Source of the DNA: Actinomadura rifamycini DSM 43936 | GTDB taxonomy: Bacteria; Actinomycetota; Actinomycetes; Streptosporangiales; Streptosporangiaceae | NCBI RefSeq assembly: GCF_000425065.1 | Contig: NZ_AULB01000011.1 | Span: forward strand, 62,001-126,000 | Direction of reading: 5' to 3' | Length of the DNA stretch: 64,000 bases | Made by a program: the position numbers and the translations under genes | Notes under the pieces: generated by a model | What the model was told of the DNA's origin: nothing | Seen by the model: only the letters and a program-made list of their open reading frames with translations | Database searches by the model: none | Shown here: positions 1-64,000 of the stretch, piece after piece | How the letters are laid out: each line of letters opens with the position of its first letter | How positions within the stretch are numbered: the stretch's first letter is position 1

Positions 1-239
1 TCGGCGAGCTGGAGGCGTCCGCGATGGAGCTGGCCGGGCAGATCGCGCAGATGCACCCGTTCGCGCTGCGGCAGGCGAAGCGGGCCGTCAACCAGACCCT
101 GGACGTGCAGGGCTTCTACGCCGCGATCCAGTCGGTGTTCGACACCCACCAGACCGGGCACGGCAACGCCCTCAGCGTCGACGGCTACCCCGTCCTGATG
201 AAGCTCGACGGCATGAAGGACAAGCTCAAGTCGCAGTGA
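1..239 (+). CDS. Enoyl-CoA hydratase/isomerase, C-terminal part (partial)
   Basis: Only the last 78 or so codons are inside the window; the reading frame is open from base 3 with no start visible. The tail contains the helix FALRQAKRAVNQ followed by a segment resembling the C-terminal helices of crotonase-fold proteins, which complete the trimer and cap the CoA pocket in that family. The active-site region lies outside the window, so the exact reaction cannot be told. A strong hairpin follows the stop codon, so this gene ends its transcription unit. Confidence 0.6.
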   Translation, partial: GELEASAMELAGQIAQMHPFALRQAKRAVNQTLDVQGFYAAIQSVFDTHQTGHGNALSVDGYPVLMKLDGMKDKLKSQ

Positions 240-255
240 CACCCCCGAGCGCGCG

Positions 256-300
256 AACGCGGTGGCGGCCGTCCCGGGGAGGGGCGGCCGCCACCGCGTT
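256..300. terminator. Hairpin terminator between convergent genes
   Basis: A perfect 16-bp stem (256-271 with 285-300) encloses a 13-base loop, between the crotonase stop at 239 and the stop of the minus-strand gene at 314. GC-rich hairpins without a T-run are usual in high-GC actinomycetes, and this one could serve both strands. Confidence 0.7.
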
Positions 301-313
301 CACCGGTTCCGGG

Positions 314-862
314 TCAGGTCTCCGCGCCGAAGGCCGCGTCGAAGCCCTCGTCGGACATGCCCTCGTCCAGCGGCAGCCGGAAGGTGTTGAAGACCATGGC
401 GAGGAGCCCGTAGGTGCCCACCGTGAAGACCAGGTCCATGAGCCGCCGGTCGTCGCCCAGCTCGGCCGCGATCTTCCGGTAGGTCTCGTCGGTGAGGTCG
501 GCCCGCTCGTCCAGCTCGTCCACGACCCGGTTCAGCAGCGTGGGCGCGCCGGAGCGCACCTCCTCGATCTCCGCCTCGGTGACGCCGGCCTCCCGGGCGA
601 TCACCACGTGCTGCGCCCACTCGTAGCGGCAGCGGCGGCGCCACGCGATCCGCAGGACGGCCAGCTCGCGGACGGTGTCCGGCAGCGACGAGCGGTTCAG
701 CGTGTACGCGTTGTACCGCATGAACGCCCGCGCGAGCGCGGGATGCCGGGCCAGCAGGTCGAGCGCGTTGTTGGGCGGCGGGAGCCGGCCCTCGCGCGGG
801 GAGAACGCCGCGACGGTCTCGGCGTCCCACATGTCGCGGGGGAGCGGCGGCAGGCGCGTCAC
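314..862 (-). CDS. Carboxymuconolactone decarboxylase/AhpD-fold family protein
   Basis: This 182-residue protein has the all-helical AhpD-like fold of PF02627: the region around residues 60-95 holds a conserved VRELAVLRIAW segment and RYEWAQHVVIAREAG, in which a Glu and a His sit where the family places its proton-relay residues. The redox CxxC pair of true AhpD proteins is absent, so a decarboxylase, isomerase or lyase-like role is more likely than peroxidase. It is the last gene of a three-gene minus-strand unit and its ATG overlaps the upstream SDR stop by four bases, implying translational coupling. The substrate is unknown. Confidence 0.75.
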   Translation of the reverse strand: MTRLPPLPRDMWDAETVAAFSPREGRLPPPNNALDLLARHPALARAFMRYNAYTLNRSSLPDTVRELAVLRIAWRRRCRYEWAQHVVIAREAGVTEAEIEEVRSGAPTLLNRVVDELDERADLTDETYRKIAAELGDDRRLMDLVFTVGTYGLLAMVFNTFRLPLDEGMSDEGFDAAFGAET

Positions 863-1599
863 GTGTTCCGCCCCCCGTTCACGCCCACGATCTGCCCGGT
901 GATGTAGCCGGCCTCCTCGGAGACGAGGAACGCGCAGGTCGCGGCGATGTCCTCCGGACGCCCGACGCGGCGGACGGGCGTGCGCGCGATGTGCTCTTCG
1001 ACGGTCCCGCCGAGCAGGCCGCGGCCCTCGGCCTTGCGCAGCATCGGGGTGTCGATGAAGCCGGGCGGCACCGCGTTGACGGTGATCCCGGCCGGGCCCA
1101 GCTCCAGCGCGAGCGCCTTGGTGAGGCCGTTGACGGCCGACTTCGCCGACACGTAGTGCGCCATGTACTGCTGGCCGGAGTGGGCGCTGGACGAGGAGAT
1201 GTTGACGATCCGCCCCCAGCCGGCCTCCGTCATGTCGGGCAGGACGGCCTGCACGCAGTGGAAGACCCCGTTGAGGTTCACGTCGATGACGCGCCGCCAG
1301 GACTCGAACGACAGGTCGGCGAACCGCTTGAAGCCGTCCAGCCCGGCGGCGTTGACGAGCACGGTCACCGGGCCGAAGTGCTCCCGGACGGCGGCGAGCG
1401 CCTTGTCGACCTGCGCCCGGTCGGTCACGTCGGCGGCCTGCCCGAAGGCGGCGGTGGCCGGGTTCAGGTCCAGCGCGGCGACGTTGTAGCCGTCGGCGGC
1501 CAGCCGCTCGCAGACGGCCTTGCCGATGCCGGACCCGCCGCCGGTGACCACGGCGGTCCTCCCGGCGCCCCGGCCCGCGCCCTGCTCCGGGGCGCTCAC
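859..1599 (-). CDS. Short-chain dehydrogenase/reductase
   Basis: A classical SDR of 246 residues. The nucleotide motif TGGGSGIG is at 19-26, an NAAG motif lies near 85, and a YVSAK (YxxxK) catalytic motif follows the conserved Ser in the NISSSSAHSG strand. The GTG start was chosen because it overlaps the TauD stop codon by four bases (GTGA) and begins just before the Rossmann strand; the longer open frame upstream is antisense shadow. It probably oxidises a hydroxyacyl-CoA or cyclic alcohol with NAD(P). The sequence does not show which. Confidence 0.85.
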   Translation of the reverse strand: MSAPEQGAGRGAGRTAVVTGGGSGIGKAVCERLAADGYNVAALDLNPATAAFGQAADVTDRAQVDKALAAVREHFGPVTVLVNAAGLDGFKRFADLSFESWRRVIDVNLNGVFHCVQAVLPDMTEAGWGRIVNISSSSAHSGQQYMAHYVSAKSAVNGLTKALALELGPAGITVNAVPPGFIDTPMLRKAEGRGLLGGTVEEHIARTPVRRVGRPEDIAATCAFLVSEEAGYITGQIVGVNGGRNT

Positions 1600-2402
1600 G
1601 CGAACGCCTCGTCGCCGACGATCGTGGTGCGGTGCAGCGTCCGCTCCGAGGACGGGTCGTAGGGCAGGGCGCGGTGCAGCATGCCGGTGTTGTCCCACAT
1701 GACGAAGTCGCCGACCTCCCACTCGTGCGTGTAGCGGAACCGCTCCCGGGTGGACCAGTCGAGCAGTTCCTCCAGGATCTCCGTGCTCTCGTCCGGGTCG
1801 ATGCCGACGATGCGGTCGGCCGTCGCGCCGATCACGAGCGAGCGGCGGCCGTCCCGCCGCTTCCAGACCAGCGGCGTCTCCTGCGCGGGGACGCGGCGCC
1901 AGGACGCCGGCTCCTTCTCGGTGGGCTCGGGGTTCGCCCGCCGCTGCGCCGCCTCGAAGCTGTGCACCACCCGCAGGCCGTCGTAGCGTTCGCGCTGCTT
2001 CTCGGGGAGGTTCTCGTAGGCCGCGTAGGTGCTGGCGAACTGCGTGCCGCCGCCGGTCATGGCCACGTGCCGGGCGGTCAGCGCCGTCGTCCTGACCGGG
2101 GTCGGGTCGGTCGTCCCGTCCAGGTGCCAGTGGAAGGTGCCCTTGAGGTACTCGGCGGTGGGGTTCCTGGACGGGTCGAGCGACACCGTGAAGATCTCCC
2201 GGCCGCGCAGCGACACGACCCGTCCCAGCTTGCGGCAGAACGCGAGCTGGGCTTCGTCGTCCAGGTGCAGGCCGCGGACGAGCAGCACGCCGCGCCACCT
2301 GAGCGCCTCGTCGCAGCGGCCGACCAGCGCGTCGTCGAGCAGGTCGCCGACGCCCGTGACCTGCACGCCGAGGTGCGGGCTGAGCGCCCGGGTCTCGATC
2401 AT
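1596..2402 (-). CDS. TauD/TfdA-family Fe(II)/2-oxoglutarate dioxygenase
   Basis: The 268-residue protein shows the facial-triad motif: H93-x-D95 in the stretch WHLDGTTDP and the distal H243 in WDNTGMLH, with Arg residues 11 and 15 positions later that can hold 2-oxoglutarate. Members hydroxylate or cleave organic acids using 2-oxoglutarate and O2. The start ATG at 2402 has a GGAAGGGAGA ribosome site on the minus strand; the upstream in-frame extension crosses the operator and is not used. It is the first gene of the TauD-SDR-CMD unit, transcribed away from the aldehyde dehydrogenase operon. The substrate is probably an intermediate of the island's pathway, which is inference. Confidence 0.85.
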   Translation of the reverse strand: MIETRALSPHLGVQVTGVGDLLDDALVGRCDEALRWRGVLLVRGLHLDDEAQLAFCRKLGRVVSLRGREIFTVSLDPSRNPTAEYLKGTFHWHLDGTTDPTPVRTTALTARHVAMTGGGTQFASTYAAYENLPEKQRERYDGLRVVHSFEAAQRRANPEPTEKEPASWRRVPAQETPLVWKRRDGRRSLVIGATADRIVGIDPDESTEILEELLDWSTRERFRYTHEWEVGDFVMWDNTGMLHRALPYDPSSERTLHRTTIVGDEAFA

Positions 2403-2422
2403 GAAAATCTCCCTTCCGAATA

Positions 2423-2439
2423 CGAGAACATTACTCTCC
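2423..2439 (-). promoter_or_regulatory. Island operator, copy 1 (degenerate)
   Basis: CGAGAACATTACTCTCC matches the palindrome YGAGAATRNNATTCTCR at most positions; both GAGAA and CTC ends are kept. It ends 21 bases before the TauD start codon. Confidence 0.6.
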
Positions 2440-2569
2440 AACGGTGAGACCGGGAAAGCCCCCTGGTCGGGGTCCCGGTGGCGGATCGTGGGGCCGCGGT
2501 GCCGGGAGTGTCGGGCGGAGTCGGTACTGGCACTCCGTTCTCGAAACTGGATGGTTGATTTGCGTGCGG

Positions 2570-2586
2570 CGAGAATGTAGTTTCCA
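2570..2586 (+). promoter_or_regulatory. Island operator, copy 2
   Basis: CGAGAATGTAGTTTCCA has a perfect left half (GAGAATG) and the variant right half GTTTCC, which is also seen at 43615. It lies 43 bases before the aldehyde dehydrogenase start, so the divergent region 2403-2629 carries one site per direction. Confidence 0.75.
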
Positions 2587-2629
2587 GCCATCAAGGAGGC
2601 AGGATGCGACTTCAGGAGGCGGGGCGAGG

Positions 2630-4066
2630 GTGAAGAACCTGCTCATCGACGGAAGGCTCGTCGAGACCGAACGGACCTATCCCTCGGTCAATCCCGCGAC
2701 CGGCGAGGAGTTCGACCGGGCCCCGGACGCCACGGCCGCCGACGCCGAGCGGGCCGTCGCGGCCGCGCGGCGCGCGTTCGACGCCACGGACTGGGCGACC
2801 GACCGGGAGTTGCGCATCCGGTGCCTCGACCAGCTCCACACGGCGCTGCTCGAGCACCGGGAGGAGCTGCGGGAACTGACGATCACCGAGGTCGGCGCGC
2901 CGCGCATGCTCACCCACGCCAACCAGCTCGACGTGCCGATCGAGATGTTCCGCTACTACGCCGACCTGCTGCGCGAGTACCCGCTGACCGAGGAGCTCCC
3001 CGACCTCGAGTCCCGCGGGCAGCGGCACCGGCGCTGGGTGGAGAAGGAGGCCGCCGGCGTCGTCGCCGCGATCATCCCGTACAACTACCCGAACCAGATC
3101 GGGTTCGCGAAGCTGGCGCCGTCCCTCGCCGCCGGCTGCACGGTGGTGCTCAAGGCCGCGCCGGACACGCCGCTCGTCACGCTGGCGCTCGGCGAGCTGA
3201 TCGCCGAGCACACCGACATCCCGCCCGGGGTCGTCAACGTCCTCAGCTCCTCCGACGCCGCGGTCGGCGAGGTGCTCACCGCCAGCCCGGACGTGGACGT
3301 CGTCACCTTCACCGGCTCGACCGCCACCGGCCGCCGGGTCATGGAGGCCGCGAGCCGCACCGTGAAGCGCGTCTTCCTCGAACTCGGCGGCAAGTCCGCG
3401 ATGATCCTGCTCGACGACGCCGACTTCGACACCGCGGCCATGTTCTCGGCCTTCATGATCTGCTCGCACGCCGGGCAGGGCTGCGCCCTCACCAGCCGCC
3501 TCCTGGTGCCGCGCGACCGGCACGACGAGATCGTCGAGAAGGTCGCGGCCAACCTCGGGCGGGTCGCGTACGGCGACCCCGGCGACCCCAAGACCTACAT
3601 GGGCCCGCTCATCAGCGAGGCCCAGCGCGACAAGGTCGACGGCATGGTCAAGCGCGCCGTCGAGGCGGGCGCGAAGCTCGTCACCGGCGGCGAGCGGGTC
3701 GACCCGGGCTTCTTCTACACGCCGACGCTGCTCGCCGGCGTCGACCCGGCCAGCGAGATCGCGCAGGAGGAGATCTTCGGACCCGTCCTCGTCGTGATCC
3801 CCTACGACGGCGACGACGACGCCGTCCGCATCGCCAACGACTCCATCTACGGGCTGTCCGGCGGGGTCCAGAGCGCCGACGAGGACCGCGCGATCGCGGT
3901 CGCGCGCCGCGTCCGCAGCGGGACGTTCAGCATCAACGGCGGCAACTACTTCGCGCCCGACGCGCCGTTCGGCGGCTACAAGCAGTCCGGGATCGGCCGC
4001 GAGATGGGCGTCGCCGGGCTCGAGGAGTTCATGGAGCGCAAGACGTTCGCCGTGGCGGCGTCGTGA
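2630..4066 (+). CDS. NAD(P)-dependent aldehyde dehydrogenase
   Basis: A full-length (478 residue) member of the aldehyde dehydrogenase superfamily. N152 in PYNYPN, the cofactor loop FTGSTATG (227-234), the general base E251 in LELGGKS and the nucleophile C285 in GQGCALTSR are all present, so it should be active in oxidising an aldehyde to its acid. The GTG start at 2630 has an AGGAGG site ten bases upstream. Its stop overlaps the following CoA-transferase start (GTGA), suggesting that the acid product is passed to CoA activation. It heads what looks like a ten-gene operon up to 13855, behind operator copy 2. The aldehyde is unknown. Confidence 0.92.
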   Translation: MKNLLIDGRLVETERTYPSVNPATGEEFDRAPDATAADAERAVAAARRAFDATDWATDRELRIRCLDQLHTALLEHREELRELTITEVGAPRMLTHANQLDVPIEMFRYYADLLREYPLTEELPDLESRGQRHRRWVEKEAAGVVAAIIPYNYPNQIGFAKLAPSLAAGCTVVLKAAPDTPLVTLALGELIAEHTDIPPGVVNVLSSSDAAVGEVLTASPDVDVVTFTGSTATGRRVMEAASRTVKRVFLELGGKSAMILLDDADFDTAAMFSAFMICSHAGQGCALTSRLLVPRDRHDEIVEKVAANLGRVAYGDPGDPKTYMGPLISEAQRDKVDGMVKRAVEAGAKLVTGGERVDPGFFYTPTLLAGVDPASEIAQEEIFGPVLVVIPYDGDDDAVRIANDSIYGLSGGVQSADEDRAIAVARRVRSGTFSINGGNYFAPDAPFGGYKQSGIGREMGVAGLEEFMERKTFAVAAS

Positions 4067-5271
4067 GCGCGCCGCTGGACGGCGTCCGCGTCGTCGAGGT
4101 CGCGATGTACGGGTTCGTCCCGTCGGCGGGCGCGGTGCTCGCCGACTGGGGCGCGGAGGTCGTCAAGATCGAGCACGCGGTCAACGGCGACCCGCAGCGC
4201 GGGCTCCGGCAGACCGGCACGATGAAGGTCGAAGGCGACCCGAACCCCAACATCGAGCACGCCAACCGCGGCAAGCGCAGCCTCGGCCTCGACATGGCCA
4301 ACCCCGAGGGCAAGGAGGTCCTGCACGAGCTGATCCGCCGCGCGGACGTCTTCCTGACCAGCTTCCTGCCCGCGGCGCGCCGCAAGCTCGGCATCGACGT
4401 GGACGACGTCCGCGCCGTCAACCCGCGCGCCGTCTACGCCCGGGGCAGCGCCCTCGGGCCGCGCGGCCGGGAGGCCGAGAAGGGCGGCTACGACATGACC
4501 GCCTTCTGGGCGCGGGCCGCCACCGCCGCCAGCATCACCCCGCCCGGCGTGGAGGGCATGATCCCCCCGCCCGCACCCGCCTACGGGGACACCGTCTCCG
4601 GCACCAACCTCGCCGGGGGCATCGCCGCGGCGCTGTTCCGCCGCGAGCGGACGGGCGAGGCGCCCGTCGTGGACGTCTCCCTGCTGGGCAGCGGCCTGTG
4701 GGCCATGGGCCACGGCGTCGCGCTGTCCCAGCACCTCGGCAAGCCGCTGGAGGCGCCCCCGACCGGCGCCCACGGCTCGCCCACGAACCCGCTGTCCGGC
4801 CTGTACCGCACCGCCGACGGCCGCCACCTGGCCTTCGTCATGCTGCAGCCGGCCCGCTTCTGGGCCGACGTGTGCCGGCACATCGACCGCCCCGACCTGG
4901 CCGACGATCCCCGCTTCGCCACCGCGGAGCTGATCGCCGCGAACACGCCGGCGGCCGTCGAGGCGCTGCGGGAGGTTCTCGCCTCCCGCACGCTGGGCGA
5001 ATGGACCGAGCGTTTCGCCACCCTCGCGGGGCCCTGGGCCCCCGTGCAGGACTCCCTGCAGGTGGGCGACGACGCGCAGATCCGCGACAACGAGTACCTC
5101 GTGCGGGCCGGTGAGCTCGAACTCGTCGCCAACCCGGTGCAGTTCGACGTCACCGCTCCGCGGCTCGGCCCCGCTCCCGAATTCGCCGCGCAGACCGAGG
5201 AGATCCTCATGGAACTCGGTCTCGACTGGGACCGCATCCTCGCCCTGAAGGCGGCGGGCGCGGTCACCTGA
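4063..5271 (+). CDS. CaiB/BaiF (type III) CoA-transferase
   Basis: This 402-residue protein opens with the family signature GVRVVEVAMYGFVPSAGAVL and WGAEVVKIEH. The position of the catalytic Asp that forms the acyl-anhydride is matched by D144 in GGYDMTAFWARA. The family moves CoA from an acyl-CoA donor to a free carboxylic acid. It starts at a GTG overlapping the aldehyde dehydrogenase stop and is followed 36 bases later by the importer's binding protein, so it likely activates either the imported acid or the dehydrogenase product. Confidence 0.88.
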   Translation: MSAPLDGVRVVEVAMYGFVPSAGAVLADWGAEVVKIEHAVNGDPQRGLRQTGTMKVEGDPNPNIEHANRGKRSLGLDMANPEGKEVLHELIRRADVFLTSFLPAARRKLGIDVDDVRAVNPRAVYARGSALGPRGREAEKGGYDMTAFWARAATAASITPPGVEGMIPPPAPAYGDTVSGTNLAGGIAAALFRRERTGEAPVVDVSLLGSGLWAMGHGVALSQHLGKPLEAPPTGAHGSPTNPLSGLYRTADGRHLAFVMLQPARFWADVCRHIDRPDLADDPRFATAELIAANTPAAVEALREVLASRTLGEWTERFATLAGPWAPVQDSLQVGDDAQIRDNEYLVRAGELELVANPVQFDVTAPRLGPAPEFAAQTEEILMELGLDWDRILALKAAGAVT

Positions 5272-5307
5272 CCATCGCATCCGGGGGTTCGGCTCCGAGG
5301 AGGAACG

Positions 5308-6687
5308 TTGAGACCCTTGATCATCGGCCTGCTGCTCGTCGCGCTGACGGGGTGCGCCGCCCGCGGCGGCACCACCGCGGCGGACGACGAGGGCGGGACA
5401 CGGGACGGCGGCGGCACGTCCGCCGCCGTCCCGAAGACCGACTTCGGCACGCTCAAGGACGTGTGCGGGCCCGGCGAGGCGAAGCCGTCCGACGCCCGGG
5501 GCGTCACCGACGGCGAGATCAAGGTCGGCGTCTTCACCGACGTCGGCTTCACCAAGAAGCCCGACATGGTGGACGCCGCCAAGGTGTTCACCGAGTGGTG
5601 CAACGCGGCCGGCGGCGTCAACGGGCGCAAGCTCGTCCCCGTCGTCCGCGACGCCAAGCTGATGGAGGTCCGGCAGCGGATGACCGAGGCGTGCGCGGAC
5701 GACTTCGCGGTCGTCGGCGGCTCCGCGGCGCTGGACGGCCAGGGCGTCGAGACCCGCCTGACGTGCCTGCTGCCCGAGTTCCCCGCCCAGTCGAGCCAGG
5801 TGCAGGCGCGCGGCGCCGACCTCCAGGCGATGGCGAACGGCGCGTCGCTCGGCTACAACGACTACGCCGGCTTCTACAACTGGCTGCTCAAGGAGAAGCA
5901 CCCGTCGTCGAAGGACGCCGTGGGCGTCATCGCCGGCGACTCGCCGGTCACCAAGATCATGGTCGCCCAGCACTCGGAGACGATCGAGGGACTCGGCGGC
6001 AAGGTCGCCTACACCGGGCTGTACCCGGCGCGCGGGGTGTCCGACTGGACGCCGTACGCCCAGGCCATGAAGGACAAGGACGTCAAGGCCCTGATGTTCC
6101 TCGGCGACTGGAACCAGCTGGCCAAGCTGCTCCAGTCGCTCACCAACATCGGCCATGAGCTCGACTGGATCGACACCACCAACAACGCCTACGGCCCCCA
6201 GTTCGTGAAGCTGGCGGGCGCGGCCCTGGAGAGCCAGCCCTCCTACGCCGACCTCAGCGGCATGCACCCGCTGGAGAAGGCGGACGACAACCCGGCGACG
6301 CGGCAGGTCCTCGACATGTTCGAGCGGTACGCGCCCGACGCGGAGGTCAACCTGCCGGTCCTGCGGTCCTTCTCCGCCTGGCTGCTGTTCGCCAAGTCGG
6401 CCGGCGCGTGCGACGAGCTGACCCGCAAGTGCGTCCTGGAGAACGCCGAGAAGGAGACCGAGTGGACGGCGGGCGGCCTGCGGGCGCCGCTGGACCTGTC
6501 CGACCCCGCCTCGCCGCCCCGGTGCTGGAACGCCGTGCAGGCGACGCCCGACGGCTGGGAGCCCGCCGACTTCCGGCCCGACGACGGCGCCTACCGGTGC
6601 GAGGAGGTCGAGCACCGGTACACGGGCGACTACCCGGCACCGCTGAAGCTCGAGGACGTCGGCAAGAGCATGGCGGATCTGCAGTAG
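5308..6687 (+). CDS. Branched-chain-type ABC transporter substrate-binding lipoprotein
   Basis: The 459-residue protein begins with a short signal peptide and a lipobox LTGC, with C16 as the lipidated cysteine, and continues as a type I periplasmic-binding fold (Peripla_BP_6/Leu-Ile-Val-binding family), with the typical IKVGVFTDVGF opening strand. The TTG start at 5308 is supported by GAGGAGGA just upstream. It would capture the substrate outside the membrane for the fused permease and two ATPases that follow. Binding proteins of this family also serve aromatic and dicarboxylic acids. Given the catabolic neighbours, a carboxylate other than an amino acid is likely. Confidence 0.88.
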   Translation: MRPLIIGLLLVALTGCAARGGTTAADDEGGTRDGGGTSAAVPKTDFGTLKDVCGPGEAKPSDARGVTDGEIKVGVFTDVGFTKKPDMVDAAKVFTEWCNAAGGVNGRKLVPVVRDAKLMEVRQRMTEACADDFAVVGGSAALDGQGVETRLTCLLPEFPAQSSQVQARGADLQAMANGASLGYNDYAGFYNWLLKEKHPSSKDAVGVIAGDSPVTKIMVAQHSETIEGLGGKVAYTGLYPARGVSDWTPYAQAMKDKDVKALMFLGDWNQLAKLLQSLTNIGHELDWIDTTNNAYGPQFVKLAGAALESQPSYADLSGMHPLEKADDNPATRQVLDMFERYAPDAEVNLPVLRSFSAWLLFAKSAGACDELTRKCVLENAEKETEWTAGGLRAPLDLSDPASPPRCWNAVQATPDGWEPADFRPDDGAYRCEEVEHRYTGDYPAPLKLEDVGKSMADLQ

Positions 6688-6702
6688 GGGCCGGCGGCGA
6701 CC

Positions 6703-8766
6703 ATGGACAAGTTCCTCACCTTCGGGATCGTCGGTCTCAGCACCGGCGGCATCTACGCCGTCATCAGCAGCGGCCTGGTCCTGACCTACACGACCACCGG
6801 CATCTTCAACTTCGCCCACGGCGCGGCGGGGATGATGGCGGCGTTCGCCTACTGGCAGCTGACCGGGGGGTGGGGCCTGCCCGTCCCGATCGCGCTCGCC
6901 CTGGTGCTGCTCGTCCTCGCCCCGCTGTTCGGCCTGCTCATCGAGCGGCTGATCATGCGTCCGGTCCAGGGCGTGGGCGAGGTCGAGCGGCTGGTCGTGA
7001 CGATCGCCCTGCTCACCGGGCTGATCGCGATGGCGCAGTGGATCTGGGACCCGAACGTCGCCCGTCCGCTCTCGCCGTTCTTCGCGGACCGGGAGGCGAT
7101 CCGGCTCGGACCGGCGACGATGACGTGGCACCAGCTCGTCACGCTGCTGGTCGCCGCCGCCGTGGCGCTCGGGCTGTACGCCTTCCTGTACGGCTCGCGC
7201 CTCGGCGTCGGGATGCGCGCGACGGTCGACGACCCGTCGCTCGCCCGGCTCAACGGCGGCGACCCCGTCGTCGCCGCGCGGGCGGCGTGGGTGCTCGGCA
7301 CGGTGCTCGCCGCCCTCGGCGGCATCCTCATCGCGCCCAGCATCCCCCTCGACGCCGCCAACCTGTCCCTGCTCATCGTCAGCGCGTACGCCGCGGCGAT
7401 CTTCGGCCGGCTGCGCAGCCTGCCGATGGCGTTCGCCGGCGCCCTGGTGGTCGGCTGCACCGAGAGCTACCTCACCGGGTACCTCCCGCAGAACGAGTAC
7501 CTCCCGGGGCTGCGGATCGCGGCGCCCGCGCTGCTGCTGTTCGTCGTCCTGCTGCTGTTCCCGAACCCGCGGGTGCGGGGCAGCGTCCGCATCACCCGGT
7601 CGCTGCCCGCCCCGACGATCCGGGGGACGCTGGTGTTCGGCGCGTGCCTGATGGTGTTCGCGGCGATCCTCGCCACGACGCTCAGCGACCCCGACGTCAT
7701 CACCTACGGGCAGATCTTCCCGATGTCGATCATCGGCCTGTCCATCGTCGTGCTGACCGGCTTCTCCGGGCAGATCTCGCTCGCCCAGCTCAGCCTGGCC
7801 GGAATCGGCGCGGTCGTCTGGGCGGGCGTCGGCGCGAGCGGCAACCCCCTCGCGCTGCTCGCCGTGGTGGCGGTCACGGCGGTCGTCGGCGCGGTGATCG
7901 CGATCCCCGCGCTGCGGCTGTCGGGCATCTACCTGGCGCTCGCGACCGCGGCGTTCGCGCTGATCCTGGACGGCTGGATCTTCACGATGCCGGTGGACTG
8001 GCTGTTCAGCGGCGGCAGCGCCGAGGTGACGCCGGTCTTCGCCGGGCAGCGCGTCCAGATGATGTTCGCGGCGGCGGTGCTCGCGGTGCTGTGCCTGCTG
8101 GTCGTGGTGCTGCGGCGCGGCTTCTTCGGGCGGCGGCTCATCGCGATGCGCGACAGCGAGGCCGCCTGCGCCACCCTGGGCGGCCGGCTGCTGGTCACCA
8201 AGGTCGCGGTGTTCGCGCTGTCGGCGGGGATCGCGGGGCTCGGCGGCGCGCTGTTCGGCATGCAGGCGCGGTCCATCACCCCGGACCACTTCACCCTCGT
8301 CACCGGCCTGCCGATCTTCCTGCTGGTGGTCATCGGCGGGATGGCGGCGGTCGGGTCCGGGGTCTTCACCGGCGTGAACCTCGCCGGGATCATGCACGCG
8401 ATCACCGCCCTGTGGCCCGGCGCGCACCACGTGTCGTCGCTGCTGGTCGGGCTCGCGGGGATCGGCATGGGCCGCCACCCCGAGGGCGTCGTCCCGCACT
8501 TCCGGGAGTCGTGGGACCCGCTGCGCCGGTTCTGGGTCCCGCTCGCCGCGGCCGTCGGCGCGCTGTGGGGGCTGCGCCTCCTGGACGTCGTCAACGGCTG
8601 GGTGCTCACGTTCGGGACGGTCGCCGCGGCGCTCGCGCTGCGCGGACTGGCCAGGCCGCGGGCGCCGGAGAGCGCGGCGGACGTCCCGCTGGAATGGCGC
8701 GGCGTGCGGCGGCCCTGGCTGCCCGCGGACCGGGAGGAGGTGCTCGATGGCCTTGCTCGAAGCTAG
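6703..8766 (+). CDS. Fused LivH-LivM ABC transporter permease
   Basis: At 687 residues this is twice the usual permease length. Residues about 1-290 match LivH (opening FGIVGLSTGGIYAVISSGLVLTY in two parts, NFAHGAAGMMAAF), and about 300-620 match LivM (LTGFSGQISLAQLSLAGIGA; ATAAFALILDGWIF). Both halves are strongly hydrophobic with many membrane helices. The single chain replaces the two-permease heterodimer of the classical Liv system. The gene follows the binding protein by 15 bases and overlaps the first ATPase gene by 20 bases, so all four transporter parts are in one unit. Confidence 0.88.
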   Translation: MDKFLTFGIVGLSTGGIYAVISSGLVLTYTTTGIFNFAHGAAGMMAAFAYWQLTGGWGLPVPIALALVLLVLAPLFGLLIERLIMRPVQGVGEVERLVVTIALLTGLIAMAQWIWDPNVARPLSPFFADREAIRLGPATMTWHQLVTLLVAAAVALGLYAFLYGSRLGVGMRATVDDPSLARLNGGDPVVAARAAWVLGTVLAALGGILIAPSIPLDAANLSLLIVSAYAAAIFGRLRSLPMAFAGALVVGCTESYLTGYLPQNEYLPGLRIAAPALLLFVVLLLFPNPRVRGSVRITRSLPAPTIRGTLVFGACLMVFAAILATTLSDPDVITYGQIFPMSIIGLSIVVLTGFSGQISLAQLSLAGIGAVVWAGVGASGNPLALLAVVAVTAVVGAVIAIPALRLSGIYLALATAAFALILDGWIFTMPVDWLFSGGSAEVTPVFAGQRVQMMFAAAVLAVLCLLVVVLRRGFFGRRLIAMRDSEAACATLGGRLLVTKVAVFALSAGIAGLGGALFGMQARSITPDHFTLVTGLPIFLLVVIGGMAAVGSGVFTGVNLAGIMHAITALWPGAHHVSSLLVGLAGIGMGRHPEGVVPHFRESWDPLRRFWVPLAAAVGALWGLRLLDVVNGWVLTFGTVAAALALRGLARPRAPESAADVPLEWRGVRRPWLPADREEVLDGLARS

Positions 8767-9448
8767 CGCGGTGACCGTCCGGTTCGGCGGCAACGTCGCC
8801 CTGGCGGAGGTCGACATCACCGCGGAGGCCGGCCGGGTCACCGGCCTGATCGGACCCAACGGCGCCGGGAAGACCACGCTGTTCAACGTGGTCTCCGGGC
8901 TGGTCAGGCCGAGGTCGGGACGGGTCCTGCTGGACGGGCGGAACGTCACGCGGCTCGGCCCGGCGGCGCGGGCCCGCCGCGGCCTCGGCCGCACCTTCCA
9001 GCGGCTGGAGATCTTCGGCCACCTGACCGTGCGGGACAACCTGCGGGTCGCCGCCGAGTTCCACCGCGACGGCCTGCCCGCCGACGGGATCCTCGACCGG
9101 CTCGGACTGGCGGACATCGCCGACGTCCGCGCCGACTCGGTCCCGACCGGCCGGGCCCGCCTCGTCGAACTGGGCCGGGCGCTCGCCGTCCGGCCCAAGG
9201 CCCTGCTGCTCGACGAGCCCGCCTCCGGGCAGGACGAGCACGAGACCGGGCGGTTCGGCGAACTGCTGCGCGAACTCGCGGCGGACGGCCTCGCGGTCGT
9301 CCTCGTCGAGCACGACATGCGGCTGGTGATGGAGGCGTGCGACACCGTGCACGTCCTCGACCTCGGCAGGCTCATCGCCAGCGGCCCGCCCGACCGGATC
9401 CGCGCCGACGCGGCCGTGCTCGACGCGTACCTGGGAGCCCCGTCATGA
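8747..9448 (+). CDS. livG: LivG-type ABC transporter ATP-binding protein
   Basis: A 233-residue ATPase with Walker A GPNGAGKTT near residue 40, a Q-loop in RTFQRLEIF, Walker B LLLDEPASG and switch His in LVEHDM. The ABC signature is unusual: where the family has LSYGQ or similar, this protein reads VPTGRARLVELGRAL, keeping only the Gly and the downstream helix. It should still pair with LivF at the membrane, but the two ATP sites would be unequal. The start overlaps the permease gene and the stop overlaps livF (ATGA). Confidence 0.85.
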   Translation: MALLEASAVTVRFGGNVALAEVDITAEAGRVTGLIGPNGAGKTTLFNVVSGLVRPRSGRVLLDGRNVTRLGPAARARRGLGRTFQRLEIFGHLTVRDNLRVAAEFHRDGLPADGILDRLGLADIADVRADSVPTGRARLVELGRALAVRPKALLLDEPASGQDEHETGRFGELLRELAADGLAVVLVEHDMRLVMEACDTVHVLDLGRLIASGPPDRIRADAAVLDAYLGAPS

Positions 9449-10206
9449 CCGCACCCGCGCCGAACCCGGCCCCCGACCCGACCACCGATCCGCGCGCGCA
9501 CGCGAACCTGCTCGAACTGTCGGGCGTCCACGCGTCCTACGGCCGCATCTCGGTGCTGCACGGCGTGGACCTGGCCGTGGGCGTGGGGCGGATCGTGGCG
9601 CTGCTCGGCCCGAACGGCGCCGGCAAGACCACGACCCTGAACGTCGCGGCGGGACTCCACCTGGCCGACCGCGGCGACGTCCGCGTCGGCGGCCGGGCCG
9701 TCGCGGGCGCCGACCCGGTGGAGCTGGCGCGGCGCGGCGTCTGCCTCATCCCGGAGGGGCGGGGAATCTTCCCGAACCTCACCGTGCGGGAGAACCTGCG
9801 GATGATGACCTTCACCGGCGCGGACCGCGCCGCGGTGGAGGAGACCGCCTACACCCGGTTCCCGAAGCTGGCCGAGCGGCGGCGGCAGACCGCGGGGACG
9901 ATGTCCGGCGGCGAGCAGCAGATGCTCGCGCTGGCGCGCGGGCTGGCCACCGACCCGGCCGTCCTGCTGATCGACGAGCTGTCCATGGGCCTCGCGCCGC
10001 TGGTGGTCGCCGAACTGTACGAACTGGTCGTCGAGATCGCGCGGACCGGCGTCGCCGTCCTGGTCGTCGAGCAGTTCGCCAGCACCGTGATGCGGATCTG
10101 CGACCTGGCCGCGGTGATGGTGAACGGCCGCATCGAGCGCGTGGACGCCCCCGGCGACGAACTCCTGGCCGACCTCTCGGCCCTCTACCTGGGAAGTGCG
10201 ACATGA
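9445..10206 (+). CDS. livF: LivF-type ABC transporter ATP-binding protein
   Basis: A 253-residue ATPase with Walker A GPNGAGKTT, a Q-loop region CLIPEGRGIFPNLTV typical of LivF, canonical signature MSGGEQQMLALARGL, Walker B LLIDELSMGLAP and switch region VVEQF. An N-terminal tail of about 20 residues rich in Pro, Ala and Thr precedes the domain. The ATG overlaps the livG stop. It supplies the intact signature motif that livG partly lacks. Confidence 0.9.
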   Translation: MTAPAPNPAPDPTTDPRAHANLLELSGVHASYGRISVLHGVDLAVGVGRIVALLGPNGAGKTTTLNVAAGLHLADRGDVRVGGRAVAGADPVELARRGVCLIPEGRGIFPNLTVRENLRMMTFTGADRAAVEETAYTRFPKLAERRRQTAGTMSGGEQQMLALARGLATDPAVLLIDELSMGLAPLVVAELYELVVEIARTGVAVLVVEQFASTVMRICDLAAVMVNGRIERVDAPGDELLADLSALYLGSAT

Positions 10207-10646
10207 CCGAGACATCCACGACGGCCGCGGCCCCCGCGGCGGAGGCGACCGGGCCGGCCGGGCGGACGGAGGCGGGGGAGACCCGCGCGGACCGGTTCGT
10301 CCGCCAGCTCGCCGAGATGAGGATCCCCGACCCGTCGGCGGGACGGGCCCTGCTCTGGCTGCGGGTCGGCGTCGCCCTCATGGCGGCGGGGCTGGCGGCG
10401 GGCGTCGCGTCCTACTTCCTGTCCCGGGGCACCACCGACGCGCTCGCCCAGCGGGACGCGCAGGCCGCGGGGATCGCGGGCGTCTGCGGCTGCATCGTCG
10501 GCAGCGCCCTCTACCTGCGGTACACGCTCGCCAACGTCCTCCGCTTCTGGTTCGCCCGCCTCACCCTGTCGGTCGAGGCGGGACCGGCGGAGGCGCGGCC
10601 GGGCGGGACGGAGCCGGCCGACCGGACCCGAGAAGACAACGACTGA
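10203..10646 (+). CDS. Small two-helix membrane protein linked to the importer
   Basis: The 147-residue product has an Ala/Thr-rich N-terminal tail, two predicted membrane helices (about 49-72, LLWLRVGVALMAAG region, and about 87-115, IAGVCGCIVGSALYL region) and a charged, disordered C-terminus ending TREDND. The ATG overlaps the livF stop by four bases, so it is made together with the transporter. I recognise no named family. It could be an accessory or stability factor for the importer, but nothing in the sequence proves that. Confidence 0.7.
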   Translation: MTETSTTAAAPAAEATGPAGRTEAGETRADRFVRQLAEMRIPDPSAGRALLWLRVGVALMAAGLAAGVASYFLSRGTTDALAQRDAQAAGIAGVCGCIVGSALYLRYTLANVLRFWFARLTLSVEAGPAEARPGGTEPADRTREDND

Positions 10647-10660
10647 ACGGAGCGCTCCCC

Positions 10661-11962
10661 GTGAAGAAAGACGATCTGATCCTGATCAGCGTGGACGACC
10701 ACATCATCGAACCGCCCGACATGTTCGTGAACCACCTGCCGGAGAAGTACAGGAAGGACGCGCCGCAGCTCGTCCACCGGGAGGACGGCACGGACGTGTG
10801 GAAGTTCCGCGACACGGTGATCCCGAACGCGGCGCTGAACGCGGTGGCGGGCCGTCCCAAGGAGGAGTACGGCCTCGAACCCCAGGGCCTCGACGAGATC
10901 CGGCCCGGCTGCTACGACGTGGACGAGCGCGTCAAGGACATGAACGCGGGCGGCATCCTCGCGTCGATGAACTTCCCGTCGTTCCCGGGGTTCGCGGCGC
11001 GGCTGTTCGCCACCGAGGACGCCGACTTCTCGCTGTCGCTGGTGCGCGCGTACAACGACTGGCACATCGACGAGTGGTGCGCCGCCCACCCGGGCCGCTT
11101 CATCCCGATGGCGCTGCCGGTCATCTGGGACCCGGAGGCGTGCGCGGCCGAGGTGCGGCGGGTCGCCGAGAAGGGCTGCCGCTCGCTGACGTTCAGCGAG
11201 AACCCGGCGGCGATGGGGTACCCGAGCTTCCACAGCGACCACTGGGACCCGCTGTGGCGGGCGCTCGTCGACACCGGCACGGTCCTGAACGTGCACATCG
11301 GCTCGTCCGGGCGGCTGTCGATCCCCGCGGTGGACTCGCCGCCGGACGTGATGATCACGCTGCAGCCGATGAACATCGTGCAGGCCGCCGCCGACCTCCT
11401 CTGGTCCCGCGTGATCAAGGAGTTCCCCGGCATCCGCATCGCGCTGTCGGAGGGCGGCACCGGCTGGATCCCCTACTTCATGGAGCGGGTCGACCGGACG
11501 TTCGAGATGCACGCCACCTGGACCCTCCAGGACTTCGGCGGCAAGCTCCCCAGCGAGGTGTTCCGCGAGCACTTCCTGACCTGCTTCATCAGCGACCCGC
11601 TCGGCGTGCGGCTGCGGCACGACATCGGCATCGACAACATCTGCTGGGAGGCCGACTACCCCCACAGCGACTCGATGTGGCCGGACGCGCCCGAGGAGCT
11701 CCACAAGGTCCTGACCGACTGCCAGGTGCCCGACGACGACATCAACAAGATGACGTACGAGAACGCCATGCGCTGGTACTCGTTCGACCCGTTCGCGCAC
11801 GTCCCGAAGGAGCGGGCGATGGTCGGGGCGCTGCGCGCCGCGGCCGCCGACCACGACGTGTCGATCCGGTCGCGCAGCAAGCGGGTCATCGACCCGGCCG
11901 AGAAGCTGGAGGGTTACCGCAGCCGGGCCCGCGCGGCCGCGGCCGCCGCCGCGAAGTCCTGA
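10661..11962 (+). CDS. PF04909 amidohydrolase-family (ACMSD/LigW-like) metalloenzyme
   Basis: A TIM-barrel metalloenzyme of 433 residues. It begins with the D-x-H metal motif in SVDDHIIEP, has a mid-barrel histidine in HIGSSG and the late motif WEADYPHSD that supplies a further His and Asp. Members are decarboxylases or C-C/ester hydrolases acting on aromatic or cyclic acids; the long mycobacterial-type versions are uncharacterised. The GTG start at 10661 is 14 bases after the membrane-protein stop. A second member of the same family lies at 18245, so the island has two. Confidence 0.83.
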   Translation: MKKDDLILISVDDHIIEPPDMFVNHLPEKYRKDAPQLVHREDGTDVWKFRDTVIPNAALNAVAGRPKEEYGLEPQGLDEIRPGCYDVDERVKDMNAGGILASMNFPSFPGFAARLFATEDADFSLSLVRAYNDWHIDEWCAAHPGRFIPMALPVIWDPEACAAEVRRVAEKGCRSLTFSENPAAMGYPSFHSDHWDPLWRALVDTGTVLNVHIGSSGRLSIPAVDSPPDVMITLQPMNIVQAAADLLWSRVIKEFPGIRIALSEGGTGWIPYFMERVDRTFEMHATWTLQDFGGKLPSEVFREHFLTCFISDPLGVRLRHDIGIDNICWEADYPHSDSMWPDAPEELHKVLTDCQVPDDDINKMTYENAMRWYSFDPFAHVPKERAMVGALRAAAADHDVSIRSRSKRVIDPAEKLEGYRSRARAAAAAAAKS

Positions 11963-12056
11963 CCGCCGCCGTCGGCCGCCGGCCGGTCGCGCGCACCGTT
12001 CCCCGCCGGGACGGGACGCGCGGGACCGCGCCGGCGGCCGTGTGAGGAGACAGAGA

Positions 12057-12968
12057 ATGCGCTTCGTCTTTCACTACCCGGAGGCGAACGGACCCGACGG
12101 CGACGTCCTGGACGCCGGGCCGCTCCACAAGGTGGCGGCGGCGGCGGAGAAGGCCGGGTTCGACGGGTTCTCCCTCAGCGAGCATCCGGTGCCGGGCGCC
12201 CGCTGGCTGCACGCGGGCGGGCACCAGACGCTCGACCCGTTCGTCGCGCTCGGGCACGTCGCCGCGGCGACCGTCCGGCTGCGGCTGCTCACCCACCTGG
12301 CGGTCGCGCCCTACCGCAACCCGTTCCTGCTCGCCAAGGCCGCCGCGACGCTCGACAAGCTGTCGGACGGGCGGCTGATCCTCGGGCTCGGCGCCGGCTA
12401 CCAGAAGAGCGAGTTCCATGCGCTCGGCGTCGGCATGGACGAGCGCAACGCCCTGTTCGACGAGGCCCTCGACGTGCTCCCGATGCACTGGAGCGGCGAG
12501 CCGTTCTCCTACGAGGGCCGGCACTTCAGCGCGCGCGACGTGGTCGCGCGGCCGCGCCCCGTCCAGGACCCGATCCCGATCTGGATCGGCGGCAACTCCA
12601 AGCTGAGCCGCCGCCGGGCCGCGCTGCGCGCCCAGGGCTGGATGCCGCTGTCCGGCGGCGCGCGACTCGGCGCGACCGCCCGCACTCCCGCGCTCGGCAC
12701 GCTCGGCGAACTGGCCGGCGCCGCCGCCGAACTGCGCGCGGCCGCGGCCGAAGCCGGACGCGACGAACCCATCGACGTCCTCCACTCCTACCAGGGCGCG
12801 GGCCTCGCGGCGCCGGACGCCGACGCGGACCGGCACCGGGAGGCGTTCGCCGAGATCGAGAAGGCGGGCGTCACCTGGCTGCTGGTGTCGAGCCGGACGG
12901 GCACCGCGCGGGCCACCCTCGACTGGCTCGAGGCGTTCGGCGCGACGTACCTGGCGGCGGGCCGGTGA
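12057..12968 (+). CDS. LLM-class flavin-dependent oxidoreductase
   Basis: A bacterial luciferase-like TIM barrel of 303 residues: opening strand RFVFHYPEA, FDGFSLSEHP near residue 40, TLDKLSDGRLILGLGAGY (typical flavin-binding region) and WIGGNS. The ATG at 12057 was preferred over the upstream in-frame GTG because GAGGAG sits seven bases before it. Such proteins use FMN or F420 for monooxygenation or hydride transfer; the sequence does not say which cofactor. Its stop overlaps the next SDR gene, so the two probably act in succession. Confidence 0.85.
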   Translation: MRFVFHYPEANGPDGDVLDAGPLHKVAAAAEKAGFDGFSLSEHPVPGARWLHAGGHQTLDPFVALGHVAAATVRLRLLTHLAVAPYRNPFLLAKAAATLDKLSDGRLILGLGAGYQKSEFHALGVGMDERNALFDEALDVLPMHWSGEPFSYEGRHFSARDVVARPRPVQDPIPIWIGGNSKLSRRRAALRAQGWMPLSGGARLGATARTPALGTLGELAGAAAELRAAAAEAGRDEPIDVLHSYQGAGLAAPDADADRHREAFAEIEKAGVTWLLVSSRTGTARATLDWLEAFGATYLAAGR

Positions 12969-13855
12969 CGGCCCCGGGGTGGTTCGAGGACCGCGCGGGA
13001 CTGGACGGCACCGTCGCCGTGGTCACCGGCGGGGCGGGCGGGCTCGGGGAGGCGATCGTCGACGACCTCGCGGCCAACGGCGTCCGCCCGGCCGTGCTCG
13101 ACAGCGACGCGGAAGCGGCGGACCGGCTGCGCGCCGCGCTCGCGGACCGGGGCCGCGACGCGGTCGTCCACCACGGCGACGCCCGCGACCACGCGGCGCT
13201 GGAGAGGCTGTTCGCCGCCGCCGACGAGCGGTGGGGGCGGCTCGACACCCTCGTCAACGTCGCGGGCGGGACGTTCCGCGCCCCGTTCACCGACACGAAC
13301 GCGAAGGGCTGGGACGCGCTGCTGCGCGCCAACCTGCTGCACGTGCTGGACGCCTGCTCGCTCGCGATCCCGCGGATGCGGGCGGGCGGGCGCGGCGGCA
13401 GCATCGTGAACATGACGACGATCGAGGCGCACCGCGCGGCGCCCGGCTTCGCCGTCTACGCGGCGGCCAAGGCGGCCGTGGAGCAGTTCGCGCGGACGCT
13501 CGCCGTCGAGCTCGCCCCCGACGGCATCCGCGTCAACAACGTCGCCCCCGACTTCACGCCGACGCCGAACATGGCCCGCTTCACCCACGGGGACGGGGCG
13601 CTGTCGACCGAGGCCGGCCTGCGCGCCGCCATCCCGATGGGCCGGGCGGGCCGGGTCACGGACGTGTCGGGGTGCGTGGTGTTCCTGGCGTCGGGCCTGT
13701 CGGCCTACGTCACCGGCGCCACGCTGCACCCCGACGGCGGGACGTCCGCGTCGGCGGGCTGGTTCAACTGGCCCGGTTCCGGGTGGGCCAACCACGCTCC
13801 CGCGCACCTTCTGACCGGTCGGCCGGATCCGTCCGCGGGCTCCACACGTCCATGA
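12965..13855 (+). CDS. Short-chain dehydrogenase/reductase
   Basis: A 296-residue classical SDR with TGGAGGLG near residue 20, NVAGG near 93 and a YAAAK catalytic motif following the MTTIEAH strand. The GTG start overlaps the LLM stop. The last 20 or so residues run into the convergent hydrolase gene: the two coding regions overlap by 92 bases, which is unusual, and the Pro/Ser/Arg-rich tail beyond the GWFNWPGSGWA segment may be extra sequence gained by stop loss. It closes the large operon that begins at 2630. Confidence 0.8.
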   Translation: MTAPGWFEDRAGLDGTVAVVTGGAGGLGEAIVDDLAANGVRPAVLDSDAEAADRLRAALADRGRDAVVHHGDARDHAALERLFAAADERWGRLDTLVNVAGGTFRAPFTDTNAKGWDALLRANLLHVLDACSLAIPRMRAGGRGGSIVNMTTIEAHRAAPGFAVYAAAKAAVEQFARTLAVELAPDGIRVNNVAPDFTPTPNMARFTHGDGALSTEAGLRAAIPMGRAGRVTDVSGCVVFLASGLSAYVTGATLHPDGGTSASAGWFNWPGSGWANHAPAHLLTGRPDPSAGSTRP

Positions 13856-14717
13856 AGTCGGCCACGGCCGGGACGAACGCGGTCCGCAGGTCCGCGGCGT
13901 CCTGGAGCACCCGCAGGTCCACCGTCACCCCGGACCGGGCCGCGCGGGCGGCGAACGACAGCGAGTCGTCCAGCAGGGGGTCGGTCCCGGCGGTGAGCAG
14001 CCGCAGCGGCGGGAAGCCGTGCAGGTTCGCGTGCAGCGGGCTGAGCAGCGGGTCGGTGCGGGGGGTGTCCCCGGCGTGCCGCGCCACCCGCTCCCGCAGG
14101 GCGTCCAGGTCGAACGTCGGGTCGGCGGCGGCGTTGAGCAGCAGGCTCGGCGCCTCCAGCGTGAGGTCGAGCAGCGCCGAGACGAGCACCGCGCAGGCCG
14201 GCTGCGCGGCCCCCGTGTCGCGCAGCCGGACCAGCAGCGCCGCGGCCAGCCCGCCGCCGAGCCGGTCGCCGGCCAGCATCACCGGGCCCGACTCCCGCGC
14301 CCGCTCGTACGCGCGGTGGACGTCGTCGAGCGCGGCGGGGAACTCGGCGCGGTGGCGGGGGAGCACCACCGCGGCGTTCGCCCGCAGCGCGAGGCGTCCG
14401 TACGGCTCCAGCGCCGACGCCGACGCCGCCGGGTGCGGCCGGTCCCCGCGCAGGTAGAGGACGGTCTTGTCGGCGCGGCCCGGCGGACGCAGGACGGGCC
14501 CCGCGGGGCCCTCCTCGATCCGCGGGGCGCCCGCCCCGCCGTCGTCGGGCACCCCGTCGTCGGGCACGCCGTCACCGAGCGCGCCGTCGTCGAGCGCGCC
14601 GTCGTCGAGTGCACCGACATCGAGCGCACCGTCGTCCAGTACGCCGTCGTCGGGTACGCCGTCGTGGGCCGCGCGCCCGTCCGCCGCACGGCCGTTGATC
14701 AGCCGGTCACCTGCCAC
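13764..14717 (-). CDS. Degenerate alpha/beta-hydrolase with N-terminal five-residue repeats
   Basis: Residues about 85-300 resemble the hormone-sensitive-lipase type of alpha/beta hydrolase, with an acid-loop AGTDPLLDD. The nucleophile elbow reads GDRLGG (150-155) instead of GDSAGG, so the Ser is replaced by R152; the oxyanion HGG is replaced by RGD (90-92), and the usual late His is missing from DAADLRTAF. It therefore looks catalytically inactive. Residues 21-60 are eight tandem five-residue units of VPDDG/ALDDG type, strongly acidic. It overlaps the upstream crotonase gene by 11 bases and the convergent SDR by 92. A binding or structural role, or a decaying gene, are both possible. Confidence 0.65.
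   Translation of the reverse strand: MAGDRLINGRAADGRAAHDGVPDDGVLDDGALDVGALDDGALDDGALGDGVPDDGVPDDGGAGAPRIEEGPAGPVLRPPGRADKTVLYLRGDRPHPAASASALEPYGRLALRANAAVVLPRHRAEFPAALDDVHRAYERARESGPVMLAGDRLGGGLAAALLVRLRDTGAAQPACAVLVSALLDLTLEAPSLLLNAAADPTFDLDALRERVARHAGDTPRTDPLLSPLHANLHGFPPLRLLTAGTDPLLDDSLSFAARAARSGVTVDLRVLQDAADLRTAFVPAVADFMDVWSPRTDPADRSEGARERGWPTRNRAS
14538..14657 (-). repeat. Tandem 15-bp coding repeat, eight units
   Basis: Eight imperfect 15-bp units encode residues 21-60 of the degenerate hydrolase as V/A-P/L-D-D-G. All units keep the frame, and changes are mostly at codon third positions or swap VP for AL. Confidence 0.8.
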
Positions 14718-15423
14718 GTCGCGTCATCCTCTCCACCGCCTGCCAGTGCTCGTCGGCCACCCACAGCCGCGCGAACGCGCGCGCGGCCTCGTCCGCGCCC
14801 ACGCCCGCGGAGACCCGCTTGATCTCGCGGGCCGGGGCGTGCGCGAGCGACCGGGCCAGCGCGCGCCAGTCGCGGTCGAACGTCGCGCGCGGGACGACCC
14901 GGTCCACGAGGCCGGCGCGTTCCGCCTCGGCCGCGCCGAGCGTCTCCCCGGTCCCGGCGAGCAGCAGGGCCCGGCCGCGGCCGACCAGGGCGGCGAGCCG
15001 TTCGGCACCGCCCCAGGCAGGCATGATCGCCAGCGTGGACTGGGTGAAACCGATCGTGATGTCGTCGGCCGCGATTCTGATGTCGGCGGCGACCGCGAAT
15101 TCGGCGCCGCCGCCCAGCGCGTGGCCGTTCAGCGCGGCGATCACGGGGGCGGGGAACGCGGCGAGCCGGTCGCAGACGCCGCGCATCCGCAGCGCCATCG
15201 CGGTCGCGTCGGCCTCGGTGCGGATCGCGGCGAGCTGCTTCAGGTCGCCGCCCGAGACGAACACGCGGTCGCCGGCGCCGCGGACGACGAGGGCGCGCGC
15301 GCCCGCGGCCGCGTCGATGGCCTCGTCCAGTTCGTCCATGGTGGCGGGGGCGATGGCGTTGCGCGCCTCCGGGCGGTCGATGGTGATGACCGCCAGCCCC
15401 TCGTCCAGTTCGAGATCGACCAT
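14707..15423 (-). CDS. Enoyl-CoA hydratase/isomerase family protein
   Basis: A compact crotonase of 238 residues, with the CoA/oxyanion strand VFVSGGDLK and GHALGGGAEFAVAADIRIA. By family alignment the first catalytic Glu (in GGGAE) is present, but the second (the Glu of the PE motif) is replaced by Gln in GFTQSTLAIM. Loss of one Glu is typical of crotonases doing reactions other than simple hydration. It follows the reductase gene by 30 bases on the minus strand and overlaps the hydrolase gene by 11 bases. Confidence 0.83.
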   Translation of the reverse strand: MVDLELDEGLAVITIDRPEARNAIAPATMDELDEAIDAAAGARALVVRGAGDRVFVSGGDLKQLAAIRTEADATAMALRMRGVCDRLAAFPAPVIAALNGHALGGGAEFAVAADIRIAADDITIGFTQSTLAIMPAWGGAERLAALVGRGRALLLAGTGETLGAAEAERAGLVDRVVPRATFDRDWRALARSLAHAPAREIKRVSAGVGADEAARAFARLWVADEHWQAVERMTRRGR

Positions 15424-15453
15424 TCAGGGTGCTCCAACCGCCCGGGTCCGGGC

Positions 15454-16524
15454 TCAGTCCTCGTAGACGACGGTGACGTCGGCGGACACGGGCTCGCCCT
15501 GGCAGGTGAGGATCAGGCCCTCGGCCACCTCGTCGTCGTCCAGGGCGTTGTTGACCCGCATCTTCGCCTCGCCCGCGGTGATCTGGGCGATGCAGGTGGC
15601 GCAGTTCCCGGCCTCGCAGGAGAACGGCGGGGCGAGCCCCGCCCGGCGGGCGCTCTGCAGCAGCGTCTCGCCCGGGTGCTGCGGGACGGTGTGCTTCTTG
15701 CCGTTGAGGACGATCGTGACCGTCCCGTCCTCGCGCGGTTCGTCCTCGGGCGTCCCGTCCCCGGCGGCGGGCTCCTCGCGCGAGGTCTCCGCCGCGGGCT
15801 CCGCCGCGGTCTCCGCCGCGGGCTCCTGCTCGGCCGGGGACGCGTCCGCCGAGCCGAAGCGCTCGACGAAGATCTGGTCGGCGCCCGCGCCGTGGGCGCG
15901 GAGCGCGCGCTCCGCCAGGTCCATGAACGGCGCGGGGCCGCACACGTAGAAGTCGGCGTGCGTGTCGGTGTTCACGAAGTTGCGGAGCTGCGTCTCGGTG
16001 GCGAAGCCGTTCAGGACGTCCAGGTGGTGGTGGACCTCGAGCCGGTCCGGGTGCCGGTCGGCCAGGTCGGCGAGCGCGGACCGGAAGATGACCGCGTCGG
16101 CGTCGCGGTTGGCGAGGAGCACCCGGACCCGCCGCCGGGTCGTCGCGAGCGCGCTCTTGACCAGGGAGAGGACCGGTGTGACGCCGCTGCCCCCGCAGAA
16201 CGCGACCAGCGGCGCGGACGTCTCCCGCAGGCAGAAGACCCCGGCCGGGCGCGTCACCTCGACGACGTCGCCCGCCGCCAGGTTGTCGAGCATCCAGTTG
16301 GACACCAGCCCGCCCGGGACCCGCTTCACGGTCGTCATCAGCTCCCCGTCGGTGTCGGGGGAGCTGGACATCGAGTAGCTGCGCAGGACGCCGCACGCCC
16401 GGAACGTGACGAACTGCCCTGCCCGGTACGGCCACGGCGCGTCGAGCACGAAGGTGCGCGCGTCGGCCGTCTCCTCGACGACCCGCGTGATCCGGACCGG
16501 ATGGAAGCCATGGTCTCGTGCCAT
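15454..16524 (-). CDS. KshB/PaaE-like oxygenase reductase (FAD, NAD, plant-type 2Fe-2S)
   Basis: Three domains are in order: an FAD barrel with RSYS at 48-51, an NAD-binding domain with GGSGVTPVLS (111-120) and CGPAPFM from 195, then a 30-40 residue Ala/Glu/Pro-rich linker, and a C-terminal plant-type ferredoxin with C303-x4-C308-x2-C311 and C341. This layout and the 356-residue length match reductases of 3-ketosteroid 9-alpha-hydroxylase and phenylacetyl-CoA epoxidase. It would pass electrons from NAD(P)H to an oxygenase; the Rieske protein at 42153-43421, under the same operator, is the best partner, though 26 kb away. The ATG lies only three bases from an operator copy. Confidence 0.87.
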   Translation of the reverse strand: MARDHGFHPVRITRVVEETADARTFVLDAPWPYRAGQFVTFRACGVLRSYSMSSSPDTDGELMTTVKRVPGGLVSNWMLDNLAAGDVVEVTRPAGVFCLRETSAPLVAFCGGSGVTPVLSLVKSALATTRRRVRVLLANRDADAVIFRSALADLADRHPDRLEVHHHLDVLNGFATETQLRNFVNTDTHADFYVCGPAPFMDLAERALRAHGAGADQIFVERFGSADASPAEQEPAAETAAEPAAETSREEPAAGDGTPEDEPREDGTVTIVLNGKKHTVPQHPGETLLQSARRAGLAPPFSCEAGNCATCIAQITAGEAKMRVNNALDDDEVAEGLILTCQGEPVSADVTVVYED

Positions 16525-16527
16525 GTA

Positions 16528-16544
16528 TGGAATCTATCTTCTCA
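16528..16544 (-). promoter_or_regulatory. Island operator, copy 3 (reductase side)
   Basis: On the minus strand it reads TGAGAAGATAGATTCCA, close to the variant at 43615. It ends three bases before the reductase start codon, and its centre is 22 bp from that of copy 4. Confidence 0.65.
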
Positions 16545-16549
16545 ATCTG

Positions 16550-16566
16550 GGAGAGTGCAATTCTCG
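16550..16566 (+). promoter_or_regulatory. Island operator, copy 4 (ligase side)
   Basis: GGAGAGTGCAATTCTCG has a perfect right half (ATTCTC) and a one-base change in the left half. It lies 24 bases before the ligase start. Confidence 0.7.
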
Positions 16567-16590
16567 GTTCGAGATTCCGGAGCTGACGCC

Positions 16591-18204
16591 ATGCCTGAGA
16601 ACCCGCCCCGCCCCGACCTGCCCCACCCCGACCTGGCCCACCTCTTCCGGACCCGCACGGTCCCCGAGGAGCTCGTCGAGCACTACGAGGCCGCGGGCTG
16701 GTGGACCCGCGACACGCTCGGCGACCTCCTGGTGCGCGGACTGCGCGCCGCGCCGGACGCGGAGTTCCGCATCCACTCGTCCGTCCGGCCCTGGTCGGGC
16801 ACCTTCCGCGACGTCGAGCTGGTCGCCCGCCGGCTGGCGGGCGGGCTCCGCGCGCGCGGCGTCGGACCGGGCGACGCGGTCGCCTTCCAGCTCCCGAACT
16901 GGATGGAGGCCGCCGCGGTCTTCTGGGCGTCGGCGTTCCTCGGCGCCGCCGTGGTGCCGATCGTGCACTTCTACGGCCGCAAGGAGGTCGGCTACATCCT
17001 CGACTCCGTCCGGCCGCGCGTGTTCGTCGGGGCCGAGCGGTTCGGGCGCCTGGAGTTCCAGGACGACCTGTGCGCGGACGTCCCGGTCGTCGGGGTCGTC
17101 GGCCGCGACTTCGACGACCTGCTCGCCGCCGAGCCGCTGGCCGACCCGCTGCCGGGGACCGCGGGCGGCACCGACCCGGACGCGCCCGCGCTGATCGCCT
17201 TCACGTCCGGCACCACGCGCGACCCGAAGGGCGTCGTGCACAGCCACCGGACGCTCGGCTGCGAGGCGCGCCAGCTCGCCGGCGACCTCTACCCGCCCGA
17301 CCGCGGGCGGCAGCTCACCGCGGCGCCCGTCGGCCACTTCATCGGCATGGTGAACGCCGTCCTGATCCCCGTGCTGGACGGCACGCCGGTCAACCTCGCC
17401 GACGTGTGGGACCCCGGTGAGGCGCTGCGGCTGATGAAGGAGGACGGGCTGACCGTCGGGGGCGGCGCGACGTACTTCGTGACGATCCTCCTCGACCACC
17501 CGGACTTCACGCCGGGCCACCTCGCGCACATGAGGTACGCCGGACTCGGCGGCTCGTCCGTCCCGGCGGCGGTCACCACCCGGCTCGCGGACCTCGGCAT
17601 CACGGTGTTCCGCTCCTACGGCAGCACCGAGCACCCGTCGATCACCGGGTCCCGGCACACCGCGCCGGAGGCCAAGCGGCTGTTCACCGACGGCGACGCC
17701 CTGCCCGGCGTGGAGATCCGGCTGGCCGCCGACGGCGAGATCCTCAGCCGCGGGCCCGACCTGTGCGTCGGCTACACCGACCCGGAGCTCACCGCGGCGG
17801 CCTTCGACGACGAGGGCTGGTACCGGACGGGCGACGTCGGCGAGCTCGACGCCGACGGCTACCTCACGATCACCGACCGCAAGGCGGACGTCATCATCCG
17901 CGGCGGCGAGAACATCAGCGCGCCCGAGATCGAGGACCTGCTGCTCGGCATGCCGGGCGTCGCCGAGGCCGCGGTCGTCTCCGCGCCCGACGCGCGGCTC
18001 GGCGAGCACGCCGCGGCGTTCGTCCGGCCGCGTCCGGGGGAGCGCGCGCCGACTCTGGAGGAGATCCGGGCGCACCTGGAGAAGGCCGGGCTGGCCAGGC
18101 AGAAGTGGCCGGAGGAGGTGCGCGGGGTCGCGGACTTCCCGCGGACCGCCAGCGGCAAGATCCAGAAGTTCGTTCTCCGCAGAGACATTGCGACCCATGA
18201 GTAG
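16591..18204 (+). CDS. AMP-dependent acyl-CoA ligase (cyclohexanecarboxylate-CoA-ligase-like)
   Basis: An adenylate-forming ligase of 537 residues. The phosphate-binding motif is FTSGTTRDPKG, the YGSTEHPS motif follows the fifth core strand, then GWYRTGD, hinge DRKADVIIRGGENISAPEIE and the catalytic Lys in TASGKIQKF. The N-terminal segment EELVEHYEAAGWWTRDTL is typical of the cyclohexanecarboxylate/FadD-type subfamily. It turns a free acid into an acyl-CoA. ATG at 16591 follows a GGAG site. It is transcribed divergently from the reductase and its stop codon is directly followed by the next operator. Confidence 0.88.
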   Translation: MPENPPRPDLPHPDLAHLFRTRTVPEELVEHYEAAGWWTRDTLGDLLVRGLRAAPDAEFRIHSSVRPWSGTFRDVELVARRLAGGLRARGVGPGDAVAFQLPNWMEAAAVFWASAFLGAAVVPIVHFYGRKEVGYILDSVRPRVFVGAERFGRLEFQDDLCADVPVVGVVGRDFDDLLAAEPLADPLPGTAGGTDPDAPALIAFTSGTTRDPKGVVHSHRTLGCEARQLAGDLYPPDRGRQLTAAPVGHFIGMVNAVLIPVLDGTPVNLADVWDPGEALRLMKEDGLTVGGGATYFVTILLDHPDFTPGHLAHMRYAGLGGSSVPAAVTTRLADLGITVFRSYGSTEHPSITGSRHTAPEAKRLFTDGDALPGVEIRLAADGEILSRGPDLCVGYTDPELTAAAFDDEGWYRTGDVGELDADGYLTITDRKADVIIRGGENISAPEIEDLLLGMPGVAEAAVVSAPDARLGEHAAAFVRPRPGERAPTLEEIRAHLEKAGLARQKWPEEVRGVADFPRTASGKIQKFVLRRDIATHE

Positions 18205-18221
18205 TGAGAATACTATTCTCA
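18205..18221 (+). promoter_or_regulatory. Island operator, copy 5 (near perfect)
   Basis: TGAGAATACTATTCTCA is a perfect 7-3-7 palindrome. It begins on the base after the upstream ligase stop and ends 23 bases before the next start codon, marking an internal promoter. Confidence 0.88.
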
Positions 18222-18244
18222 TCAATCGCAAAGGAGGATCTCTC

Positions 18245-19429
18245 ATGCCGTCTCGCGAGCTGCCCTATCCCCTCTTCGACGCGGACAACCACCTGTACGA
18301 GACCAAGGAGGCGCTGACCAAGTACCTCCCCGAGCCCTACAAGGGCGTCATCGAGTACGTGGACGTGCGCGGCCGCACCAAGATCGCCGTCCGCGGCCAG
18401 ATCAGCGACTACATCCCGAACCCCACGTTCGACGTGGTCGCGCGCCCGGGAGCGATGGAGGACTACTTCCGCAACGGCAACCCCGAGGGCAAGAGCAAGC
18501 GCGAGATCTTCGGGGAGCCGATGCGCTCCGTCCCCGCCTTCCGCGAGCCGGCGCCGCGCCTGGAGCTCATGGACGAACTGGGCATCCAGCGCACCCTGAT
18601 GTTCCCGACGCTCGCCAGCCTCATCGAGGAGCGGATGCGCGACGACCCGGAGCTCATCCACGTGGTCGTCCACTCGCTCAACCGGTGGCTGGACGAGACC
18701 TGGTCGTTCAACTACAAGGACCGCATCTTCACCACGCCCGTCATCAGCCTGCCGATCGTCGAGAAGGCGATCGAGGAGCTGGACTGGTGCCTGGAGCGCG
18801 GCGCGAAGACCGTCCTGATCCGTCCGGCGCCGGTGCCCGGCTTCCGCGGGCCGCGCTCGTTCGCCCTGCCGGAGTTCGACCCGTTCTGGAAGCGGGTGCA
18901 GGAGGAGGGCGTGCTCGTCGGCATGCACTCGTCCGACAGCGGCTACAGCCGGTACGCCAACGACTGGGAGGGCCACGGCGCGGAGATGCTGCCCTTCAAG
19001 ACGAACGCGTTCCGGATGCTCAACGAGTGGCGTCCGGTCACCGACGCGGTCGGCTCGATGGCCTGCCACGGGCTGCTGTCCCGGTTCCCCGAGCTGAAGA
19101 TCGCCGTCATCGAGAACGGCTCGTCCTGGGTGGAGCCGCTGCTGGACAACCTGGCCGACGTCCGCAAGAAGGCCCCGGAGGCGTTCACCGAGGACCCGGT
19201 CGAGGCCGTCAAGCGCAACGTCCACGTCAGCCCCTTCTGGGAGGAGGACATGGCCGAGCTCGCCGACCTGATCGGCGTCGACAAGGTGCTGTTCGGCTCG
19301 GACTACCCCCACCCCGAGGGCCTGGCCGACCCGGTCACCTACGTCGACGCGCTCGACAAGGACCGGCTGTCGGAGGCCGACCAGGCCAAGATCATGGGCG
19401 GCAACCTCGCCCGCCTGCTGTCGGTCTGA
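18245..19429 (+). CDS. PF04909 amidohydrolase-family metalloenzyme
   Basis: A 394-residue TIM-barrel protein with D-N-H metal motif in FDADNHLYE, a mid-barrel His in GMHSSDSGY and the late GSDYPHPEG motif bearing Asp and His. It is related to, but clearly different from, the copy at 10661. ATG at 18245 has AAGGAGG seven bases upstream; the longer in-frame start would run through the operator. It is followed two bases later by the FadD3-like ligase. Hydrolytic ring opening or decarboxylation of an intermediate is plausible by family; the substrate is unknown. Confidence 0.84.
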   Translation: MPSRELPYPLFDADNHLYETKEALTKYLPEPYKGVIEYVDVRGRTKIAVRGQISDYIPNPTFDVVARPGAMEDYFRNGNPEGKSKREIFGEPMRSVPAFREPAPRLELMDELGIQRTLMFPTLASLIEERMRDDPELIHVVVHSLNRWLDETWSFNYKDRIFTTPVISLPIVEKAIEELDWCLERGAKTVLIRPAPVPGFRGPRSFALPEFDPFWKRVQEEGVLVGMHSSDSGYSRYANDWEGHGAEMLPFKTNAFRMLNEWRPVTDAVGSMACHGLLSRFPELKIAVIENGSSWVEPLLDNLADVRKKAPEAFTEDPVEAVKRNVHVSPFWEEDMAELADLIGVDKVLFGSDYPHPEGLADPVTYVDALDKDRLSEADQAKIMGGNLARLLSV

Positions 19430-19431
19430 CC

Positions 19432-20859
19432 ATGGCGTGGGAGACCATCCCGCGGCTCGTGCGCGGTGCCGGCGACCGCTTCGGTGACGCCGAGGCGGTC
19501 GTCGACGGGCCGCTGCGGCTCACGTTCGCCGAGCTGGCGGAGCGCGTCCGGACGGCCGCGGGCGCGTTCCGCGCGCAGGGCGTCGGCAAGGGCGACCGGG
19601 TCGCGGTCTGGGCGCCGAACTCCGCCGAGTGGATCATCGCGGCGTTCGGCCTGGTGACCGCCGGCGGAGTGCTGGTCCCGGTCAACACCCGCTTCCGGGC
19701 GGAGGAGGCCGCCGACGTCGTCCGGCGGAGCGGCGCCAAGGCGGTCCTCGTCCAGCAGGGGTTCCTCGGCCGGGAGTACACGGCGCCGGACGGCGTGCCG
19801 GTGATCGACCTGAAGTCGGACTTCCTCGCGAGCGGGTCGCCGTTCGAGGAGGACGTCCGCCGCGACGACATCGCCGACATCATCTACACCTCGGGCACGA
19901 CCGGCCGGCCCAAGGGCGTCATGATGGACCACGGGCAGACGCTCCGGCTGTACGCCGAATGGTGCGACCTCGCCGACCTGCGGGAAGGCGACCGCTACCT
20001 CATCGTCAACCCGTTCTTCCACACGTTCGGGTACAAGGCGGGCTGCATCGCGTCGCTGATCCGCGGCGCGACGATCCTGCCCGTCCCGGTGTTCGACGTG
20101 GACCGGGTCCTCGAACTGGTCGAGCGCGAGCGGGTGACGATGCTGCCCGGCCCGCCCACGCTCTACCACTCGCTGCTGGAGGCCAAGGGCGACCGCGACC
20201 TGTCGTCCCTGCGCGCCGCCGTGACGGGCGCCGCCGACATCCCGGTCGAGCTGATCCGCCGGGTCCGCGGCGAACTGCCCTTCCAGTCGATCATGACGGG
20301 CTACGGGCTGACCGAGGCGGGGACGGCCACCGCGTCCCGGCCGGGCGACTCGTTCGAGGACATCGCGACGACCGTCGGCACCCCCTGCGACGGCGTCGAG
20401 GTGCGCATCGCCGACGACGGCGAGGTGCTCGTCCGCGGGTACAGCGTCATGCGCGGCTACTTCGACGACCCGGAGGCCACCGCGGCGGCGATCGACGCCG
20501 ACGGCTGGCTGCGCACCGGCGACCTCGGCACGGTCGACGACCGGGGGTACGTGCGGATCGTCGGCCGCAAGAAGGACATGTTCATCGTCGGCGGCTTCAA
20601 CGCCTACCCGGCCGAGATCGAGGGGTTCCTGCTGGAGCATCCGGCGGTCGCGCAGGCCGCCGTGATCGGGGTGCCCGACGAGCGGATGGGGCAGGTCGGC
20701 AAAGCCTTCGTCGTCCGCCGCGGCGACCTCGCCGCGGACGAGCTGGTCGCCTGGAGCCGCGAGCGGATGGCCGGCTACAAGGTGCCGAAGCACGTCGTCT
20801 TCCGCGACGAGCTGCCGCTCAACGCCACCGGGAAGGTCATGAAGGACCGGCTCGAATGA
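19432..20859 (+). CDS. FadD3-like acyl-CoA ligase
   Basis: This 475-residue adenylate-forming ligase has the motifs YTSGTTGRPKG, a FadD3-like segment NPFFHTFGYKAGC, PGPPTLYHSLL, YGLTEAG, GWLRTGD, KDMFIVGGFNAYPAEIE and catalytic Lys in NATGKVMKD. Those segments resemble actinobacterial FadD3, which activates the bicyclic HIP acid in steroid breakdown, so a bulky alicyclic acid is a reasonable guess. The start is two bases after the amidohydrolase stop, and the stop overlaps the next start (ATGA). Confidence 0.85.
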   Translation: MAWETIPRLVRGAGDRFGDAEAVVDGPLRLTFAELAERVRTAAGAFRAQGVGKGDRVAVWAPNSAEWIIAAFGLVTAGGVLVPVNTRFRAEEAADVVRRSGAKAVLVQQGFLGREYTAPDGVPVIDLKSDFLASGSPFEEDVRRDDIADIIYTSGTTGRPKGVMMDHGQTLRLYAEWCDLADLREGDRYLIVNPFFHTFGYKAGCIASLIRGATILPVPVFDVDRVLELVERERVTMLPGPPTLYHSLLEAKGDRDLSSLRAAVTGAADIPVELIRRVRGELPFQSIMTGYGLTEAGTATASRPGDSFEDIATTVGTPCDGVEVRIADDGEVLVRGYSVMRGYFDDPEATAAAIDADGWLRTGDLGTVDDRGYVRIVGRKKDMFIVGGFNAYPAEIEGFLLEHPAVAQAAVIGVPDERMGQVGKAFVVRRGDLAADELVAWSRERMAGYKVPKHVVFRDELPLNATGKVMKDRLE

Positions 20860-23246
20860 CGCACCCCCACGGTTCCCGGGCGCGGCCCCGCGCCCGGCCG
20901 ATCCGGCGGCGCATCGCGCTGCTGCTCGCGGTCCCCCTGGCGTCGCTGCTGGCGCTGTGGGCGTTCGCCGCGACGACGACGCTGTCGGACGCGCGGCAGC
21001 GGCTCACCTTCGCCACGGTGCGCGACCGGGCGGGCGAGCCCGCCGGGCTGCTGACCCAGGCGCTGCAGGGCGAGCGGTCGGCCGCGGTCGGGCTCCTCGC
21101 GGACGGCGCGGCGGGCGCGGGCGAGTTCCGCGACCGGGTGGCGGCCACCGACGCGGCGGTGGCCGCCTTCCAGAGGATGGCGCGCTCGCCCGACCTGCGG
21201 GAGTCCGAGGGGATGCTGCCCCGGCGGCTGCAAACCATCAGCGGCTCGTTCGACGGCCTGCGGGAGCTGCGCGACCGCATCGAGGCCGGCTCGATCACCC
21301 CGCTGGAGGTGATCGACGGGTACAGCGCGGTCGTGGACGACGCCATGCGGCTGGTCGCGGCGCTCGCGAGCATCGGCGAGGTGTCGATCTACCAGCACAG
21401 CAACGCGCTGCTCCAGGCGTACTGGGCGCTGGACTTCATGCTGCGCGAGGACGCGCTCCTGCGGGCCGTCCACGCCGGGGACGGGCGGATGGGCGGCGCC
21501 GAGCGCACCGCGTTCGCGGGCTGGGCGGCCGAGGGCCGGCTGCTGTTCGAGAACGCCCGCACCGGCGTCGACGGCGAGCCCGCCCGGCTCGTCCAGGAGT
21601 TCGCCGGCTCCGCGGCCTACACCGGCTACCGCGGGCTGGAGGACGGCGTGGTCCGCGCGGGCGCGGTCCCGCGCGCCGCCGAGTGGCGCGCCGCCGTCGA
21701 CGGGGCGCTGCCCGGCTGGCAGAAGGCGGCCGAGGAGGCGGGGCTGGCGCTGCAGACCGAGGAGGTCGACCCCGCCGGGCAGCGGATCATGCTGCGCTTC
21801 TACCTGGCCGGCGGGCTCGGGCTGCTCGCCGTGGCCGTCTCGGCGGCGCTGTCCCTGCTGTTCGCGCGCCGGATCGCCGACGAGCTGCGGAACCTGCAGC
21901 GGACGGCCCAGCAGCTCGCGCACGAGCGGCTGCCGAGCGTCGTCGCGCGGCTGCGCCGGGGCGACCGGGTCGACGTCGAGGCCGAGACGTCCCGGACGGC
22001 CGCCGCGCGGACCACCGAGATCGTGCTGGTCGGCGAGGCGTTCGACGCCGTGCAGCGCACCGCGATCGGCACCGCGGTCGGGGAGGCGGAGCTGCGCCGG
22101 AACATCAACCGCGTCTTCGTCAGCCTGTCGTGGCGGAGCCAGTCGCTGCTGCAGCGCCAGCTCCGGCTGCTCGACGAGATGGAGCGCGGCGCGTCCAGCC
22201 CGGAGGAGCTGGAGAAGCTGTTCCGGCTCGACCACCTCACCACCCGCATGCGGCGGCACGCCGAGGGCCTGGTGATCCTGTCCGGTTCGCCGACCGTGCG
22301 GGCGTGGGACCAGCCGGTGGACGCCGAGGACGTGGCCCGCGCCGCCGTCGCGGAGGTCGAGGACTACACGCGGGTCGAGGTGGCCGCCGTGTCGTCGGGC
22401 GCGGTCCGCGGCGCCGTCGTCGCCGACGTCATCCACCTGCTGGCCGAGCTGATCGAGAACGCCACCGGGTACTCGCCGCCGGCCACCGAGGTGACCGTGA
22501 GGATCGAGCGGGTCGCGAACGGGCTGGCGGTGGAGGTGGTCGACCGCGGCGTCGGCCTGCACCCCGACGAGCTGGCCGAGCTGAACCGGCGGCTGGCCGA
22601 AGCGGTCGAGTTCGACCTGGCCGACGACACCGACCGGCTCGGCCTCTTCGTGGTGTCCCGGCTGGCCGCGCGGCACGGCGTCAAGGTCGTCCTGCAGCCG
22701 TCCCCGTACGGGGGCACGACGGCGGTCGTGCTGCTGCCGAACGAGCTGCTCGCCGCGGGAGCCGGGGACGTCCCGGCGGCGGGCCCGCCGCCCGTGGAGG
22801 CGCCGCACCGGTCCGGGCGGCGGCTGGACCGCCCGGACCGTCCCGCCGCCACGGCCGCGCCCGTCCCCGCCGCCGCGTCACCGCCCCGGCAAAAGGCGCC
22901 GCCCCGGCAGGAGGCGGCGCCGCTGGGAGCCCCCGCGGGGGAGCGGCCGCCCGGGGGCGCCGTCCCGGGCGAGGCGGAGCCGAGCGAGCGGACCGGGCTG
23001 CTGCCGAAGCGGGTCCGGCAGCGGAACCTGGCCCCGCAACTGCGCGGACGGCCGCAGGGGCGGCACGCGGCGGGCGCGGGGGCGCCCGGAGCGGCGGGGG
23101 AGCCCGCCGACGACGAGCCGGATCCCGAGGCCGGCCGCGCGCTGATGGCGTCCCTCCAGGCCGGCTGGATGCGCGGCCGCGAAGAGGACGAACCGGGCGA
23201 CCCCGACGATCCGACCGACGACGACGGCCCCGGCGGGCGGGTGTGA
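20856..23246 (+). CDS. Conservon-type (CvnA-like) sensor histidine kinase with NIT domain
   Basis: The 796-residue protein has membrane helix 1 at about 20-41, an extracytoplasmic helical nitrate/nitrite-sensing-type domain, helix 2 at about 313-338, a HAMP-like linker, a DHp-like helix region and a HATPase with N-box ELIENATGYSPP near 530 and G-box VDRGVGL. The long C-terminal tail is Pro/Ala/Glu-rich and ends in the ALMASLQAGWMRGR segment common in actinomycete CvnA proteins. In conservons cvnA is followed by cvnB, cvnC and cvnD; here only a wrecked cvnD follows. The ATG overlaps the ligase stop, so the sensor is now co-transcribed with catabolic genes. Confidence 0.85.
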   Translation: MTHPHGSRARPRARPIRRRIALLLAVPLASLLALWAFAATTTLSDARQRLTFATVRDRAGEPAGLLTQALQGERSAAVGLLADGAAGAGEFRDRVAATDAAVAAFQRMARSPDLRESEGMLPRRLQTISGSFDGLRELRDRIEAGSITPLEVIDGYSAVVDDAMRLVAALASIGEVSIYQHSNALLQAYWALDFMLREDALLRAVHAGDGRMGGAERTAFAGWAAEGRLLFENARTGVDGEPARLVQEFAGSAAYTGYRGLEDGVVRAGAVPRAAEWRAAVDGALPGWQKAAEEAGLALQTEEVDPAGQRIMLRFYLAGGLGLLAVAVSAALSLLFARRIADELRNLQRTAQQLAHERLPSVVARLRRGDRVDVEAETSRTAAARTTEIVLVGEAFDAVQRTAIGTAVGEAELRRNINRVFVSLSWRSQSLLQRQLRLLDEMERGASSPEELEKLFRLDHLTTRMRRHAEGLVILSGSPTVRAWDQPVDAEDVARAAVAEVEDYTRVEVAAVSSGAVRGAVVADVIHLLAELIENATGYSPPATEVTVRIERVANGLAVEVVDRGVGLHPDELAELNRRLAEAVEFDLADDTDRLGLFVVSRLAARHGVKVVLQPSPYGGTTAVVLLPNELLAAGAGDVPAAGPPPVEAPHRSGRRLDRPDRPAATAAPVPAAASPPRQKAPPRQEAAPLGAPAGERPPGGAVPGEAEPSERTGLLPKRVRQRNLAPQLRGRPQGRHAAGAGAPGAAGEPADDEPDPEAGRALMASLQAGWMRGREEDEPGDPDDPTDDDGPGGRV

Positions 23247-23256
23247 GCCGGGGCCG

Positions 23257-23512
23257 GTGACCTCGCCCGCCTTCGAGGCCCCGCCGCGCGCCCCGTCCGG
23301 CGAACCGGACGGCGTCCCGCTGCACACGCCGAAGATCCTGGTGGCGGGCGGGTTCGGCGCCGGCACGACCACGCTCGTCGGCGCGGTCGGCCAGGGTGCG
23401 CCCCCTGCGCACCGAAGAAACCCTTACCGACGTCTCCGGCGGCGTGCGGGTGTACGCGTTCGGCGTGCCCGGCCACGCCGTGCCGCTCCCCACGTGCGCG
23501 AGCCACGTTTGA
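23257..23512 (+). pseudogene. Broken CvnD-type GTPase gene
   Basis: The GTG frame at 23257 encodes a CvnD-like N-terminus with TPKILVAGGFGAGTTTLVGAV, the P-loop region of conservon GTPases. At about 23392-23398 the homologous reading moves to the +1 frame and continues as VRPLRTEETLTDVSGG, the next CvnD block. It then jumps to VRVYAFGVPG, resembling the later LFGTPGQ block, and stops at 23510-23512. So there is one frameshift, an internal loss of roughly 30 codons and loss of the whole C-terminal part. The cvnB and cvnC genes are missing. Confidence 0.8.
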
Positions 23513-23530
23513 CCATCGGATTCTCGGTAA

Positions 23531-23547
23531 CGGTATTGGCATTCTCA
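23531..23547 (+). promoter_or_regulatory. Island operator, copy 6 (half-degenerate)
   Basis: CGGTATTGGCATTCTCA keeps a perfect right half; the left half is poor. A second ATTCTC lies at 23519-23524. The site ends 25 bases before the mutase start. Confidence 0.5.
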
Positions 23548-23572
23548 TTTTCTGGAAGTAACGTATCCGTCG

Positions 23573-25150
23573 ATGAACGACATCGTGCAGACCTCGTCCG
23601 GCATCCCGCTCCGCCCGGTCTACGGACCGGCGGACCGGGCCGCCGATCCGCCGGCGCCGGGGGAGTTCCCCTTCACGCGCGGCAACTACCCGTCCGGGTA
23701 CCGCGGGCGGCTGTGGACGTTCCGGCAGTACTCGGGCTTCGGGACGGCGGAGGAGTCCAACCGCCGCTACCGGTACCTGCTGGACCAGGGCGGCACCGGG
23801 CTGTCGGTGGCGCTCGACCTGCCGACGCAGTGCGGCCACGACTCCGACGACCCCGAGGTGAGCGAGGAGGTCGGGCGGGTCGGCGTCGCCGTCGACACCC
23901 TGGCCGACGCCGAGATCCTGTTCGACGGCATCCCGCTCGACAAGATCAGCACCAGCTTCACCATCAACGGGACCGCCGCGATCCTGCTGGCCTTCTACGT
24001 GGCCGCCGCCGAGCGCAAGGGCGTGCCCCGGGAGAAGCTCACCGGGACGATCCAGAACGACATCCTCAAGGAGTACGCGTCCCGCGGCACCTGGATCTGG
24101 CCGCCCGAGCCGTCGCTGCGGCTGATCGCCGACACCATCGAGTTCTGCGCGGCCGAGGTGCCGAAGTTCAACGCGATCTCGGTGGCGGGCGCGCACTTCC
24201 GCGACGCCGGCGCGAACGCCGTCCAGGAGATGGCGTTCACGCTCGCGGACGGGGTCACCTACTGCGACACCGTGCTGGAGCGCGGCCGGATGTCGATCGA
24301 GAAGTTCGCCCCGCAGATCTCGTTCTTCTTCTACACGCACGGCGACTTCTTCGAGGAGATCGCCAAGTACCGCGCGGGACGGCGGCGCTGGGCGACGATC
24401 GTCCGGGAGCGGTACGGCGCGACGACCGACAAGGCGTCGATGTTCCGCTTCGGCTGCGTCGCGGGCGGCGCGTCGCTGTACGCGCCGCAGGCCCGCAACA
24501 ACGTCGTCCGGGTCGCCTACGAGGCGATGGCCTCGGTGCTGGGCGGCGTCCAGTCGATGTTCACCGCCGCCTGGGACGAGCCGTTCGCGCTGCCCAGCGA
24601 GGAGTCGGCGACGCTCGCGCTGCGCACCCAGCAGATCCTCGCGCACGAGACCGGCGTCACCCGCGTCGCCGACCCGCTCGGCGGCTCCTACTTCGTCGAG
24701 GCGCTCACCGACGAGACCGAGGCGCGGATCGTCGAGATCATGGACGACCTCGACCGGCACGGCGGCATGGTCCGCGCCATCGAGGACGGCTACCTGCAGG
24801 GGCTCATCGCCGACGAGGCGTACGCGCTGCACCAGGAGATCGAGGCGGGCGCGAAGCCGGTCGTCGGGGTGAACCGGTTCGTGTCCGACGAGCCCCCGCC
24901 CGAGCTCGCGACCTACGAACTGGACCGGGCGGGCCGCGAGCGGCAGCTCGAACGGCTCGCGAAGGTCAAGGCCGACCGCGACGACGCGGCCGTCCGCGCC
25001 CGGCTCGCCGACCTGTCCCGCGCGGCGGAGGGTGACGCCAACCTCATGCATCCCCTGATCGACTGCGCCGCCGCGTACTGCACGGTCGGCGAGATGGTCG
25101 CCGCGCTCAAGGCGGTGTGGGGCGAGTTCCGGCAACCGGTGGTGTTCTGA
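23573..25150 (+). CDS. Coenzyme-B12-dependent acyl-CoA mutase, large subunit
   Basis: A stand-alone mutase TIM-barrel subunit of 525 residues, lacking a B12 domain (as in isobutyryl- and 2-hydroxyisobutyryl-CoA mutases). Substrate-pocket residues, by remembered alignment to methylmalonyl-CoA mutase: Y53 in RQYSGF matches Tyr89, R171 in [10 protein letters not shown] matches Arg207, and H208 in AGAHFRDAG matches His244. Tyr and Arg normally mark carboxyl-bearing substrates such as methylmalonyl- or ethylmalonyl-CoA. However, the residue before His, usually Tyr, is A207, which would enlarge the pocket. The start has only a weak ribosome site. The stop overlaps the B12 subunit gene. Confidence 0.88.
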
Positions 25151-25545
25151 TGCCCGCGAGAGTACTGGTGGCGAAGCCCGGCCTGGACGGCCACGACCGG
25201 GGCGCCAAGATCGTCGCGCGGGCGCTGCGCGACGCCGGCTTCGAGGTCGTCTTCACCGGCATCCGGCAGCGCGTCGAGGACATCGTCGCGATCGCCGTGC
25301 AGGAGGACGTCGCCGTCGTCGGGCTGAGCATCCTGTCCGGGGCGCACGTCGCGCTGACCGGCCGCACCGTCGCGGCCCTGCGGGAGGCCGACGCGTCCGA
25401 CATCGCCGTCATCGTCGGCGGGACGATCCCGGCGGCGGACGTCCCCAGGCTGACCGACGCGGGCGCGGCCGCCGTCTTCCCGACCGGCACCGCCCTCGAC
25501 GCCATCGTCGCGGAGGTCCGCGCGCTGACCGCGGCGCCGGCCTGA
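25150..25545 (+). CDS. B12-binding subunit of the acyl-CoA mutase
   Basis: The 131-residue protein is a bare cobalamin-binding domain: [10 protein letters not shown] gives the D13-x-H15-x2-G18 motif, with H15 the lower axial ligand of base-off cobalamin; SILSGAH and VIVGGTIP are the other two nucleotide-tail motifs. Start and stop overlap as TGATG with the large subunit, which fixes the start at 25150. It must pair with the large subunit to make an active enzyme, an arrangement like IcmA/IcmB or HcmA/HcmB rather than classical methylmalonyl-CoA mutase. Confidence 0.92.
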
Positions 25546-25602
25546 CACCGGTCCACGGCCGCCTCGGCCGGACGAGCAGATTTCACAGACGTAGGAGGCA
25601 TT

Positions 25603-26559
25603 GTGCGGGTCGGCGTGATGATCGGGCCGGAGCGGGGGGACGCGGCCAAGAAGGTTGGGCGGATGATCGACGACGTCCTGTGGGCCGAGGAGGCCGGGCT
25701 GGACACCGCCTGGATCCCGCAGGTCCCGACGGACTTCGACGCCCTGGTGGCGGCGTCCCTGATGGGCGCCCGCACCCGGCGGATCGAGCTGGGGACCGCG
25801 GTCGTCCCGCTCCAGGCGCAGCACCCGATCGCGCTGGCCCGGCAGGCGCTGTCGGCGCAGGCCGCCGCGGGCGGCCGGCTCACGCTCGGCGTCGGCCCGT
25901 CGCACCACTGGATCATCAAGGACATGCTCGGGCTGCCCTACGAGAAGCCCGCCGCGTACACCCGCGACTACCTGGACGTCCTGGACGCCGCGCTGCGCGG
26001 CCCCGGCGACGTGGACGTCGAGAACGGCACGTTCACCGTGCACAACCCGCTCGGCATCGGGCCGGTCGCGCGGATGCCGGTCATGCTCGCGGCGCTCGGC
26101 CCGGTGATGCTGCGGATCGCGGGCGAGCGCGCCGACGGCACCGTCCTGTGGCTGGCCGACGAGCGCGCGGTCGCCGAGCACGTCGCGCCCCGCATCACCA
26201 AGGCGGCCGAGGAGGCGGGACGGCCCGCGCCGCGGATCGTCGCGGGCGTCCCGGTGTGCCTGTGCGGGCCGTCCGAGGTGGACGCGGCCCGCGAGCGCGC
26301 CAACCGCATCCTCGGGGAGGCGGAGATCTCCCCGAACTACCAGCGGCTCCTGGACCACGGCGACGCGAAGGACGTCGGGGACCTGTGCGCGGCGGGCGAC
26401 GAGGAGGCCATCGCGGCGCGGTTCCGGCGGTTCGCCGACGCGGGCGTCACCGACCTGTCGGTGCGGCTGCTGCCGATCGGCGAGGGCCGCGAGCAGCTGG
26501 TGGCGTCCAAGCGCCGGACCCGCGAGGTGCTCGCGGGGATCGCGGCGGACCTGCGATGA
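25603..26559 (+). CDS. LLM-class (probably F420-type) oxidoreductase
   Basis: A luciferase-like barrel of 318 residues with opening MRVGVMIGPE, GLDTAWIPQVP, GTAVVPLQAQHPIALARQA and GRLTLGVGPSHHWI. The pattern resembles the F420-dependent group named after MSMEG_4879, which fits an actinomycete, but the cofactor assignment is by resemblance. The GTG start follows TAGGAGG. It lies 57 bases after the mutase B subunit and its stop overlaps the CoA-transferase start, so it belongs to the mutase operon. Confidence 0.83.
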   Translation: MRVGVMIGPERGDAAKKVGRMIDDVLWAEEAGLDTAWIPQVPTDFDALVAASLMGARTRRIELGTAVVPLQAQHPIALARQALSAQAAAGGRLTLGVGPSHHWIIKDMLGLPYEKPAAYTRDYLDVLDAALRGPGDVDVENGTFTVHNPLGIGPVARMPVMLAALGPVMLRIAGERADGTVLWLADERAVAEHVAPRITKAAEEAGRPAPRIVAGVPVCLCGPSEVDAARERANRILGEAEISPNYQRLLDHGDAKDVGDLCAAGDEEAIAARFRRFADAGVTDLSVRLLPIGEGREQLVASKRRTREVLAGIAADLR

Positions 26560-27617
26560 CCGCGGGTTCCGGGGGCGGCGCCGGGCCGCTGGCGGGGGTC
26601 CGCGTTCTGGAGGTCGGCCACATGCTGGCCGGCCCGTACGCGACGATGATGCTCGCCGACCTCGGCGCCGACGTGGTGAAGCTCGAACCGCCGGGCGGCG
26701 ACATCTCCCGGCAGGTGGGCGACGCGTACTTCGCGAGCCTCAACCGGGGCAAGCGGAGCGTCCGGCTCGACCTCGGCACCGAGGCGGGGCAGGCGCGGCT
26801 GGGCGAGCTGGCCGCGGACGCGCACGCTCTGCTGGTGAACCTGAAGCCGTCGGCGATCCACAAGTACGGGCTGACGTACGAGGCGCTGCGGCGGTGGAAC
26901 GAGCGGATCGTCTGCGTCGCCGTCACCGGGTTCGGCCTGGACGCCGGGGACGACCCGGCGTTCGACTACGTGATCCAGGCGGCCACCGGCATCGCGGCGC
27001 TGACCGGCGACCCGGACGGGCCGCCGACGCTGCCCGGGTACTCCTCGGCGGACAACTCGGCGGGGCTGGCGGCGGCGCTCGGCCTGCTCGCCCAGATCGT
27101 CTCGGGGCGCGGCGGGCAGGTGGAGGTGTCGCTGCGGGACGTGATGCTGTCGCAGCTCAACTACCGGGCCTCGGCGTACCTCAACGAGGGCGTCGAGCCG
27201 CGGCGGCTGGCGAACGGCGCGCACTCCTACTACGTCCCGGCGCAGCTGTTCCCGACGGCGGAGGGGCATCTGGCGCTGTTCATCACCCACGACGCGTTCT
27301 GGCGGTCGTTCTCGGCGGAGGCCGGGGTCGCGGGCTTCGCGACGATGGGGGAGCGGGCGGTGCGGCGCGAGGAGGTCCTGAAGGCGGTCACCGAGGCGCT
27401 GGCGGCCGACACGGCCGCCGGGTGGGAGGCGCGGCTGCGCCCGCTGGGCGTCCCGGCGGCGGCGGTGCGGACGCTCCCGGAGGCGCTCGCCGCGACCCCC
27501 GAGGCGGTCGTGACCGCCGGCGGCTTCCGGCTCGTCCGCTGCCCGGTCCGGGTCGCGGGCCACGCGGCGGAGCACCGGCCGCCGCCCCGGCTGGGCGAGC
27601 ACGACGGGACGCTCTAA
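26556..27617 (+). CDS. CaiB/BaiF (type III) CoA-transferase
   Basis: The 353-residue protein starts GVRVLEVGHMLAGPYATMML and LGADVVKLEPPGGD, with NRGKRSVRLDL and the catalytic-Asp region FDYVIQAATGIAALTG, all canonical for the family. It is somewhat short because the C-terminal domain is compact. Translation is coupled to the LLM gene (ATGA). It probably loads CoA on the acid whose carbon skeleton the mutase rearranges, or recycles CoA from a later product; both are inference from position. Confidence 0.88.
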   Translation: MTAGSGGGAGPLAGVRVLEVGHMLAGPYATMMLADLGADVVKLEPPGGDISRQVGDAYFASLNRGKRSVRLDLGTEAGQARLGELAADAHALLVNLKPSAIHKYGLTYEALRRWNERIVCVAVTGFGLDAGDDPAFDYVIQAATGIAALTGDPDGPPTLPGYSSADNSAGLAAALGLLAQIVSGRGGQVEVSLRDVMLSQLNYRASAYLNEGVEPRRLANGAHSYYVPAQLFPTAEGHLALFITHDAFWRSFSAEAGVAGFATMGERAVRREEVLKAVTEALAADTAAGWEARLRPLGVPAAAVRTLPEALAATPEAVVTAGGFRLVRCPVRVAGHAAEHRPPPRLGEHDGTL

Positions 27618-27622
27618 CATCA

Positions 27623-27639
27623 TGAGAATGACATTCTCT
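27623..27639 (+). promoter_or_regulatory. Island operator, copy 7
   Basis: TGAGAATGACATTCTCT matches the consensus at all but the last base. It lies 22 bases before the preferred ligase start and 5 bases after the CoA-transferase stop. Confidence 0.85.
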
Positions 27640-27661
27640 TCAGATGGACGGGAGACTCTCG

Positions 27662-29116
27662 ATGTCGTCCCCTGACCCGCGCTCTCCGGGCACCGGAGAG
27701 CGGATCGCGCTCGTCTACGCGGACCCCGAGTCCGGCGGCGACCGCGAGTACAGCGTGGAACGCCTGGACGCCCTGGCGAACGGCCTCGCCGCCGTCCTCG
27801 CGGAACGGGGCGTGCGGGCCGGGCAGCGGGTGGCGCTCATGTCGTCCAACCGCCCCGAGTTCGTCGTCGCGGTCCGGGCCCTGTGGAAGCTCGGCGCGGC
27901 GGTCGTCCTGCTCAGCCCGGCGTGGAAGCGCACCGAGGTCGCGCACGCCCTGGAGATCACCGAGCCCGCGCACGCGGTCGGCGACCACCCGGTCCTCGCC
28001 GGGCTGATGCCGATGCTGCACCTCGACGAGCCCGTCGGGCCCGCCGCGGCCGCCTACAAGGACCCCGATCCGGACGCCGACGCCGTCCTGGTGTTCAGCT
28101 CCGGCACGACCGGCATGCCGAAGGCCGTCCGGCACACGCACGGCTCGTTCGCCGCCGCCGTCCGGCACTGGCGGGACGCGCTCGCGCTGACCGCCCGGGA
28201 CCGCATCCAGATCACGACGCCGCCCTCGCACATCCTCGGCCTGCTCAACATCGTCACCGCCCTGGACGCGGGCGCGTGGCTACGGCTGCACCGCCGCTTC
28301 GACCTCGACCGGATGCTCCACCACATTCAGGCCGACCGCATCACCGTCGAGATGGCCGTCGCGCCCATCGCGCTGGCGCTCGCGAACCATCCCCGCCTCG
28401 AGTCCTACGACCTGTCCTCGCTCCGGTTCATCATGTGGGGCGCGACGCCGGTCACGCCGAGCGTCGCCGAGACCGTCACCCGCCGGACCGGCGTCGGCTG
28501 GGTGCCCGCCTACGGCGCCAGCGAACTGCCCGTCATCACCTGCAACCCGCTGGACGGCGCGCGGCTCGACAGCGCGGGCCGCGCCGTGCCCGGCGTGACG
28601 CTGCGGACGGTGTCGCTGGAGACCGGCGAGCCCCTCGGCCCCGGCGAGGTGGGCGAGATCCAGGCGCGCGCCGAGTCGCTGATGGCGGGCTACCTGCCGG
28701 ACGGGGCGACGGCCGAGGGCTTCGCCGACGGCTGGTACCGCACCGGCGACGTCGGGCGCATCGACGCGGACGGCTGGCTGACGCTCACCGACCGGTCCAA
28801 GGAAATGATCAAGGTGCGGGGGTTCCAGGTCGCGCCCGCCGAGATCGAGGCCGTCCTGCACGGCCACCCCGGCGTCGCGGACTGCGCCGTCTTCGGCGTG
28901 CCCGACGAGGCCGACGGCGAGGCGATCGTCGCGGCCGTCGCCCCGCAGGGCCCGCCGCCCGACCCCGCGGCGCTGATCGCGTACGTCGGCGAGCGGCTCG
29001 CGGGCTACAAGCGCCCGCGCCGCGTCGCGGTCGTGCCCGAGATCCCCCGCCTGCCCTCCGGCAAGGTGCTGCGCCGAGTACTCAAGGAGCGTCATGGACG
29101 CGCGACTGACCACTGA
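27662..29116 (+). CDS. AMP-dependent acyl-CoA ligase
   Basis: An adenylate-forming ligase of 484 residues with FSSGTTGMPKAV, YGASELP, GWYRTGD, the hinge region DRSKEMIKVRGFQVAPAEIE and the catalytic Lys in LPSGKVLRRV. ATG 27662 was chosen over ATG 27644 because GGGAG lies six bases upstream. It begins a four-gene beta-oxidation unit with a dehydrogenase pair and a crotonase, so it likely provides their acyl-CoA. Its 3' end overlaps the next gene by 23 bases. Confidence 0.87.
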   Translation: MSSPDPRSPGTGERIALVYADPESGGDREYSVERLDALANGLAAVLAERGVRAGQRVALMSSNRPEFVVAVRALWKLGAAVVLLSPAWKRTEVAHALEITEPAHAVGDHPVLAGLMPMLHLDEPVGPAAAAYKDPDPDADAVLVFSSGTTGMPKAVRHTHGSFAAAVRHWRDALALTARDRIQITTPPSHILGLLNIVTALDAGAWLRLHRRFDLDRMLHHIQADRITVEMAVAPIALALANHPRLESYDLSSLRFIMWGATPVTPSVAETVTRRTGVGWVPAYGASELPVITCNPLDGARLDSAGRAVPGVTLRTVSLETGEPLGPGEVGEIQARAESLMAGYLPDGATAEGFADGWYRTGDVGRIDADGWLTLTDRSKEMIKVRGFQVAPAEIEAVLHGHPGVADCAVFGVPDEADGEAIVAAVAPQGPPPDPAALIAYVGERLAGYKRPRRVAVVPEIPRLPSGKVLRRVLKERHGRATDH

Positions 29117-30047
29117 ACAGCGCGAGCTGCGGGACGCGGCCGCGCGGCTCGCCGACGACCTCGGCCCCGGATCCGTCCAGGACCTCGCCGACGCCGACCG
29201 CGCCGCCCGGCTGGAGAAGGCGGTCGCCGCGACCGGCTGGCGGACCCTGCGCTCGGACGGCGCCTCGGGCGTCGAGGTCGCGATCGTCGCCGAGGAGTTC
29301 GCCCGCGGGCTGGTCGACGTCCCGTTCGCCGGGCCCGTCCTGGCCGACGACCTGCGGCCGCACGCCGAGGTCGGCGACGCCTGCACGATCGCCGTGGACG
29401 TCGCGGCCGGCCGGGCCGCCGGGACGGTCGCGGCCGGCCGGGCCGCCGGGACGGTCGAGGCCGTGGACGCGGCGGGCGCCGACCGGGCCCTCGTCGTCCG
29501 GGACGGCCGCGTCCTCGCCGGCCCCGTCGGCGCGGTGCTCCCGGGGACCGACCTGACCCGGCGCGCCGCGGAGGTCGGCGCGCTGGAACCGGCGGGCGCG
29601 CTGGACCCGGACGCCGCCGGGCGGCGGCTCGCGCTGGCGCTCGCCGTCACGTCCGCCGACCTCGTCGGGGCGGCCCGCGGCGCGCTGGCGCTCGCGGTCG
29701 GGTACGCGGGGGTCCGCGAGCAGTACGGGAAGGCGATCGGCTCCTACCAGGCCGTCGCGCACCCGCTCGCCGAGGGCCGCGCGCTGATCGAGGGGTCGGT
29801 GAGCGTCCTGCGGCACGCGGCCTGGGCCGTCGACGAGCTGACCGCGGACGAGGCGCTGCGGGCCGCCCGGATCGCGAAGGTGTACTGCGCGCGGGCCGCG
29901 CGGGCGGTCTGCGAGACGGCGGTGCAGGTGCACGGCGGCATCGGCAACACCTGGGAGTGCCTCGCGCACGTGTACCTGCGGCGGGCGCTGGCGTCCGCCG
30001 AGCTGTTCCCCGCGCGACTGGAGGAGATCGACCTTGGACTTTCGTGA
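29094..30047 (+). CDS. Acyl-CoA dehydrogenase, small subunit of a heteromeric pair
   Basis: At 317 residues it is short for an acyl-CoA dehydrogenase: the N-terminal helical domain is present but the middle beta domain is much reduced. The C-terminal helices are recognisable (GVREQYGKAIGSYQAVAHPLAE; QVHGGIGNTWEC), and the Glu in NTWEC sits where the short partners of mycobacterial heteromeric FadE enzymes carry the base. It overlaps the large-subunit gene by 14 bases. A perfect 27-bp duplication (29401-29454) adds nine residues in the shortened region. Confidence 0.82.
   Translation: MDARLTTEQRELRDAAARLADDLGPGSVQDLADADRAARLEKAVAATGWRTLRSDGASGVEVAIVAEEFARGLVDVPFAGPVLADDLRPHAEVGDACTIAVDVAAGRAAGTVAAGRAAGTVEAVDAAGADRALVVRDGRVLAGPVGAVLPGTDLTRRAAEVGALEPAGALDPDAAGRRLALALAVTSADLVGAARGALALAVGYAGVREQYGKAIGSYQAVAHPLAEGRALIEGSVSVLRHAAWAVDELTADEALRAARIAKVYCARAARAVCETAVQVHGGIGNTWECLAHVYLRRALASAELFPARLEEIDLGLS
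29401..29454 (+). repeat. Perfect 27-bp tandem duplication inside a dehydrogenase gene
   Basis: Two identical 27-bp copies (29401-29427, 29428-29454) give two nine-residue units VAAGRAAGT. Identity of the copies suggests a recent event. Confidence 0.9.
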
Positions 30048-31140
30048 CTCGCCGGAGGAGGCGGCGTTCCGCGCCCGCCTGCGCGACTGGCTGGCCGAAC
30101 GCGCCGGGACGTTCCCGACCTCGGGGGACGAGTACTGGCGGCGGGCGGGCGAATGGCACCGGACGCTGCACGCTGCCGGGTTCTTCGGCCTGTCGTGGCC
30201 GGAGGAGTACGGCGGCCACGAGCTGCCGCCCGTCTACGACGTGATCCTCGACGAGGAGCTCGCCCGCGCGGGCGCGCCGCCCCGGCCGAGCCTCGGCTAC
30301 CTCGTGCAGGGCCTCGGCCGGCACGGGAGCGAGGAGCTGCGGCGCGCGTTCCTGCCCGGGATGATCGACGGGACCGAGCGGTGGTGCCAGGGGTTCTCCG
30401 AGCCCGGCGCCGGGTCCGACCTCGCGTCGCTCACCACCACCGCGACCCGGGACGGCGACGAGTACGTCGTCCACGGGCACAAGATCTGGACGAGCTACTC
30501 CGACGTCGCCGACTGGTGCCTGCTGCTGGCCCGCACGGATCCGGACGTCCCGCGCCACAAGGGGCTGTCGGGGTTCATCGTGTCGATGAAGCAGCCCGGC
30601 ATCGAGCAGCGGCCGCTGACGATGATGAGCGGGGTCAGCACCGAGTTCGGCCAGGTGGTCTTCGACGGCGCGCGGGTGCCCGCGGACCGGATGGTGGGGG
30701 CGCCCGGCGAGGGCTGGGCGCTGGCGATGACGATCGTCGGGCACGAGCGCGAGCCCGCCGAGCTCGGCTTCTCGGCCCGGTACGGCAAGCTCGTCCGCGA
30801 GCTGGCGTCCCGGGCGGAGGACGGGCCGGGGCCCGACCGCACGGCGCGGGACGAGCTCGCGTGGGCCGCCGTCCAGACGGAGATGCTGCGGCTGCACGTC
30901 CGGCGGCGGCTGTCGGAACGGCTCGACGGCGTCTCGCACGGCCCGGAGGGGTCCCTCGACAAGCTGCTCATGACGTGGGCCGAGCAGTCGGTGGGGCACG
31001 CGGCGCTGGCCGTCGCCGGCACCCGCGACGCCGAGATGCTGCACGCCTACCTGTACAGCCGCGCCCAGAGCGTCATGGGCGGCACGTCGCAGATCCAGAA
31101 GAACATCATCGCCCAGCGCATCCTGCGCCTGCCCTCCTGA
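30034..31140 (+). CDS. Acyl-CoA dehydrogenase, large subunit of a heteromeric pair
   Basis: A 368-residue dehydrogenase with FAD/substrate motif QGFSEPGAGSDLASL, KIWTSYSDVADWC and C-terminal YSRAQSVMGGTSQIQKNIIAQRIL. The position of the classical catalytic Glu (EGT) is Gly in MGGTSQ, so the base must come from elsewhere, in keeping with a heteromer in which the small partner donates it. The TTG start has GGAGGAG seven bases before it. It should introduce a 2,3-double bond into a bulky acyl-CoA. Confidence 0.87.
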   Translation: MDFRDSPEEAAFRARLRDWLAERAGTFPTSGDEYWRRAGEWHRTLHAAGFFGLSWPEEYGGHELPPVYDVILDEELARAGAPPRPSLGYLVQGLGRHGSEELRRAFLPGMIDGTERWCQGFSEPGAGSDLASLTTTATRDGDEYVVHGHKIWTSYSDVADWCLLLARTDPDVPRHKGLSGFIVSMKQPGIEQRPLTMMSGVSTEFGQVVFDGARVPADRMVGAPGEGWALAMTIVGHEREPAELGFSARYGKLVRELASRAEDGPGPDRTARDELAWAAVQTEMLRLHVRRRLSERLDGVSHGPEGSLDKLLMTWAEQSVGHAALAVAGTRDAEMLHAYLYSRAQSVMGGTSQIQKNIIAQRILRLPS

Positions 31141-31180
31141 CCCGCCCCCCGGGCCGGCCCGACTGAAGCCGAGGAGCCAC

Positions 31181-31948
31181 ATGTACGACATGCCGGACGA
31201 GATCGAGGTCACCGCCGACGGCCCGGTGCGGATCATCACGCTGAACCGCCCGGACGCGCTCAACGCCGTCAACGACCCGCTGCACGCGGGGCTGGCGCGG
31301 CTGTGGCCGCGGCTCGCCGCGGACCGCGACGCCCGCGCGGCCGTGCTGACCGGGCGCGGCAGGGCGTTCTCGGCGGGCGGCGACTTCGCCTACCTGGAGG
31401 AGCTGCGCGGCGACCCCGGGCTGCGCGCCAAGTCGCTCGCGGACGGCCGCGACATCGTCCTCGGCATGGCGCGCTGCCGGGTGCCGGTGGTCGCGGCGGT
31501 CAACGGCCCGGCCGTGGGGCTCGGGTGCAGCCTGGTCGCGCTCAGCGACATCGTCTACTTCGCCGAGCGGGCGCACCTCGCCGACCCGCACGTGCAGGTC
31601 GGCCTGGTCGCGGCGGACGGCGGCCCGCTGACGTGGCCGCTGCACACCAGCCTGCTGTTCGCCAAGGAGTACGCGATCACCGGAGCGCGCATCCCCGCGC
31701 GGCGGGCGCTGGAGATGGGGCTCGCGAACCACGTGGTGGAGGACCCGCTCACCGAGGCGCTGGCGTGCGCGAAGCGGATCGCCGGCCTGCCGCGGCTGGC
31801 GGTGGAGAGCACCAAGCGCATCCTGAACATCCAGCTCGAGCGGACCGTGCTGGCGACCCTCGACTTCGCGCTGAACGCCGAGGACCAGTCGTTCCAGACG
31901 GACGACTTCGCGGCGAGCATGGCGCGGCTCGCGAAGAGCGCGGACTAG
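31181..31948 (+). CDS. Crotonase-family protein lacking both usual glutamates
   Basis: A 255-residue crotonase fold with RAFSAGGDFAYL and NGPAVGLGCSLVALSD for the oxyanion hole. In enoyl-CoA hydratases two Glu residues are catalytic; here the first is Ser (GLGCS) and the second His (LADPHVQVGL). The fold and CoA site are intact, so it may be an isomerase, hydrolase or retro-Claisen-type enzyme rather than a hydratase. ATG follows GAGGAG. It ends the ligase-dehydrogenase unit, followed by a strong terminator. Confidence 0.84.
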   Translation: MYDMPDEIEVTADGPVRIITLNRPDALNAVNDPLHAGLARLWPRLAADRDARAAVLTGRGRAFSAGGDFAYLEELRGDPGLRAKSLADGRDIVLGMARCRVPVVAAVNGPAVGLGCSLVALSDIVYFAERAHLADPHVQVGLVAADGGPLTWPLHTSLLFAKEYAITGARIPARRALEMGLANHVVEDPLTEALACAKRIAGLPRLAVESTKRILNIQLERTVLATLDFALNAEDQSFQTDDFAASMARLAKSAD

Positions 31949-31963
31949 CGGGAGCACGGTGAA

Positions 31964-31990
31964 GGCCCCGGGAGCAGGGCTCCCGGGGCC
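31964..31990. terminator. Bidirectional hairpin terminator
   Basis: An 11-bp perfect stem (31964-31974 with 31980-31990, GGCCCCGGGAG) with a five-base loop lies between the convergent crotonase and SDR genes. Confidence 0.85.
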
Positions 31991-32001
31991 TCCCGGCGGG
32001 C

Positions 32002-32763
32002 TCACTTCGGGGGGAACCGGAGGGCGCCGTCGAGCCGGATGACCTCGCCGTTGAGGTAGTCGTTCTCGCAGATGTGCTCGACGAGCGCCGCGTACTCCGG
32101 GCTCTGCCCCATGCGGCGCGGGTGCGGGACCTGCGGTCCCCAGTACGCCTCGAGCTTGTCGCCGGCCTTGCCGTACGCGGGGGTGTTGAAGGTGCCGGGC
32201 GCGATGGTGACCACGCGGATGCCGAGGGGGGACAGGTCGCGGGCGGCGACGAGCGTCATGCCGACCACCCCGCCCTTGGCGGCCGCGTACGGCAGCTGCC
32301 CGATCTGCCCCTCGAACGCGGCGATCGACGCGGTGTTGACGATGACGCCGCGCGAGCCCTCCGCGTCGTCCCGGCGGCCCATCGCGGCGGCGGCGAGCCG
32401 CATCACGTTGAACACGCCGGTGAGGTACACGTCGACGGTCTTCCGGAAGCCCGCGAGGTCGAGGGGCGCGCCGTCGCGGCCGACCAGCCGCCCGCCGGTC
32501 GCCGGGCCGCCGTGGCAGTCGACGGAGACGCGCAGCGGGGCGGCGTCCGCGGCGGCGGCGACCGCGGCCTCGACGTCGGCCTCCTCGGTGGCGTCGGTCC
32601 GCACGTACCGGACGCCCAGCTCGGCCTCCAGGGCCTTGCCCTTCTCGTCGGCGAGGTCGGCGACGACGACCTTCGCGCCGGCCGCGTGCAGCCGGCGCAC
32701 GGTCGCCTCGCCGAGGCCGCCCGCCCCGCCGACCACGACCGCGGAGCTCCCGCTGATCTGCAT
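32002..32763 (-). CDS. SDR resembling type-II 3-hydroxyacyl-CoA dehydrogenase (HSD10-like)
   Basis: The 253-residue SDR has GGAGGLG near residue 12, CHGG in place of NAAG, the TASIAAFEGQIGQ strand, catalytic YAAAK and the HSD10-like C-terminal region IAPGTFNTPAYG and NGEVIRLDGALRFPPK. That subfamily oxidises 3-hydroxy-2-methylbutyryl-CoA and related branched 3-hydroxyacyl-CoAs, which would fit the thiolase encoded divergently. The ATG at 32763 follows GAGAGG. It stands alone, facing the ligase gene across a single operator. Confidence 0.84.
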   Translation of the reverse strand: MQISGSSAVVVGGAGGLGEATVRRLHAAGAKVVVADLADEKGKALEAELGVRYVRTDATEEADVEAAVAAAADAAPLRVSVDCHGGPATGGRLVGRDGAPLDLAGFRKTVDVYLTGVFNVMRLAAAAMGRRDDAEGSRGVIVNTASIAAFEGQIGQLPYAAAKGGVVGMTLVAARDLSPLGIRVVTIAPGTFNTPAYGKAGDKLEAYWGPQVPHPRRMGQSPEYAALVEHICENDYLNGEVIRLDGALRFPPK

Positions 32764-32800
32764 CGGTGTCCCCTCTCTTGCTAATACGGATCTACCTGAG

Positions 32801-32817
32801 CGAGAATAGCATTCTCA
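32801..32817 (+). promoter_or_regulatory. Island operator, copy 8, touching a start codon
   Basis: CGAGAATAGCATTCTCA is a full match. Its last base is the A of the ligase ATG, and it ends 38 bases upstream of the divergent SDR start, so one site may control both genes. Confidence 0.88.
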
Positions 32818-34265
32818 TGAACATTGCGATGATCCTCGAAATGGCGGTCTCGGCGGGTGATCGGGTGGCCGTGTCGGCGGGCGACGGGGCGGCGGGCGGC
32901 CGCTCCTGCACCGCCTCCGAGCTCCTGCGCCTCGCCCGTTCCGCGGCGCATCGGTTCCGGGAGTACCCGGCGGTCCTCTACCTGGGCACCAACCACCTCG
33001 CCTACCCCGTCGCGCTGTTCGGCGCGGCGATCGCGGGCGTCCCGTTCGTCCCCCTCAACTACCGGCTCGGCGAGGAGCAGCTCGGCGCGCTGCGCGACCG
33101 GCACCCCGGCGCCCTCGTGCTGGGCCCCGGCGACCTCGACGGCCTCCTCGACGCGGCGGACCCGCCCGCCGGCGCGGACCCCGGGGAGCTGCCGGACGGC
33201 GACGAGGTCGCCGTCCTGCTCTACACCAGCGGGACGACCTCGGCGCCGAAGTCGGCGGTCCTGCGGCACCGGCACCTGCTGGCCTACGTGATGAACACCC
33301 TCGAGTTCGCGTCCGCCGGGGAGGAGGACGCGGCGCTCGTCGCCGTCCCGCCGTACCACATCGCCGGGCTGGCCAACCTGCTCACCAACATCTACACCGG
33401 CCGCCGCGTCGTCTACATGGCGCGGTTCGACCCGGCCGAGTGGCTCGCGACCGTCCGGCGCGAAGGCGTCACGCACGCCCTCGTCGTCCCGACGATGCTC
33501 GCCCGGATCGTCGCCGAGGCCGACGGCGACGACGCCGGGGCGCCGACGCTGCGCACCCTCGCCTACGGGGGCGCGCGCACACCGCGGCCCGTGCTCGAAC
33601 GGGCCCTGCGGCTCTTCTCCGGCACCGGGTTCGTCAACGCCTACGGGCTGACGGAGACGGCGTCCTCGGTCGCGGTCCTCGGGCCGAACGACCACCGCAA
33701 GGCGCTCGCGTCCGCCGACCCCGCGGTGCGGGCCCGGCTGGAGTCGGTCGGCCGGGCCGTCCCGGGCGTGGAGTTCCAGGTCCGCCGCGACGACGGGACG
33801 CCCGCGGCGCCCGGCGAGACCGGGCTGGTGTTCGTCCGCGGCGACCAGATCTCCGGCGAGTACGGCGGCGGCACGGTGCTGGACGCCGACGGCTGGTTCG
33901 CCACCCGCGACCGGGGCCGGCTCGACGGCGGCGGCTACCTGTTCATCGAGGGCCGCGCCGACGACACCATCATCCGGGGCGGCGAGAACATCGCCCCCGC
34001 CGAGATCGAGGACGTCCTGCTCGGCCACCCGGGGATCACCGAGGCCGCCGTCGTCGGCCCGCCCGACCCCGAGTGGGGGCAGCGGATCGTCGCGGTCGTC
34101 GTCGGCGAGGGCGACCCCGAGGAGATCAGGCGGTGGGCGAGGGAGCGGCTGCGCTCGTCCAAGACGCCCGACGCGATCGTCTTCCGCGCGGAACTGCCGA
34201 AGACCGACACCGGAAAGATCCTCCGCCGCACCCTGCTGGCCGACCTGGAGTCCGCCCATGCCTGA
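32817..34265 (+). CDS. AMP-dependent acyl-CoA ligase
   Basis: A 482-residue adenylate-forming ligase with YTSGTTSAPKS, PPYHIAGLANLL, YGLTETAS, the variant WFATRDRG in place of the usual RTGD, DDTIIRGGENIAPAEIE and the catalytic Lys in TDTGKILRRT. The start MNIAMILEMA at 32817 is preferred because related ligases begin this way, but no ribosome site is visible before it; ATG 32829 or 32841 are alternatives. It overlaps the thiolase gene by eight bases, so the ligase, thiolase and MeaB are one unit. Confidence 0.85.
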   Translation: MNIAMILEMAVSAGDRVAVSAGDGAAGGRSCTASELLRLARSAAHRFREYPAVLYLGTNHLAYPVALFGAAIAGVPFVPLNYRLGEEQLGALRDRHPGALVLGPGDLDGLLDAADPPAGADPGELPDGDEVAVLLYTSGTTSAPKSAVLRHRHLLAYVMNTLEFASAGEEDAALVAVPPYHIAGLANLLTNIYTGRRVVYMARFDPAEWLATVRREGVTHALVVPTMLARIVAEADGDDAGAPTLRTLAYGGARTPRPVLERALRLFSGTGFVNAYGLTETASSVAVLGPNDHRKALASADPAVRARLESVGRAVPGVEFQVRRDDGTPAAPGETGLVFVRGDQISGEYGGGTVLDADGWFATRDRGRLDGGGYLFIEGRADDTIIRGGENIAPAEIEDVLLGHPGITEAAVVGPPDPEWGQRIVAVVVGEGDPEEIRRWARERLRSSKTPDAIVFRAELPKTDTGKILRRTLLADLESAHA

Positions 34266-35421
34266 GACCGCCCCCGAAGCCGTCATCGTGTCCGCGCTGC
34301 GCACCCCCATCGGCACCGCGTTCAAGGGGACCCTGCGCGACACCACCGCCTTCGACCTGGCCCACCACGTCGTCTCCCGCGCGGCGTCCGGCCTGGACCC
34401 CGACCTCATCGACGACGTGATCCTCGCCGAGGGCCTGTACGGGGGCGGCGTCGTGGCCCGGCACGCGGCGCTGACCGCCGGGCTCACCGGCGTCCCCGGC
34501 CTCGCCCAGAACCGGCACTGCGCCGCCGGGCAGGCCGCCGTGCAGAGCGCCGCCGCGGGCATCCGCGCCGGGATGGACGACCTGGTCGTCGCGGGCGGCG
34601 TGAACTCGGCGTCCACCGCCCCGAAGTCGTCGTTCCGGGTGGACGGCGAGTGGACCGACTGGTTCCCGCCCACCCACCCCGACCGGCCGGACGCCCCCAA
34701 CCGCGACATGTCGATCACCGTCGGCTGGAACGCGGCCGTCGAGGCGGGCGTGTCCCGGGAGGAGATGGACGCCTGGGCGCTGCGCTCGCACCGCAACGCC
34801 GTCCGCGCCATCGACGAGGGACGGTTCGACGCGGAGATCGTCCCGATCGAGACGCCGCACGGCACGTTCGCCGTCGACGAGCACCCGCGCCGCGACACCA
34901 CGCTCGAGAGGCTCGCCGCGCTGAAGCCGCTGCACCCCGAGATCGAGGGGTTCAGCATCACCGCGGGCAACGCCTGCGGAGCCAACGACGGCGCCGCCGC
35001 GCTCGTCGTCGCCGGCGACCGGTTCGCCCGCCGGCACGGGCTGCCCGCGCTGGCGACCGTCCGGTCGTGGGCGTCCGTCGGCGTGGACCCGCGCATCACC
35101 GGGCTCGCGCCGGTGAAGGCGATCCCGAAGGCGCTGGCCCGCGCCGGGATGACGTCCGCGGACGTCGACGTGTTCGAGATCAACGAGGCGTTCGCGGCGA
35201 TGTGCGTCGCGACCGTCGGCCGGCTCGGGCTCGACCCGGACCGGGTCAACGTCAACGGCAGCGGCTGCTCGCTCGGCCACCCGGTCGCCGCGACCGGCGC
35301 CCGGATGCTGGTCACGCTGGTGCACGAGCTGCGCCGCCGCGGCGGCGGCGTCGGCGTCGCCGCGATGTGCGCGGGCGGCGGGATGGGCTCGGCCACCGTG
35401 ATCGAGGTCCCCGCCCCGTGA
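34258..35421 (+). CDS. Thiolase (acetyl-CoA acyltransferase)
   Basis: The 387-residue protein has the complete thiolase triad: acylated C88 in NRHCAAGQ, H341 in CSLGHPVAATG and proton-shuttle C371 in MCAGGGMG, plus the NEAF motif in FEINEAFAAM. It should cleave a 3-ketoacyl-CoA to a shortened acyl-CoA and acetyl- or propionyl-CoA in the last step of a beta-oxidation turn. It overlaps the ligase before it and the MeaB gene after it (GTGA). Confidence 0.92.
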   Translation: MPETAPEAVIVSALRTPIGTAFKGTLRDTTAFDLAHHVVSRAASGLDPDLIDDVILAEGLYGGGVVARHAALTAGLTGVPGLAQNRHCAAGQAAVQSAAAGIRAGMDDLVVAGGVNSASTAPKSSFRVDGEWTDWFPPTHPDRPDAPNRDMSITVGWNAAVEAGVSREEMDAWALRSHRNAVRAIDEGRFDAEIVPIETPHGTFAVDEHPRRDTTLERLAALKPLHPEIEGFSITAGNACGANDGAAALVVAGDRFARRHGLPALATVRSWASVGVDPRITGLAPVKAIPKALARAGMTSADVDVFEINEAFAAMCVATVGRLGLDPDRVNVNGSGCSLGHPVAATGARMLVTLVHELRRRGGGVGVAAMCAGGGMGSATVIEVPAP

Positions 35422-36413
35422 CGGACGTGCCTGCGGCGGACGTGCCCGCGGCGGGCGCGCCGGTTTCGGGGGCGCCCGGGACGGACGTCCCCGGGCTGCT
35501 CGCCGCGGCCCGCCGCGGCTCGCCCCGGGCGGCGGGCCGGCTGCTGAGCCTCGTCGAGGGGGAGCGCCGCGGCGAGGTCCTCGCCGCCCTTGACGCGGAC
35601 CCGGTCCCCGCCCCCGCCTCCGGAGCGGGGACCGCCCGGGTCGTCGGGCTGACCGGGCCGCCCGGCGCGGGCAAGTCGACGACCGCCGCCGCGCTCGTCG
35701 GGGCCTACCGGGAGCGCGGGCTGCGGGTCGCGGTGCTCGCGGTCGACCCGTCCTCCCCGTACAGCGGTGGCGCGCTGCTCGGCGACCGCATCCGGATGGC
35801 CGCGCACACCACCGACCCCGGCGTGCTCATCCGCTCGCTGGCGACGCGCGGCCACCTCGGCGGCCTGGCCGCCGCCGTGCCCGCCGCCGTCCGGCTGCTG
35901 GGCGCGCTGGCGTTCGACCTGGTCCTGGTGGAGACGGTCGGCGTGGGGCAGTCCGAGATCGAGGTCGCCGCCGTCGCCGACCCCACCGTCGCCGTCCTCA
36001 CGCCCGGGGCGGGCGACGCCGTCCAGGCGGCGAAGGCCGGGCTGCTGGAGGTCGCCGACCTGCTGGTCGTGAACAAGGCCGACCGGGACGGCGCCGCGCG
36101 CACCGTCCGCGAGCTGCGGATCGAGACGGGCGCCCCGGTGCTCACCCTCGTGGCGGCCGAGGGGACGGGCCTGCCGGAGCTGGTCGAGGCGATCGACGCC
36201 CACCACCGCGCCGACACCGCGGAGCGGCGGGCGTCCCGCGCGCACGCGCAGATCCTCTCGCTCGCCCACACCCGCCTGCGCGCCCACCCGGAGCTCGCCC
36301 GGCTCGCCGCCGTTGTCGCCGACGGCCGCCACGACGCCTACACGGCGGCGGACCTGCTCCTCCGCCGGTCCCGCGAGCCCGGCGGGGAGGCGGAGGAGCA
36401 GGGGCCCGGGTAG
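35418..36413 (+). CDS. meaB: MeaB/ArgK-type GTPase chaperone of B12 acyl-CoA mutases
   Basis: A 331-residue G3E GTPase: Walker A GPPGAGKS at 80-87, VDPSSPYSGGALLGDRIRM, ETVGVGQSE (switch/Walker B) and NKAD for guanine specificity. MeaB proteins guard and reload adenosylcobalamin in methylmalonyl-CoA-type mutases. The obvious client is the mutase at 23573-25545, about 10 kb upstream and under the same operator. GTG 35418 overlaps the thiolase stop. The N-terminus carries a near-duplicate DVPAA-DVPAA and a Pro/Ala-rich lead of about 25 residues not typical of the family. Confidence 0.92.
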   Translation: MTDVPAADVPAAGAPVSGAPGTDVPGLLAAARRGSPRAAGRLLSLVEGERRGEVLAALDADPVPAPASGAGTARVVGLTGPPGAGKSTTAAALVGAYRERGLRVAVLAVDPSSPYSGGALLGDRIRMAAHTTDPGVLIRSLATRGHLGGLAAAVPAAVRLLGALAFDLVLVETVGVGQSEIEVAAVADPTVAVLTPGAGDAVQAAKAGLLEVADLLVVNKADRDGAARTVRELRIETGAPVLTLVAAEGTGLPELVEAIDAHHRADTAERRASRAHAQILSLAHTRLRAHPELARLAAVVADGRHDAYTAADLLLRRSREPGGEAEEQGPG

Positions 36414-36418
36414 CCGCC

Positions 36419-36442
36419 GGGCGCGGCCGCCGGGCCGCGCCC
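36419..36442. terminator. Hairpin terminator between convergent genes
   Basis: A ten-bp perfect stem (36419-36428 with 36433-36442, GGGCGCGGCC) and four-base loop begin five bases after the meaB stop and precede the convergent thioesterase end. Confidence 0.75.
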
Positions 36443-36458
36443 CCGCGGGCATGCCGCC

Positions 36459-37322
36459 TTAGGAGTGGTCCTTCAGACGCAGGAGGGCCTCCTGCGCGTA
36501 GGAGGCGACGAGGGAGCCGTCCGCGGCGAGCAGGTCGCCGCGGCCGAAGCAGCGGCCGTGCGCCAGGACCGGGCTGTGCTGGCGCAGCAGCAGCCAGTCG
36601 TCGGTGCGGAACGGCCGGTGGAACCACACGCTGTGCGAGGTGACGGCCGAGGTGAACGCCGTCCCCGCGTCGCTCTGGGAGACGCCGTCGAGCGGGCGCA
36701 GCGCGGTTCCGATGAGTGTGAGGTCGGTGGCGTAGGCGGCCAGCGCCGGCGCCAGCTCCGCGCCGACGGCCGGCGTGCGCATCCACAGCTCGTACTCGGG
36801 CGGCCCGGCGGCCGCGGCGTCCAGGTCCGCGGTCGAGCGGGTCTCCCACGGGAGCAGGTCGAGCTTCACCTCGTGCTCGGCGCCGGGGACGGCCGGCACC
36901 CCGGGGACGGACTGCCGGTCGGCGCCGTCCTCGCCAGCGTGCAGCGACACCGACGCGGTGGCGATCACGCCGGGCTCCTGCCGGGCCGTGACCGCCACGG
37001 TGGCGAACGTCCCGCCCTCGTGGTGGCGCTCGACCTCGTACCGGACGGGCTCGTCCGAGCGGCCCGCGCGGGGGAACAGCGCGTGCAGGGACTTGACGGC
37101 CTTGCCCGGGCAGGCGGCGCCGGCCGCCCGGACGAACTGGGCGAGGAGCTGGCCGCCGAACAGCCGGTGGTAGGTCAGCCGCTGGTTGCGCCCGGTCAGC
37201 CGGACGGCGGCGGGGGAGGGGGCGGCCGCGGCGCCGGAGCCGCCTCCCGGAACGGGGCCGGGGCCGTCCAGTTCCAGGCAGGCGAGGAGGTCGCTCCACG
37301 GATCGGTCACGGAAGTGGGCAT
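36459..37322 (-). CDS. Acyl-CoA thioesterase II (TesB-like, double hotdog)
   Basis: The 287-residue protein matches the two-hotdog TesB architecture: RLFGGQLLAQFVRAA and SLHALFPRAGRSDEPVRYEVE in the first half and TLIGTALRPLDG, HSVWFHRPFRTDDWLLLRQHSP and ASYAQEALLRLKD in the second. It hydrolyses acyl-CoAs to free acid and CoA, perhaps to relieve CoA trapping. ATG 37322 has no ribosome site but a TACACT -10 box six bases before it, so a leaderless mRNA is likely; the GTG at 37340 is an alternative. It is transcribed singly. Confidence 0.88.
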   Translation of the reverse strand: MPTSVTDPWSDLLACLELDGPGPVPGGGSGAAAAPSPAAVRLTGRNQRLTYHRLFGGQLLAQFVRAAGAACPGKAVKSLHALFPRAGRSDEPVRYEVERHHEGGTFATVAVTARQEPGVIATASVSLHAGEDGADRQSVPGVPAVPGAEHEVKLDLLPWETRSTADLDAAAAGPPEYELWMRTPAVGAELAPALAAYATDLTLIGTALRPLDGVSQSDAGTAFTSAVTSHSVWFHRPFRTDDWLLLRQHSPVLAHGRCFGRGDLLAADGSLVASYAQEALLRLKDHS

Positions 37323-37328
37323 GCCACT

Positions 37329-37334
37329 AGTGTA
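37329..37334 (-). promoter_or_regulatory. -10 box of a probable leaderless thioesterase promoter
   Basis: On the minus strand TACACT is followed after six bases by the ATG at 37322. About 18 bases further upstream the operator half TTCTCA occupies the place of a -35 box. Confidence 0.5.
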
Positions 37335-37352
37335 AATCACGTGCCCGATCTA

Positions 37353-37369
37353 TGAGAATGCTATTCTCG
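37353..37369 (-). promoter_or_regulatory. Island operator, copy 9
   Basis: TGAGAATGCTATTCTCG is a full match to the consensus. It lies 30 bases upstream of the thioesterase ATG and only eight bases beyond the end of the neighbouring TetR gene. Confidence 0.87.
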
Positions 37370-37377
37370 CCCGGGTC

Positions 37378-38052
37378 TCACGCGGCGGCGGCGAACCCCG
37401 TGGAGCAGAACTCCCACAGCTCCTCGGCCGTGATCGGGTGGGCGTCCTCGTCGACCGGGGCGCCGTGCGCGATGAACATGACCGTCTGCATCACCAGCGC
37501 CGCCGCGCGCCGCGGCTTGACGCCCGGCCGCAGCGCGCCCGCCGCCTCCACCTGCTCCAGCAGCTCGGTGAACAGGCCGAGCAGCGGCGCGTGCGCCGAC
37601 TTCACCTCGGCCGGGTGCGACACCAGCAGCTGCGGGGCGAAGTCGGTGAACAGCGGCCGCTGCGCCGCCGGGTCGGGCCGGGACAGCTCGAACAGCAGCT
37701 CCACGGCCACCTTGAGGCGGTCCATCGGGTCGGTCCGGCCGCCGGCGGCGGCGCGGATCTGGTCGGTCGACCGGCGCAGGGCGTCCTCGAACAGGGCGAG
37801 GAGCAGCTCGTGCTTGCCGTCGAAGTGCTGGTAGAAACTGCGCAGCGACTGGCGGGAGCGGTCCACGACCTCCTGCACGGTGAAGTCGGTGCTGCCCTTC
37901 TCCGCGATGATCGCCTGGGCCGCGTCGAGGAACCGCTCCACCCGCTGCTCGGCGCGCAGCCGCGCCGCCTTGGTCGAGCGCTCGACCGCGCGGTCCTTCC
38001 AGGCCGGCCGGTGGCTCGGGGTGTCCGCCGTCGAATCCGTCTTCTGCACCAT
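37378..38052 (-). CDS. TetR-family transcriptional regulator
   Basis: The 224-residue protein has a TetR DNA-binding head: FLDAAQAIIAEKGSTDFTVQEVVDRSRQSLRSFYQHFDGKHELLLALF, with the recognition helix in SRQSLRSFYQHF, followed by a helical ligand domain. The start MVQKTDST at 38052 was preferred to the upstream in-frame extension, which lacks helices. Operator copy 9 is immediately downstream, but no copy lies in front of this gene; its upstream region instead has a different inverted repeat at 38126-38156. It is a candidate island regulator by position only. Confidence 0.87.
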   Translation of the reverse strand: MVQKTDSTADTPSHRPAWKDRAVERSTKAARLRAEQRVERFLDAAQAIIAEKGSTDFTVQEVVDRSRQSLRSFYQHFDGKHELLLALFEDALRRSTDQIRAAAGGRTDPMDRLKVAVELLFELSRPDPAAQRPLFTDFAPQLLVSHPAEVKSAHAPLLGLFTELLEQVEAAGALRPGVKPRRAAALVMQTVMFIAHGAPVDEDAHPITAEELWEFCSTGFAAAA

Positions 38053-38125
38053 GTGTAGAACCTTACTGCACAGTATCGACAGTCGCCGGTACCGGCACCG
38101 CACTACGGCGCGCACGGTAACGAGA

Positions 38126-38156
38126 CTATGACTTTCCTAACTCAAGAGTGTCATAG
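38126..38156. promoter_or_regulatory. Inverted repeat upstream of the TetR gene
   Basis: Arms CTATGAC and GTCATAG are separated by 17 bases, which contain an inner ACTC-AA-GAGT dyad. It is AT-richer than its surroundings and lies 74 bases upstream of the TetR start in the 130-base gap after the dehydrogenase operon. An autoregulatory operator is more likely than a terminator because the stem is AT-rich. Confidence 0.45.
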
Positions 38157-38182
38157 GCTCACGCTCCGCGGCGCGCCGCCGC

Positions 38183-39031
38183 TCACAGTTCCACGAGCCG
38201 CCGCGCCGCCCCCTCCGCGCGCAGGATCCGCCCCGCCTCCCGGGTCAGCTCCCGGGAGCCGCCGAGCAGGCCGTCCAGGACGAGCGCGCGCCGCACGTGC
38301 CGGTGCAGTCCGTGCTCCTCGGTGAACCCGATCCCGCCGAGCACCTGCTGGCAGTGCCGGGCCGCCGTCAGCGCCGCCCGTCCCGCCGCGGCCTTGCCGA
38401 GCAGCGCCGCCAGGTCCGCGTCCGCCGGGGCGTGCGGGGCGGTCAGCACCGCCTCCGCGCCCTCCAGCTCGACCAGCGTCTCGGCGAGCCGGTGCCGGAC
38501 GGCCTGGAACGCGGCGATCGGACGGCCGAACTGCGCGCGGTCGAGCGCGTGCTCGCGCGCGAGGCGCAGCATCGCCCGCCCGGTCCCGGCCAGCCACCAG
38601 CCGAGCGCCCGGCGCCCCGCGGCGAGCGGGACGGGCGCGCCGTCCGGGACGGGACGCAGCGGCAGGTCGCCGTCGAGCACGTCCGCGCCGCGGTCCCCGG
38701 GCCCGCGGTCCCAGACGACCCACCGGCCGCCCGCGTACGGCAGCGGCGGCGGGGCGTCCCCGGCGGGACGCCCGGACGCACCGGGCACCACGTCGTTCAG
38801 CACCACGTCGTTCAGCACCGCCGCGTGCGCCCCGGTCTCGCCGAGCAGCCCGAACACGAGCGGGACGGCGACGTCCGGCGCGGCGGCGAGCAGGTCGGGC
38901 CAGCCGAGTTCCGCGAGGGCCGCGTCGAGCCGGGGGCCCGACGCCGCCGCCATCGTCTTGCACAGCGCGTCGGCGAGCATCTCCCGCTCGGCCGCGTCCA
39001 TCGCGGGGGACTCCGGCGCAGGGGGCTCCAT
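38183..39031 (-). CDS. Acyl-CoA dehydrogenase, small subunit of a heteromeric pair
   Basis: At 282 residues it is a shortened dehydrogenase. The C-terminal half is clear: REHALDRAQFGRPIAAFQAVRHRLAE and QQVLGGIGFTEEHGLHRHVRRAL, in which the Glu after T is where the small subunits of mycobacterial heteromeric FadE pairs carry the base. The start at 39031 was preferred over 39037 because GGGGAAGGA then has a six-base spacing. It follows the large-subunit gene directly. A 15-bp duplication (38786-38815) repeats VLNDV in the reduced middle domain. Confidence 0.8.
   Translation of the reverse strand: MEPPAPESPAMDAAEREMLADALCKTMAAASGPRLDAALAELGWPDLLAAAPDVAVPLVFGLLGETGAHAAVLNDVVLNDVVPGASGRPAGDAPPPLPYAGGRWVVWDRGPGDRGADVLDGDLPLRPVPDGAPVPLAAGRRALGWWLAGTGRAMLRLAREHALDRAQFGRPIAAFQAVRHRLAETLVELEGAEAVLTAPHAPADADLAALLGKAAAGRAALTAARHCQQVLGGIGFTEEHGLHRHVRRALVLDGLLGGSRELTREAGRILRAEGAARRLVEL
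38786..38815 (-). repeat. Perfect 15-bp tandem duplication inside a dehydrogenase gene
   Basis: Two identical 15-bp copies (38786-38800, 38801-38815) give the protein segment LNDVVLNDVV. The reading frame is kept. Confidence 0.88.
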
Positions 39032-39033
39032 GG

Positions 39034-40182
39034 TCATTCCTTCCCCAGGTCGAGGAGACGGCGGGCGATGATGTTGCGCTGGATCTCGGCGGTGCCGCCG
39101 TAGATGGTGGCGGCCCGCGAGTACAGGTACTCCGAGCGCCACGGCGTCCCGTCCAGCTCCAGCACCCCCGGCAGCAGGTCCCGGGCGGTGTCGAACAGCC
39201 GCTGCTCGGCCCCGGCCAGCAGCACCTTGTCGACCGAGGTCTCCGGGCCGAGCCGCGCCCCGCCGGCGAGCCGCCGCTGCGTCGCGTGCGACCGGCAGCG
39301 GACGGTGTGCAGCGCGAGGTACGCGGCGCCGAGCGCGGCGTCGTCGGTCCCGCCGCTCTCGCCGGTCTCCTCGACGAGCCGGTCCAGCCGCGAGTACAGG
39401 TGCGCGACGCGGTGCCAGAAGCAGGTCGAGCGCTCGTGGGGCAGCAGGTCCATCGCCAGCCGCCACCCGTCGCCCGGACGGCCCAGCATCCGGTCGCCGG
39501 GGACGACGACGTCGTCGAAGAACACCTCGGCGAACTCGTCGACGCCGTGCATCGTGCGCAGCGGCCGGACCGTGATGCCGGGGGAGTCCATGTCGAGGAA
39601 GAACGCCGTGATCCCGGCGTGGCCGGGCGCGGTGCGGGTGAGCAGCACGCAGCGCGCCGCGAACTGGGCGAGGCTCGTCCACACCTTCTGCCCGTTGACC
39701 ACCCAGTCGCCGCCGCGGGGCTCCGCCCGGGTCGACAGCGACGCGAGGTCGCTGCCGGACCCGGGCTCGGAGAACCCCTGGCACCACTGCTCGTCGCCGT
39801 TCAGCAGCCGCGGCACCATCTCGGCCGCCAGCGCGGGCGGCGCGTAGGAGATCACCGTCGGGGCGAGCACCTCGATCATCGAGTAGATGCCCGGTTCGGC
39901 CAGGCCGCGGGTCGCGACCTCCTCGCCCAGCACCGCGCGCAGCACGGCCGGCCCGCCGAGCCCGCCGGCCTCGGCGGGCCAGCCGTACCGCATCCAGCCC
40001 GCGTCGTAGAGGGCGCGCCGGACGCGGCCGAGCTGCGCGACCTGCCCGTCGAAGTCGAGACCGGGCGCGGGGGACAGGTCGTGCGCGTCCAGCCAGGCCC
40101 GCACCTCCGCCCGGAACTCCGCGACGTCCGCGCCCCCGGCGTGCCCGTGCGCGCCGTCCGCGCCGGTGCCGGTGCCGCTCAT
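39034..40182 (-). CDS. Acyl-CoA dehydrogenase, large subunit of a heteromeric pair
   Basis: A 382-residue dehydrogenase with QGFSEPGSGSDLASL, NGQKVWTSLAQFA and C-terminal YSRAATIYGGTAEIQRNIIARRLL. As in the large subunit at 30034, Gly occupies the classical Glu position (YGGT), supporting a heteromer with the following short gene. The first 18 residues are Gly/Thr/His-rich and probably disordered. The ATG overlaps the SnoaL-like gene stop by four bases. Confidence 0.87.
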   Translation of the reverse strand: MSGTGTGADGAHGHAGGADVAEFRAEVRAWLDAHDLSPAPGLDFDGQVAQLGRVRRALYDAGWMRYGWPAEAGGLGGPAVLRAVLGEEVATRGLAEPGIYSMIEVLAPTVISYAPPALAAEMVPRLLNGDEQWCQGFSEPGSGSDLASLSTRAEPRGGDWVVNGQKVWTSLAQFAARCVLLTRTAPGHAGITAFFLDMDSPGITVRPLRTMHGVDEFAEVFFDDVVVPGDRMLGRPGDGWRLAMDLLPHERSTCFWHRVAHLYSRLDRLVEETGESGGTDDAALGAAYLALHTVRCRSHATQRRLAGGARLGPETSVDKVLLAGAEQRLFDTARDLLPGVLELDGTPWRSEYLYSRAATIYGGTAEIQRNIIARRLLDLGKE

Positions 40183-40646
40183 GCTCCCGCGCGCCGGTGC
40201 GCGTGCGGACGTCCGGAGTCGTGCGCGCCGCTGCGCCGGATGAACGTCATCGCCCGCGTCCGCAGCCGCCAGCCGTCGCCGGTCCGCGCGTAGGTGTCGT
40301 TGTAGTACCCGATGCGCATCTCGTGGGTGGAGTGGTCCACGAAGCAGAGCGGCTGCGTGCCGGTCGCGGTGTCGCCGTCGATCTCGACCGCCGCCGTCCC
40401 GGTGAGGAACAGGCCCTTGGGCGCCGCCTCGACCAACTCGGGGAACTCGTCCAGCCGGTAGGTGTCGCCGAAGGCGCTGTAGGTGCCGTCCGGGGTGAAC
40501 ACCCCGAGCAGCCCGTCGATGTCGCCCCGGGTGATGGTCACCGCGTACCGGGCGAGGAGCTGCTGGATCTCGACGTGGTCCTCGACGCCGCCCCTCGCCG
40601 TGCTACCTGTTGACGTGCTGCCTGTTGACGTGCTGCCTGTTGACAA
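40179..40646 (-). CDS. SnoaL/NTF2-like small-fold protein
   Basis: The 155-residue protein shows the NTF2-like alpha-plus-beta cone: EIQQLLARYAVTITRGDIDGLLGVFTPDGTYS, a strand pair with FLTGTAAVEIDGDTATG and the ending YARTGDGWRLRTRAMTFIRR. Members include small isomerases, dehydratases and binding proteins. No ATG or GTG exists in the N-terminal stretch, so a TTG at 40646 is taken as start, with GGGAAGG three bases upstream. That puts a 15-bp repeat in the reading frame as STGST units and makes the gene overlap the amidohydrolase end by 44 bases. Confidence 0.72.
   Translation of the reverse strand: MSTGSTSTGSTSTGSTARGGVEDHVEIQQLLARYAVTITRGDIDGLLGVFTPDGTYSAFGDTYRLDEFPELVEAAPKGLFLTGTAAVEIDGDTATGTQPLCFVDHSTHEMRIGYYNDTYARTGDGWRLRTRAMTFIRRSGAHDSGRPHAHRRAGA
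40600..40644 (-). repeat. 15-bp tandem repeat, three copies, spanning two overlapping genes
   Basis: Copies at 40600-40614, 40615-40629 and 40630-40644; the last two are identical and the first differs by one base. In one minus-strand frame they encode the amidohydrolase tail (HVNRQ units), in another the SnoaL-like N-terminus (STGST units). Confidence 0.92.
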
Positions 40647-41844
40647 AGACCTTCCCGCCCTTCATCACGAACCGCACGTCCTTGGTGACGGCGATGTCCT
40701 GCAGGGGATCGCCGGGCACGGCGATGACGTCGGCGAGGAGCCCCTCGGCGAGCCGCCCCCGGTCGGTGGCGCCGATCAGCTCGGCGGCCCGGACGGTCGC
40801 CGCGCGCAGCACGTCCGCCGGGGCCAGGCCGCGCTCGACCAGCGCCGTCAGCTCGAAGGCGTTGCGGCCGTGCGGGATGGCGGGGGCGTCGGTGCCGACC
40901 GCGATCTTCACCCCGGCCTCGTAGGCGGCCAGCACCGACCGCCGCGCCTTCGGGAACATCTCCGCGGCCTTCGCCTTCAGCTCGGGCGCCGCCTCCGAGA
41001 CGTCCATGCCGTCGGCCAGGGCCGTGGTCGGGACGAGCCAGGTGCCGCGCTCGACCATCAGCGCGATCGTCTCGTCGTCGATGAGGAACCCGTGCTCGAT
41101 GCAGTCGATGCCCGCCTCGACGGCGTTGCGCACCGCGTCCGCGCCGTGCGTGTGCGCCGCGACCCGCAGGCCGCGCCGGTGCGCCTCGTCGACGATCGCG
41201 CGCAGCTCCTCGTCGGAGTAGTGCTGCGCGCCCGGCGTGCCGGTGTGCGACATGACGCCGCCGGACACGCACACCTTGATCAGCTTCGCGCCGTGCTTGA
41301 TCTGGTACCGGACGGCCCGGCGCACCTCGTCGACGCCGTTGGCGATGCCCTCCTCGACCGACAGCGGCAGGACGCCGGGCGCGAACGCCGCGAACATCGT
41401 CGGGTCCAGGTGCCCGCCGGTCGGGGTGATGGCGTGCCCGGCCGGGACGATCCGGGGCCCGTCGATCCAGCCCGCGTCGATCGCCTTGCCGAGCGCGACG
41501 TCCAGCAGGTAGCCGCCCGTCTTCACGAACAGCCCCAGGTTGCGGACGGTCGTGAAGCCGGCCCGCAGGGTGCGGCGGGCGTTGCCGACGGCGCGCAGCA
41601 TCCGCAGCGGCGGATCGTCCTGGACGGGCGAGTACTCCAGCGTCTCGCCGCGCCCGCCCATCAGGAGGTTGACCTCCATGTCCATCAGGCCGGGCAGCAG
41701 GACCGCGTCGCCGAGGTCGACGACCTCGCCCTCGGGCGGGCCGCCGACCCCGGCGATGCGGTCGCCGTCGATCCGCAGGACCCCCGGCCGGACGATCTCG
41801 CCCGCGTCGACGTCGAGGAGCCCGGCCGCTCTCAGCGTGAGCAT
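40603..41844 (-). CDS. Imidazolonepropionase/prolidase-like amidohydrolase with altered metal site
   Basis: A 413-residue PF01979-type protein with the beta-sandwich start, K190 in AKLIKVCVSGG (usual carboxylated Lys), H231/H233 in AAHTHG, H251 in CIEHGF and D319 in VGTDAP. The first metal motif, normally HxH after PGLIDM, reads E57-V-N59 in PGLMDMEVNLL, so the binuclear centre would be altered to one metal or different ligands. The C-terminus ends in repeats of VNRQH created by the 15-bp repeat. It sits between the Rieske-associated small gene and the SnoaL-like gene. Confidence 0.82.
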   Translation of the reverse strand: MLTLRAAGLLDVDAGEIVRPGVLRIDGDRIAGVGGPPEGEVVDLGDAVLLPGLMDMEVNLLMGGRGETLEYSPVQDDPPLRMLRAVGNARRTLRAGFTTVRNLGLFVKTGGYLLDVALGKAIDAGWIDGPRIVPAGHAITPTGGHLDPTMFAAFAPGVLPLSVEEGIANGVDEVRRAVRYQIKHGAKLIKVCVSGGVMSHTGTPGAQHYSDEELRAIVDEAHRRGLRVAAHTHGADAVRNAVEAGIDCIEHGFLIDDETIALMVERGTWLVPTTALADGMDVSEAAPELKAKAAEMFPKARRSVLAAYEAGVKIAVGTDAPAIPHGRNAFELTALVERGLAPADVLRAATVRAAELIGATDRGRLAEGLLADVIAVPGDPLQDIAVTKDVRFVMKGGKVFVNRQHVNRQHVNR

Positions 41845-41845
41845 G

Positions 41846-42169
41846 TCAGACCACGGGCTCCACGATGAGGTCCAGGTACGCCGCGCCGGAGTCGGGGACG
41901 CGGGGCTGCTTCCACACCTCGACGGGGAACGACACCATGACCAGGCCCTGCATGAGGTGCATCAGGGTGCGGGCGTCCTCGGGCAGGTCGTCCCACGGGT
42001 GCCGGTCGATGTAGGCGATGGCGTCCTCCAGGCGGGGGAACGCGGCGTCGTAGAACGCCTGCATCTCCTCCATCGAGCTGGCGAGGCGCTTGGCGTACCG
42101 CTCGGGCTCGGTCGCCAGGGCCCAGCCCGCGTACGGCTCGAGGTCGGCGAATTCAGCGGGCAGCGGCAT
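41846..42169 (-). CDS. Small Rieske-associated protein of unknown function
   Basis: The 107-residue protein is acidic and helical (EFADLEPYAGWALATEPERY; SSMEEMQAFYDAAFPRLEDAI), with no Cys cluster or membrane segment. It overlaps the Rieske gene by 17 bases and ends one base before the amidohydrolase start, with an AAGGAG ribosome site. I recognise no named family. Size and position would suit a small beta-type or stabilising partner of the oxygenase, but the sequence does not resemble the NTF2-like beta subunits of ring hydroxylases. Confidence 0.7.
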   Translation of the reverse strand: MPLPAEFADLEPYAGWALATEPERYAKRLASSMEEMQAFYDAAFPRLEDAIAYIDRHPWDDLPEDARTLMHLMQGLVMVSFPVEVWKQPRVPDSGAAYLDLIVEPVV

Positions 42170-43421
42170 CGCGGTGCTCCTTGACGTGGTCGCGGGCGAC
42201 TTTGTGCAGGTGACGCAGGAGGATCTCCTGGTCGTTGAGGGGGAACTCGGTGACGGCGCGGCCCTTGAGCATGGTCTGCGTGGCCTCGAGGGTGTTGGCG
42301 TCCTGGAGCGCGTACTCCTTGAACGTCACCGCGGCGAGTTCGTGGCCGAGGCGCTCGCGGGCGTTCTTCGGCGGGACGAAGTACAGGCTCGTCTCGAACA
42401 CGTGCCGGTCGACGGCCGTCGGCCAGTAGTGGTACGTCAGGTACCAGCCGGGCGCCCAGACGAGCAGCATGAAGTTCGGGAACAGGACGAAGGAGTCGCT
42501 GCCCCACGCCTTGTGGCGGGCCGGGTTGAGGCCGGGCGGCAGGGTGTCGATCCCGTCGATGTCGGGCCGGTCCCAGGGGCCGAACAGCCCGCTGCGCAGC
42601 ACCCGCTCGATCGGCTTGACCATGCTCGGGTCCTTGGGCGGGGACATGCCGCCCCAGGACGAGATCATGGAGTGCGGGCCGTCGAGCTTGTAGTGCAGCG
42701 CCTCGTAGCCGTAGCTGAACAGCTTGTCCGCCTCGCCCTTGACGGCCTGCTTCTGGTGCAGGACGGGCGCGTGGTAGAACTCCGCGAACGCGTCGATGAA
42801 CAGCTTCCAGTTGCTGCCGATCTCGGCCCGGTAGCTGTACACCTCGGTCATCTCGTGGAAGGGGTAGCCCTCCAGGCCCTTGGCCATCTCGCCGAGGTAG
42901 TCGGTGAGCGGCGCGGCGTCCGGGTCGAGGTTGACGAAGACGAACCCCTCCCACACCTCGCACCGCACGGACTTGAGCCCGTACTCGGACTTGTCGACGT
43001 CGAAGAACTCCTCCTCCTGCTGGATGAAGGTCAGCTCTCCGGCCAGGTCGTAGCGCCAGGCGTGGTACTTGCAGGTGAACTGGCGGCAGGTGCCCTTGAC
43101 CTCCTCGCCGGGGAAGTCGTTCCAGACGAGCTTGTTGCCGCGGTGCCGGCACACGTTGTGGAACGCGCGGACCTGCTTGTCCTTGCCGCGGACGATGATC
43201 AGAGACGTGTCCGCGACGGCGAGTTCCTTGGTGAAGTAGCTGCCGACCTTCGGCACCGACTCGACGCGGCCGACGTTCAGCCACGTCCGCTTGAAGATCG
43301 CCTCGCGCTCGGCCTCGTAGTGCGCGGGGTCGATGGAGTCGTTGTAGTCGACGGGTGCCGTGCCCAGTTCGGGATAGTGCTCGGTCCAGCTGCCGGCGGC
43401 GGGTTTCGGGAAGTGGGGCAA
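42153..43421 (-). CDS. Rieske non-heme iron oxygenase, alpha subunit
   Basis: A 422-residue oxygenase. The Rieske cluster is held by C91-x-H93 (CRHRG) and C117-x2-H120 (CKYHAWRY). The mononuclear iron site has H217-x4-H222 in FYHAPVLH, preceded by D210, the usual electron bridge. It likely hydroxylates an acid or acyl-CoA, with electrons from the KshB-like reductase at 15454, since no reductase is encoded nearby. The TTG start at 43421 has GAGAGG eight bases upstream. It heads a six-gene minus-strand operon behind operator copy 10. Confidence 0.92.
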   Translation of the reverse strand: MPHFPKPAAGSWTEHYPELGTAPVDYNDSIDPAHYEAEREAIFKRTWLNVGRVESVPKVGSYFTKELAVADTSLIIVRGKDKQVRAFHNVCRHRGNKLVWNDFPGEEVKGTCRQFTCKYHAWRYDLAGELTFIQQEEEFFDVDKSEYGLKSVRCEVWEGFVFVNLDPDAAPLTDYLGEMAKGLEGYPFHEMTEVYSYRAEIGSNWKLFIDAFAEFYHAPVLHQKQAVKGEADKLFSYGYEALHYKLDGPHSMISSWGGMSPPKDPSMVKPIERVLRSGLFGPWDRPDIDGIDTLPPGLNPARHKAWGSDSFVLFPNFMLLVWAPGWYLTYHYWPTAVDRHVFETSLYFVPPKNARERLGHELAAVTFKEYALQDANTLEATQTMLKGRAVTEFPLNDQEILLRHLHKVARDHVKEHRDAAAR

Positions 43422-43455
43422 GGGTCCGACCTCTCGTGCCGTTCCTTCTCGCTGA

Positions 43456-43472
43456 CGAGAATGGCATTCTCA
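43456..43472 (-). promoter_or_regulatory. Island operator, copy 10
   Basis: CGAGAATGGCATTCTCA is a full match on the plus strand and symmetrical on the other. It lies 34 bases upstream of the Rieske start codon. Confidence 0.88.
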
Positions 43473-43614
43473 TTTGTGGATCGTAGGTTCTCACGGGTGG
43501 CGGCGGACGTCAATCCGCCGGGGCCCGGAACCCGGTGAAGCCGGTCGCCGCGGAGGGCCGCCTCCGGTGCCGCCCGCTCCCGCCCCCTCCACTGAACGGT
43601 TGATTCTCGTAAAA

Positions 43615-43631
43615 TGAGAAGATAGTTTCCG
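43615..43631 (+). promoter_or_regulatory. Island operator, copy 11
   Basis: TGAGAAGATAGTTTCCG is the GTTTCC-type variant also seen at 2570 and, nearly, at 16528. It lies 24 bases before the four-Cys protein start. An extra ATTCTC half-site is 12 bases further upstream. Confidence 0.7.
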
Positions 43632-43655
43632 CAGCGAGAGGAAGGAAGCACCGCC

Positions 43656-43982
43656 ATGACGTCACCAGAACCGGCGCTGCGCCCCGGGGCGCAGCTCGCC
43701 AGCACCGTGTGCGCGACGAAGGTGGTGGTCGTCCGGGCCCCCGCGCAGGGCGCCCCGGTGATCGCCTGCGGCGGCAGCCCGATGGCCGCGGCCTCCGGGA
43801 CCCCCGCCAAGCCGGCGGCGCCGTCCGGCGGCGCCGCGAACGCCACGCTCGTCGGCAAGCGCTACGTGGACGACGCCGGGACCGTCGAACTGCTGTGCGT
43901 GTCCTCGGGCGCGGGCGAGCTGACCTGTGACGGCGCGCCCATGACCATCAAGGCGGCCAAGCCGCTGCCCGCCTCCGACTGA
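43656..43982 (+). CDS. Small four-cysteine protein of unknown function
   Basis: The 108-residue protein has two similar halves. Each has a beta-strand with a cysteine and a later CxG-type turn: C19 in LASTVCATKVVVVRAP and C38 in VIACGGSPM; then C81 in VELLCVSSGAGE and C91 in LTCDGAPM. It ends IKAAKPLPASD. An Ala/Pro/Gly linker (44-62) joins the halves. Four spaced cysteines could bind zinc or iron, rubredoxin-like, but this is not a match to a named family. The ATG follows AGGAAGGA. It heads a crotonase-dehydrogenase unit under operator copy 11. Confidence 0.72.
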   Translation: MTSPEPALRPGAQLASTVCATKVVVVRAPAQGAPVIACGGSPMAAASGTPAKPAAPSGGAANATLVGKRYVDDAGTVELLCVSSGAGELTCDGAPMTIKAAKPLPASD

Positions 43983-44102
43983 AGGACCGCCCTTGCCATC
44001 GCCACAGACCCCATCGCAGACGCCGCCGCGGACGCTCCCGCGACGGAAGTCATCGCCACGATCGCCGTCCCCGCACGGGCGCCCGCGGGCCGTGGAGGCC
44101 CG

Positions 44103-44828
44103 GTGAGCGACCTCGTCCTGATCGAGCAGCGCGGCCACGTGCGGGTGCTGACGCTGAACCGCCCCGAGGCGCGCAACGCCCTCGACCCGGCCGCGATGGA
44201 GGAGCTGTCGGCCGCGCTGCGCGCCGCCGACGCCGACCCCGGCACGCGCGCGATCGTCCTGACGGGCGCGGGGACGGTGTTCTGCGCGGGGCTCGACATG
44301 AAGGCGTTCGCCCGGGGCGGCGACATCAAGGGACTCGTGTGGTTCTACCACCGCAGCGTCGCCACGCCGGTCGTCGCGGCGCTGAACGGCTCCGCGCTCG
44401 GCGGCGGCTTCGAGCTGGTGCTGGCGTGCGACCTGGTCGTCGCGGCCGAGGACGCCCGGCTCGGGATGACCGAGGTCGCGCGGGGCCTGTTCGCCGGCGG
44501 CGGCGGGACGACGCTCTCCCAGCGGATCCCGATGGCGCTCGCCCTGGAGATGGGCCTCACCGGCGACCCCGTCACCGCGGAGCGGGCGCGCGGGTACGGG
44601 CTGGTGAACCGGGTCGTCCCCGCAGGATCCGTCCTCGCCGAGGCGCTCGCGCTGGCCGGCCGGATCGCCGGGAACGGCCCGCTCGGCGTCGCGATGACCA
44701 AGAAGCTCATGCGGCAGCGCCGCTGGTGCACGCCGGACGAGGTGAACGAGGTGTTCGGCAGCGCGGACGCCAAGGAAGGGGCCCGCGCCTTCGCCGAGGG
44801 CCGCGCGCCGCAATGGACGGGAAGGTGA
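44103..44828 (+). CDS. Enoyl-CoA hydratase
   Basis: A 241-residue crotonase with both catalytic Glu residues: one in LGGGFELVLACD and one in LGMTEVARGLFAGGGG. The oxyanion strand is VFCAGLDMKAF. It should hydrate a 2-enoyl-CoA to a 3-hydroxyacyl-CoA. The GTG at 44103 follows GGAGG. It lies 120 bases after the four-Cys gene; that gap is open in the same frame but has no start codon in frame. It is followed seven bases later by the dehydrogenase. Confidence 0.88.
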   Translation: MSDLVLIEQRGHVRVLTLNRPEARNALDPAAMEELSAALRAADADPGTRAIVLTGAGTVFCAGLDMKAFARGGDIKGLVWFYHRSVATPVVAALNGSALGGGFELVLACDLVVAAEDARLGMTEVARGLFAGGGGTTLSQRIPMALALEMGLTGDPVTAERARGYGLVNRVVPAGSVLAEALALAGRIAGNGPLGVAMTKKLMRQRRWCTPDEVNEVFGSADAKEGARAFAEGRAPQWTGR

Positions 44829-44835
44829 CCACGCG

Positions 44836-46002
44836 GTGGACTTCGAGCTGAACGACGAGCAGAAGCTGTTCCGGGAGACGCTCCGCGACTTCGCCGACAA
44901 GGAGATCGCGCCGGTCGCCCCCGAGTGGGAGAGGACGGGGCGGTACCCGACCGAGATCGTGGAGGGGCTCCGCGACCTCGGGCTGTTCGGGCTCAACGTG
45001 CCCGAGGAGTACGGCGGCCTCGGCGCCGACCGCGTCTCCTACGCGCTCGCGTTCGAGGAGATCGCCCGCGCCTGGCTCGGCGCGGCCGGGCTGTTCGGCC
45101 CGCACTCGGTCGCCTGCGTGCTGATCGCCCGGCACGGCACCGCCGAGCAGAAGGAGCGGTACCTGCCCCGGATGGCGACCGGCGAGCTGCGGTCGGGGAT
45201 CTGCCTGACCGAGCCCGGCGCCGGCACCGACCTGCAGGGCATCGCGACCGCGGCCGTGCGGGACGGCGACCACTACGTGGTGACCGGCGCGAAGACGTGG
45301 ATCACCAACGCGCGCGTCGCGGGCGTCCTGCCCGTCCTGGTCAAGACGGGACGGGCCGAGCGCGCCCACGAGGGGATGTCGGTGCTGCTCGTCGACACGT
45401 CCTCGCCCGGCTTCCGGGTCACCCGCGACCTGCCCAAGCTCGGCTACAAGGGGCCCGAGACCTGCGAGCTCGTCCTCGACGAGGTGCGGGTGCCGGTCGC
45501 GGACCTGCTCGGCGGGGCGGAGGGGCGCGGCCTGCAGCAGGTCCTCGGCGGGCTCGAGATCGGCCGGATCAACATCGCGGCGCGGGCCGTCGGCGTCGCG
45601 CAGGCCGCCTACGAGGCGGCGCTCGGCTACTCGCGGGAGCGGGAGGCGTTCGGCCGGCCGATCTCGGACTTCCAGGCCATCCAGCTGAAGCTGGCCGACA
45701 TGGCCACCGAGATCCAGGCCGCGCGGCTGCTGACCTACTGGGCCGCCGACCGGGCCGAGACCACCGGCGGCCGGGTCGACATGGAGGCGGGCATGGCGAA
45801 GATGTACGCCTCCGAAGTCGCCATCCGGTGCGCGCTGGAGTCGATGCGCGTGCACGGCGGCTACGGCTACTCCGCGGAGTTCGTCGTCGAGCGGCTGTAC
45901 CGCGACGCGCCCCTCATGGCGATCGGCGAGGGGACGAACGACGTCCAGCGCCTGGTCATCGCGAAGGCCCTCGTGTCCGGTGGGGGACGCCTGGGCTGGT
46001 GA
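44836..46002 (+). CDS. Acyl-CoA dehydrogenase (homomeric type)
   Basis: The 388-residue protein is a canonical acyl-CoA dehydrogenase: FGLNVPEEYGGLG, CLTEPGAGTDLQG, KTWITNARVAG, REREAFGRPISDFQAIQ, HGGYGYSAEFVVERLYRD and the classical catalytic Glu in IGEGTNDVQRL. Unlike the three paired enzymes of this island it has the base and all domains itself, so it likely forms a homotetramer oxidising a short or branched acyl-CoA. GTG start 44836; a strong terminator follows. Confidence 0.92.
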   Translation: MDFELNDEQKLFRETLRDFADKEIAPVAPEWERTGRYPTEIVEGLRDLGLFGLNVPEEYGGLGADRVSYALAFEEIARAWLGAAGLFGPHSVACVLIARHGTAEQKERYLPRMATGELRSGICLTEPGAGTDLQGIATAAVRDGDHYVVTGAKTWITNARVAGVLPVLVKTGRAERAHEGMSVLLVDTSSPGFRVTRDLPKLGYKGPETCELVLDEVRVPVADLLGGAEGRGLQQVLGGLEIGRINIAARAVGVAQAAYEAALGYSREREAFGRPISDFQAIQLKLADMATEIQAARLLTYWAADRAETTGGRVDMEAGMAKMYASEVAIRCALESMRVHGGYGYSAEFVVERLYRDAPLMAIGEGTNDVQRLVIAKALVSGGGRLGW

Positions 46003-46024
46003 GCGACCGCGCGCGGCGCGCGCG

Positions 46025-46055
46025 AGGCCCCCGGACGGCGACCGTCCGGGGGCCT
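46025..46055 (+). terminator. Hairpin terminator after the dehydrogenase
   Basis: A perfect 14-bp stem (46025-46038 with 46042-46055) with a three-base CGA loop, 22 bases after the stop, followed by TTCCG. Confidence 0.88.
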
Positions 46056-46123
46056 TCCGCGTTCCCGGCGGGAAACCTCCCGGATTACGGATACGTGACC
46101 CTTGTCACAGCCGCGCCAACCGA

Positions 46124-46143
46124 CCTAATGTGTGTTCAGTAGG
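46124..46143 (+). promoter_or_regulatory. Probable autoregulatory operator of the TetR gene
   Basis: An imperfect 20-bp palindrome CCTAATGTGTGTTCAGTAGG (arms CCTAxTG and CAxTAGG) ends 21 bases before the TetR start codon, the usual place for a TetR self-operator. It is unrelated to the island operator. Confidence 0.5.
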
Positions 46144-46164
46144 TTTCTGGAAGGAGTCCTCCGG

Positions 46165-46773
46165 TTGACCGAACAACGGCCGTACGCCGCCCTCCTCGCG
46201 AAGGGGGAGGACCGCCGACAGCGGATCCTGACCGCCGCGCAGCGCCTGCTGAAGCGGCACGGATGGCGCGGTATCACGCTCGGGCGGATCGCCCGGGAGG
46301 CCGGGGTGAGCCCGGCCGGCCTGCTGCACCACTTCGAATCCAAGGAAGCCCTGCTCCACGCCGCCGTCGACGCGCGCGACGCCTACGACGAGGCGCACGC
46401 CGACATGGACGCCGACATCATCGAGCAGCTCGAGGGAGTCGCCGAGCGGTTCCACCGGGCACCCGACCTGGTCGGCATGTTCGCCGTCCTCCTGATGGAG
46501 AACCTTGACCCCGACGATCCGCTGCACGACCGCATGTTCGGCCGCTACCGGGCCTCCGTGCGCACCGTCGCCGAAGGCATCCGGCGCGGCCAGCGCGCCG
46601 GCCGGTACCGCCCCGACGTGGACGCGGACGTGAAGGCCGTGGAGATCGTCGCCTTCCTCAACGGGATAGAGACATCATGGCTGCTGGACCCTTCGATTCC
46701 GCTGACCGAGGTGTTCAAGGAGTACACCGGGTCGCTCGCCCGGCAACTCGCACCCGCCGCCGATACACCTTGA
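46165..46773 (+). CDS. TetR-family transcriptional regulator
   Basis: A 202-residue regulator whose head reads RILTAAQRLLKRHGWRGITLGRIAREAGVSPAGLLHHFESKEALLHAAV, a clear TetR helix-turn-helix with recognition helix SPAGLLHHF. The TTG at 46165 was chosen because GGAAGGAG lies eight bases upstream; the longer GTG start at 46132 falls inside the palindrome. The last residues overlap the start of a hypothetical gene (TTGA), so the two are translated together. Confidence 0.87.
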   Translation: MTEQRPYAALLAKGEDRRQRILTAAQRLLKRHGWRGITLGRIAREAGVSPAGLLHHFESKEALLHAAVDARDAYDEAHADMDADIIEQLEGVAERFHRAPDLVGMFAVLLMENLDPDDPLHDRMFGRYRASVRTVAEGIRRGQRAGRYRPDVDADVKAVEIVAFLNGIETSWLLDPSIPLTEVFKEYTGSLARQLAPAADTP

Positions 46774-47333
46774 GGCACCATCTCGTCGTGGTCGCCCCGA
46801 CCATGCTCGGCGGGGTGCGCTCCGCGGGCGGCTGGGTGTTCGACCGCGTCGCCGCCGGGTGGGACGTCACCGTCCTCACCGCGGACGGCACCGGCTCCCG
46901 GGCGCTGCGCATCCTCGGCGCCCGCGGCGTCGACCTGGAGATGGGCCTCAACTCCCAGGTGCGCGGTCCCTGGCCGCGGGCGGTCGCGATGGACGCCGCG
47001 CTCTACGAGACCGACGAGCGGATCCGGTGCAGGCTGGACGGCGCGCTCGACAGCGGCATGGAGATCCGCCTGTGGGGCGGCAGCCGGGCCGCGTACGCCG
47101 ACGAGGTCCCCGGCTGCGTGCGGCACCGGCTGAGCAGCGCCGCCCGCGCGTTCAAGGCGCACGCCCTCGCCGCCGCCGCGGCGTCCGCCGGAGCGCGCCC
47201 GCAGTGCGTCTCCCCGGACTGCATCACGGGCGACTGCGCCCCCGCCGGTCCCGCGCCCGCCGCCGCGAGCCCCGCGACGGAGGTCTTCTGGTCCGCCGAG
47301 AGCCTCCGCACGTCCGGCGCCCCGATCGCCTGA
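46770..47333 (+). CDS. Hypothetical protein coupled to the TetR gene
   Basis: The 187-residue product begins HLVVVAPTMLGGVRSAGGWVFDRVAAGWDVTVL, which looks like a nucleotide-binding-type beta-alpha-beta unit, and continues with mixed helices and three Cys residues clustered in PQCVSPDCITGDC near residue 148-160. No family is recognised. The TTG start overlapping the TetR stop was chosen as the first in-frame start after the regulator's coding body; a GTG 18 bases later is possible. Likely a small effector co-expressed with the regulator. Confidence 0.6.
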   Translation: MRHHLVVVAPTMLGGVRSAGGWVFDRVAAGWDVTVLTADGTGSRALRILGARGVDLEMGLNSQVRGPWPRAVAMDAALYETDERIRCRLDGALDSGMEIRLWGGSRAAYADEVPGCVRHRLSSAARAFKAHALAAAAASAGARPQCVSPDCITGDCAPAGPAPAAASPATEVFWSAESLRTSGAPIA

Positions 47334-47507
47334 CCGTCCCGCCCGCTCGTCCTCGCCCGTCCTCCCCGCCTCGCCTTCCTCCTGTCTTCGCGGGTTCCGG
47401 TCCCGGCGCACGCCGCGTCGGGGCCGGAACGCCGCTGGCGTAGACTGAGCGACGGTTCAATCGGCTGACGGCCGGTTCGGGGTGCGGGAGGCGGCAAGGA
47501 GGGTGCG

Positions 47508-48179
47508 GTGGCGAAGAGGGAAGCGGCCGGCGGCACGGAGGACGGGACGGCCGCGCCGGAGCGGCTCAGCCCGCGGGAGGTGCGCCGCCGGCAGCGGATC
47601 GAGCTGAGCCGGGAGCAGATGCTGGAGACGGCCGAGGAGCTGTTCGCCGAGCGCGGCTACTACGCGACGAACCTGAAGGACGTCGCGCAGCGCTGCGAGT
47701 TCTCGGTCGGTTCGATCTACTCCTTCTTCGACAGCAAGGAGGCGCTGTACCTGGCGGTGCTGATGCGGCGGGGGCCGGGGCGGCTGGAGGAGATGAAGCG
47801 GCTCGCCGCGGCCCCGGAGCGGGCCGCCGGGGAGCGTTTCGTCGCGCTGGTCACGGCGGAGCTGGAGCACCGCCGCAAGTACCCGGCGTGGGCGCAGCTG
47901 CACGCCCAGATGACCAAGGTCGGGGGGCGGGACGTCGCCGACGTCCCGCCCGACTACAAGGACTTCCACCGCGAGACGGTGCGGATCCTGGCGGGCGTCG
48001 TCGCCGACGGGCAGGCCGACGGGACGATCCGCCCCGGCGACCCGCACGCCCTCGCGCGGATGTGCAGCGCGCTCATCGACAGCTTCACGCTCATGGACCC
48101 GATGATCAGCGACGAGCCGGCGGGCATCGGCGCCGAGGAGTTCCTGACGTTCGTCCGGGAGACCTTCACCGTCGCGTGA
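47508..48179 (+). CDS. TetR-family transcriptional regulator
   Basis: The 223-residue protein has a basic N-terminal tail (REVRRRQRIELSREQ) and the TetR head MLETAEELFAERGYYATNLKDVAQRCEFSVGSIYSFFDSKEALYLAVL with recognition helix SVGSIYSFF. The GTG start follows AAGGAGG. It has its own promoter region (TAGACT at 47441-47446 could be the -10) in the 174-base gap after the hypothetical gene; no island operator lies there. It is transcribed towards the SDR/dehydrogenase/kinase unit and ends at a shared terminator. Confidence 0.87.
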   Translation: MAKREAAGGTEDGTAAPERLSPREVRRRQRIELSREQMLETAEELFAERGYYATNLKDVAQRCEFSVGSIYSFFDSKEALYLAVLMRRGPGRLEEMKRLAAAPERAAGERFVALVTAELEHRRKYPAWAQLHAQMTKVGGRDVADVPPDYKDFHRETVRILAGVVADGQADGTIRPGDPHALARMCSALIDSFTLMDPMISDEPAGIGAEEFLTFVRETFTVA

Positions 48180-48186
48180 GCCCGTG

Positions 48187-48220
48187 CGGTCCCGGGGCGC
48201 GGGCCCGCGCCCCGGGACCG
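48187..48220. terminator. Bidirectional hairpin terminator
   Basis: A perfect 14-bp stem (48187-48200 with 48207-48220) with loop GGGCCC fills nearly the whole gap between the convergent TetR and kinase-like genes. Confidence 0.88.
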
Positions 48221-48224
48221 GCCG

Positions 48225-49283
48225 TCAGCCGCGGGCCGTCTCCCGCTCGGCCTTCGCCCACAGCCGCCCCGCGTAGGCGTGCAGGCCCTCGCCCATCGCG
48301 CGGTCCATCCGCCCGTCGAGCGCCCGGGCGAACGAGCCCTCGAGCAGCGCCGCCAGCCGGAAGTACGCGAGCACCTGGAACCAGCGGAAGCCGGACACGT
48401 CCCGGCCGGTGAGCGACGCCCAGTGGTCGACGAGCTCGGCCCGCCGCGGCATCCCGTCCCACGGCCGCAGCTGCGGCTCGCCGCCCGGCGGGTCGCCGTC
48501 CTCGTGCCAGGCGGTGAGGATCCACGCCAGGTCGAGGAGGGGGTCGCCGACGGCCGCCATCTCCCAGTCGACGATCGCGGCGAGCTCGGGGGCGCCGTGC
48601 CGGAACATCACGTTGGCGAACTGCAGGTCGCCGTGCACGACGCCGCGCGTCCAGGTGTCCGGCCGGTTGTCCTCGAGCCAGGCCGCGACGACGTCGACGA
48701 GCGGCGACTCGTGCTCGGCGTAGCCGTCGGTGGCGCGGTAGCCGTGCAGCATCTTCAGGTAGCGGGTGATCTGCTTCTCGAGCCATCCGTCGGTCCGGCT
48801 GAGGTCGCCGAGCCCGATCGCGTCGGGGTCCACGGCGGCGAGGGTCGCGGCGCCGCCGACGAGCTCGAACGCCAGCGTCCGGCGCCACCCGGCGTCGGTG
48901 CCGTAGGCGCCGGGCAGCTCGCCGCGCGGCATGAACCCCTCGATCTTCTCCAGGACGGAGAACGGCGCGCCGATCACCTCGGCGTCCAGGGTGCTCGCGT
49001 GCAGCCGCGGGTGCGGGACGGGCGTGCCCGCCAGCGCGGTCAGCACGCGGCTCTCCCGGGCGAACGGCTTCGCGGCCTCGGCGCCCGCGTGCCGTCCGGG
49101 CCGGCGCAGCACCAGCTCGGTGCCGTCCGCCCGGCGCATCGTGAACAGCAGGTTCTGCGCGCCGCCCCGGAGCGGCTCCAGCGACTCGACGGGGCCGTCG
49201 CCCGGCACGTCCGCGAGGCCCGGCCACGCGTTGAGCCGCGCCAGGTCGACGACGGGTCCGGCGGGCGCCGGCGACCCGGTCAT
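48225..49283 (-). CDS. APH-fold phosphotransferase (ACAD10/11-type kinase)
   Basis: A 352-residue aminoglycoside-phosphotransferase-fold protein: glycine-rich loop GGAQNLLF, ATP-Lys region LVLRRPG, catalytic loop VVHGDLQFANVMF and metal-binding IVDWEMAAVGDPLLDLAW. In animals and bacteria this kinase type accompanies ACAD10/11 dehydrogenases and phosphorylates 4-hydroxyacyl-CoAs so that they can be rearranged and degraded. The gene overlaps the dehydrogenase stop (ATGA), so a role in 4-hydroxyacyl-CoA breakdown is a fair inference, not drug resistance. Confidence 0.85.
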   Translation of the reverse strand: MTGSPAPAGPVVDLARLNAWPGLADVPGDGPVESLEPLRGGAQNLLFTMRRADGTELVLRRPGRHAGAEAAKPFARESRVLTALAGTPVPHPRLHASTLDAEVIGAPFSVLEKIEGFMPRGELPGAYGTDAGWRRTLAFELVGGAATLAAVDPDAIGLGDLSRTDGWLEKQITRYLKMLHGYRATDGYAEHESPLVDVVAAWLEDNRPDTWTRGVVHGDLQFANVMFRHGAPELAAIVDWEMAAVGDPLLDLAWILTAWHEDGDPPGGEPQLRPWDGMPRRAELVDHWASLTGRDVSGFRWFQVLAYFRLAALLEGSFARALDGRMDRAMGEGLHAYAGRLWAKAERETARG

Positions 49284-50605
49284 CGGGCGGCTCCCGTCCC
49301 GGTGAGGCGGCCGGCGAACTTCTCGCGCGCGGCCTCGATGCGGGCGGGCAGGTGCGCGGAGCCGAACAGCCGGTCGTCCGCGGGCTCGGCGTCCTTGAGC
49401 AGCAGGCGGGCGACGACGTCCTTGTGCGCCTCGGTGGGGCCGTCGGCGACGCCCAGCACCGGCCCGGCCTGCCACATCTTCGCCAGCGGCAGCTCGTTGG
49501 ACACGCCGAGCGAGCCGTGCAGGTGCATGGCCCGGTACAGGACGTCGACGAGCGTGCCGGGCGTCGCGGCCTTGACGGCGGAGATGTGCAGCCGCGCGGC
49601 CCGCGCGTCGCCCGGGTCGCCGCTCGCGTTCGCCTTGTCGACCCGCCATGCCGCGTGCAGGACCTGCAACCGGAACTGCTCGAGCTGGATCCAGGTGTCG
49701 GCGAGCGCCTGCCGGACGGCCTGCTGCCGCGACAGCGGCCCGCCGCGGGTGTCGCGGCTCGCGATCCGCTCGATCATCATCTCCATCGCGCGGCGGCACT
49801 GCCCGACCGAGCGCATCGCGTGGTGCAGCCGCCCGCCGCCGAGCCGCTTCTGCGCGATGGCGAACCCGGTGCCGGGCTCGCCGAGCAGGTTCTCGCGCGG
49901 CACCCGGCAGCCGGTGAACCGCAGGTAGCCGTGGGCGCCCTCGCCGAGGGGCTCGCCGCCGAGGCCAGTCCGGCGCACCATCTCCATCCCGGGCGTGCCG
50001 CGCGGGACGAGCAGCATCGACGACCCCCGGTGCACGGGGACGTCCGGGTCGGTGACGACCATGGCGATGACGAACGCGGCGTACGGGTAGTTCGAGGCGA
50101 ACCACTTCTCGCCGTCGATCACCCACGCGTCGCCGTCGAGGACGGCCCGGCAGGTGAACGACCCCGGGTCGGCGCCGCCCGTCGGCTCCGTCATCGCGTA
50201 CGTCGACACGATGCGGCCGTCCAGGAGCGGTTCGAGGTACGCGCGGCGCTGCTCCTCGTTGCCGTAGTGCGCGAGGATCTCGGCGTTGCCCGAGTCGGGC
50301 GCCTGCGTGCCGAACACCATGGGCGCCCACTGCGACCGGCCGAGGATCTCGTTGAGCAGCGCGAGCCTGACCTGGCCCATCCCCATGCCGCCGAGTTCGG
50401 GCGACAGGTGCGCCGCCCACAGCCCGCGCTCCTTCACGCGCGCCTGGAGCGGCCGGACGACCTCGTGGAAGACCTCGCTGTCGCGGTCGTAGGGTTCGTC
50501 GTTGCCCGGGAAGAGCGCGTCGATCGGCTCGATCTCGTCCCGGACGAACCGGTCCGCCCAGTCGAGTCTCTCCTGGAACTCGGGATCGGTGCTGAAATCC
50601 CACAT
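49280..50605 (-). CDS. ACAD10/11-type acyl-CoA dehydrogenase
   Basis: The 441-residue dehydrogenase has TEPTGGADPGSFTCRA for FAD binding, KWFASNYPYAAF, a conserved LHHAMRSVGQCRRAMEMM helix and C-terminal HGSLGVSNELPLAKMW with VADGPTEAHKDVVARLLL, in which Asp stands at the classical Glu position, as in ACAD10/11 relatives. ATG 50605 (MWDFSTDPEF) follows AAAGGAA. In ACAD11 systems the kinase and dehydrogenase convert 4-hydroxyacyl-CoA to an enoyl-CoA; the neighbouring kinase gene supports that here. Confidence 0.87.
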   Translation of the reverse strand: MWDFSTDPEFQERLDWADRFVRDEIEPIDALFPGNDEPYDRDSEVFHEVVRPLQARVKERGLWAAHLSPELGGMGMGQVRLALLNEILGRSQWAPMVFGTQAPDSGNAEILAHYGNEEQRRAYLEPLLDGRIVSTYAMTEPTGGADPGSFTCRAVLDGDAWVIDGEKWFASNYPYAAFVIAMVVTDPDVPVHRGSSMLLVPRGTPGMEMVRRTGLGGEPLGEGAHGYLRFTGCRVPRENLLGEPGTGFAIAQKRLGGGRLHHAMRSVGQCRRAMEMMIERIASRDTRGGPLSRQQAVRQALADTWIQLEQFRLQVLHAAWRVDKANASGDPGDARAARLHISAVKAATPGTLVDVLYRAMHLHGSLGVSNELPLAKMWQAGPVLGVADGPTEAHKDVVARLLLKDAEPADDRLFGSAHLPARIEAAREKFAGRLTGTGAAR

Positions 50606-50658
50606 GCCGTTCGTTCCTTTCGTCGGGTTCCGTGCCGGGCGGGCGGGGCGCGCGGCCG

Positions 50659-51420
50659 TCACGGGATGCCGCCGTCGACCCGCAGGGTCGCGGCGGTCGT
50701 GTAGCTGGAGGCGTCGGAGACCAGGTAGAGCGCGGCGCCGACGACCTCCGCGGGGTGGCCGATCCGCTGGAGCGCGTGCGGCCGCACGCCCTCGGCGAGC
50801 TCCGCCTCGTCCCAGCCGCGCGTCGCCCAGGTGGCGAAGGGCCCGGCCATCAGGGTGTTCACCCGGACCCGGGGGCCGAGCCCCTTGGCCAGGCCCTCGG
50901 TGAGGACGTTGAGGCCCGCCTTGGCCGCCGCGTACGGGACGATCGCCGGGCGCGGGCGGATCGACCCCGTGGAGCTGACGTTGACGATCGAGCCCCCGCC
51001 GGCCGCGGCCATCCGCTCGCCGGCGAGCACGGACAGCCGGAACGGCCCCTTGAGGTTGAGGTTCATCACCGAGTCGAACATCTTCTCGGTGACGTCGGCG
51101 AGCGAGTCGTAGACCGGCGACATGCCCGCGTTGTTCACCAGCGCGTCGAGCCGCCCGAACCGGTCGTAGACGGCGTCGACCAGCCCGGGCAGCCGGTCCC
51201 AGCGCCCGATGTGGACGCCGTACGGCAGCGCCGAGCGCCCGGTCTCCGCCTCGATCTCCGCGGCGACCGCGGTGCAGGCGCCGAGGTCCCGGCTGGCGAT
51301 GACGACGTCGGCGCCGCAGCGGGCGGCGCCGAACGCCATCTCCCGGCCCAGGCCCCGGCTGCCGCCGGTGACCAGGACGACCCTTCCGGTCAGGTCGAAC
51401 AGTTCGTCCGCGAAGCCCAT
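50659..51420 (-). CDS. Short-chain dehydrogenase/reductase
   Basis: A 253-residue classical SDR with TGGSRGLG at about 19-26, NNAG near 94, the Ser strand VNVSSTGS and YAAAK. It begins the unit SDR-dehydrogenase-kinase behind operator copy 12, and its stop is 53 bases before the dehydrogenase start. It could make the keto or hydroxy group handled by the next enzymes. Confidence 0.87.
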   Translation of the reverse strand: MGFADELFDLTGRVVLVTGGSRGLGREMAFGAARCGADVVIASRDLGACTAVAAEIEAETGRSALPYGVHIGRWDRLPGLVDAVYDRFGRLDALVNNAGMSPVYDSLADVTEKMFDSVMNLNLKGPFRLSVLAGERMAAAGGGSIVNVSSTGSIRPRPAIVPYAAAKAGLNVLTEGLAKGLGPRVRVNTLMAGPFATWATRGWDEAELAEGVRPHALQRIGHPAEVVGAALYLVSDASSYTTAATLRVDGGIP

Positions 51421-51475
51421 CCCCGTCCCTTCGCCCGGCCGCCGCCGCGGCCGCCCGTAGTCACGTTCTCGTAAT

Positions 51476-51492
51476 GAAGAATGACGTTCTTG
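51476..51492 (-). promoter_or_regulatory. Island operator, copy 12
   Basis: GAAGAATGACGTTCTTG keeps the AGAATGAC core and symmetrical TTCTT. It lies 55 bases upstream of the SDR start. GTTCTCG 51465-51471 provides another half-site. The remaining 138-base gap between 51421 and 51558 holds nothing else recognisable. Confidence 0.65.
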
Positions 51493-51558
51493 TAAAGCTA
51501 GAGCATAACTAGCCGCAGAGGGAAGGGTGGAGTTCAGAAGCGGGTGCGGAGGAGGGCG

Positions 51559-52950
51559 TCAGCCCGCCCAGACCTCGCGCACGGCGCCGGCCCCGAGCGA
51601 CCCGAGGGCGTCCCGGAGCGGCGCGTGCAGGAGGACCAGGTCGGCGGGCGCGCCCGCGCGGACGCGGCGCGGCGCCCCGCCCGGCTCGCCGGGCGGGGCG
51701 AGGTAGGCGCGCAGCGCCGCCGCCGGGCCGATCGCCTCGCCCGCCCCGAGGACGGCCCCGGACCGCGTGCGGCGCCGGACGGCCGCGTCCATGACGGCCC
51801 ACGGGTCGGCGGGCCCGTACGGGGCGTCGCTCGACAGCCCGACCGGGACGCCCGCCGCGAGGAGGCCCGCGCACCGGTACAGGTCCGGGCGGTCGGCGGC
51901 GGGGACGTCGCGGAGGTAGTCGTCGCCGCGGTCGGTGATGAACCCCGGCTGGGTCACCACGCGCAGCCCCCGCGCGGCGAGCCCGTCCGCCGTCTCGGCC
52001 GGGACGAGCGCGGCGTGCTCGATGCGGTCGCCCGGCCGCGTGCCCGCCTCGTCGAACGCGGCCAGCAGCAGGAACAGGGCCTCGCGGGTGACGCAGTGGA
52101 CGGCGACCGCGCGCCCCGCCGCGTGCGCGCGCCCGATCCGCGCGACGAGGCCGTCCAGCGGCGGCAGCCCGGAGTCCGCGAGGACGATCTTGTACGGGCC
52201 GGTGGTGACGCGCGGGGGGAGCGGCTCGGCGGGGCCCTCCGGCGGGACGCCCAGGAGGTGGACGCGCTGGGGGAGCGCGCCGCCGCGGACGGCCGCCCCG
52301 ATCGCGGCGAGCGCGGTCCCGTCCAGGTCGGGGGTCGCGTCGGTGACGGCGGTGACGCCCCAGCGCAGCAGCCGCGCGCCGACCCCCGCGAGGTCGGCGG
52401 GCGGCGCGGGCGGCAGCCGGCCGCGGAGCCAGGCGTCCGCCCGCCACAGCCGTCCGGTCGGCGCCCCGTCCGCGCCGCGCTCGATGCCCGGATGGCCGCC
52501 CGCCGCGAGGCCCGCCGCGCGCACGGCGGCGGAGTTCAGCGTCCACAGCGCGCCGCTCCGGTGCTGGAGCCGGACGGGACGGTCGGCGCGGAACGCGTCG
52601 AGGCCCGCGGCGTCGAGGTGCCCGGCGACGCCCTCGGCGTAGCCCGTCCCGCGGATCCAGCCGTGCGCGTCGGGCGCCGCGCCGCGCAGCGCCGCGGCGA
52701 GCCCGTCCGGCGCGGTGACGTGCGGCGGCCCGCAGGGCACCGACCGCTCCGCGGCGGCCATGGCGTGCAGGTGCAGGTGGTGGTCGCACAGACCGGGCAG
52801 CAGCGCCCCGCCACCGCACTCGACCGTCCGCTCGCCGGCCCGCCGCACCAGCCCGGCGCCGACCTCGGCGATCCTGCCGTCCGCGACCCGGACGTCCGCG
52901 CGCACCCGCCCGTCGACCTCCGCGTCCCGCAGCAGCAGGGGGCCGGTCAC
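51559..52950 (-). CDS. YtcJ-like (amidohydrolase_3) metal-dependent hydrolase
   Basis: The 463-residue protein has the HxH metal motif in LCDHHLHLHAMA near residue 55, a mid-barrel GPYKIVLADSG strand where the metal-bridging Lys sits, VAVHCVTREA and RIEHAALVP histidines, and LSSDAPYGPADP with the Asp. It is a member of the amidohydrolase_3 group hydrolysing amide or ester bonds. The GTG overlaps the CoA-transferase stop (GTGA). No island operator precedes this two-gene unit. Confidence 0.83.
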   Translation of the reverse strand: MTGPLLLRDAEVDGRVRADVRVADGRIAEVGAGLVRRAGERTVECGGGALLPGLCDHHLHLHAMAAAERSVPCGPPHVTAPDGLAAALRGAAPDAHGWIRGTGYAEGVAGHLDAAGLDAFRADRPVRLQHRSGALWTLNSAAVRAAGLAAGGHPGIERGADGAPTGRLWRADAWLRGRLPPAPPADLAGVGARLLRWGVTAVTDATPDLDGTALAAIGAAVRGGALPQRVHLLGVPPEGPAEPLPPRVTTGPYKIVLADSGLPPLDGLVARIGRAHAAGRAVAVHCVTREALFLLLAAFDEAGTRPGDRIEHAALVPAETADGLAARGLRVVTQPGFITDRGDDYLRDVPAADRPDLYRCAGLLAAGVPVGLSSDAPYGPADPWAVMDAAVRRRTRSGAVLGAGEAIGPAAALRAYLAPPGEPGGAPRRVRAGAPADLVLLHAPLRDALGSLGAGAVREVWAG

Positions 52951-54152
52951 GGAACGGGGATCCCGAGTTCGCGGAGGACTTCGGCGGTGTCCCGTCCCGG
53001 TTCGGGCGCCGTGCCGTCGACGCGGCGGCGGACCGGCTCGGCGACGGGCACGAGCGGGCCCGTTCCAGTGTCGAGGGCCCAGCCGTCGCCGTGCCGGACG
53101 GCGGCCGCGGGCTCCCCGGGGTCGCCGGGGTCGAGCGTCGCCGCGACCACGTCGGACATGGCGACGTCCCACAGCACGCCCCCGCCGCCCGGCGGCGCCG
53201 AGGCGGCCAGCGCGGCGGCGGTGAGCCCGGTGAGCGGGTCGGCGATCGCGTCGCCGCAGAACAGCGGCGTCCCGTCGGGCTCGCGGCGGACCAGCCCGGC
53301 CGCGGCGGCCACGTCGTCGCCGAAGCCGACGCGGTCGGCGTCCCGCCCGTACGCGGTGATCGACACCCAGGTCGTCCCGGCGGCGACGGCGGCGTCCGCG
53401 TCCAGGCCGAACCGGGCGAGCGCGCGCGGCCGGGACGCCTCGACGACGATGTCGGCCGCGTCCACCAGCGCCGCCATGGCGTCCCGTCCCGCGGCCGTGC
53501 CGGGATCGAGGACGACCGAGCGGTGGCCCGCGTGCAGCAGCCGGTAGAACTCCGGGTCGCCGCGGCGGGCGCCGTCCGGGCGCGACGGGGTCTCGACCTT
53601 CACGACCCGGGCGCCCGCGAGGCCGAGCAGGTGCGCGCACAGCGGTCCCGCCCACAGCGCGCTGAAGTCGACCACGAGCAGGCCCTCGACGGGGCGCGGC
53701 GGCAGCGGCGCCGGAACGCGCGGGCGGCGGCGCGCCGCCCCGACGGGCCCGGCCGCGACACCGAGCAGCCCGGCGCGCTCCGCCAGTTCGGCGCCGGTGT
53801 GCGCGCGCAGCCACGCGGCCACGGCGGGCCACGGGTCCGGTCCGGTCTCCGCGCCGATCATCGCGCCGAGCAGCGCGGGGTCGTCGGGGCGGGCGCAGGA
53901 GACGGCGGCCCACCCGTCCGCGGTCGGCAGCAGGCGGCAGGCGCCGCCCGCTGACACCGTGCCGCCGCGCCGGTGCCCGGTGAAGGCGGCGCGCTCGGCC
54001 AGCAGCCGGGGGCCGTCCACCGGCACCGGCAGCGTCTCCGCGAGTTCCCGGGCCGCCGCGGCGCCGCGTCCCGGCGGCACCAGGGGCGGGCCGTCCGGGC
54101 GGCCGGTCAGCGCGACCACGCCGCTCGCCGCCCACTCGGCCCGCACGGACAT
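52947..54152 (-). CDS. CoA-transferase of CaiB/BaiF type with permuted domain order
   Basis: In this 401-residue protein the canonical N-terminal signature (VEGLLVVDFSALWAGPLCAHLL, AGARVVKVETPSR) begins only near residue 155. The first part (about 60-150: GGACRLLPTADGWAAVSCARPDDPALL) looks like the segment that normally follows the catalytic region in the C-terminal half (GLYRTADG-type). The catalytic-Asp region would be FGDDVAAAAGL near 255. So the order of the two halves seems exchanged relative to the copies at 4063 and 26556. No ribosome site precedes the ATG, which suggests a leaderless mRNA. Confidence 0.78.
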   Translation of the reverse strand: MSVRAEWAASGVVALTGRPDGPPLVPPGRGAAAARELAETLPVPVDGPRLLAERAAFTGHRRGGTVSAGGACRLLPTADGWAAVSCARPDDPALLGAMIGAETGPDPWPAVAAWLRAHTGAELAERAGLLGVAAGPVGAARRRPRVPAPLPPRPVEGLLVVDFSALWAGPLCAHLLGLAGARVVKVETPSRPDGARRGDPEFYRLLHAGHRSVVLDPGTAAGRDAMAALVDAADIVVEASRPRALARFGLDADAAVAAGTTWVSITAYGRDADRVGFGDDVAAAAGLVRREPDGTPLFCGDAIADPLTGLTAAALAASAPPGGGGVLWDVAMSDVVAATLDPGDPGEPAAAVRHGDGWALDTGTGPLVPVAEPVRRRVDGTAPEPGRDTAEVLRELGIPVP

Positions 54153-54162
54153 GGGCCGACGA

Positions 54163-54168
54163 TACACT
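54163..54168 (+). promoter_or_regulatory. Probable -10 box for the crotonase gene
   Basis: TACACT lies 35 bases before the GTG at 54204, inside the 51-base divergent gap. It is typical of actinomycete housekeeping promoters. Confidence 0.4.
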
Positions 54169-54203
54169 CTGCGGCCCGACGCGCCCCGACCGGAGGGAGA
54201 CCC

Positions 54204-55226
54204 GTGATCGTCTCGATCGAGGACCTCGCCGACGGCGCGGCGGACGCGCCGACGCTCGGCCCGGACGGCGCCCCGTGCGACCCGCTCGTGGCCGTCGACC
54301 TGGCGGGCGGCGGCTCCCCGGCGCTGCTCGGACGGGCGGTGCGCGCGGCGCGCGGAAGCGACCGGCTCCTCGTCGGGCTGGGCGACGCCGACCCGGCGCT
54401 CGCCCGGGCGCTGGACCTCACCCTCACCGCCGCCGCCGGCGCGGGGCGCGAGAGCGTGGCGGCCGCCGACCCGGGGGAGCGGCTCGCGGCGATCGGCCGG
54501 GCCGTCGCGGCGAACCCGCGGGCCGCGCTGGTGCTGCGCGAGGTGCTGCGGGCGACCGAGGGCCTGCCGGTGCCCGCGGCCCTGGACGTCGAGTCGTTCG
54601 CCTACTCGACCCTGCTCGGCGGGGCGGAGTTCGCGCGGTGGCTCGCGGCCCGCGGCCCGCGCCCGCTCCCGCCGGAGGCCGCCGAGCCGGTCCTCGTCGA
54701 CCGCGCGGGCGACGTCCTGCACATCACGCTGAACCGGCCGGAGCGCCGCAACGCCTACGGGCGGCAGGTGCGGGACGCCTTGGTGGACGCCCTGCGGGTG
54801 GCGCTGCTCGACGACGGGGTCGCGCGGGTCGTCCTCGACGGGGCGGGGCCCGCGTTCTGCTCCGGCGGCGACCTCGACGAGTTCGGCACCGCCCCCGATC
54901 CCGCGACCGCCCACCACGTCCGGACCCGCGCCGGAGCCGGACGCCCGCTGCACCGGCTCGCGGCCCGCGCCGAGGCCCGGGTGCACGGCGCCTGCGTGGG
55001 CGCGGGCGTCGAGCTGCCCGCGTTCGCGGGCCGCGTCGTCGCCCGTCCGGACGCCGTCTTCCGCCTGCCGGAGCTCGCGATGGGGCTGATCCCGGGCGCG
55101 GGCGGGACGGTGAGCGTGCCGCGCCGGATCGGCCGGCACCGCGCCCTGTACCTGGCGCTCACCGGCGCGGCGCTCGACGCCCGCACCGCCCTGGCGTGGG
55201 GGCTGGTGGACGAGATCTCCGCGTAG
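54204..55226 (+). CDS. Enoyl-CoA hydratase with N-terminal extension
   Basis: The crotonase domain occupies about residues 160-340: LHITLNRPERRNAYG, AFCSGGDLDEFG, GACVGAGVELPAFA (first Glu) and RLPELAMGLIPGAGG (second Glu), so it should be a real hydratase. The first 155 residues are an added helical, Ala/Leu/Asp-rich domain without recognisable motifs. The GTG start follows GGAGGGA. It is alone between the divergent CoA-transferase and the next operator. Confidence 0.82.
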   Translation: MIVSIEDLADGAADAPTLGPDGAPCDPLVAVDLAGGGSPALLGRAVRAARGSDRLLVGLGDADPALARALDLTLTAAAGAGRESVAAADPGERLAAIGRAVAANPRAALVLREVLRATEGLPVPAALDVESFAYSTLLGGAEFARWLAARGPRPLPPEAAEPVLVDRAGDVLHITLNRPERRNAYGRQVRDALVDALRVALLDDGVARVVLDGAGPAFCSGGDLDEFGTAPDPATAHHVRTRAGAGRPLHRLAARAEARVHGACVGAGVELPAFAGRVVARPDAVFRLPELAMGLIPGAGGTVSVPRRIGRHRALYLALTGAALDARTALAWGLVDEISA

Positions 55227-55268
55227 CGGGGGACCGGCAGCCCCTCACGGAGGGTTGCTCTGGCTAAG

Positions 55269-55285
55269 TGAGAATACTAATCTCG
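55269..55285 (+). promoter_or_regulatory. Island operator, copy 13
   Basis: TGAGAATACTAATCTCG matches the consensus except for one base. GAGAACATCG follows at 55291, an additional half-site. The palindrome ends 59 bases before the dehydrogenase start. Confidence 0.8.
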
Positions 55286-55344
55286 CTATCGAGAACATCG
55301 ATGTCGGAGTGTGCTCCTCCGGCCCGACGTGGGGGTGGCGCCTG

Positions 55345-56421
55345 GTGGACCTGGCCTTCACCGATGACCAGGAGGCCCTGCGCGCGAGCCTCCGCGACTT
55401 CTTCGACAGCGAATCGCCCCCGGCCGTGGTGCGCGCCGCCGAACCGCTCGGGTTCGACCCCGACCTGTGGCGCAAGGTCGTGGAGATGGGCCTGCCCGCC
55501 GTCCCCGTCCCGGCCGGCCTGGGCGGGGGCGGGGCCGGACTGCTGGAGCTCGCCGTCGCGGCCGAGTGCCTGGGCCGGACGCTGGCGCCGGTCCCGCTGG
55601 TGGAGGCCGCCGCCGCGACCGCCCTGCTGGCCGAGGCCGCGCCGGACCACCCGTGGACGGCGCGCGCCGTCGCGGGCGACCTCCTGCCGACCCTCGCGCT
55701 GCGGCCGGCGGCCGGCGGCGTCGCCCGGCTCGTCCCCGCCGGGGCGGTGGCCGACGTGGTGGTCGCGCTGCGCGACGGGGCGCTCGTCGCGACCCGGGCG
55801 CCCGGCCCGGACGGCGCGGCGCCCGGCCCGGACGGCGCGGCGCCCGCACGGGACCGGGCCGTCCCGAACCTCGGCTCCATGCCGATCGCCGACCTTCCCT
55901 TGGACGGCGGCGAGACGGTCGTCCTCGCGGAGGGCCCGGCCGCCGCGGCCGCGCACGCCGGCGCCGTCCGCCGCTGGGAGGCGCTGACCGGCGCGGCCCT
56001 GACCGGCCTCGCCGCCCGCGTGCTCGAACTCGGCGTCGAGTACGTGCTGGAGCGCCGGGCCTTCGGCATCCTCATCGGCGGCTTCCAGACGGTCCAGCAC
56101 CGGCTGGCCGACGACGCGACGGCGCTGGAGGGCGCGCGGCTGCTCGCCTACAAGGCCGCCTGGGCGCACGACGCCGGGACGCCGGACGCCGGCGAGCTGG
56201 CGACGATGGCGCTGCTGTTCGCGGCCGACACCGCGTACGCCGCGGCGGCCGACAGCCTGCACATGCACGGCGGCTACGGCTACACCCTCGAGTACGACGT
56301 GCAGCTGTACTTCCGGCGCGCGAAGGCGTGGCCGCTCGTGGCGGGCGACCGCCGCGCGGCCTACGCGGGCCTGCCGCGCCGCCTCTTCGGCGCGGCGTCC
56401 CCGACCACGGCAGGGGTGTGA
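55345..56421 (+). CDS. Acyl-CoA dehydrogenase, small-type subunit of a heteromeric pair
   Basis: A 358-residue dehydrogenase with DLAFTDDQEALRASLRDFF at the N-terminus, a poorly conserved middle domain containing a 21-bp duplication, and C-terminal ERRAFGILIGGFQTVQHRLAD and HMHGGYGYTLEYDVQLYFRRAK. The Glu in TLEYD is where small partners of heteromeric FadE enzymes hold the base. The GTG start at 55345 is chosen as the last in-frame start before conserved sequence; no strong ribosome site is present. The stop overlaps a GTG six bases before the next gene's ATG. Confidence 0.82.
   Translation: MDLAFTDDQEALRASLRDFFDSESPPAVVRAAEPLGFDPDLWRKVVEMGLPAVPVPAGLGGGGAGLLELAVAAECLGRTLAPVPLVEAAAATALLAEAAPDHPWTARAVAGDLLPTLALRPAAGGVARLVPAGAVADVVVALRDGALVATRAPGPDGAAPGPDGAAPARDRAVPNLGSMPIADLPLDGGETVVLAEGPAAAAAHAGAVRRWEALTGAALTGLAARVLELGVEYVLERRAFGILIGGFQTVQHRLADDATALEGARLLAYKAAWAHDAGTPDAGELATMALLFAADTAYAAAADSLHMHGGYGYTLEYDVQLYFRRAKAWPLVAGDRRAAYAGLPRRLFGAASPTTAGV
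55801..55842 (+). repeat. Perfect 21-bp tandem duplication inside a dehydrogenase gene
   Basis: Two identical 21-bp copies (55801-55821, 55822-55842) encode PGPDGAA twice in the variable middle domain. Confidence 0.88.
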
Positions 56422-56423
56422 CG

Positions 56424-57623
56424 ATGGACTTCCGCGAATCCGACGAGCTGGCCGAGCACCGCGCCGCCGCCCGCGCCTGGGTCGAGGCGAACGTCCGCCC
56501 CGAGTGGGCCGGCGAGCAGCGCCGCAGCGGCTGCCACCAGACGATGGAGCTGCACGCGCGGTTCGCGCGCGACGGCATCCTCGCCGCCGGGTGGCCCGCC
56601 GAGTACGGCGGCGGCGACGTCGACCCGGACTACGCGCGCGCCGTCTTCGAGGAGTGCGCCCGCGCGGGCCTGCACTTCGACGGGTGGGCGACGACGTCGA
56701 TGGTGCTGCACACGATCCTGCACGTCGGGACCGAGGAGCAGAAGCGCCGCTACCTGCCCGGCGCGCTGCGCGGCGAGATCCTCGTCGCGCTCGGCTACAG
56801 CGAGCCCGACTCCGGGTCGGACGTGGCCGCCGCGAAGACGACGGCGGTCCGCGACGGCGACGCGTGGGTCGTCGACGGCCAGAAGATGTTCACCAGCACC
56901 GCGCAGGTCTGCAGCCACGTGTTCGTCCTGGCCCGGACGAACCCGGACGCGGCCAAGCACGCCGGGCTGTCGCTGCTGCTGGTCCCGACGGACGCCCCCG
57001 GGTTCGAGTGCCGGCCGATCCGCACGCTCGGCGGCCAGGTCACCAACGCGACGTTCTACACCGGCGTGCGCGTCCCCGGCACCGCCCTGATCGGCGAGGT
57101 CGACCGGGGCTGGGACGTCATGCGGGTGGCGCTGGTGTACGAGCGGGGCGTCGGCGGGCCCGCGTCCGTGGACCACGCGATCGCCGCCGACCTCGCCGCG
57201 TGGGCGCGGGACGCGCGCCGCCCCGACGGGACGCCCGTCCTGGACGACCCGCTGGTCGCCGAGCGGATCGGCCGGATCGCCGTCGAGGAGGAGGTGTCCC
57301 GGCTGCTGGGCGGCTGGATGGACTGGCACGCCGCGAAGGGCGGCGTCCCGGGCCCCGAGGGGTCCATGCGGAAGCTGTACTGGAGCGAGTCCAACCAGCG
57401 CCACCTCGCCGACGCGCTGGACGTCCTGGGCGCCGAGGGCCTGCTGGCGCCCGGCGCGCCGGACGCCCCGGCGGGCGGGGCGTTCGAGCGGGAGTTCCGG
57501 GCCGCCACGGTCACCACCATCTACGGCGGGGCCAGCGAGGTGCTCCGCGACATCATCGCCGAGCGGCACCTCGGCCTGCCGCGCAGCCGTCCGCAGGTCA
57601 GGCCCGCCCGGCCGCCCGCGTGA
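56424..57623 (+). CDS. Acyl-CoA dehydrogenase, large subunit of a heteromeric pair
   Basis: A 399-residue dehydrogenase with GYSEPDSGSDVAAAK, QKMFTSTAQVCSHVF and C-terminal TTIYGGASEVLRDIIAERHLGL. Gly stands at the classical Glu position, as in the large subunits at 30034 and 39034, again consistent with the small partner donating the base. It follows the small-subunit gene by two bases. The product is probably handed to the hydratase and P450 functions of this unit. Confidence 0.87.
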   Translation: MDFRESDELAEHRAAARAWVEANVRPEWAGEQRRSGCHQTMELHARFARDGILAAGWPAEYGGGDVDPDYARAVFEECARAGLHFDGWATTSMVLHTILHVGTEEQKRRYLPGALRGEILVALGYSEPDSGSDVAAAKTTAVRDGDAWVVDGQKMFTSTAQVCSHVFVLARTNPDAAKHAGLSLLLVPTDAPGFECRPIRTLGGQVTNATFYTGVRVPGTALIGEVDRGWDVMRVALVYERGVGGPASVDHAIAADLAAWARDARRPDGTPVLDDPLVAERIGRIAVEEEVSRLLGGWMDWHAAKGGVPGPEGSMRKLYWSESNQRHLADALDVLGAEGLLAPGAPDAPAGGAFEREFRAATVTTIYGGASEVLRDIIAERHLGLPRSRPQVRPARPPA

Positions 57624-57718
57624 CCCGCCCGCGCGGGGCACGGCACCGCGCGGGCGTCCGACCCTTCCACCTCCGGAGGCCGCGACCGGCCTCCGTCTCG
57701 CGAACAGGAGCCGATCCG

Positions 57719-59011
57719 ATGGCGGACGACCTCGACAGAGCCGACTTCTTCCGGGGCGGCGCGCTCAACGTCGACCCCTACCCCTACTTCGACGCCCTGC
57801 GCGGCAAGTGCCCGGTGCACCGCGAGCCCAACCACGGCGTGATGATGGTGACCGGGTACGACGAGGCCGTCGAGGTGCTGCACGACTCCGACACGTTCTC
57901 CTCGTGCCTCTCGGTGACCGGCCCGTTCCCGGGCTTCCCCGTCCCGCTGGAGGGCGACGACGTCACCGCGCTGATCGAGGAGCACCGCGACGAGCTGCCG
58001 ATGAGCGACCAGCTCCCCACGCTGGACCCGCCCGTCCACACCGCGCACCGCAGCCTGCTGATGAAGCTGCTCACCCCGAAGCGCCTCAAGGAGAACGAGG
58101 AGCAGATGGAGCGGCTGGCCGACGGCCTGCTCGACACGTGGCTCGACGGGACGGAAAGCGAGTTCATCCGCGGGTTCGCCGGGCCGTTCACCCTGCTCGT
58201 CATCGCCGACCTCCTCGGCGTCCCGGACGCGGACCTGCCGGAGTTCCGGGCCCAGTTCGACCTCCAGGAGAACACCGGCACGATCGGCGGCACCGACGAC
58301 GGGGGCCTCGCGCACACGCCGCTGGCGTTCCTGTACGAGCGCTTCGCCGCCTACATCGAGGACCGCCGCCGGGAGCCGCGCGGCGACGTGCTCACCGGCA
58401 TCGCCGCCGCGACGTTCCCGGACGGCTCGGTCCCCGAACCCATCGAGTCGGCGCGGGTCGCCGCGAACCTGTTCGCGGCCGGGCAGGAGACGACCGTCCG
58501 GCTGCTCGGCTCCGCGCTCAAGGTGATCGCCGAACGCCCCGACGTGCAGGCGTGGCTGCGCGAGGACCGCTCGCGCATCCAGAACTTCGTCGAGGAGACG
58601 CTGCGCCACGAGAGCCCCATCAAGGGCGACTTCCGGCTGTCGCGCGTCCCCACCACGGTCGGCGGCGTCGACATCCCGGCCGGGACGACCGTCATGGTGG
58701 TGAACGGGGGAGTGAACCGCGACCCCCGCAAGTTCGAGGACCCCGGGAGGTTCGACCCGGCCCGCGCGAACGCCCGCCACCACGTGGCGTTCGGGCGCGG
58801 CATCCACACCTGCCCCGGCGCGCCGCTCGCCCGCGCCGAGGCGCGCGCCGCCATCGAGCGGATCCTGGACCGCACGTCCGACATCCGCGTCTCCGAGAAG
58901 AAGCACGGCCCCGCGGACGAGCGCAGGTACAAGTACGTCCCGACCTACATCCTCCGCGGGCTCACCAGCCTGTACCTGGAGTTCACGCCGAAGGAGGGCG
59001 GGAGCCGATGA
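57719..59011 (+). CDS. Cytochrome P450
   Basis: A 430-residue soluble P450: I-helix FAAGQETTVRL with the O2-activating region, K-helix ExxR in VEETLRHESP, and heme loop FGRGIHTCPGAPLAR with thiolate ligand C365. It resembles actinobacterial P450s that hydroxylate terpenoid or steroid-like acids, but the exact family number cannot be read from sequence. ATG 57719 follows CAGGAG after a 95-base gap containing only an imperfect hairpin. Its stop overlaps the ferredoxin start, so they form a redox pair. Confidence 0.92.
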   Translation: MADDLDRADFFRGGALNVDPYPYFDALRGKCPVHREPNHGVMMVTGYDEAVEVLHDSDTFSSCLSVTGPFPGFPVPLEGDDVTALIEEHRDELPMSDQLPTLDPPVHTAHRSLLMKLLTPKRLKENEEQMERLADGLLDTWLDGTESEFIRGFAGPFTLLVIADLLGVPDADLPEFRAQFDLQENTGTIGGTDDGGLAHTPLAFLYERFAAYIEDRRREPRGDVLTGIAAATFPDGSVPEPIESARVAANLFAAGQETTVRLLGSALKVIAERPDVQAWLREDRSRIQNFVEETLRHESPIKGDFRLSRVPTTVGGVDIPAGTTVMVVNGGVNRDPRKFEDPGRFDPARANARHHVAFGRGIHTCPGAPLARAEARAAIERILDRTSDIRVSEKKHGPADERRYKYVPTYILRGLTSLYLEFTPKEGGSR

Positions 59012-59196
59012 AGGTCACGATCGACGAGGACCGCTGCGCGGGGCACGGCGTCTGCTGCTCCACGTGCCCGGAGGTCTTCGACCTCGGCGACGACGGGTAC
59101 GCCGTGGTGCGCGTGCCGGAGGTCCCCGCCGAGCACGAGGAGCGGGTGCACGCGGCCGTCCGCAACTGCCCGGAACGCGCGATCACGGCCGAGTGA
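59008..59196 (+). CDS. P450-associated ferredoxin (3Fe-4S type with extra cysteines)
   Basis: The 62-residue ferredoxin has C10-x2-H13-x2-C16 and C54-P55, the CxxHxxC...CP pattern of actinomycete P450 ferredoxins, in which His replaces the fourth Cys ligand. Unusually there are two further cysteines, C17 and C20, just before the PEVF segment; C20 could allow a different cluster. It is coupled to the P450 (ATGA), to which it presumably passes electrons. The reductase for it is not encoded here. Confidence 0.9.
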   Translation: MKVTIDEDRCAGHGVCCSTCPEVFDLGDDGYAVVRVPEVPAEHEERVHAAVRNCPERAITAE

Positions 59197-59219
59197 CGGG
59201 GCGCGGAGGCGCACGGCGG

Positions 59220-59250
59220 GAGGCCGGCTCCGGGCATCGGAGCCGGCCTC
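59220..59250. terminator. Bidirectional hairpin terminator
   Basis: A perfect 13-bp stem (59220-59232 with 59238-59250, GAGGCCGGCTCCG) with a five-base loop separates the ferredoxin from the convergent ligase. Confidence 0.88.
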
Positions 59251-59261
59251 TGGCCGGGGTT

Positions 59262-60998
59262 TCAGCTCCGGGCGTCCAGCCGGTCCGCCGCGAGTTTCCG
59301 CAGGTCGCCGGTCTTGACCTTGGAGCTTCCGGTGAGGGGGATCTCGTCCTCGGCGAAGAACAGAACGTGGCGCGGCACCTTGTAGCTCGCCAGGCTCTCC
59401 CGCAGGAAGGCGCGCAGCGCGGCGGCGTCGCGGGGCGCGCCGTCGCGCGGGACGACGCAGCCGACGACGACCTCGCCGAGGGTCTCGTGCGGGACGCCGA
59501 CGGTGTGCGCCGCCTTGACCGCGGGGTGCGCGGCGAGCGCGGCGTCGACCTCGCGCGGCGAGACGTTGGCGCCGCCGGTCTTGATGACGTCGGTGAGCCG
59601 GCCCGTCCAGTGCAGCCGGCCCTCGCCGTCCAGGCGGCCGCCGTCGCCGGTGTGGAAGAACCCCTCCGCGTCGAGCGTCTCGTCGAGGGGCGCGCCGAGG
59701 TACCCGAGCATCAGCGTGGGGCCTTTCACGCAGATCTCGCCGCGCTCGCCGCGGGGGACGACCGCGCCGGTGAGCGGGTCGACGATCTTGACGGTGTTGC
59801 CCGGGAGCGGCACCCCGCTGCTGCCCGCGTGGACGTCCTCCGGCGTCTCCGCCGGATAGGCCGTCGTGATCGTGAACGTCTCGGTGTTGCCGTAGGCGCG
59901 GCCCGGCTCGGACCAGCGCGACGACACCGTCGGATGCTTCGCGAGCGGGGTGCCGCGGTCCACGAACCGCAGGCTGCTCAGGTCGGCGCCGGCGTAGCCG
60001 GGGGCGCTCTCGAGCTGCGCCCACTGGTGCGGCCAGGCCAGCGGCAGCGTCACCCGTTCCGCCTGCATCAGCGCGAGCGCCTCGGCGGGGTCGAACGTCG
60101 GCTGCAGGACGAGCGAGCCGCCCGCGGCCAGGGTCGTCCCGATCGCCATGCCGAAGTTGCCGGACCAGAAGAACCCGTTCGCCGTCCAGGTGCGCACCTC
60201 GTCGTCCGGACCGACGCCGTACATCCGCCGGAACCGCCACAGCTGGACGGCGATGCCGCGGTGGGCGCTCACGATGCCCTTCGGGCGGCTCGTGGAACCG
60301 GACGAGAAGAACAGCGCGGCGGTGTCGCTCGGCAGCACCGCGTCCGCCGCCGCCTCCAGCGCCCCGCGCGGCTCGGCGGCCCCGCGCGCCAGGAAGGCGT
60401 CCCAGCCCTCGATGCCCGGCGCGGCCTCGCCGACCGCGGCGACGTGCCGAAGGTAGGGGTACCGCGCCGACCGCAGCGGCGCCGCCTCCGCGCCGATGCC
60501 GGGTTCCAGCCCGGTGAGGACGGCCGCGAAGTCGCGCTTCGCGGCCGTCCGCTCGAACAGCAGGACCGAGACGCCGGACGCCCGGAGCAGGTGGTCCAGC
60601 TCGGGCGGCGTCGAGAACGTGCTGAGCGGGACGGCCACGCCCCCGGCGAGCGACGTGCCGAACACGGCCGCGAGCCACTCGGCGCGGTTCGTCATCAGGA
60701 CCCCGACGCGGCCGTCCTTGCCCAGGCCGCACGCCCGCAGGGCGCGCGCCACGCCGAGCGAGCGCTCCCACAGGTCGGTGTAGGTCCAGCGGACGGCGTC
60801 CGCGCCGGCGTCCGCGCCGGGGCCCGTGCCGGGGCCCGCGCCGGTGCGCATGACGAGCGCCTCGCGCTCGCCGTACCGGGACGTCGTCTCGCGGAGGAAC
60901 CCGGGCAGGGTGAGCGGCCCGAGGCCGGGTTCGGAGTCGAGCGGCGGCCCCGACGCGAGGGAGGGCATCGGGGGAGGGGAGGGGGTCTGAGCGCCCAT
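59262..60998 (-). CDS. AMP-dependent acyl-CoA ligase
   Basis: The longest ligase of the island (578 residues): phosphate-binding motif FSSGSTSRPKG, TANGFFWSGNFGM, YGNTETFT, FFHTGDGG, hinge TDVIKTGGANVSPREVD and catalytic-Lys region TGSSKVKTGDLRKL. The first 30 residues are Pro/Ser-rich, and a 12-bp repeat run (60796-60843) adds Gly/Pro/Ala/Asp residues in a loop near residue 55. The ATG at 60998 follows AAGGAGATC. It is the last gene of the acuI-hydratase-ligase unit. Confidence 0.88.
   Translation of the reverse strand: MGAQTPSPPPMPSLASGPPLDSEPGLGPLTLPGFLRETTSRYGEREALVMRTGAGPGTGPGADAGADAVRWTYTDLWERSLGVARALRACGLGKDGRVGVLMTNRAEWLAAVFGTSLAGGVAVPLSTFSTPPELDHLLRASGVSVLLFERTAAKRDFAAVLTGLEPGIGAEAAPLRSARYPYLRHVAAVGEAAPGIEGWDAFLARGAAEPRGALEAAADAVLPSDTAALFFSSGSTSRPKGIVSAHRGIAVQLWRFRRMYGVGPDDEVRTWTANGFFWSGNFGMAIGTTLAAGGSLVLQPTFDPAEALALMQAERVTLPLAWPHQWAQLESAPGYAGADLSSLRFVDRGTPLAKHPTVSSRWSEPGRAYGNTETFTITTAYPAETPEDVHAGSSGVPLPGNTVKIVDPLTGAVVPRGERGEICVKGPTLMLGYLGAPLDETLDAEGFFHTGDGGRLDGEGRLHWTGRLTDVIKTGGANVSPREVDAALAAHPAVKAAHTVGVPHETLGEVVVGCVVPRDGAPRDAAALRAFLRESLASYKVPRHVLFFAEDEIPLTGSSKVKTGDLRKLAADRLDARS
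60796..60843 (-). repeat. 12-bp tandem repeat inside a ligase gene, four units
   Basis: Two identical units (60796-60807, 60808-60819) are followed by two related units (60820-60831, 60832-60843). They encode the GPGTGPGADAGADA loop. Confidence 0.8.
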
Positions 60999-61025
60999 CG
61001 GCGATCTCCTTGACGCGGCAGGGGA

Positions 61026-62222
61026 CTAGAGCGGGAGCTCGACCTCGGCGGTGCAGGTCACCAGCACGGAACCCTCCTGGTTCGTGAGGCGCAGGTCGAC
61101 CCGGACGAGCGGCACCCCCCACGCCGTGTCCGTGTCCTTTCCGCTGACCTCGGCGTCGAGGTACGTCACGTCGCCCTCGAAGGCGGGGCCGCGGAAGTCG
61201 GCCTTGGAGTGCCGGACCATGCCGTCGGTCCCGGCCCAGTAGGCGAGGTAGTCGGTGCACCAGGCGCCCATCGTGGCGCCGTAGCCGTAGGCGCGCGCCA
61301 TGCCGACCTCGCCGGCCCGTTCGGCGTCGATGTGCCCGCGGGACGGCCCGACGTACAGCCCGTCGCGCTTGCGCGGGTCGATCCGGGCGCCCTCCTCGTC
61401 GAACGCGAAGTCCTCGCCCCAGCCCGGGTCCTGGTGGACCCACGGGTCGTCGACGCCGTCGGGCGCGACCCAGTGGAACGTCCCCCAGATGTTGAACAGG
61501 AAGGCGCGGTACTCGGTGGTGAAGGACGCGATGCTGTGCGGCCCGATGACGCGGCGCGGCAGCCGGTCGCCGACCTCGACCTCGTCGAACCGCGGGGAGG
61601 CGCCCGCGCGGTTCGACATCAGCCAGTCGTGCCGGATCTTCGCGATCTCGTCGAGTTCCGCCCGCGTCCAGCTCTTCACCGGACCGAGCCGGTCCTCGTA
61701 CATGCCGCGCCGCCGCGCCTCCTCGTACAGGTAGCGGATCGCGGTGGACCGCTCGCGGGCCACCAGGGCGCCGTGCTGGTTGGTGTGGACGGTGTCGCCG
61801 CGGGAGAACATCGTCGGCCCGGCGAACTTCGTCTCGGCGACCTTGTAGTCGTGGAAGCGGCGTTCCTGGAAGAGCGTGTCGCCGGGCCGCACGGGGGTGC
61901 CGTAGAACCACCACTCCTCGCCGCCGAAGATGAGGTGGCTGCCGGGGATGCGGCCCACGCACGCGGGCGCCGCGCCGTGCCCGTAGTCCAGCGCGACCGC
62001 CATCGACTGCGGCGCGACGAGCCCGCCGAACCTCGACGCGCGGGCGAACTCCTCGTCCCAGTGCAGCGGGTTGGGGTAGTCCATCGCCATGGCCCAGCGG
62101 CGGATGTCGGACGCGCCGCACGGCTCCCACAGCTGCCCGCCGCCGATCGGCTGCCCGAGGCGGTGCGCCACGTCGGACAGGTCGAGCCCGGGGGTCCCGG
62201 ACCCGTTCGGATTCGTGCTCAT
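61026..62222 (-). CDS. Double-hotdog (FAS1-like dehydratase/MaoC) acyl-CoA hydratase
   Basis: A 398-residue protein of two hotdog domains. The N-terminal half has HWDEEFARASRFGGLVAPQSM, a typical FAS1-dehydratase/MaoC segment, and HLIFGGEEWWFYGTPVRPGDTL. The C-terminal half has FRAFLF-like and ARAYGYGATMGAWCTDYL with HSKADFRGPAFEGDVTYLDAEV. Such proteins hydrate 2-enoyl-CoAs of bulky substrates in actinobacteria. The ATG at 62222 has GGAG upstream; the GTG at 62225 is an alternative. It lies ten bases after acuI. Confidence 0.84.
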   Translation of the reverse strand: MSTNPNGSGTPGLDLSDVAHRLGQPIGGGQLWEPCGASDIRRWAMAMDYPNPLHWDEEFARASRFGGLVAPQSMAVALDYGHGAAPACVGRIPGSHLIFGGEEWWFYGTPVRPGDTLFQERRFHDYKVAETKFAGPTMFSRGDTVHTNQHGALVARERSTAIRYLYEEARRRGMYEDRLGPVKSWTRAELDEIAKIRHDWLMSNRAGASPRFDEVEVGDRLPRRVIGPHSIASFTTEYRAFLFNIWGTFHWVAPDGVDDPWVHQDPGWGEDFAFDEEGARIDPRKRDGLYVGPSRGHIDAERAGEVGMARAYGYGATMGAWCTDYLAYWAGTDGMVRHSKADFRGPAFEGDVTYLDAEVSGKDTDTAWGVPLVRVDLRLTNQEGSVLVTCTAEVELPL

Positions 62223-62232
62223 CACCGCTCCC

Positions 62233-63213
62233 TCACCGGTTGACGTCGACGACGATGCGGCCGCGGACCCGCCGTTCGAGGAACCGGCCGGCCGCGGCGA
62301 CGGCCTCGCCGAGCGCGATCTCCTCGGTCATGGCGTCCAGCGCGTCCGGGTCCAGGTCGCGCGCCAGGCGGTCCCATGCCGCCGTGCGCCGCGCGCGGGG
62401 CGCCGACACGCTGTCGATGCCGAGCAGCGACACGCCCCGCAGGATGAAGGGGGCGACGGAGGCGGGGAAGTCCATGCCCTGGGCGAGCCCGCACGCGGCG
62501 ACGGCGCCGTCCCGGCGGGTCTGCGCGCAGGCGTTGGCGAGCGTGCGGCTGCCCAGGGTGTCGACGACGCCCGCCCAGCGCTCCTTCTGCAGCGGCCTGC
62601 CCGGACCGGCGAGGCCGGCGGCGTCCACGACGGTGTCCGCGCCGAGCCGCCGCAGGTAGCCGGCCTCCGCCGCCTTCCCGGTGGACGCGGCCACGGTGAA
62701 CCCGGCCCGCGCGAGCAGTGCGATCGCGACGCCGCCGACGCCGCCCGTCGCGCCCGTCACCAGCACCTCGCCCCCGCCGGGACGCACGCCGCGGTCGAGC
62801 AGGGCGGCCACGCACAGGCTCGCGGTGTACCCGGCCGTGCCGATCGCCATGGCCTGCCGGGAGCCGAACACGGCGGGCAGCGGGACGAGCCAGTCGCCGT
62901 TCACGCGGGCCTTCTGGGCGAGCCCGCCCCAGTGGCTCTCGCCGGCGCCCCACCCGTTGAGGACGACGCGGTCGCCCTCCTTCCAGTCCGGGTGGGCGCT
63001 CTCGGCGACGGTGCCCGCGAGGTCGATGCCGGGCACCATCGGCCACGCGCGCACGACGGGGGAGGCGCCGGTGATGGCGAGCGCGTCCTTGTAGTTGAGC
63101 GTGGAGTATTCGACGTCGACGCGGACATCGCCGTCCGGCAGGTCGGCCTCGTCGAGGCGCGTCACTTGGGCCCGGGGAGAGCCGTCTTCGGTGATCAGGA
63201 TCGCCGAGAACAT
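62233..63213 (-). CDS. acuI: AcuI/YhdH-type NADPH acryloyl-CoA (enoyl-CoA) reductase
   Basis: The 326-residue medium-chain reductase matches the AcuI/YhdH family almost along its length: [67 protein letters not shown] and the NADPH motif [10 protein letters not shown]. Zinc ligands are absent, as in this family. AcuI reduces acryloyl-CoA to propionyl-CoA. It may do so here or reduce another short enoyl-CoA. It begins a minus-strand unit with the hydratase and ligase. Confidence 0.9.
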
Positions 63214-63497
63214 TGGCGAAACCGTCCTTCCTGAAAGCCGCGAGAAAACGGACGCGCCGGGACCGTTCGCCCCGCCCGGCCCGCTTCACGGGCCGTTGAC
63301 CTGGCCGGAGGCGGCTCCGGGCAGGAAATCGAAAAGGACGCCGCGGATGTGCGGCCGGTGGTGCGCGGGCAGCGATGCGCGGCCGGTGAACGCCGTTCCG
63401 GCGTTTCGCCGCGGCCGCCGCGAAGCGGGATCGGCCGGTTCTCCGCCGTGCGTTTCCACGGCGGTCACCGGCGCCGGTCGGTGCCGATTCCTCGTAG

Positions 63498-63514
63498 CAA
63501 GAACATCATTCTCG
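63498..63514 (-). promoter_or_regulatory. Island operator, copy 14, distant from its gene
   Basis: CAAGAACATCATTCTCG has a perfect right half and a good left half. It is 284 bases upstream of the acuI start, much further than other copies, so a long leader or an unseen small gene may lie between. Confidence 0.65.
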
Positions 63515-63656
63515 TCAAGTGAGCATGAGGCTTGCACGGTCCGGATCCGCCGTCAAGCCCCGGTGTGCGGCTCGCGCCGGGCGGACACCGGGCGGTCCGG
63601 CGATGGGACGGAAGGACGGTTCTCGCTTGCTGAGAGGAGTCTTGTGATCAGTGAGG

Positions 63657-63676
63657 GCAAGCGTTACATTCCTTGC
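63657..63676. promoter_or_regulatory. Inverted repeat before the SMP-30-like gene
   Basis: GCAAG and CTTGC arms are ten bases apart, and a perfect CTTGCAAG palindrome lies at 63672-63679. It is 31 bases upstream of the next start, unrelated to the island operator. Confidence 0.35.
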
Positions 63677-63707
63677 AAGTATTGATAGCTCGGGAGGGGC
63701 CATCGTG

Positions 63708-64000
63708 ATGCGAGAGGCGCGCTATACGGGCGCGGCACCGACCGGCCTCGCGGACGGGTGGAGCCTCGAACGGCTCTGCCCGCCCAGCCGGCTGTTCGGC
63801 GCGAACGGCCTGCGCACCGGCCCGGACGGCCGCGTGTACGTGGCCCAGGTCGCGGGGAGCCGGATCAGCGCGCTCGACGTCGACTCCGGCGCGCTGGAGA
63901 CCGTCAGCGCGCAGGGCTCCGAAATCGTCGCGCCCGACGACGTCGCCTTCGACGCCGCCGGCGACCTCTACGCCACCGAGTACTACGACGGGCGGGTGAG
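63708..64000 (+). CDS. SMP-30/gluconolactonase-like beta-propeller protein (partial)
   Basis: The frame opened by ATG 63708 runs off the window after about 97 codons. The protein has the blade motif FGANGLRTGPDGRVYVAQ and then GSEIVAPDDVAFDAAGDLYATEYYDG, typical of the SMP-30/gluconolactonase/LRE family, whose members are metal-dependent lactonases. GGGAGGGG lies upstream. It is divergent from acuI and could hydrolyse a lactone intermediate. Confidence 0.78.
   Translation, partial: MREARYTGAAPTGLADGWSLERLCPPSRLFGANGLRTGPDGRVYVAQVAGSRISALDVDSGALETVSAQGSEIVAPDDVAFDAAGDLYATEYYDGRV

Follow-up and report, generated by a model that had tools for sequence, protein, structure and literature searches.

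A palindromic sequence as the predicted operator of two paralogous TetR-family regulators in a catabolic regulon of Actinomadura rifamycini

The palindrome GAGAAT-N3-ATTCTC, which recurs in the 64,000 nucleotides of Actinomadura rifamycini DSM 43936 analyzed here (the window), is highly likely to be the operator of T1 and its paralogue T2—two TetR-family proteins that would repress a catabolic regulon. Comparison across genomes shows the site itself, its placement, and its association with T1 and, in several families, with the same set of genes; from there, we infer that T1 binds it, that it represses rather than activates, and what the effector and the substrate may be. As read from sequence, the regulon is a new case of a known type, the autoregulated TetR catabolic regulon. 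Its genes point to a pathway of uptake, CoA activation, Rieske/P450/flavin oxygenation, β-oxidation, and B12 rearrangement, for which a literature search with the gene set found no published pathway or substrate. Table 1 lists the features.

The palindrome in the window

All 14 sites listed by the initial annotation were recovered with their sequences and coordinates, and for 13 of them our own start calls place a start codon no more than about 60 bp away, the last one (63498) being more than 300 bp away from both called starts, as had been described. The pattern given for them fits 11 of the 14 at up to three mismatches—it fails at 16528, 43615, and 51476—and six sites rather than seven are near perfect in the sense of at most one mismatch. 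That chance is an unlikely source holds: both strands of the window bear 25 matches at up to three mismatches versus 1.4 expected, and the highest count in 100 shuffles is 7. One match, at 24052 with three mismatches, falls within the mutase gene.

For the training of a weight matrix, 136 distinct sites were taken from 65 loci, with Actinomadura, Actinocorallia, and three metagenome-assembled loci left out. Across the window and its flanks, 124 kb of contiguous sequence, it finds 12 sites of at least 16 bits, all of them intergenic by our own gene calls, and zero such sites in 20 Markov-1 simulations. Ten of the 12 belong to the 14 listed sites and are those of Table 1 with 16.9 to 36.5 bits; the other two map to the flanks (contig C8:46117 and C8:59408). 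The four remaining listed sites—2570, 43615, 16528, and 23531—score low as palindromic operators (0.1, 4.1, 6.3, and 6.9 bits with a matrix from all 80 loci). They were considered spurious until the second operator class and the alignment of mutase promoters described below led us to drop this assignment. The notion of one palindrome is thus right for the main class, while the 14 sites together comprise two operator classes plus one variant.

Genome-wide, GAGAANNNNNTTCTC occurs nine times (reversed control, 0), six of these within the cluster. Elsewhere in the genome, a 26-bit site (C6:33176) precedes a LacI-type gene without a visible link to the pathway, and the gene behind the site at C26:48842 encodes a thioesterase-superfamily protein according to Pfam.

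Table 1 Features of the window; bits refer to the matrix trained without Actinomadura
Feature	Position	Strand	Context	Remarks
Operator	2423..2439		before TauD-SDR-CMD operon (-)	24.2 bits
Class-B element	2571..2585	+	before aldehyde dehydrogenase-importer genes	exact match; TTGATT at 17-bp spacing
Class-B-like element	16529..16543	-	before reductase 15454	one mismatch
Operator	16550..16566		between reductase (15454, -) and ligase (16591, +)	16.9 bits
Canonical operator	18205..18221		before amidohydrolase/ligase operon (18245)	36.5 bits
Two ATTCTC half-sites 21 bp apart	23510..23547	+	before B12 mutase (23573)	
Methylmalonyl-CoA-mutase-like large subunit	23573..25150	+		Pfam E=4.4e-199; nearest solved chain 4r3u
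Canonical operator	27623..27639		before acyl-CoA ligase operon (27662)	31.9 bits
Canonical operator	32801..32817		between SDR (32002, -) and ligase-thiolase-MeaB operon	31.5 bits
MeaB-type GTPase	35418..36413	+		Pfam E=7.5e-73
Canonical operator	37353..37369		before thioesterase (36459, -), just past T1 stop	31.6 bits
T1, TetR-family regulator, 224 aa, proposed repressor	37378..38052	-		Pfam TetR_N E=4.5e-9
Degenerate operator	38121..38137		upstream of T1 itself	10.8 bits
Rieske oxygenase	42153..43421	-	head of operon ending with T1	Pfam
Canonical operator	43456..43472		before Rieske-amidohydrolase-ACAD-T1 operon (-)	31.1 bits
Class-B element TTGATTCTC-N7-GAGAAGATAGTTTCC	43600..43630	+	before 43656 operon	exact match
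Weaker operator	51476..51492		before SDR (50659, -)	16.9 bits; retained 1/4
Operator	55269..55285		before acyl-CoA dehydrogenases (55345)	24.8 bits; retained 2/3
Operator	63498..63514		in ~670 bp between genes, upstream of ADH (62233, -)	21.5 bits

Placement across genomes and the link to T1

The initial annotation had named a motif scattered within genes, or placed without regard to start codons, as the outcome that would speak against a regulon, and the opposite was found: in 90 loci (84% coding with our own caller), 172 of 206 distinct GAGAA-N5-TTCTC sites precede a called start by at most 150 bp, 34 are otherwise intergenic, and 0 fall within genes. The genes behind the sites are the ligases, oxygenases, β-oxidation enzymes, importer, mutase, MeaB, and thioesterase that had been reported. 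In the surroundings of 80 named T1 relatives, 1.46 Mb contain 212 sites with at most one mismatch (reversed control, 0), and 78 of the 80 loci carry at least one.

Orthologues of operon heads often retain the site. This applies to 26/28 and 17/19 distinct promoters of the SDR and the ligase that flank 32801, to 30/35 for the thioesterase (37353), 8/8 for the reductase (16550), and 67/78 distinct T1 promoters at 16 bits or more—of which the window holds a weak copy—as well as to 20/25 and 5/5 in further cases. The internal genes of the Rieske operon are almost devoid of it (0/51, 0/50, 1/48, 0/48, and 1/44), and in front of the Rieske orthologue itself it stands directly in 6/45. Retention is partial for the second gene at 16550, the ligase (2/4), and poor for the ligase promoter at 27662 (3/9 distinct orthologues), 50659 (1/4), -16997 (3/14), and the mutase (2/6). 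For some genes that lack a site in this genome, relatives do carry one (-1710, 29/56; 10661, 19/36; 5317, 9/13), and the matrix scan found no site at the window's transcription units 47508, 51559-52947, 54204, and 57719.

The occurrence of the palindrome follows that of T1. Among 393 genomes of the class, with seven first-look candidates scored per genome, the exact palindrome is present in each of the 47 that encode a close relative of T1 (222 sites) and in 24 of the 346 T1-negative ones (26 sites), 22 of which have just one. The Fisher value for this association (p=2.8e-43) is overstated, since related genomes are not independent. Five T1-positive genomes bear a single exact site, located 92–93 bp upstream of the T1 match.

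T1 matches the TetR model PF00440 at 36.4 bits and T2 at 42.6 bits (cut-off 24). The AlphaFold2 model of T1 is all-helical, with a mean pLDDT of 74.7 and values of 52–69 over residues 21–80, and the helix-turn-helix segment is near-invariant among 123 close T1 relatives. A search of solved structures returned distant TetR proteins only—KstR and KstR2 chains being weak matches—and a plasmid search with T1 at E 1e-25 gave zero matches. T2, encoded upstream of the window at a distance of about 2.7 kb, is 63% identical to T1 and fully so across TVQEVVDRSRQSLRSFYQHFDGKHELL, and has a divergent promoter with a 29-bit site. The palindrome is very probably a binding site for T1, as predicted from these comparisons; both T1 and T2 are candidates for the protein that binds it.

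Promoter-embedded half-sites and the proposed mode of control

The second operator class, class B, follows GAGAA[GT]NTA[AG]TTTCC and mostly stands behind TTGATTCTC. Three of the listed sites are of class B or resemble it: 2570 and 43615, which are the sole exact matches in the 8.39-Mb genome, and 16528. In 32/35 cases, a TTG is found exactly 17 bp ahead of TA[AG]TTT; hence, the half-sites cover a likely promoter, and class B likely represents half-operators embedded in a −35/−10 region. The fourth site, 23531, is the second half-site of the pair in front of the mutase—the first scores 9.8 bits—and a variant whose conservation in mutase promoters reaches to Nocardia, being kept in 3/7 orthologous upstream regions (L213, L217, and L123, the last from Nocardia higoensis).

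The palindrome, as in a GAGAATNNNATTCTC fragment, is the predicted target of T1 and T2, of which one dimer subunit would read each half-site. T1 would occupy or adjoin about a dozen operon promoters, all serving one catabolic pathway—and that of its own gene or operon, which corresponds to autoregulation—and block them until a pathway intermediate, most likely a CoA thioester, binds to its C-terminal domain and frees it from the DNA. Some promoters would have the half-sites built into the −35/−10 region as in class B. It is conceivable, if somewhat doubtful, that an entire actinobacterial pathway, as yet undescribed, is under the control of one repressor family. The pathway would act on a branched or alicyclic natural product with B12, F420, mycofactocin, and Rieske/P450 chemistry, and the repressor would recognize operators of two architectures, the plain palindrome and class-B half-sites split over −35 and −10 about two helical turns apart, setting a graded order of operon release.

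The pathway is shared by Actinomadura, Mycobacterium, Nocardia, Rhodococcus, and further actinobacteria, and the T1–operator pair would turn this large, conserved, and as yet unnamed breakdown pathway on and off in many soil actinobacteria. Experimenters are thereby offered the name of a regulator, a matrix for the operator, and the operons to be examined as targets; release from the operator provides a direct route to the inducer, and hence to the compound degraded with the B12 mutase.

Alternative readings and known systems

Palindromes can form hairpins, and the sites might be chance occurrences or a structural or mobile repeat; their absence from genes and their presence at the same genes across families make this extremely improbable. 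Another TetR protein of the same region, 46183 or 47508, might own the operator, with T1 as a mere neighbor. Relatives of 46183 are indeed seen in T1-positive genomes only (29/29), but in 18 T1-positive genomes no such relative was found (E 1e-35 or better, with eight candidates per genome scored), and every one of the 18 retains the palindrome, as 15 do class B. For this reason 46183 was set aside as the regulator, and in single-site genomes the site stands at T1, which leaves this reading quite improbable. Somewhat less so, although still unlikely, is T1 as an activator that requires the site. Some TetR proteins act as activators, and the sites do lie upstream of starts. However, the operator at 32801 reaches into the likely start codon of the ligase at 32817, and that at 18205 contains a −10-like TACTAT 17 bp behind TTGCGA in our own loose hexamer scan (a stricter scan found no consensus promoter there), as class B bears promoter-like hexamers at 17-bp spacing. 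These positions fit blocking.

The statement that no published operator has this form stands after a literature search, mainly of openly accessible text, and after a comparison with the closest candidate, motif X, via its locus. This 'motif X', predicted for the TetR Rv0767c/G155_05115 and linked to phytosterol (Bragin 2019), is very improbable as the present motif. The Rv0767c-type system (Bragin 2019, PMC6593523; Balhana 2015, PMC4482099) shares with the T1 regulon the TetR family, a palindrome, suggested autoregulation, and oxygenase and dehydrogenase targets (P450, SDR, and aldehyde dehydrogenase). Yet its locus is another one. A haem-signature pattern matched five of seven genomes, of which G422 was dropped as another P450 locus without aldA; in the four presumed mycobacterial genomes left (G111, G208, G308, and G360), the aldA-cyp51 locus encodes a TetR other than T1—one that a cut-off of E 1e-12 leaves out of the T1 relatives of G111, G208, and G308—and carries a GGACA-N2-TGTCC palindrome. 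The GAGAAT palindrome was not found at this locus of the examined genomes, where the present matrix scores 4.5 bits at best, and the GAC/GTC enrichment published for Rv0767c ChIP sites fits GGACA-N2-TGTCC. Owing to the different TetR and palindrome at this locus, motif X was rejected as a prior description. The second-best T1 relatives (31–38% identity, five loci in four genomes), considered as Rv0767c, turned out to be other TetR proteins; one of their loci, L256, bears a 28-bit site before an amidohydrolase orthologue.

The KstR/KstR2 cholesterol regulons of mycobacteria and Rhodococcus likewise consist of an autoregulated TetR protein and many operons of one catabolic pathway. The KstR box, however, is of the AAC..GTT type, and both operator sequence and gene set are unlike those of the T1 regulon; T1 reaches 21.4 bits with the KstR equivalog model, far below its cut-off of 280. 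The KstR/KstR2 regulons are conserved across actinobacterial genera (PMC3388012). Small local TetR regulons in general also pair a local TetR protein with a palindromic operator in the promoter of its gene, whereas the T1 regulon would extend to about a dozen operons over some 79 kb and include a second, promoter-embedded operator class.

Occurrence and placement of the palindrome

The initial annotation had described a single palindrome that recurs ahead of most transcription units, and its pattern is indeed enriched, with 25 matches (both strands, up to three mismatches) against 1.4 expected; one weak match, at 24052, is intragenic. A matrix was built from 136 distinct sites in 65 loci, with Actinomadura, Actinocorallia and three metagenome-assembled loci left out; it returns 12 sites of at least 16 bits in 124 kb, every one intergenic, and none in 20 simulated sequences. 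For the matrix from all 80 loci, 100 column-permuted controls gave a mean of 0.13 such sites (maximum 2). In the whole genome (8.39 Mb), GAGAANNNNNTTCTC occurs nine times and its reversed control not at all, and six of these copies lie within 46 kb of the cluster; the window itself spans C8:62001-126000 and has a GC content of 74.5%. The two remote sites on contig C26 possibly mark distant regulon members, and the neighbours of C6:33176 show no apparent link to the pathway.

Placement was assessed in 90 loci with a coding share of 84%, 80 around named relatives of the TetR-family protein T1 and 10 from other T1 genomes. The proposed tie to gene starts holds here: 172 of the 206 distinct GAGAA-N5-TTCTC sites precede a called start by at most 150 bp, the remaining 34 are intergenic elsewhere, and none falls within a gene. 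Permuting the last five bases in eight ways (neither TTCTC nor TTTCC) yields 17 sites in total in the same loci, 13 of them intragenic. As start codons come from a simple in-house gene caller, site-to-start distances are approximate. Across 100 loci, some of the same species, with only distinct orthologous promoters counted, the site distinguishes operon heads from internal genes. In mycobacterial loci the Rieske gene often has a CMD gene in front of it, which may account for the low Rieske count. Some genes lack a site in this genome and carry one in relatives (−1710, 29/56; 10661, 19/36; 5317, 9/13).

Putative regulators, remote sites and conservation of the site in orthologous promoters (coordinates below 1, upstream flank)
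Feature	Position	Observation
T1	37378-38052 (−)	last gene of operon behind 43456 operator; site kept 67/78
T2, paralogue of T1	C8:58710-59339	63% identity to T1; divergent from acyl-CoA dehydrogenase
Remote site	C26:39516 (= L034:7517)	22 bits; between CoA-transferase and SDR-aldehyde dehydrogenase-P450-ferredoxin-ligase series
Remote site	C26:48842 (= L034:16843)	25 bits; before thioesterase-superfamily gene
Remote site	C6:33176 (= L033:7177)	26 bits; between LacI-type gene and peptide-type ABC binding protein
SDR	32002	site kept 26/28
Ligase	32865	site kept 17/19
Thioesterase		site kept 30/35
ACAD	−2570	site kept 20/25
Amidohydrolase	18245	site kept 5/5
Reductase	15454	site kept 8/8
Rieske-operon internal genes (five)		site present 0/51, 0/50, 1/48, 0/48, 1/44
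Mutase	23573-25545	poorly kept, 2/6
Rieske		poorly kept, 6/45
Further genes, site kept less often	27662; 50659; −16997; 16591; 43707; 2630	3/9; 1/4; 3/14; 2/4; 5/11; 3/5

The probable regulator and its two proposed types of element

Two paralogous TetR genes, T1 and T2, adjoin motif sites; the region between T2 and the acyl-CoA dehydrogenase gene holds one of 29 bits. Among 393 genomes of the class, each at least 90% complete, the exact palindrome is present in all 47 with a T1 relative at E 1e-70 or better and in 24 of the other 346—22 of these with a single site—and the reversed control in 5 of the 393. Four genomes with weaker T1 relatives only (best E 2.1e-46 to 2.9e-37), scored as T1-negative, lack the palindrome. 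G090, G103, G165, G286 and G318 have a single exact site each, and in all five it is placed 92-93 bp upstream of where T1 matches. The 80 named loci contain 212 sites with at most one mismatch and no reversed controls; two, L096 and L132, have no such site. In an initial set of 59 genomes, which counted the window's own genome, the Y..R motif form occurs in 9 and a T1 relative (E 1e-20) in 11, both in 8; G031 has one motif without T1, and G004, G042 and G052 have T1 relatives without this form. The closest named relative of T1 is from Actinomadura sp. CNU-125 (94% identity). The helix-turn-helix segment of T1 hardly varies among 123 close relatives except at residues 54, 67, 75 and 76, and four distant relatives deviate at Gln68 (three of four), Asp64 and His81. 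The AlphaFold2 model is all-helical with a mean pLDDT of 74.7, the DNA-binding part being weak.

The cluster encodes a second TetR protein (46183-46773), whose relatives were found only in T1-positive genomes (29/29).

The palindrome stands, yet not as the only element: 2570 and 43615 are the sole exact copies in this genome of a second type, class B (GAGAA[GT]NTA[AG]TTTCC), and 16528 is one mismatch from it on the opposite strand. Class B is found in 29 of the 393 genomes, that is, in 25/47 T1-positive ones versus 4/346 others; its reversed control is found in 5. In the 90 loci, GAGAA-N5-TTTCC has 35 sites, 34 intergenic, and eight other permutations have 0-8. In a slightly different set of 35 exact matches from the window and at least 110 loci, in which close species inflate the counts, TTG lies exactly 17 bp ahead of TA[AG]TTT in 32 and ATTCTC lies 13 bp ahead of GAGAA in 23. 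Class B therefore reads, from its sequence, as a promoter with internal operator half-sites, to which we infer that T1 binds. Two ATTCTC half-sites, spaced by 21 bp, lie in the mutase promoter. Among seven orthologous upstream regions, the second (23531) is kept in L213, L217 and L123 (Nocardia higoensis), L225 has a canonical site in its place, and L221, L228 and L271 show no site within 160 bp.

Behind these half-sites, TTTTCTGGAAGTAACGTAT (23548-23572) is nearly unaltered in Nocardia higoensis and is possibly a promoter or activator site.

The operator at 32801 overlaps the likely start codon, that at 18205 overlaps TTGCGA-N17-TACTAT—a stricter promoter scan there returned no promoter—and class-B operators overlap the class-B promoter hexamers. 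These overlaps fit repression by blocking, in which the regulator on its operator would occlude promoter or start. Judging by the pathway type, and by analogy with the TetR regulators that control lipid catabolism, the effector might be a CoA thioester.

Pathway and substrate

A Pfam scan of 50 window proteins, part of the gene set, returned aldehyde dehydrogenase, CoA-transferases, a branched-chain-type ABC importer, amidohydrolases, luciferase-type flavin enzymes, acyl-CoA ligases and dehydrogenases, Rieske oxygenase, P450, MeaB, thioesterase and a mutase with its B12 subunit as a separate protein. The same genes accompany T1 in other families; the G156 mutase is 84% identical to that of the window. 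The best alignment of the mutase is to 2-hydroxyisobutyryl-CoA mutase (4r3u), and Tyr and Arg occupy the positions of those of human methylmalonyl-CoA mutase. With the roles that we take these residues to have, this points to a carboxylated acyl-CoA as substrate. A specialised oxidation route would accord with the F420-type flavin enzymes (25603 and 12057) and with the mycofactocin-coupled SDR of the upstream flank; as a guess, the pathway substrate might be a branched or alicyclic acid, e.g., a terpenoid.

The mutase combines methylmalonyl-CoA mutase-like Tyr/Arg with a split architecture like that of 2-hydroxyisobutyryl-CoA mutase. A NIT-domain histidine kinase-like protein (20856-23246) is encoded in the catabolic operon that follows the operator at 18205.

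Comparison with motif X and Rv0767c

The initial annotation had called the regulon undescribed, and a description of this motif was not found in the open-licence literature searched. In the accessible text of Bragin et al. 2019 (PMC6593523), a palindromic motif X lies at 14 operons, 12 of which are raised more than 3-fold by phytosterol, and is tied to G155_05115, the Rv0767c orthologue; the accessible part of Balhana et al. 2015 (PMC4482099) gives the Rv0767c motif as a logo only, and that of PMC10312376 describes GAC/GTC enrichment at Rv0767c sites. The corresponding cyp51/aldA-type locus was taken from four genomes called mycobacterial by gene content (three of these genomes consist of one contig, one of two). 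The TetR protein there falls outside the T1 relatives; the intergenic region of the locus bears GGACA-N2-TGTCC near each start—one copy altered in G308—and lacks GAGAAT. Identity of the present palindrome with motif X, judged via this locus rather than its letters, is made very unlikely by the different TetR and the different motif. Rv0767c-type TetR/aldA intergenic regions in L264 (10270-10460) and L266-L268 carry GGACA-N2-TGTCC near each start, where it is likely the operator.
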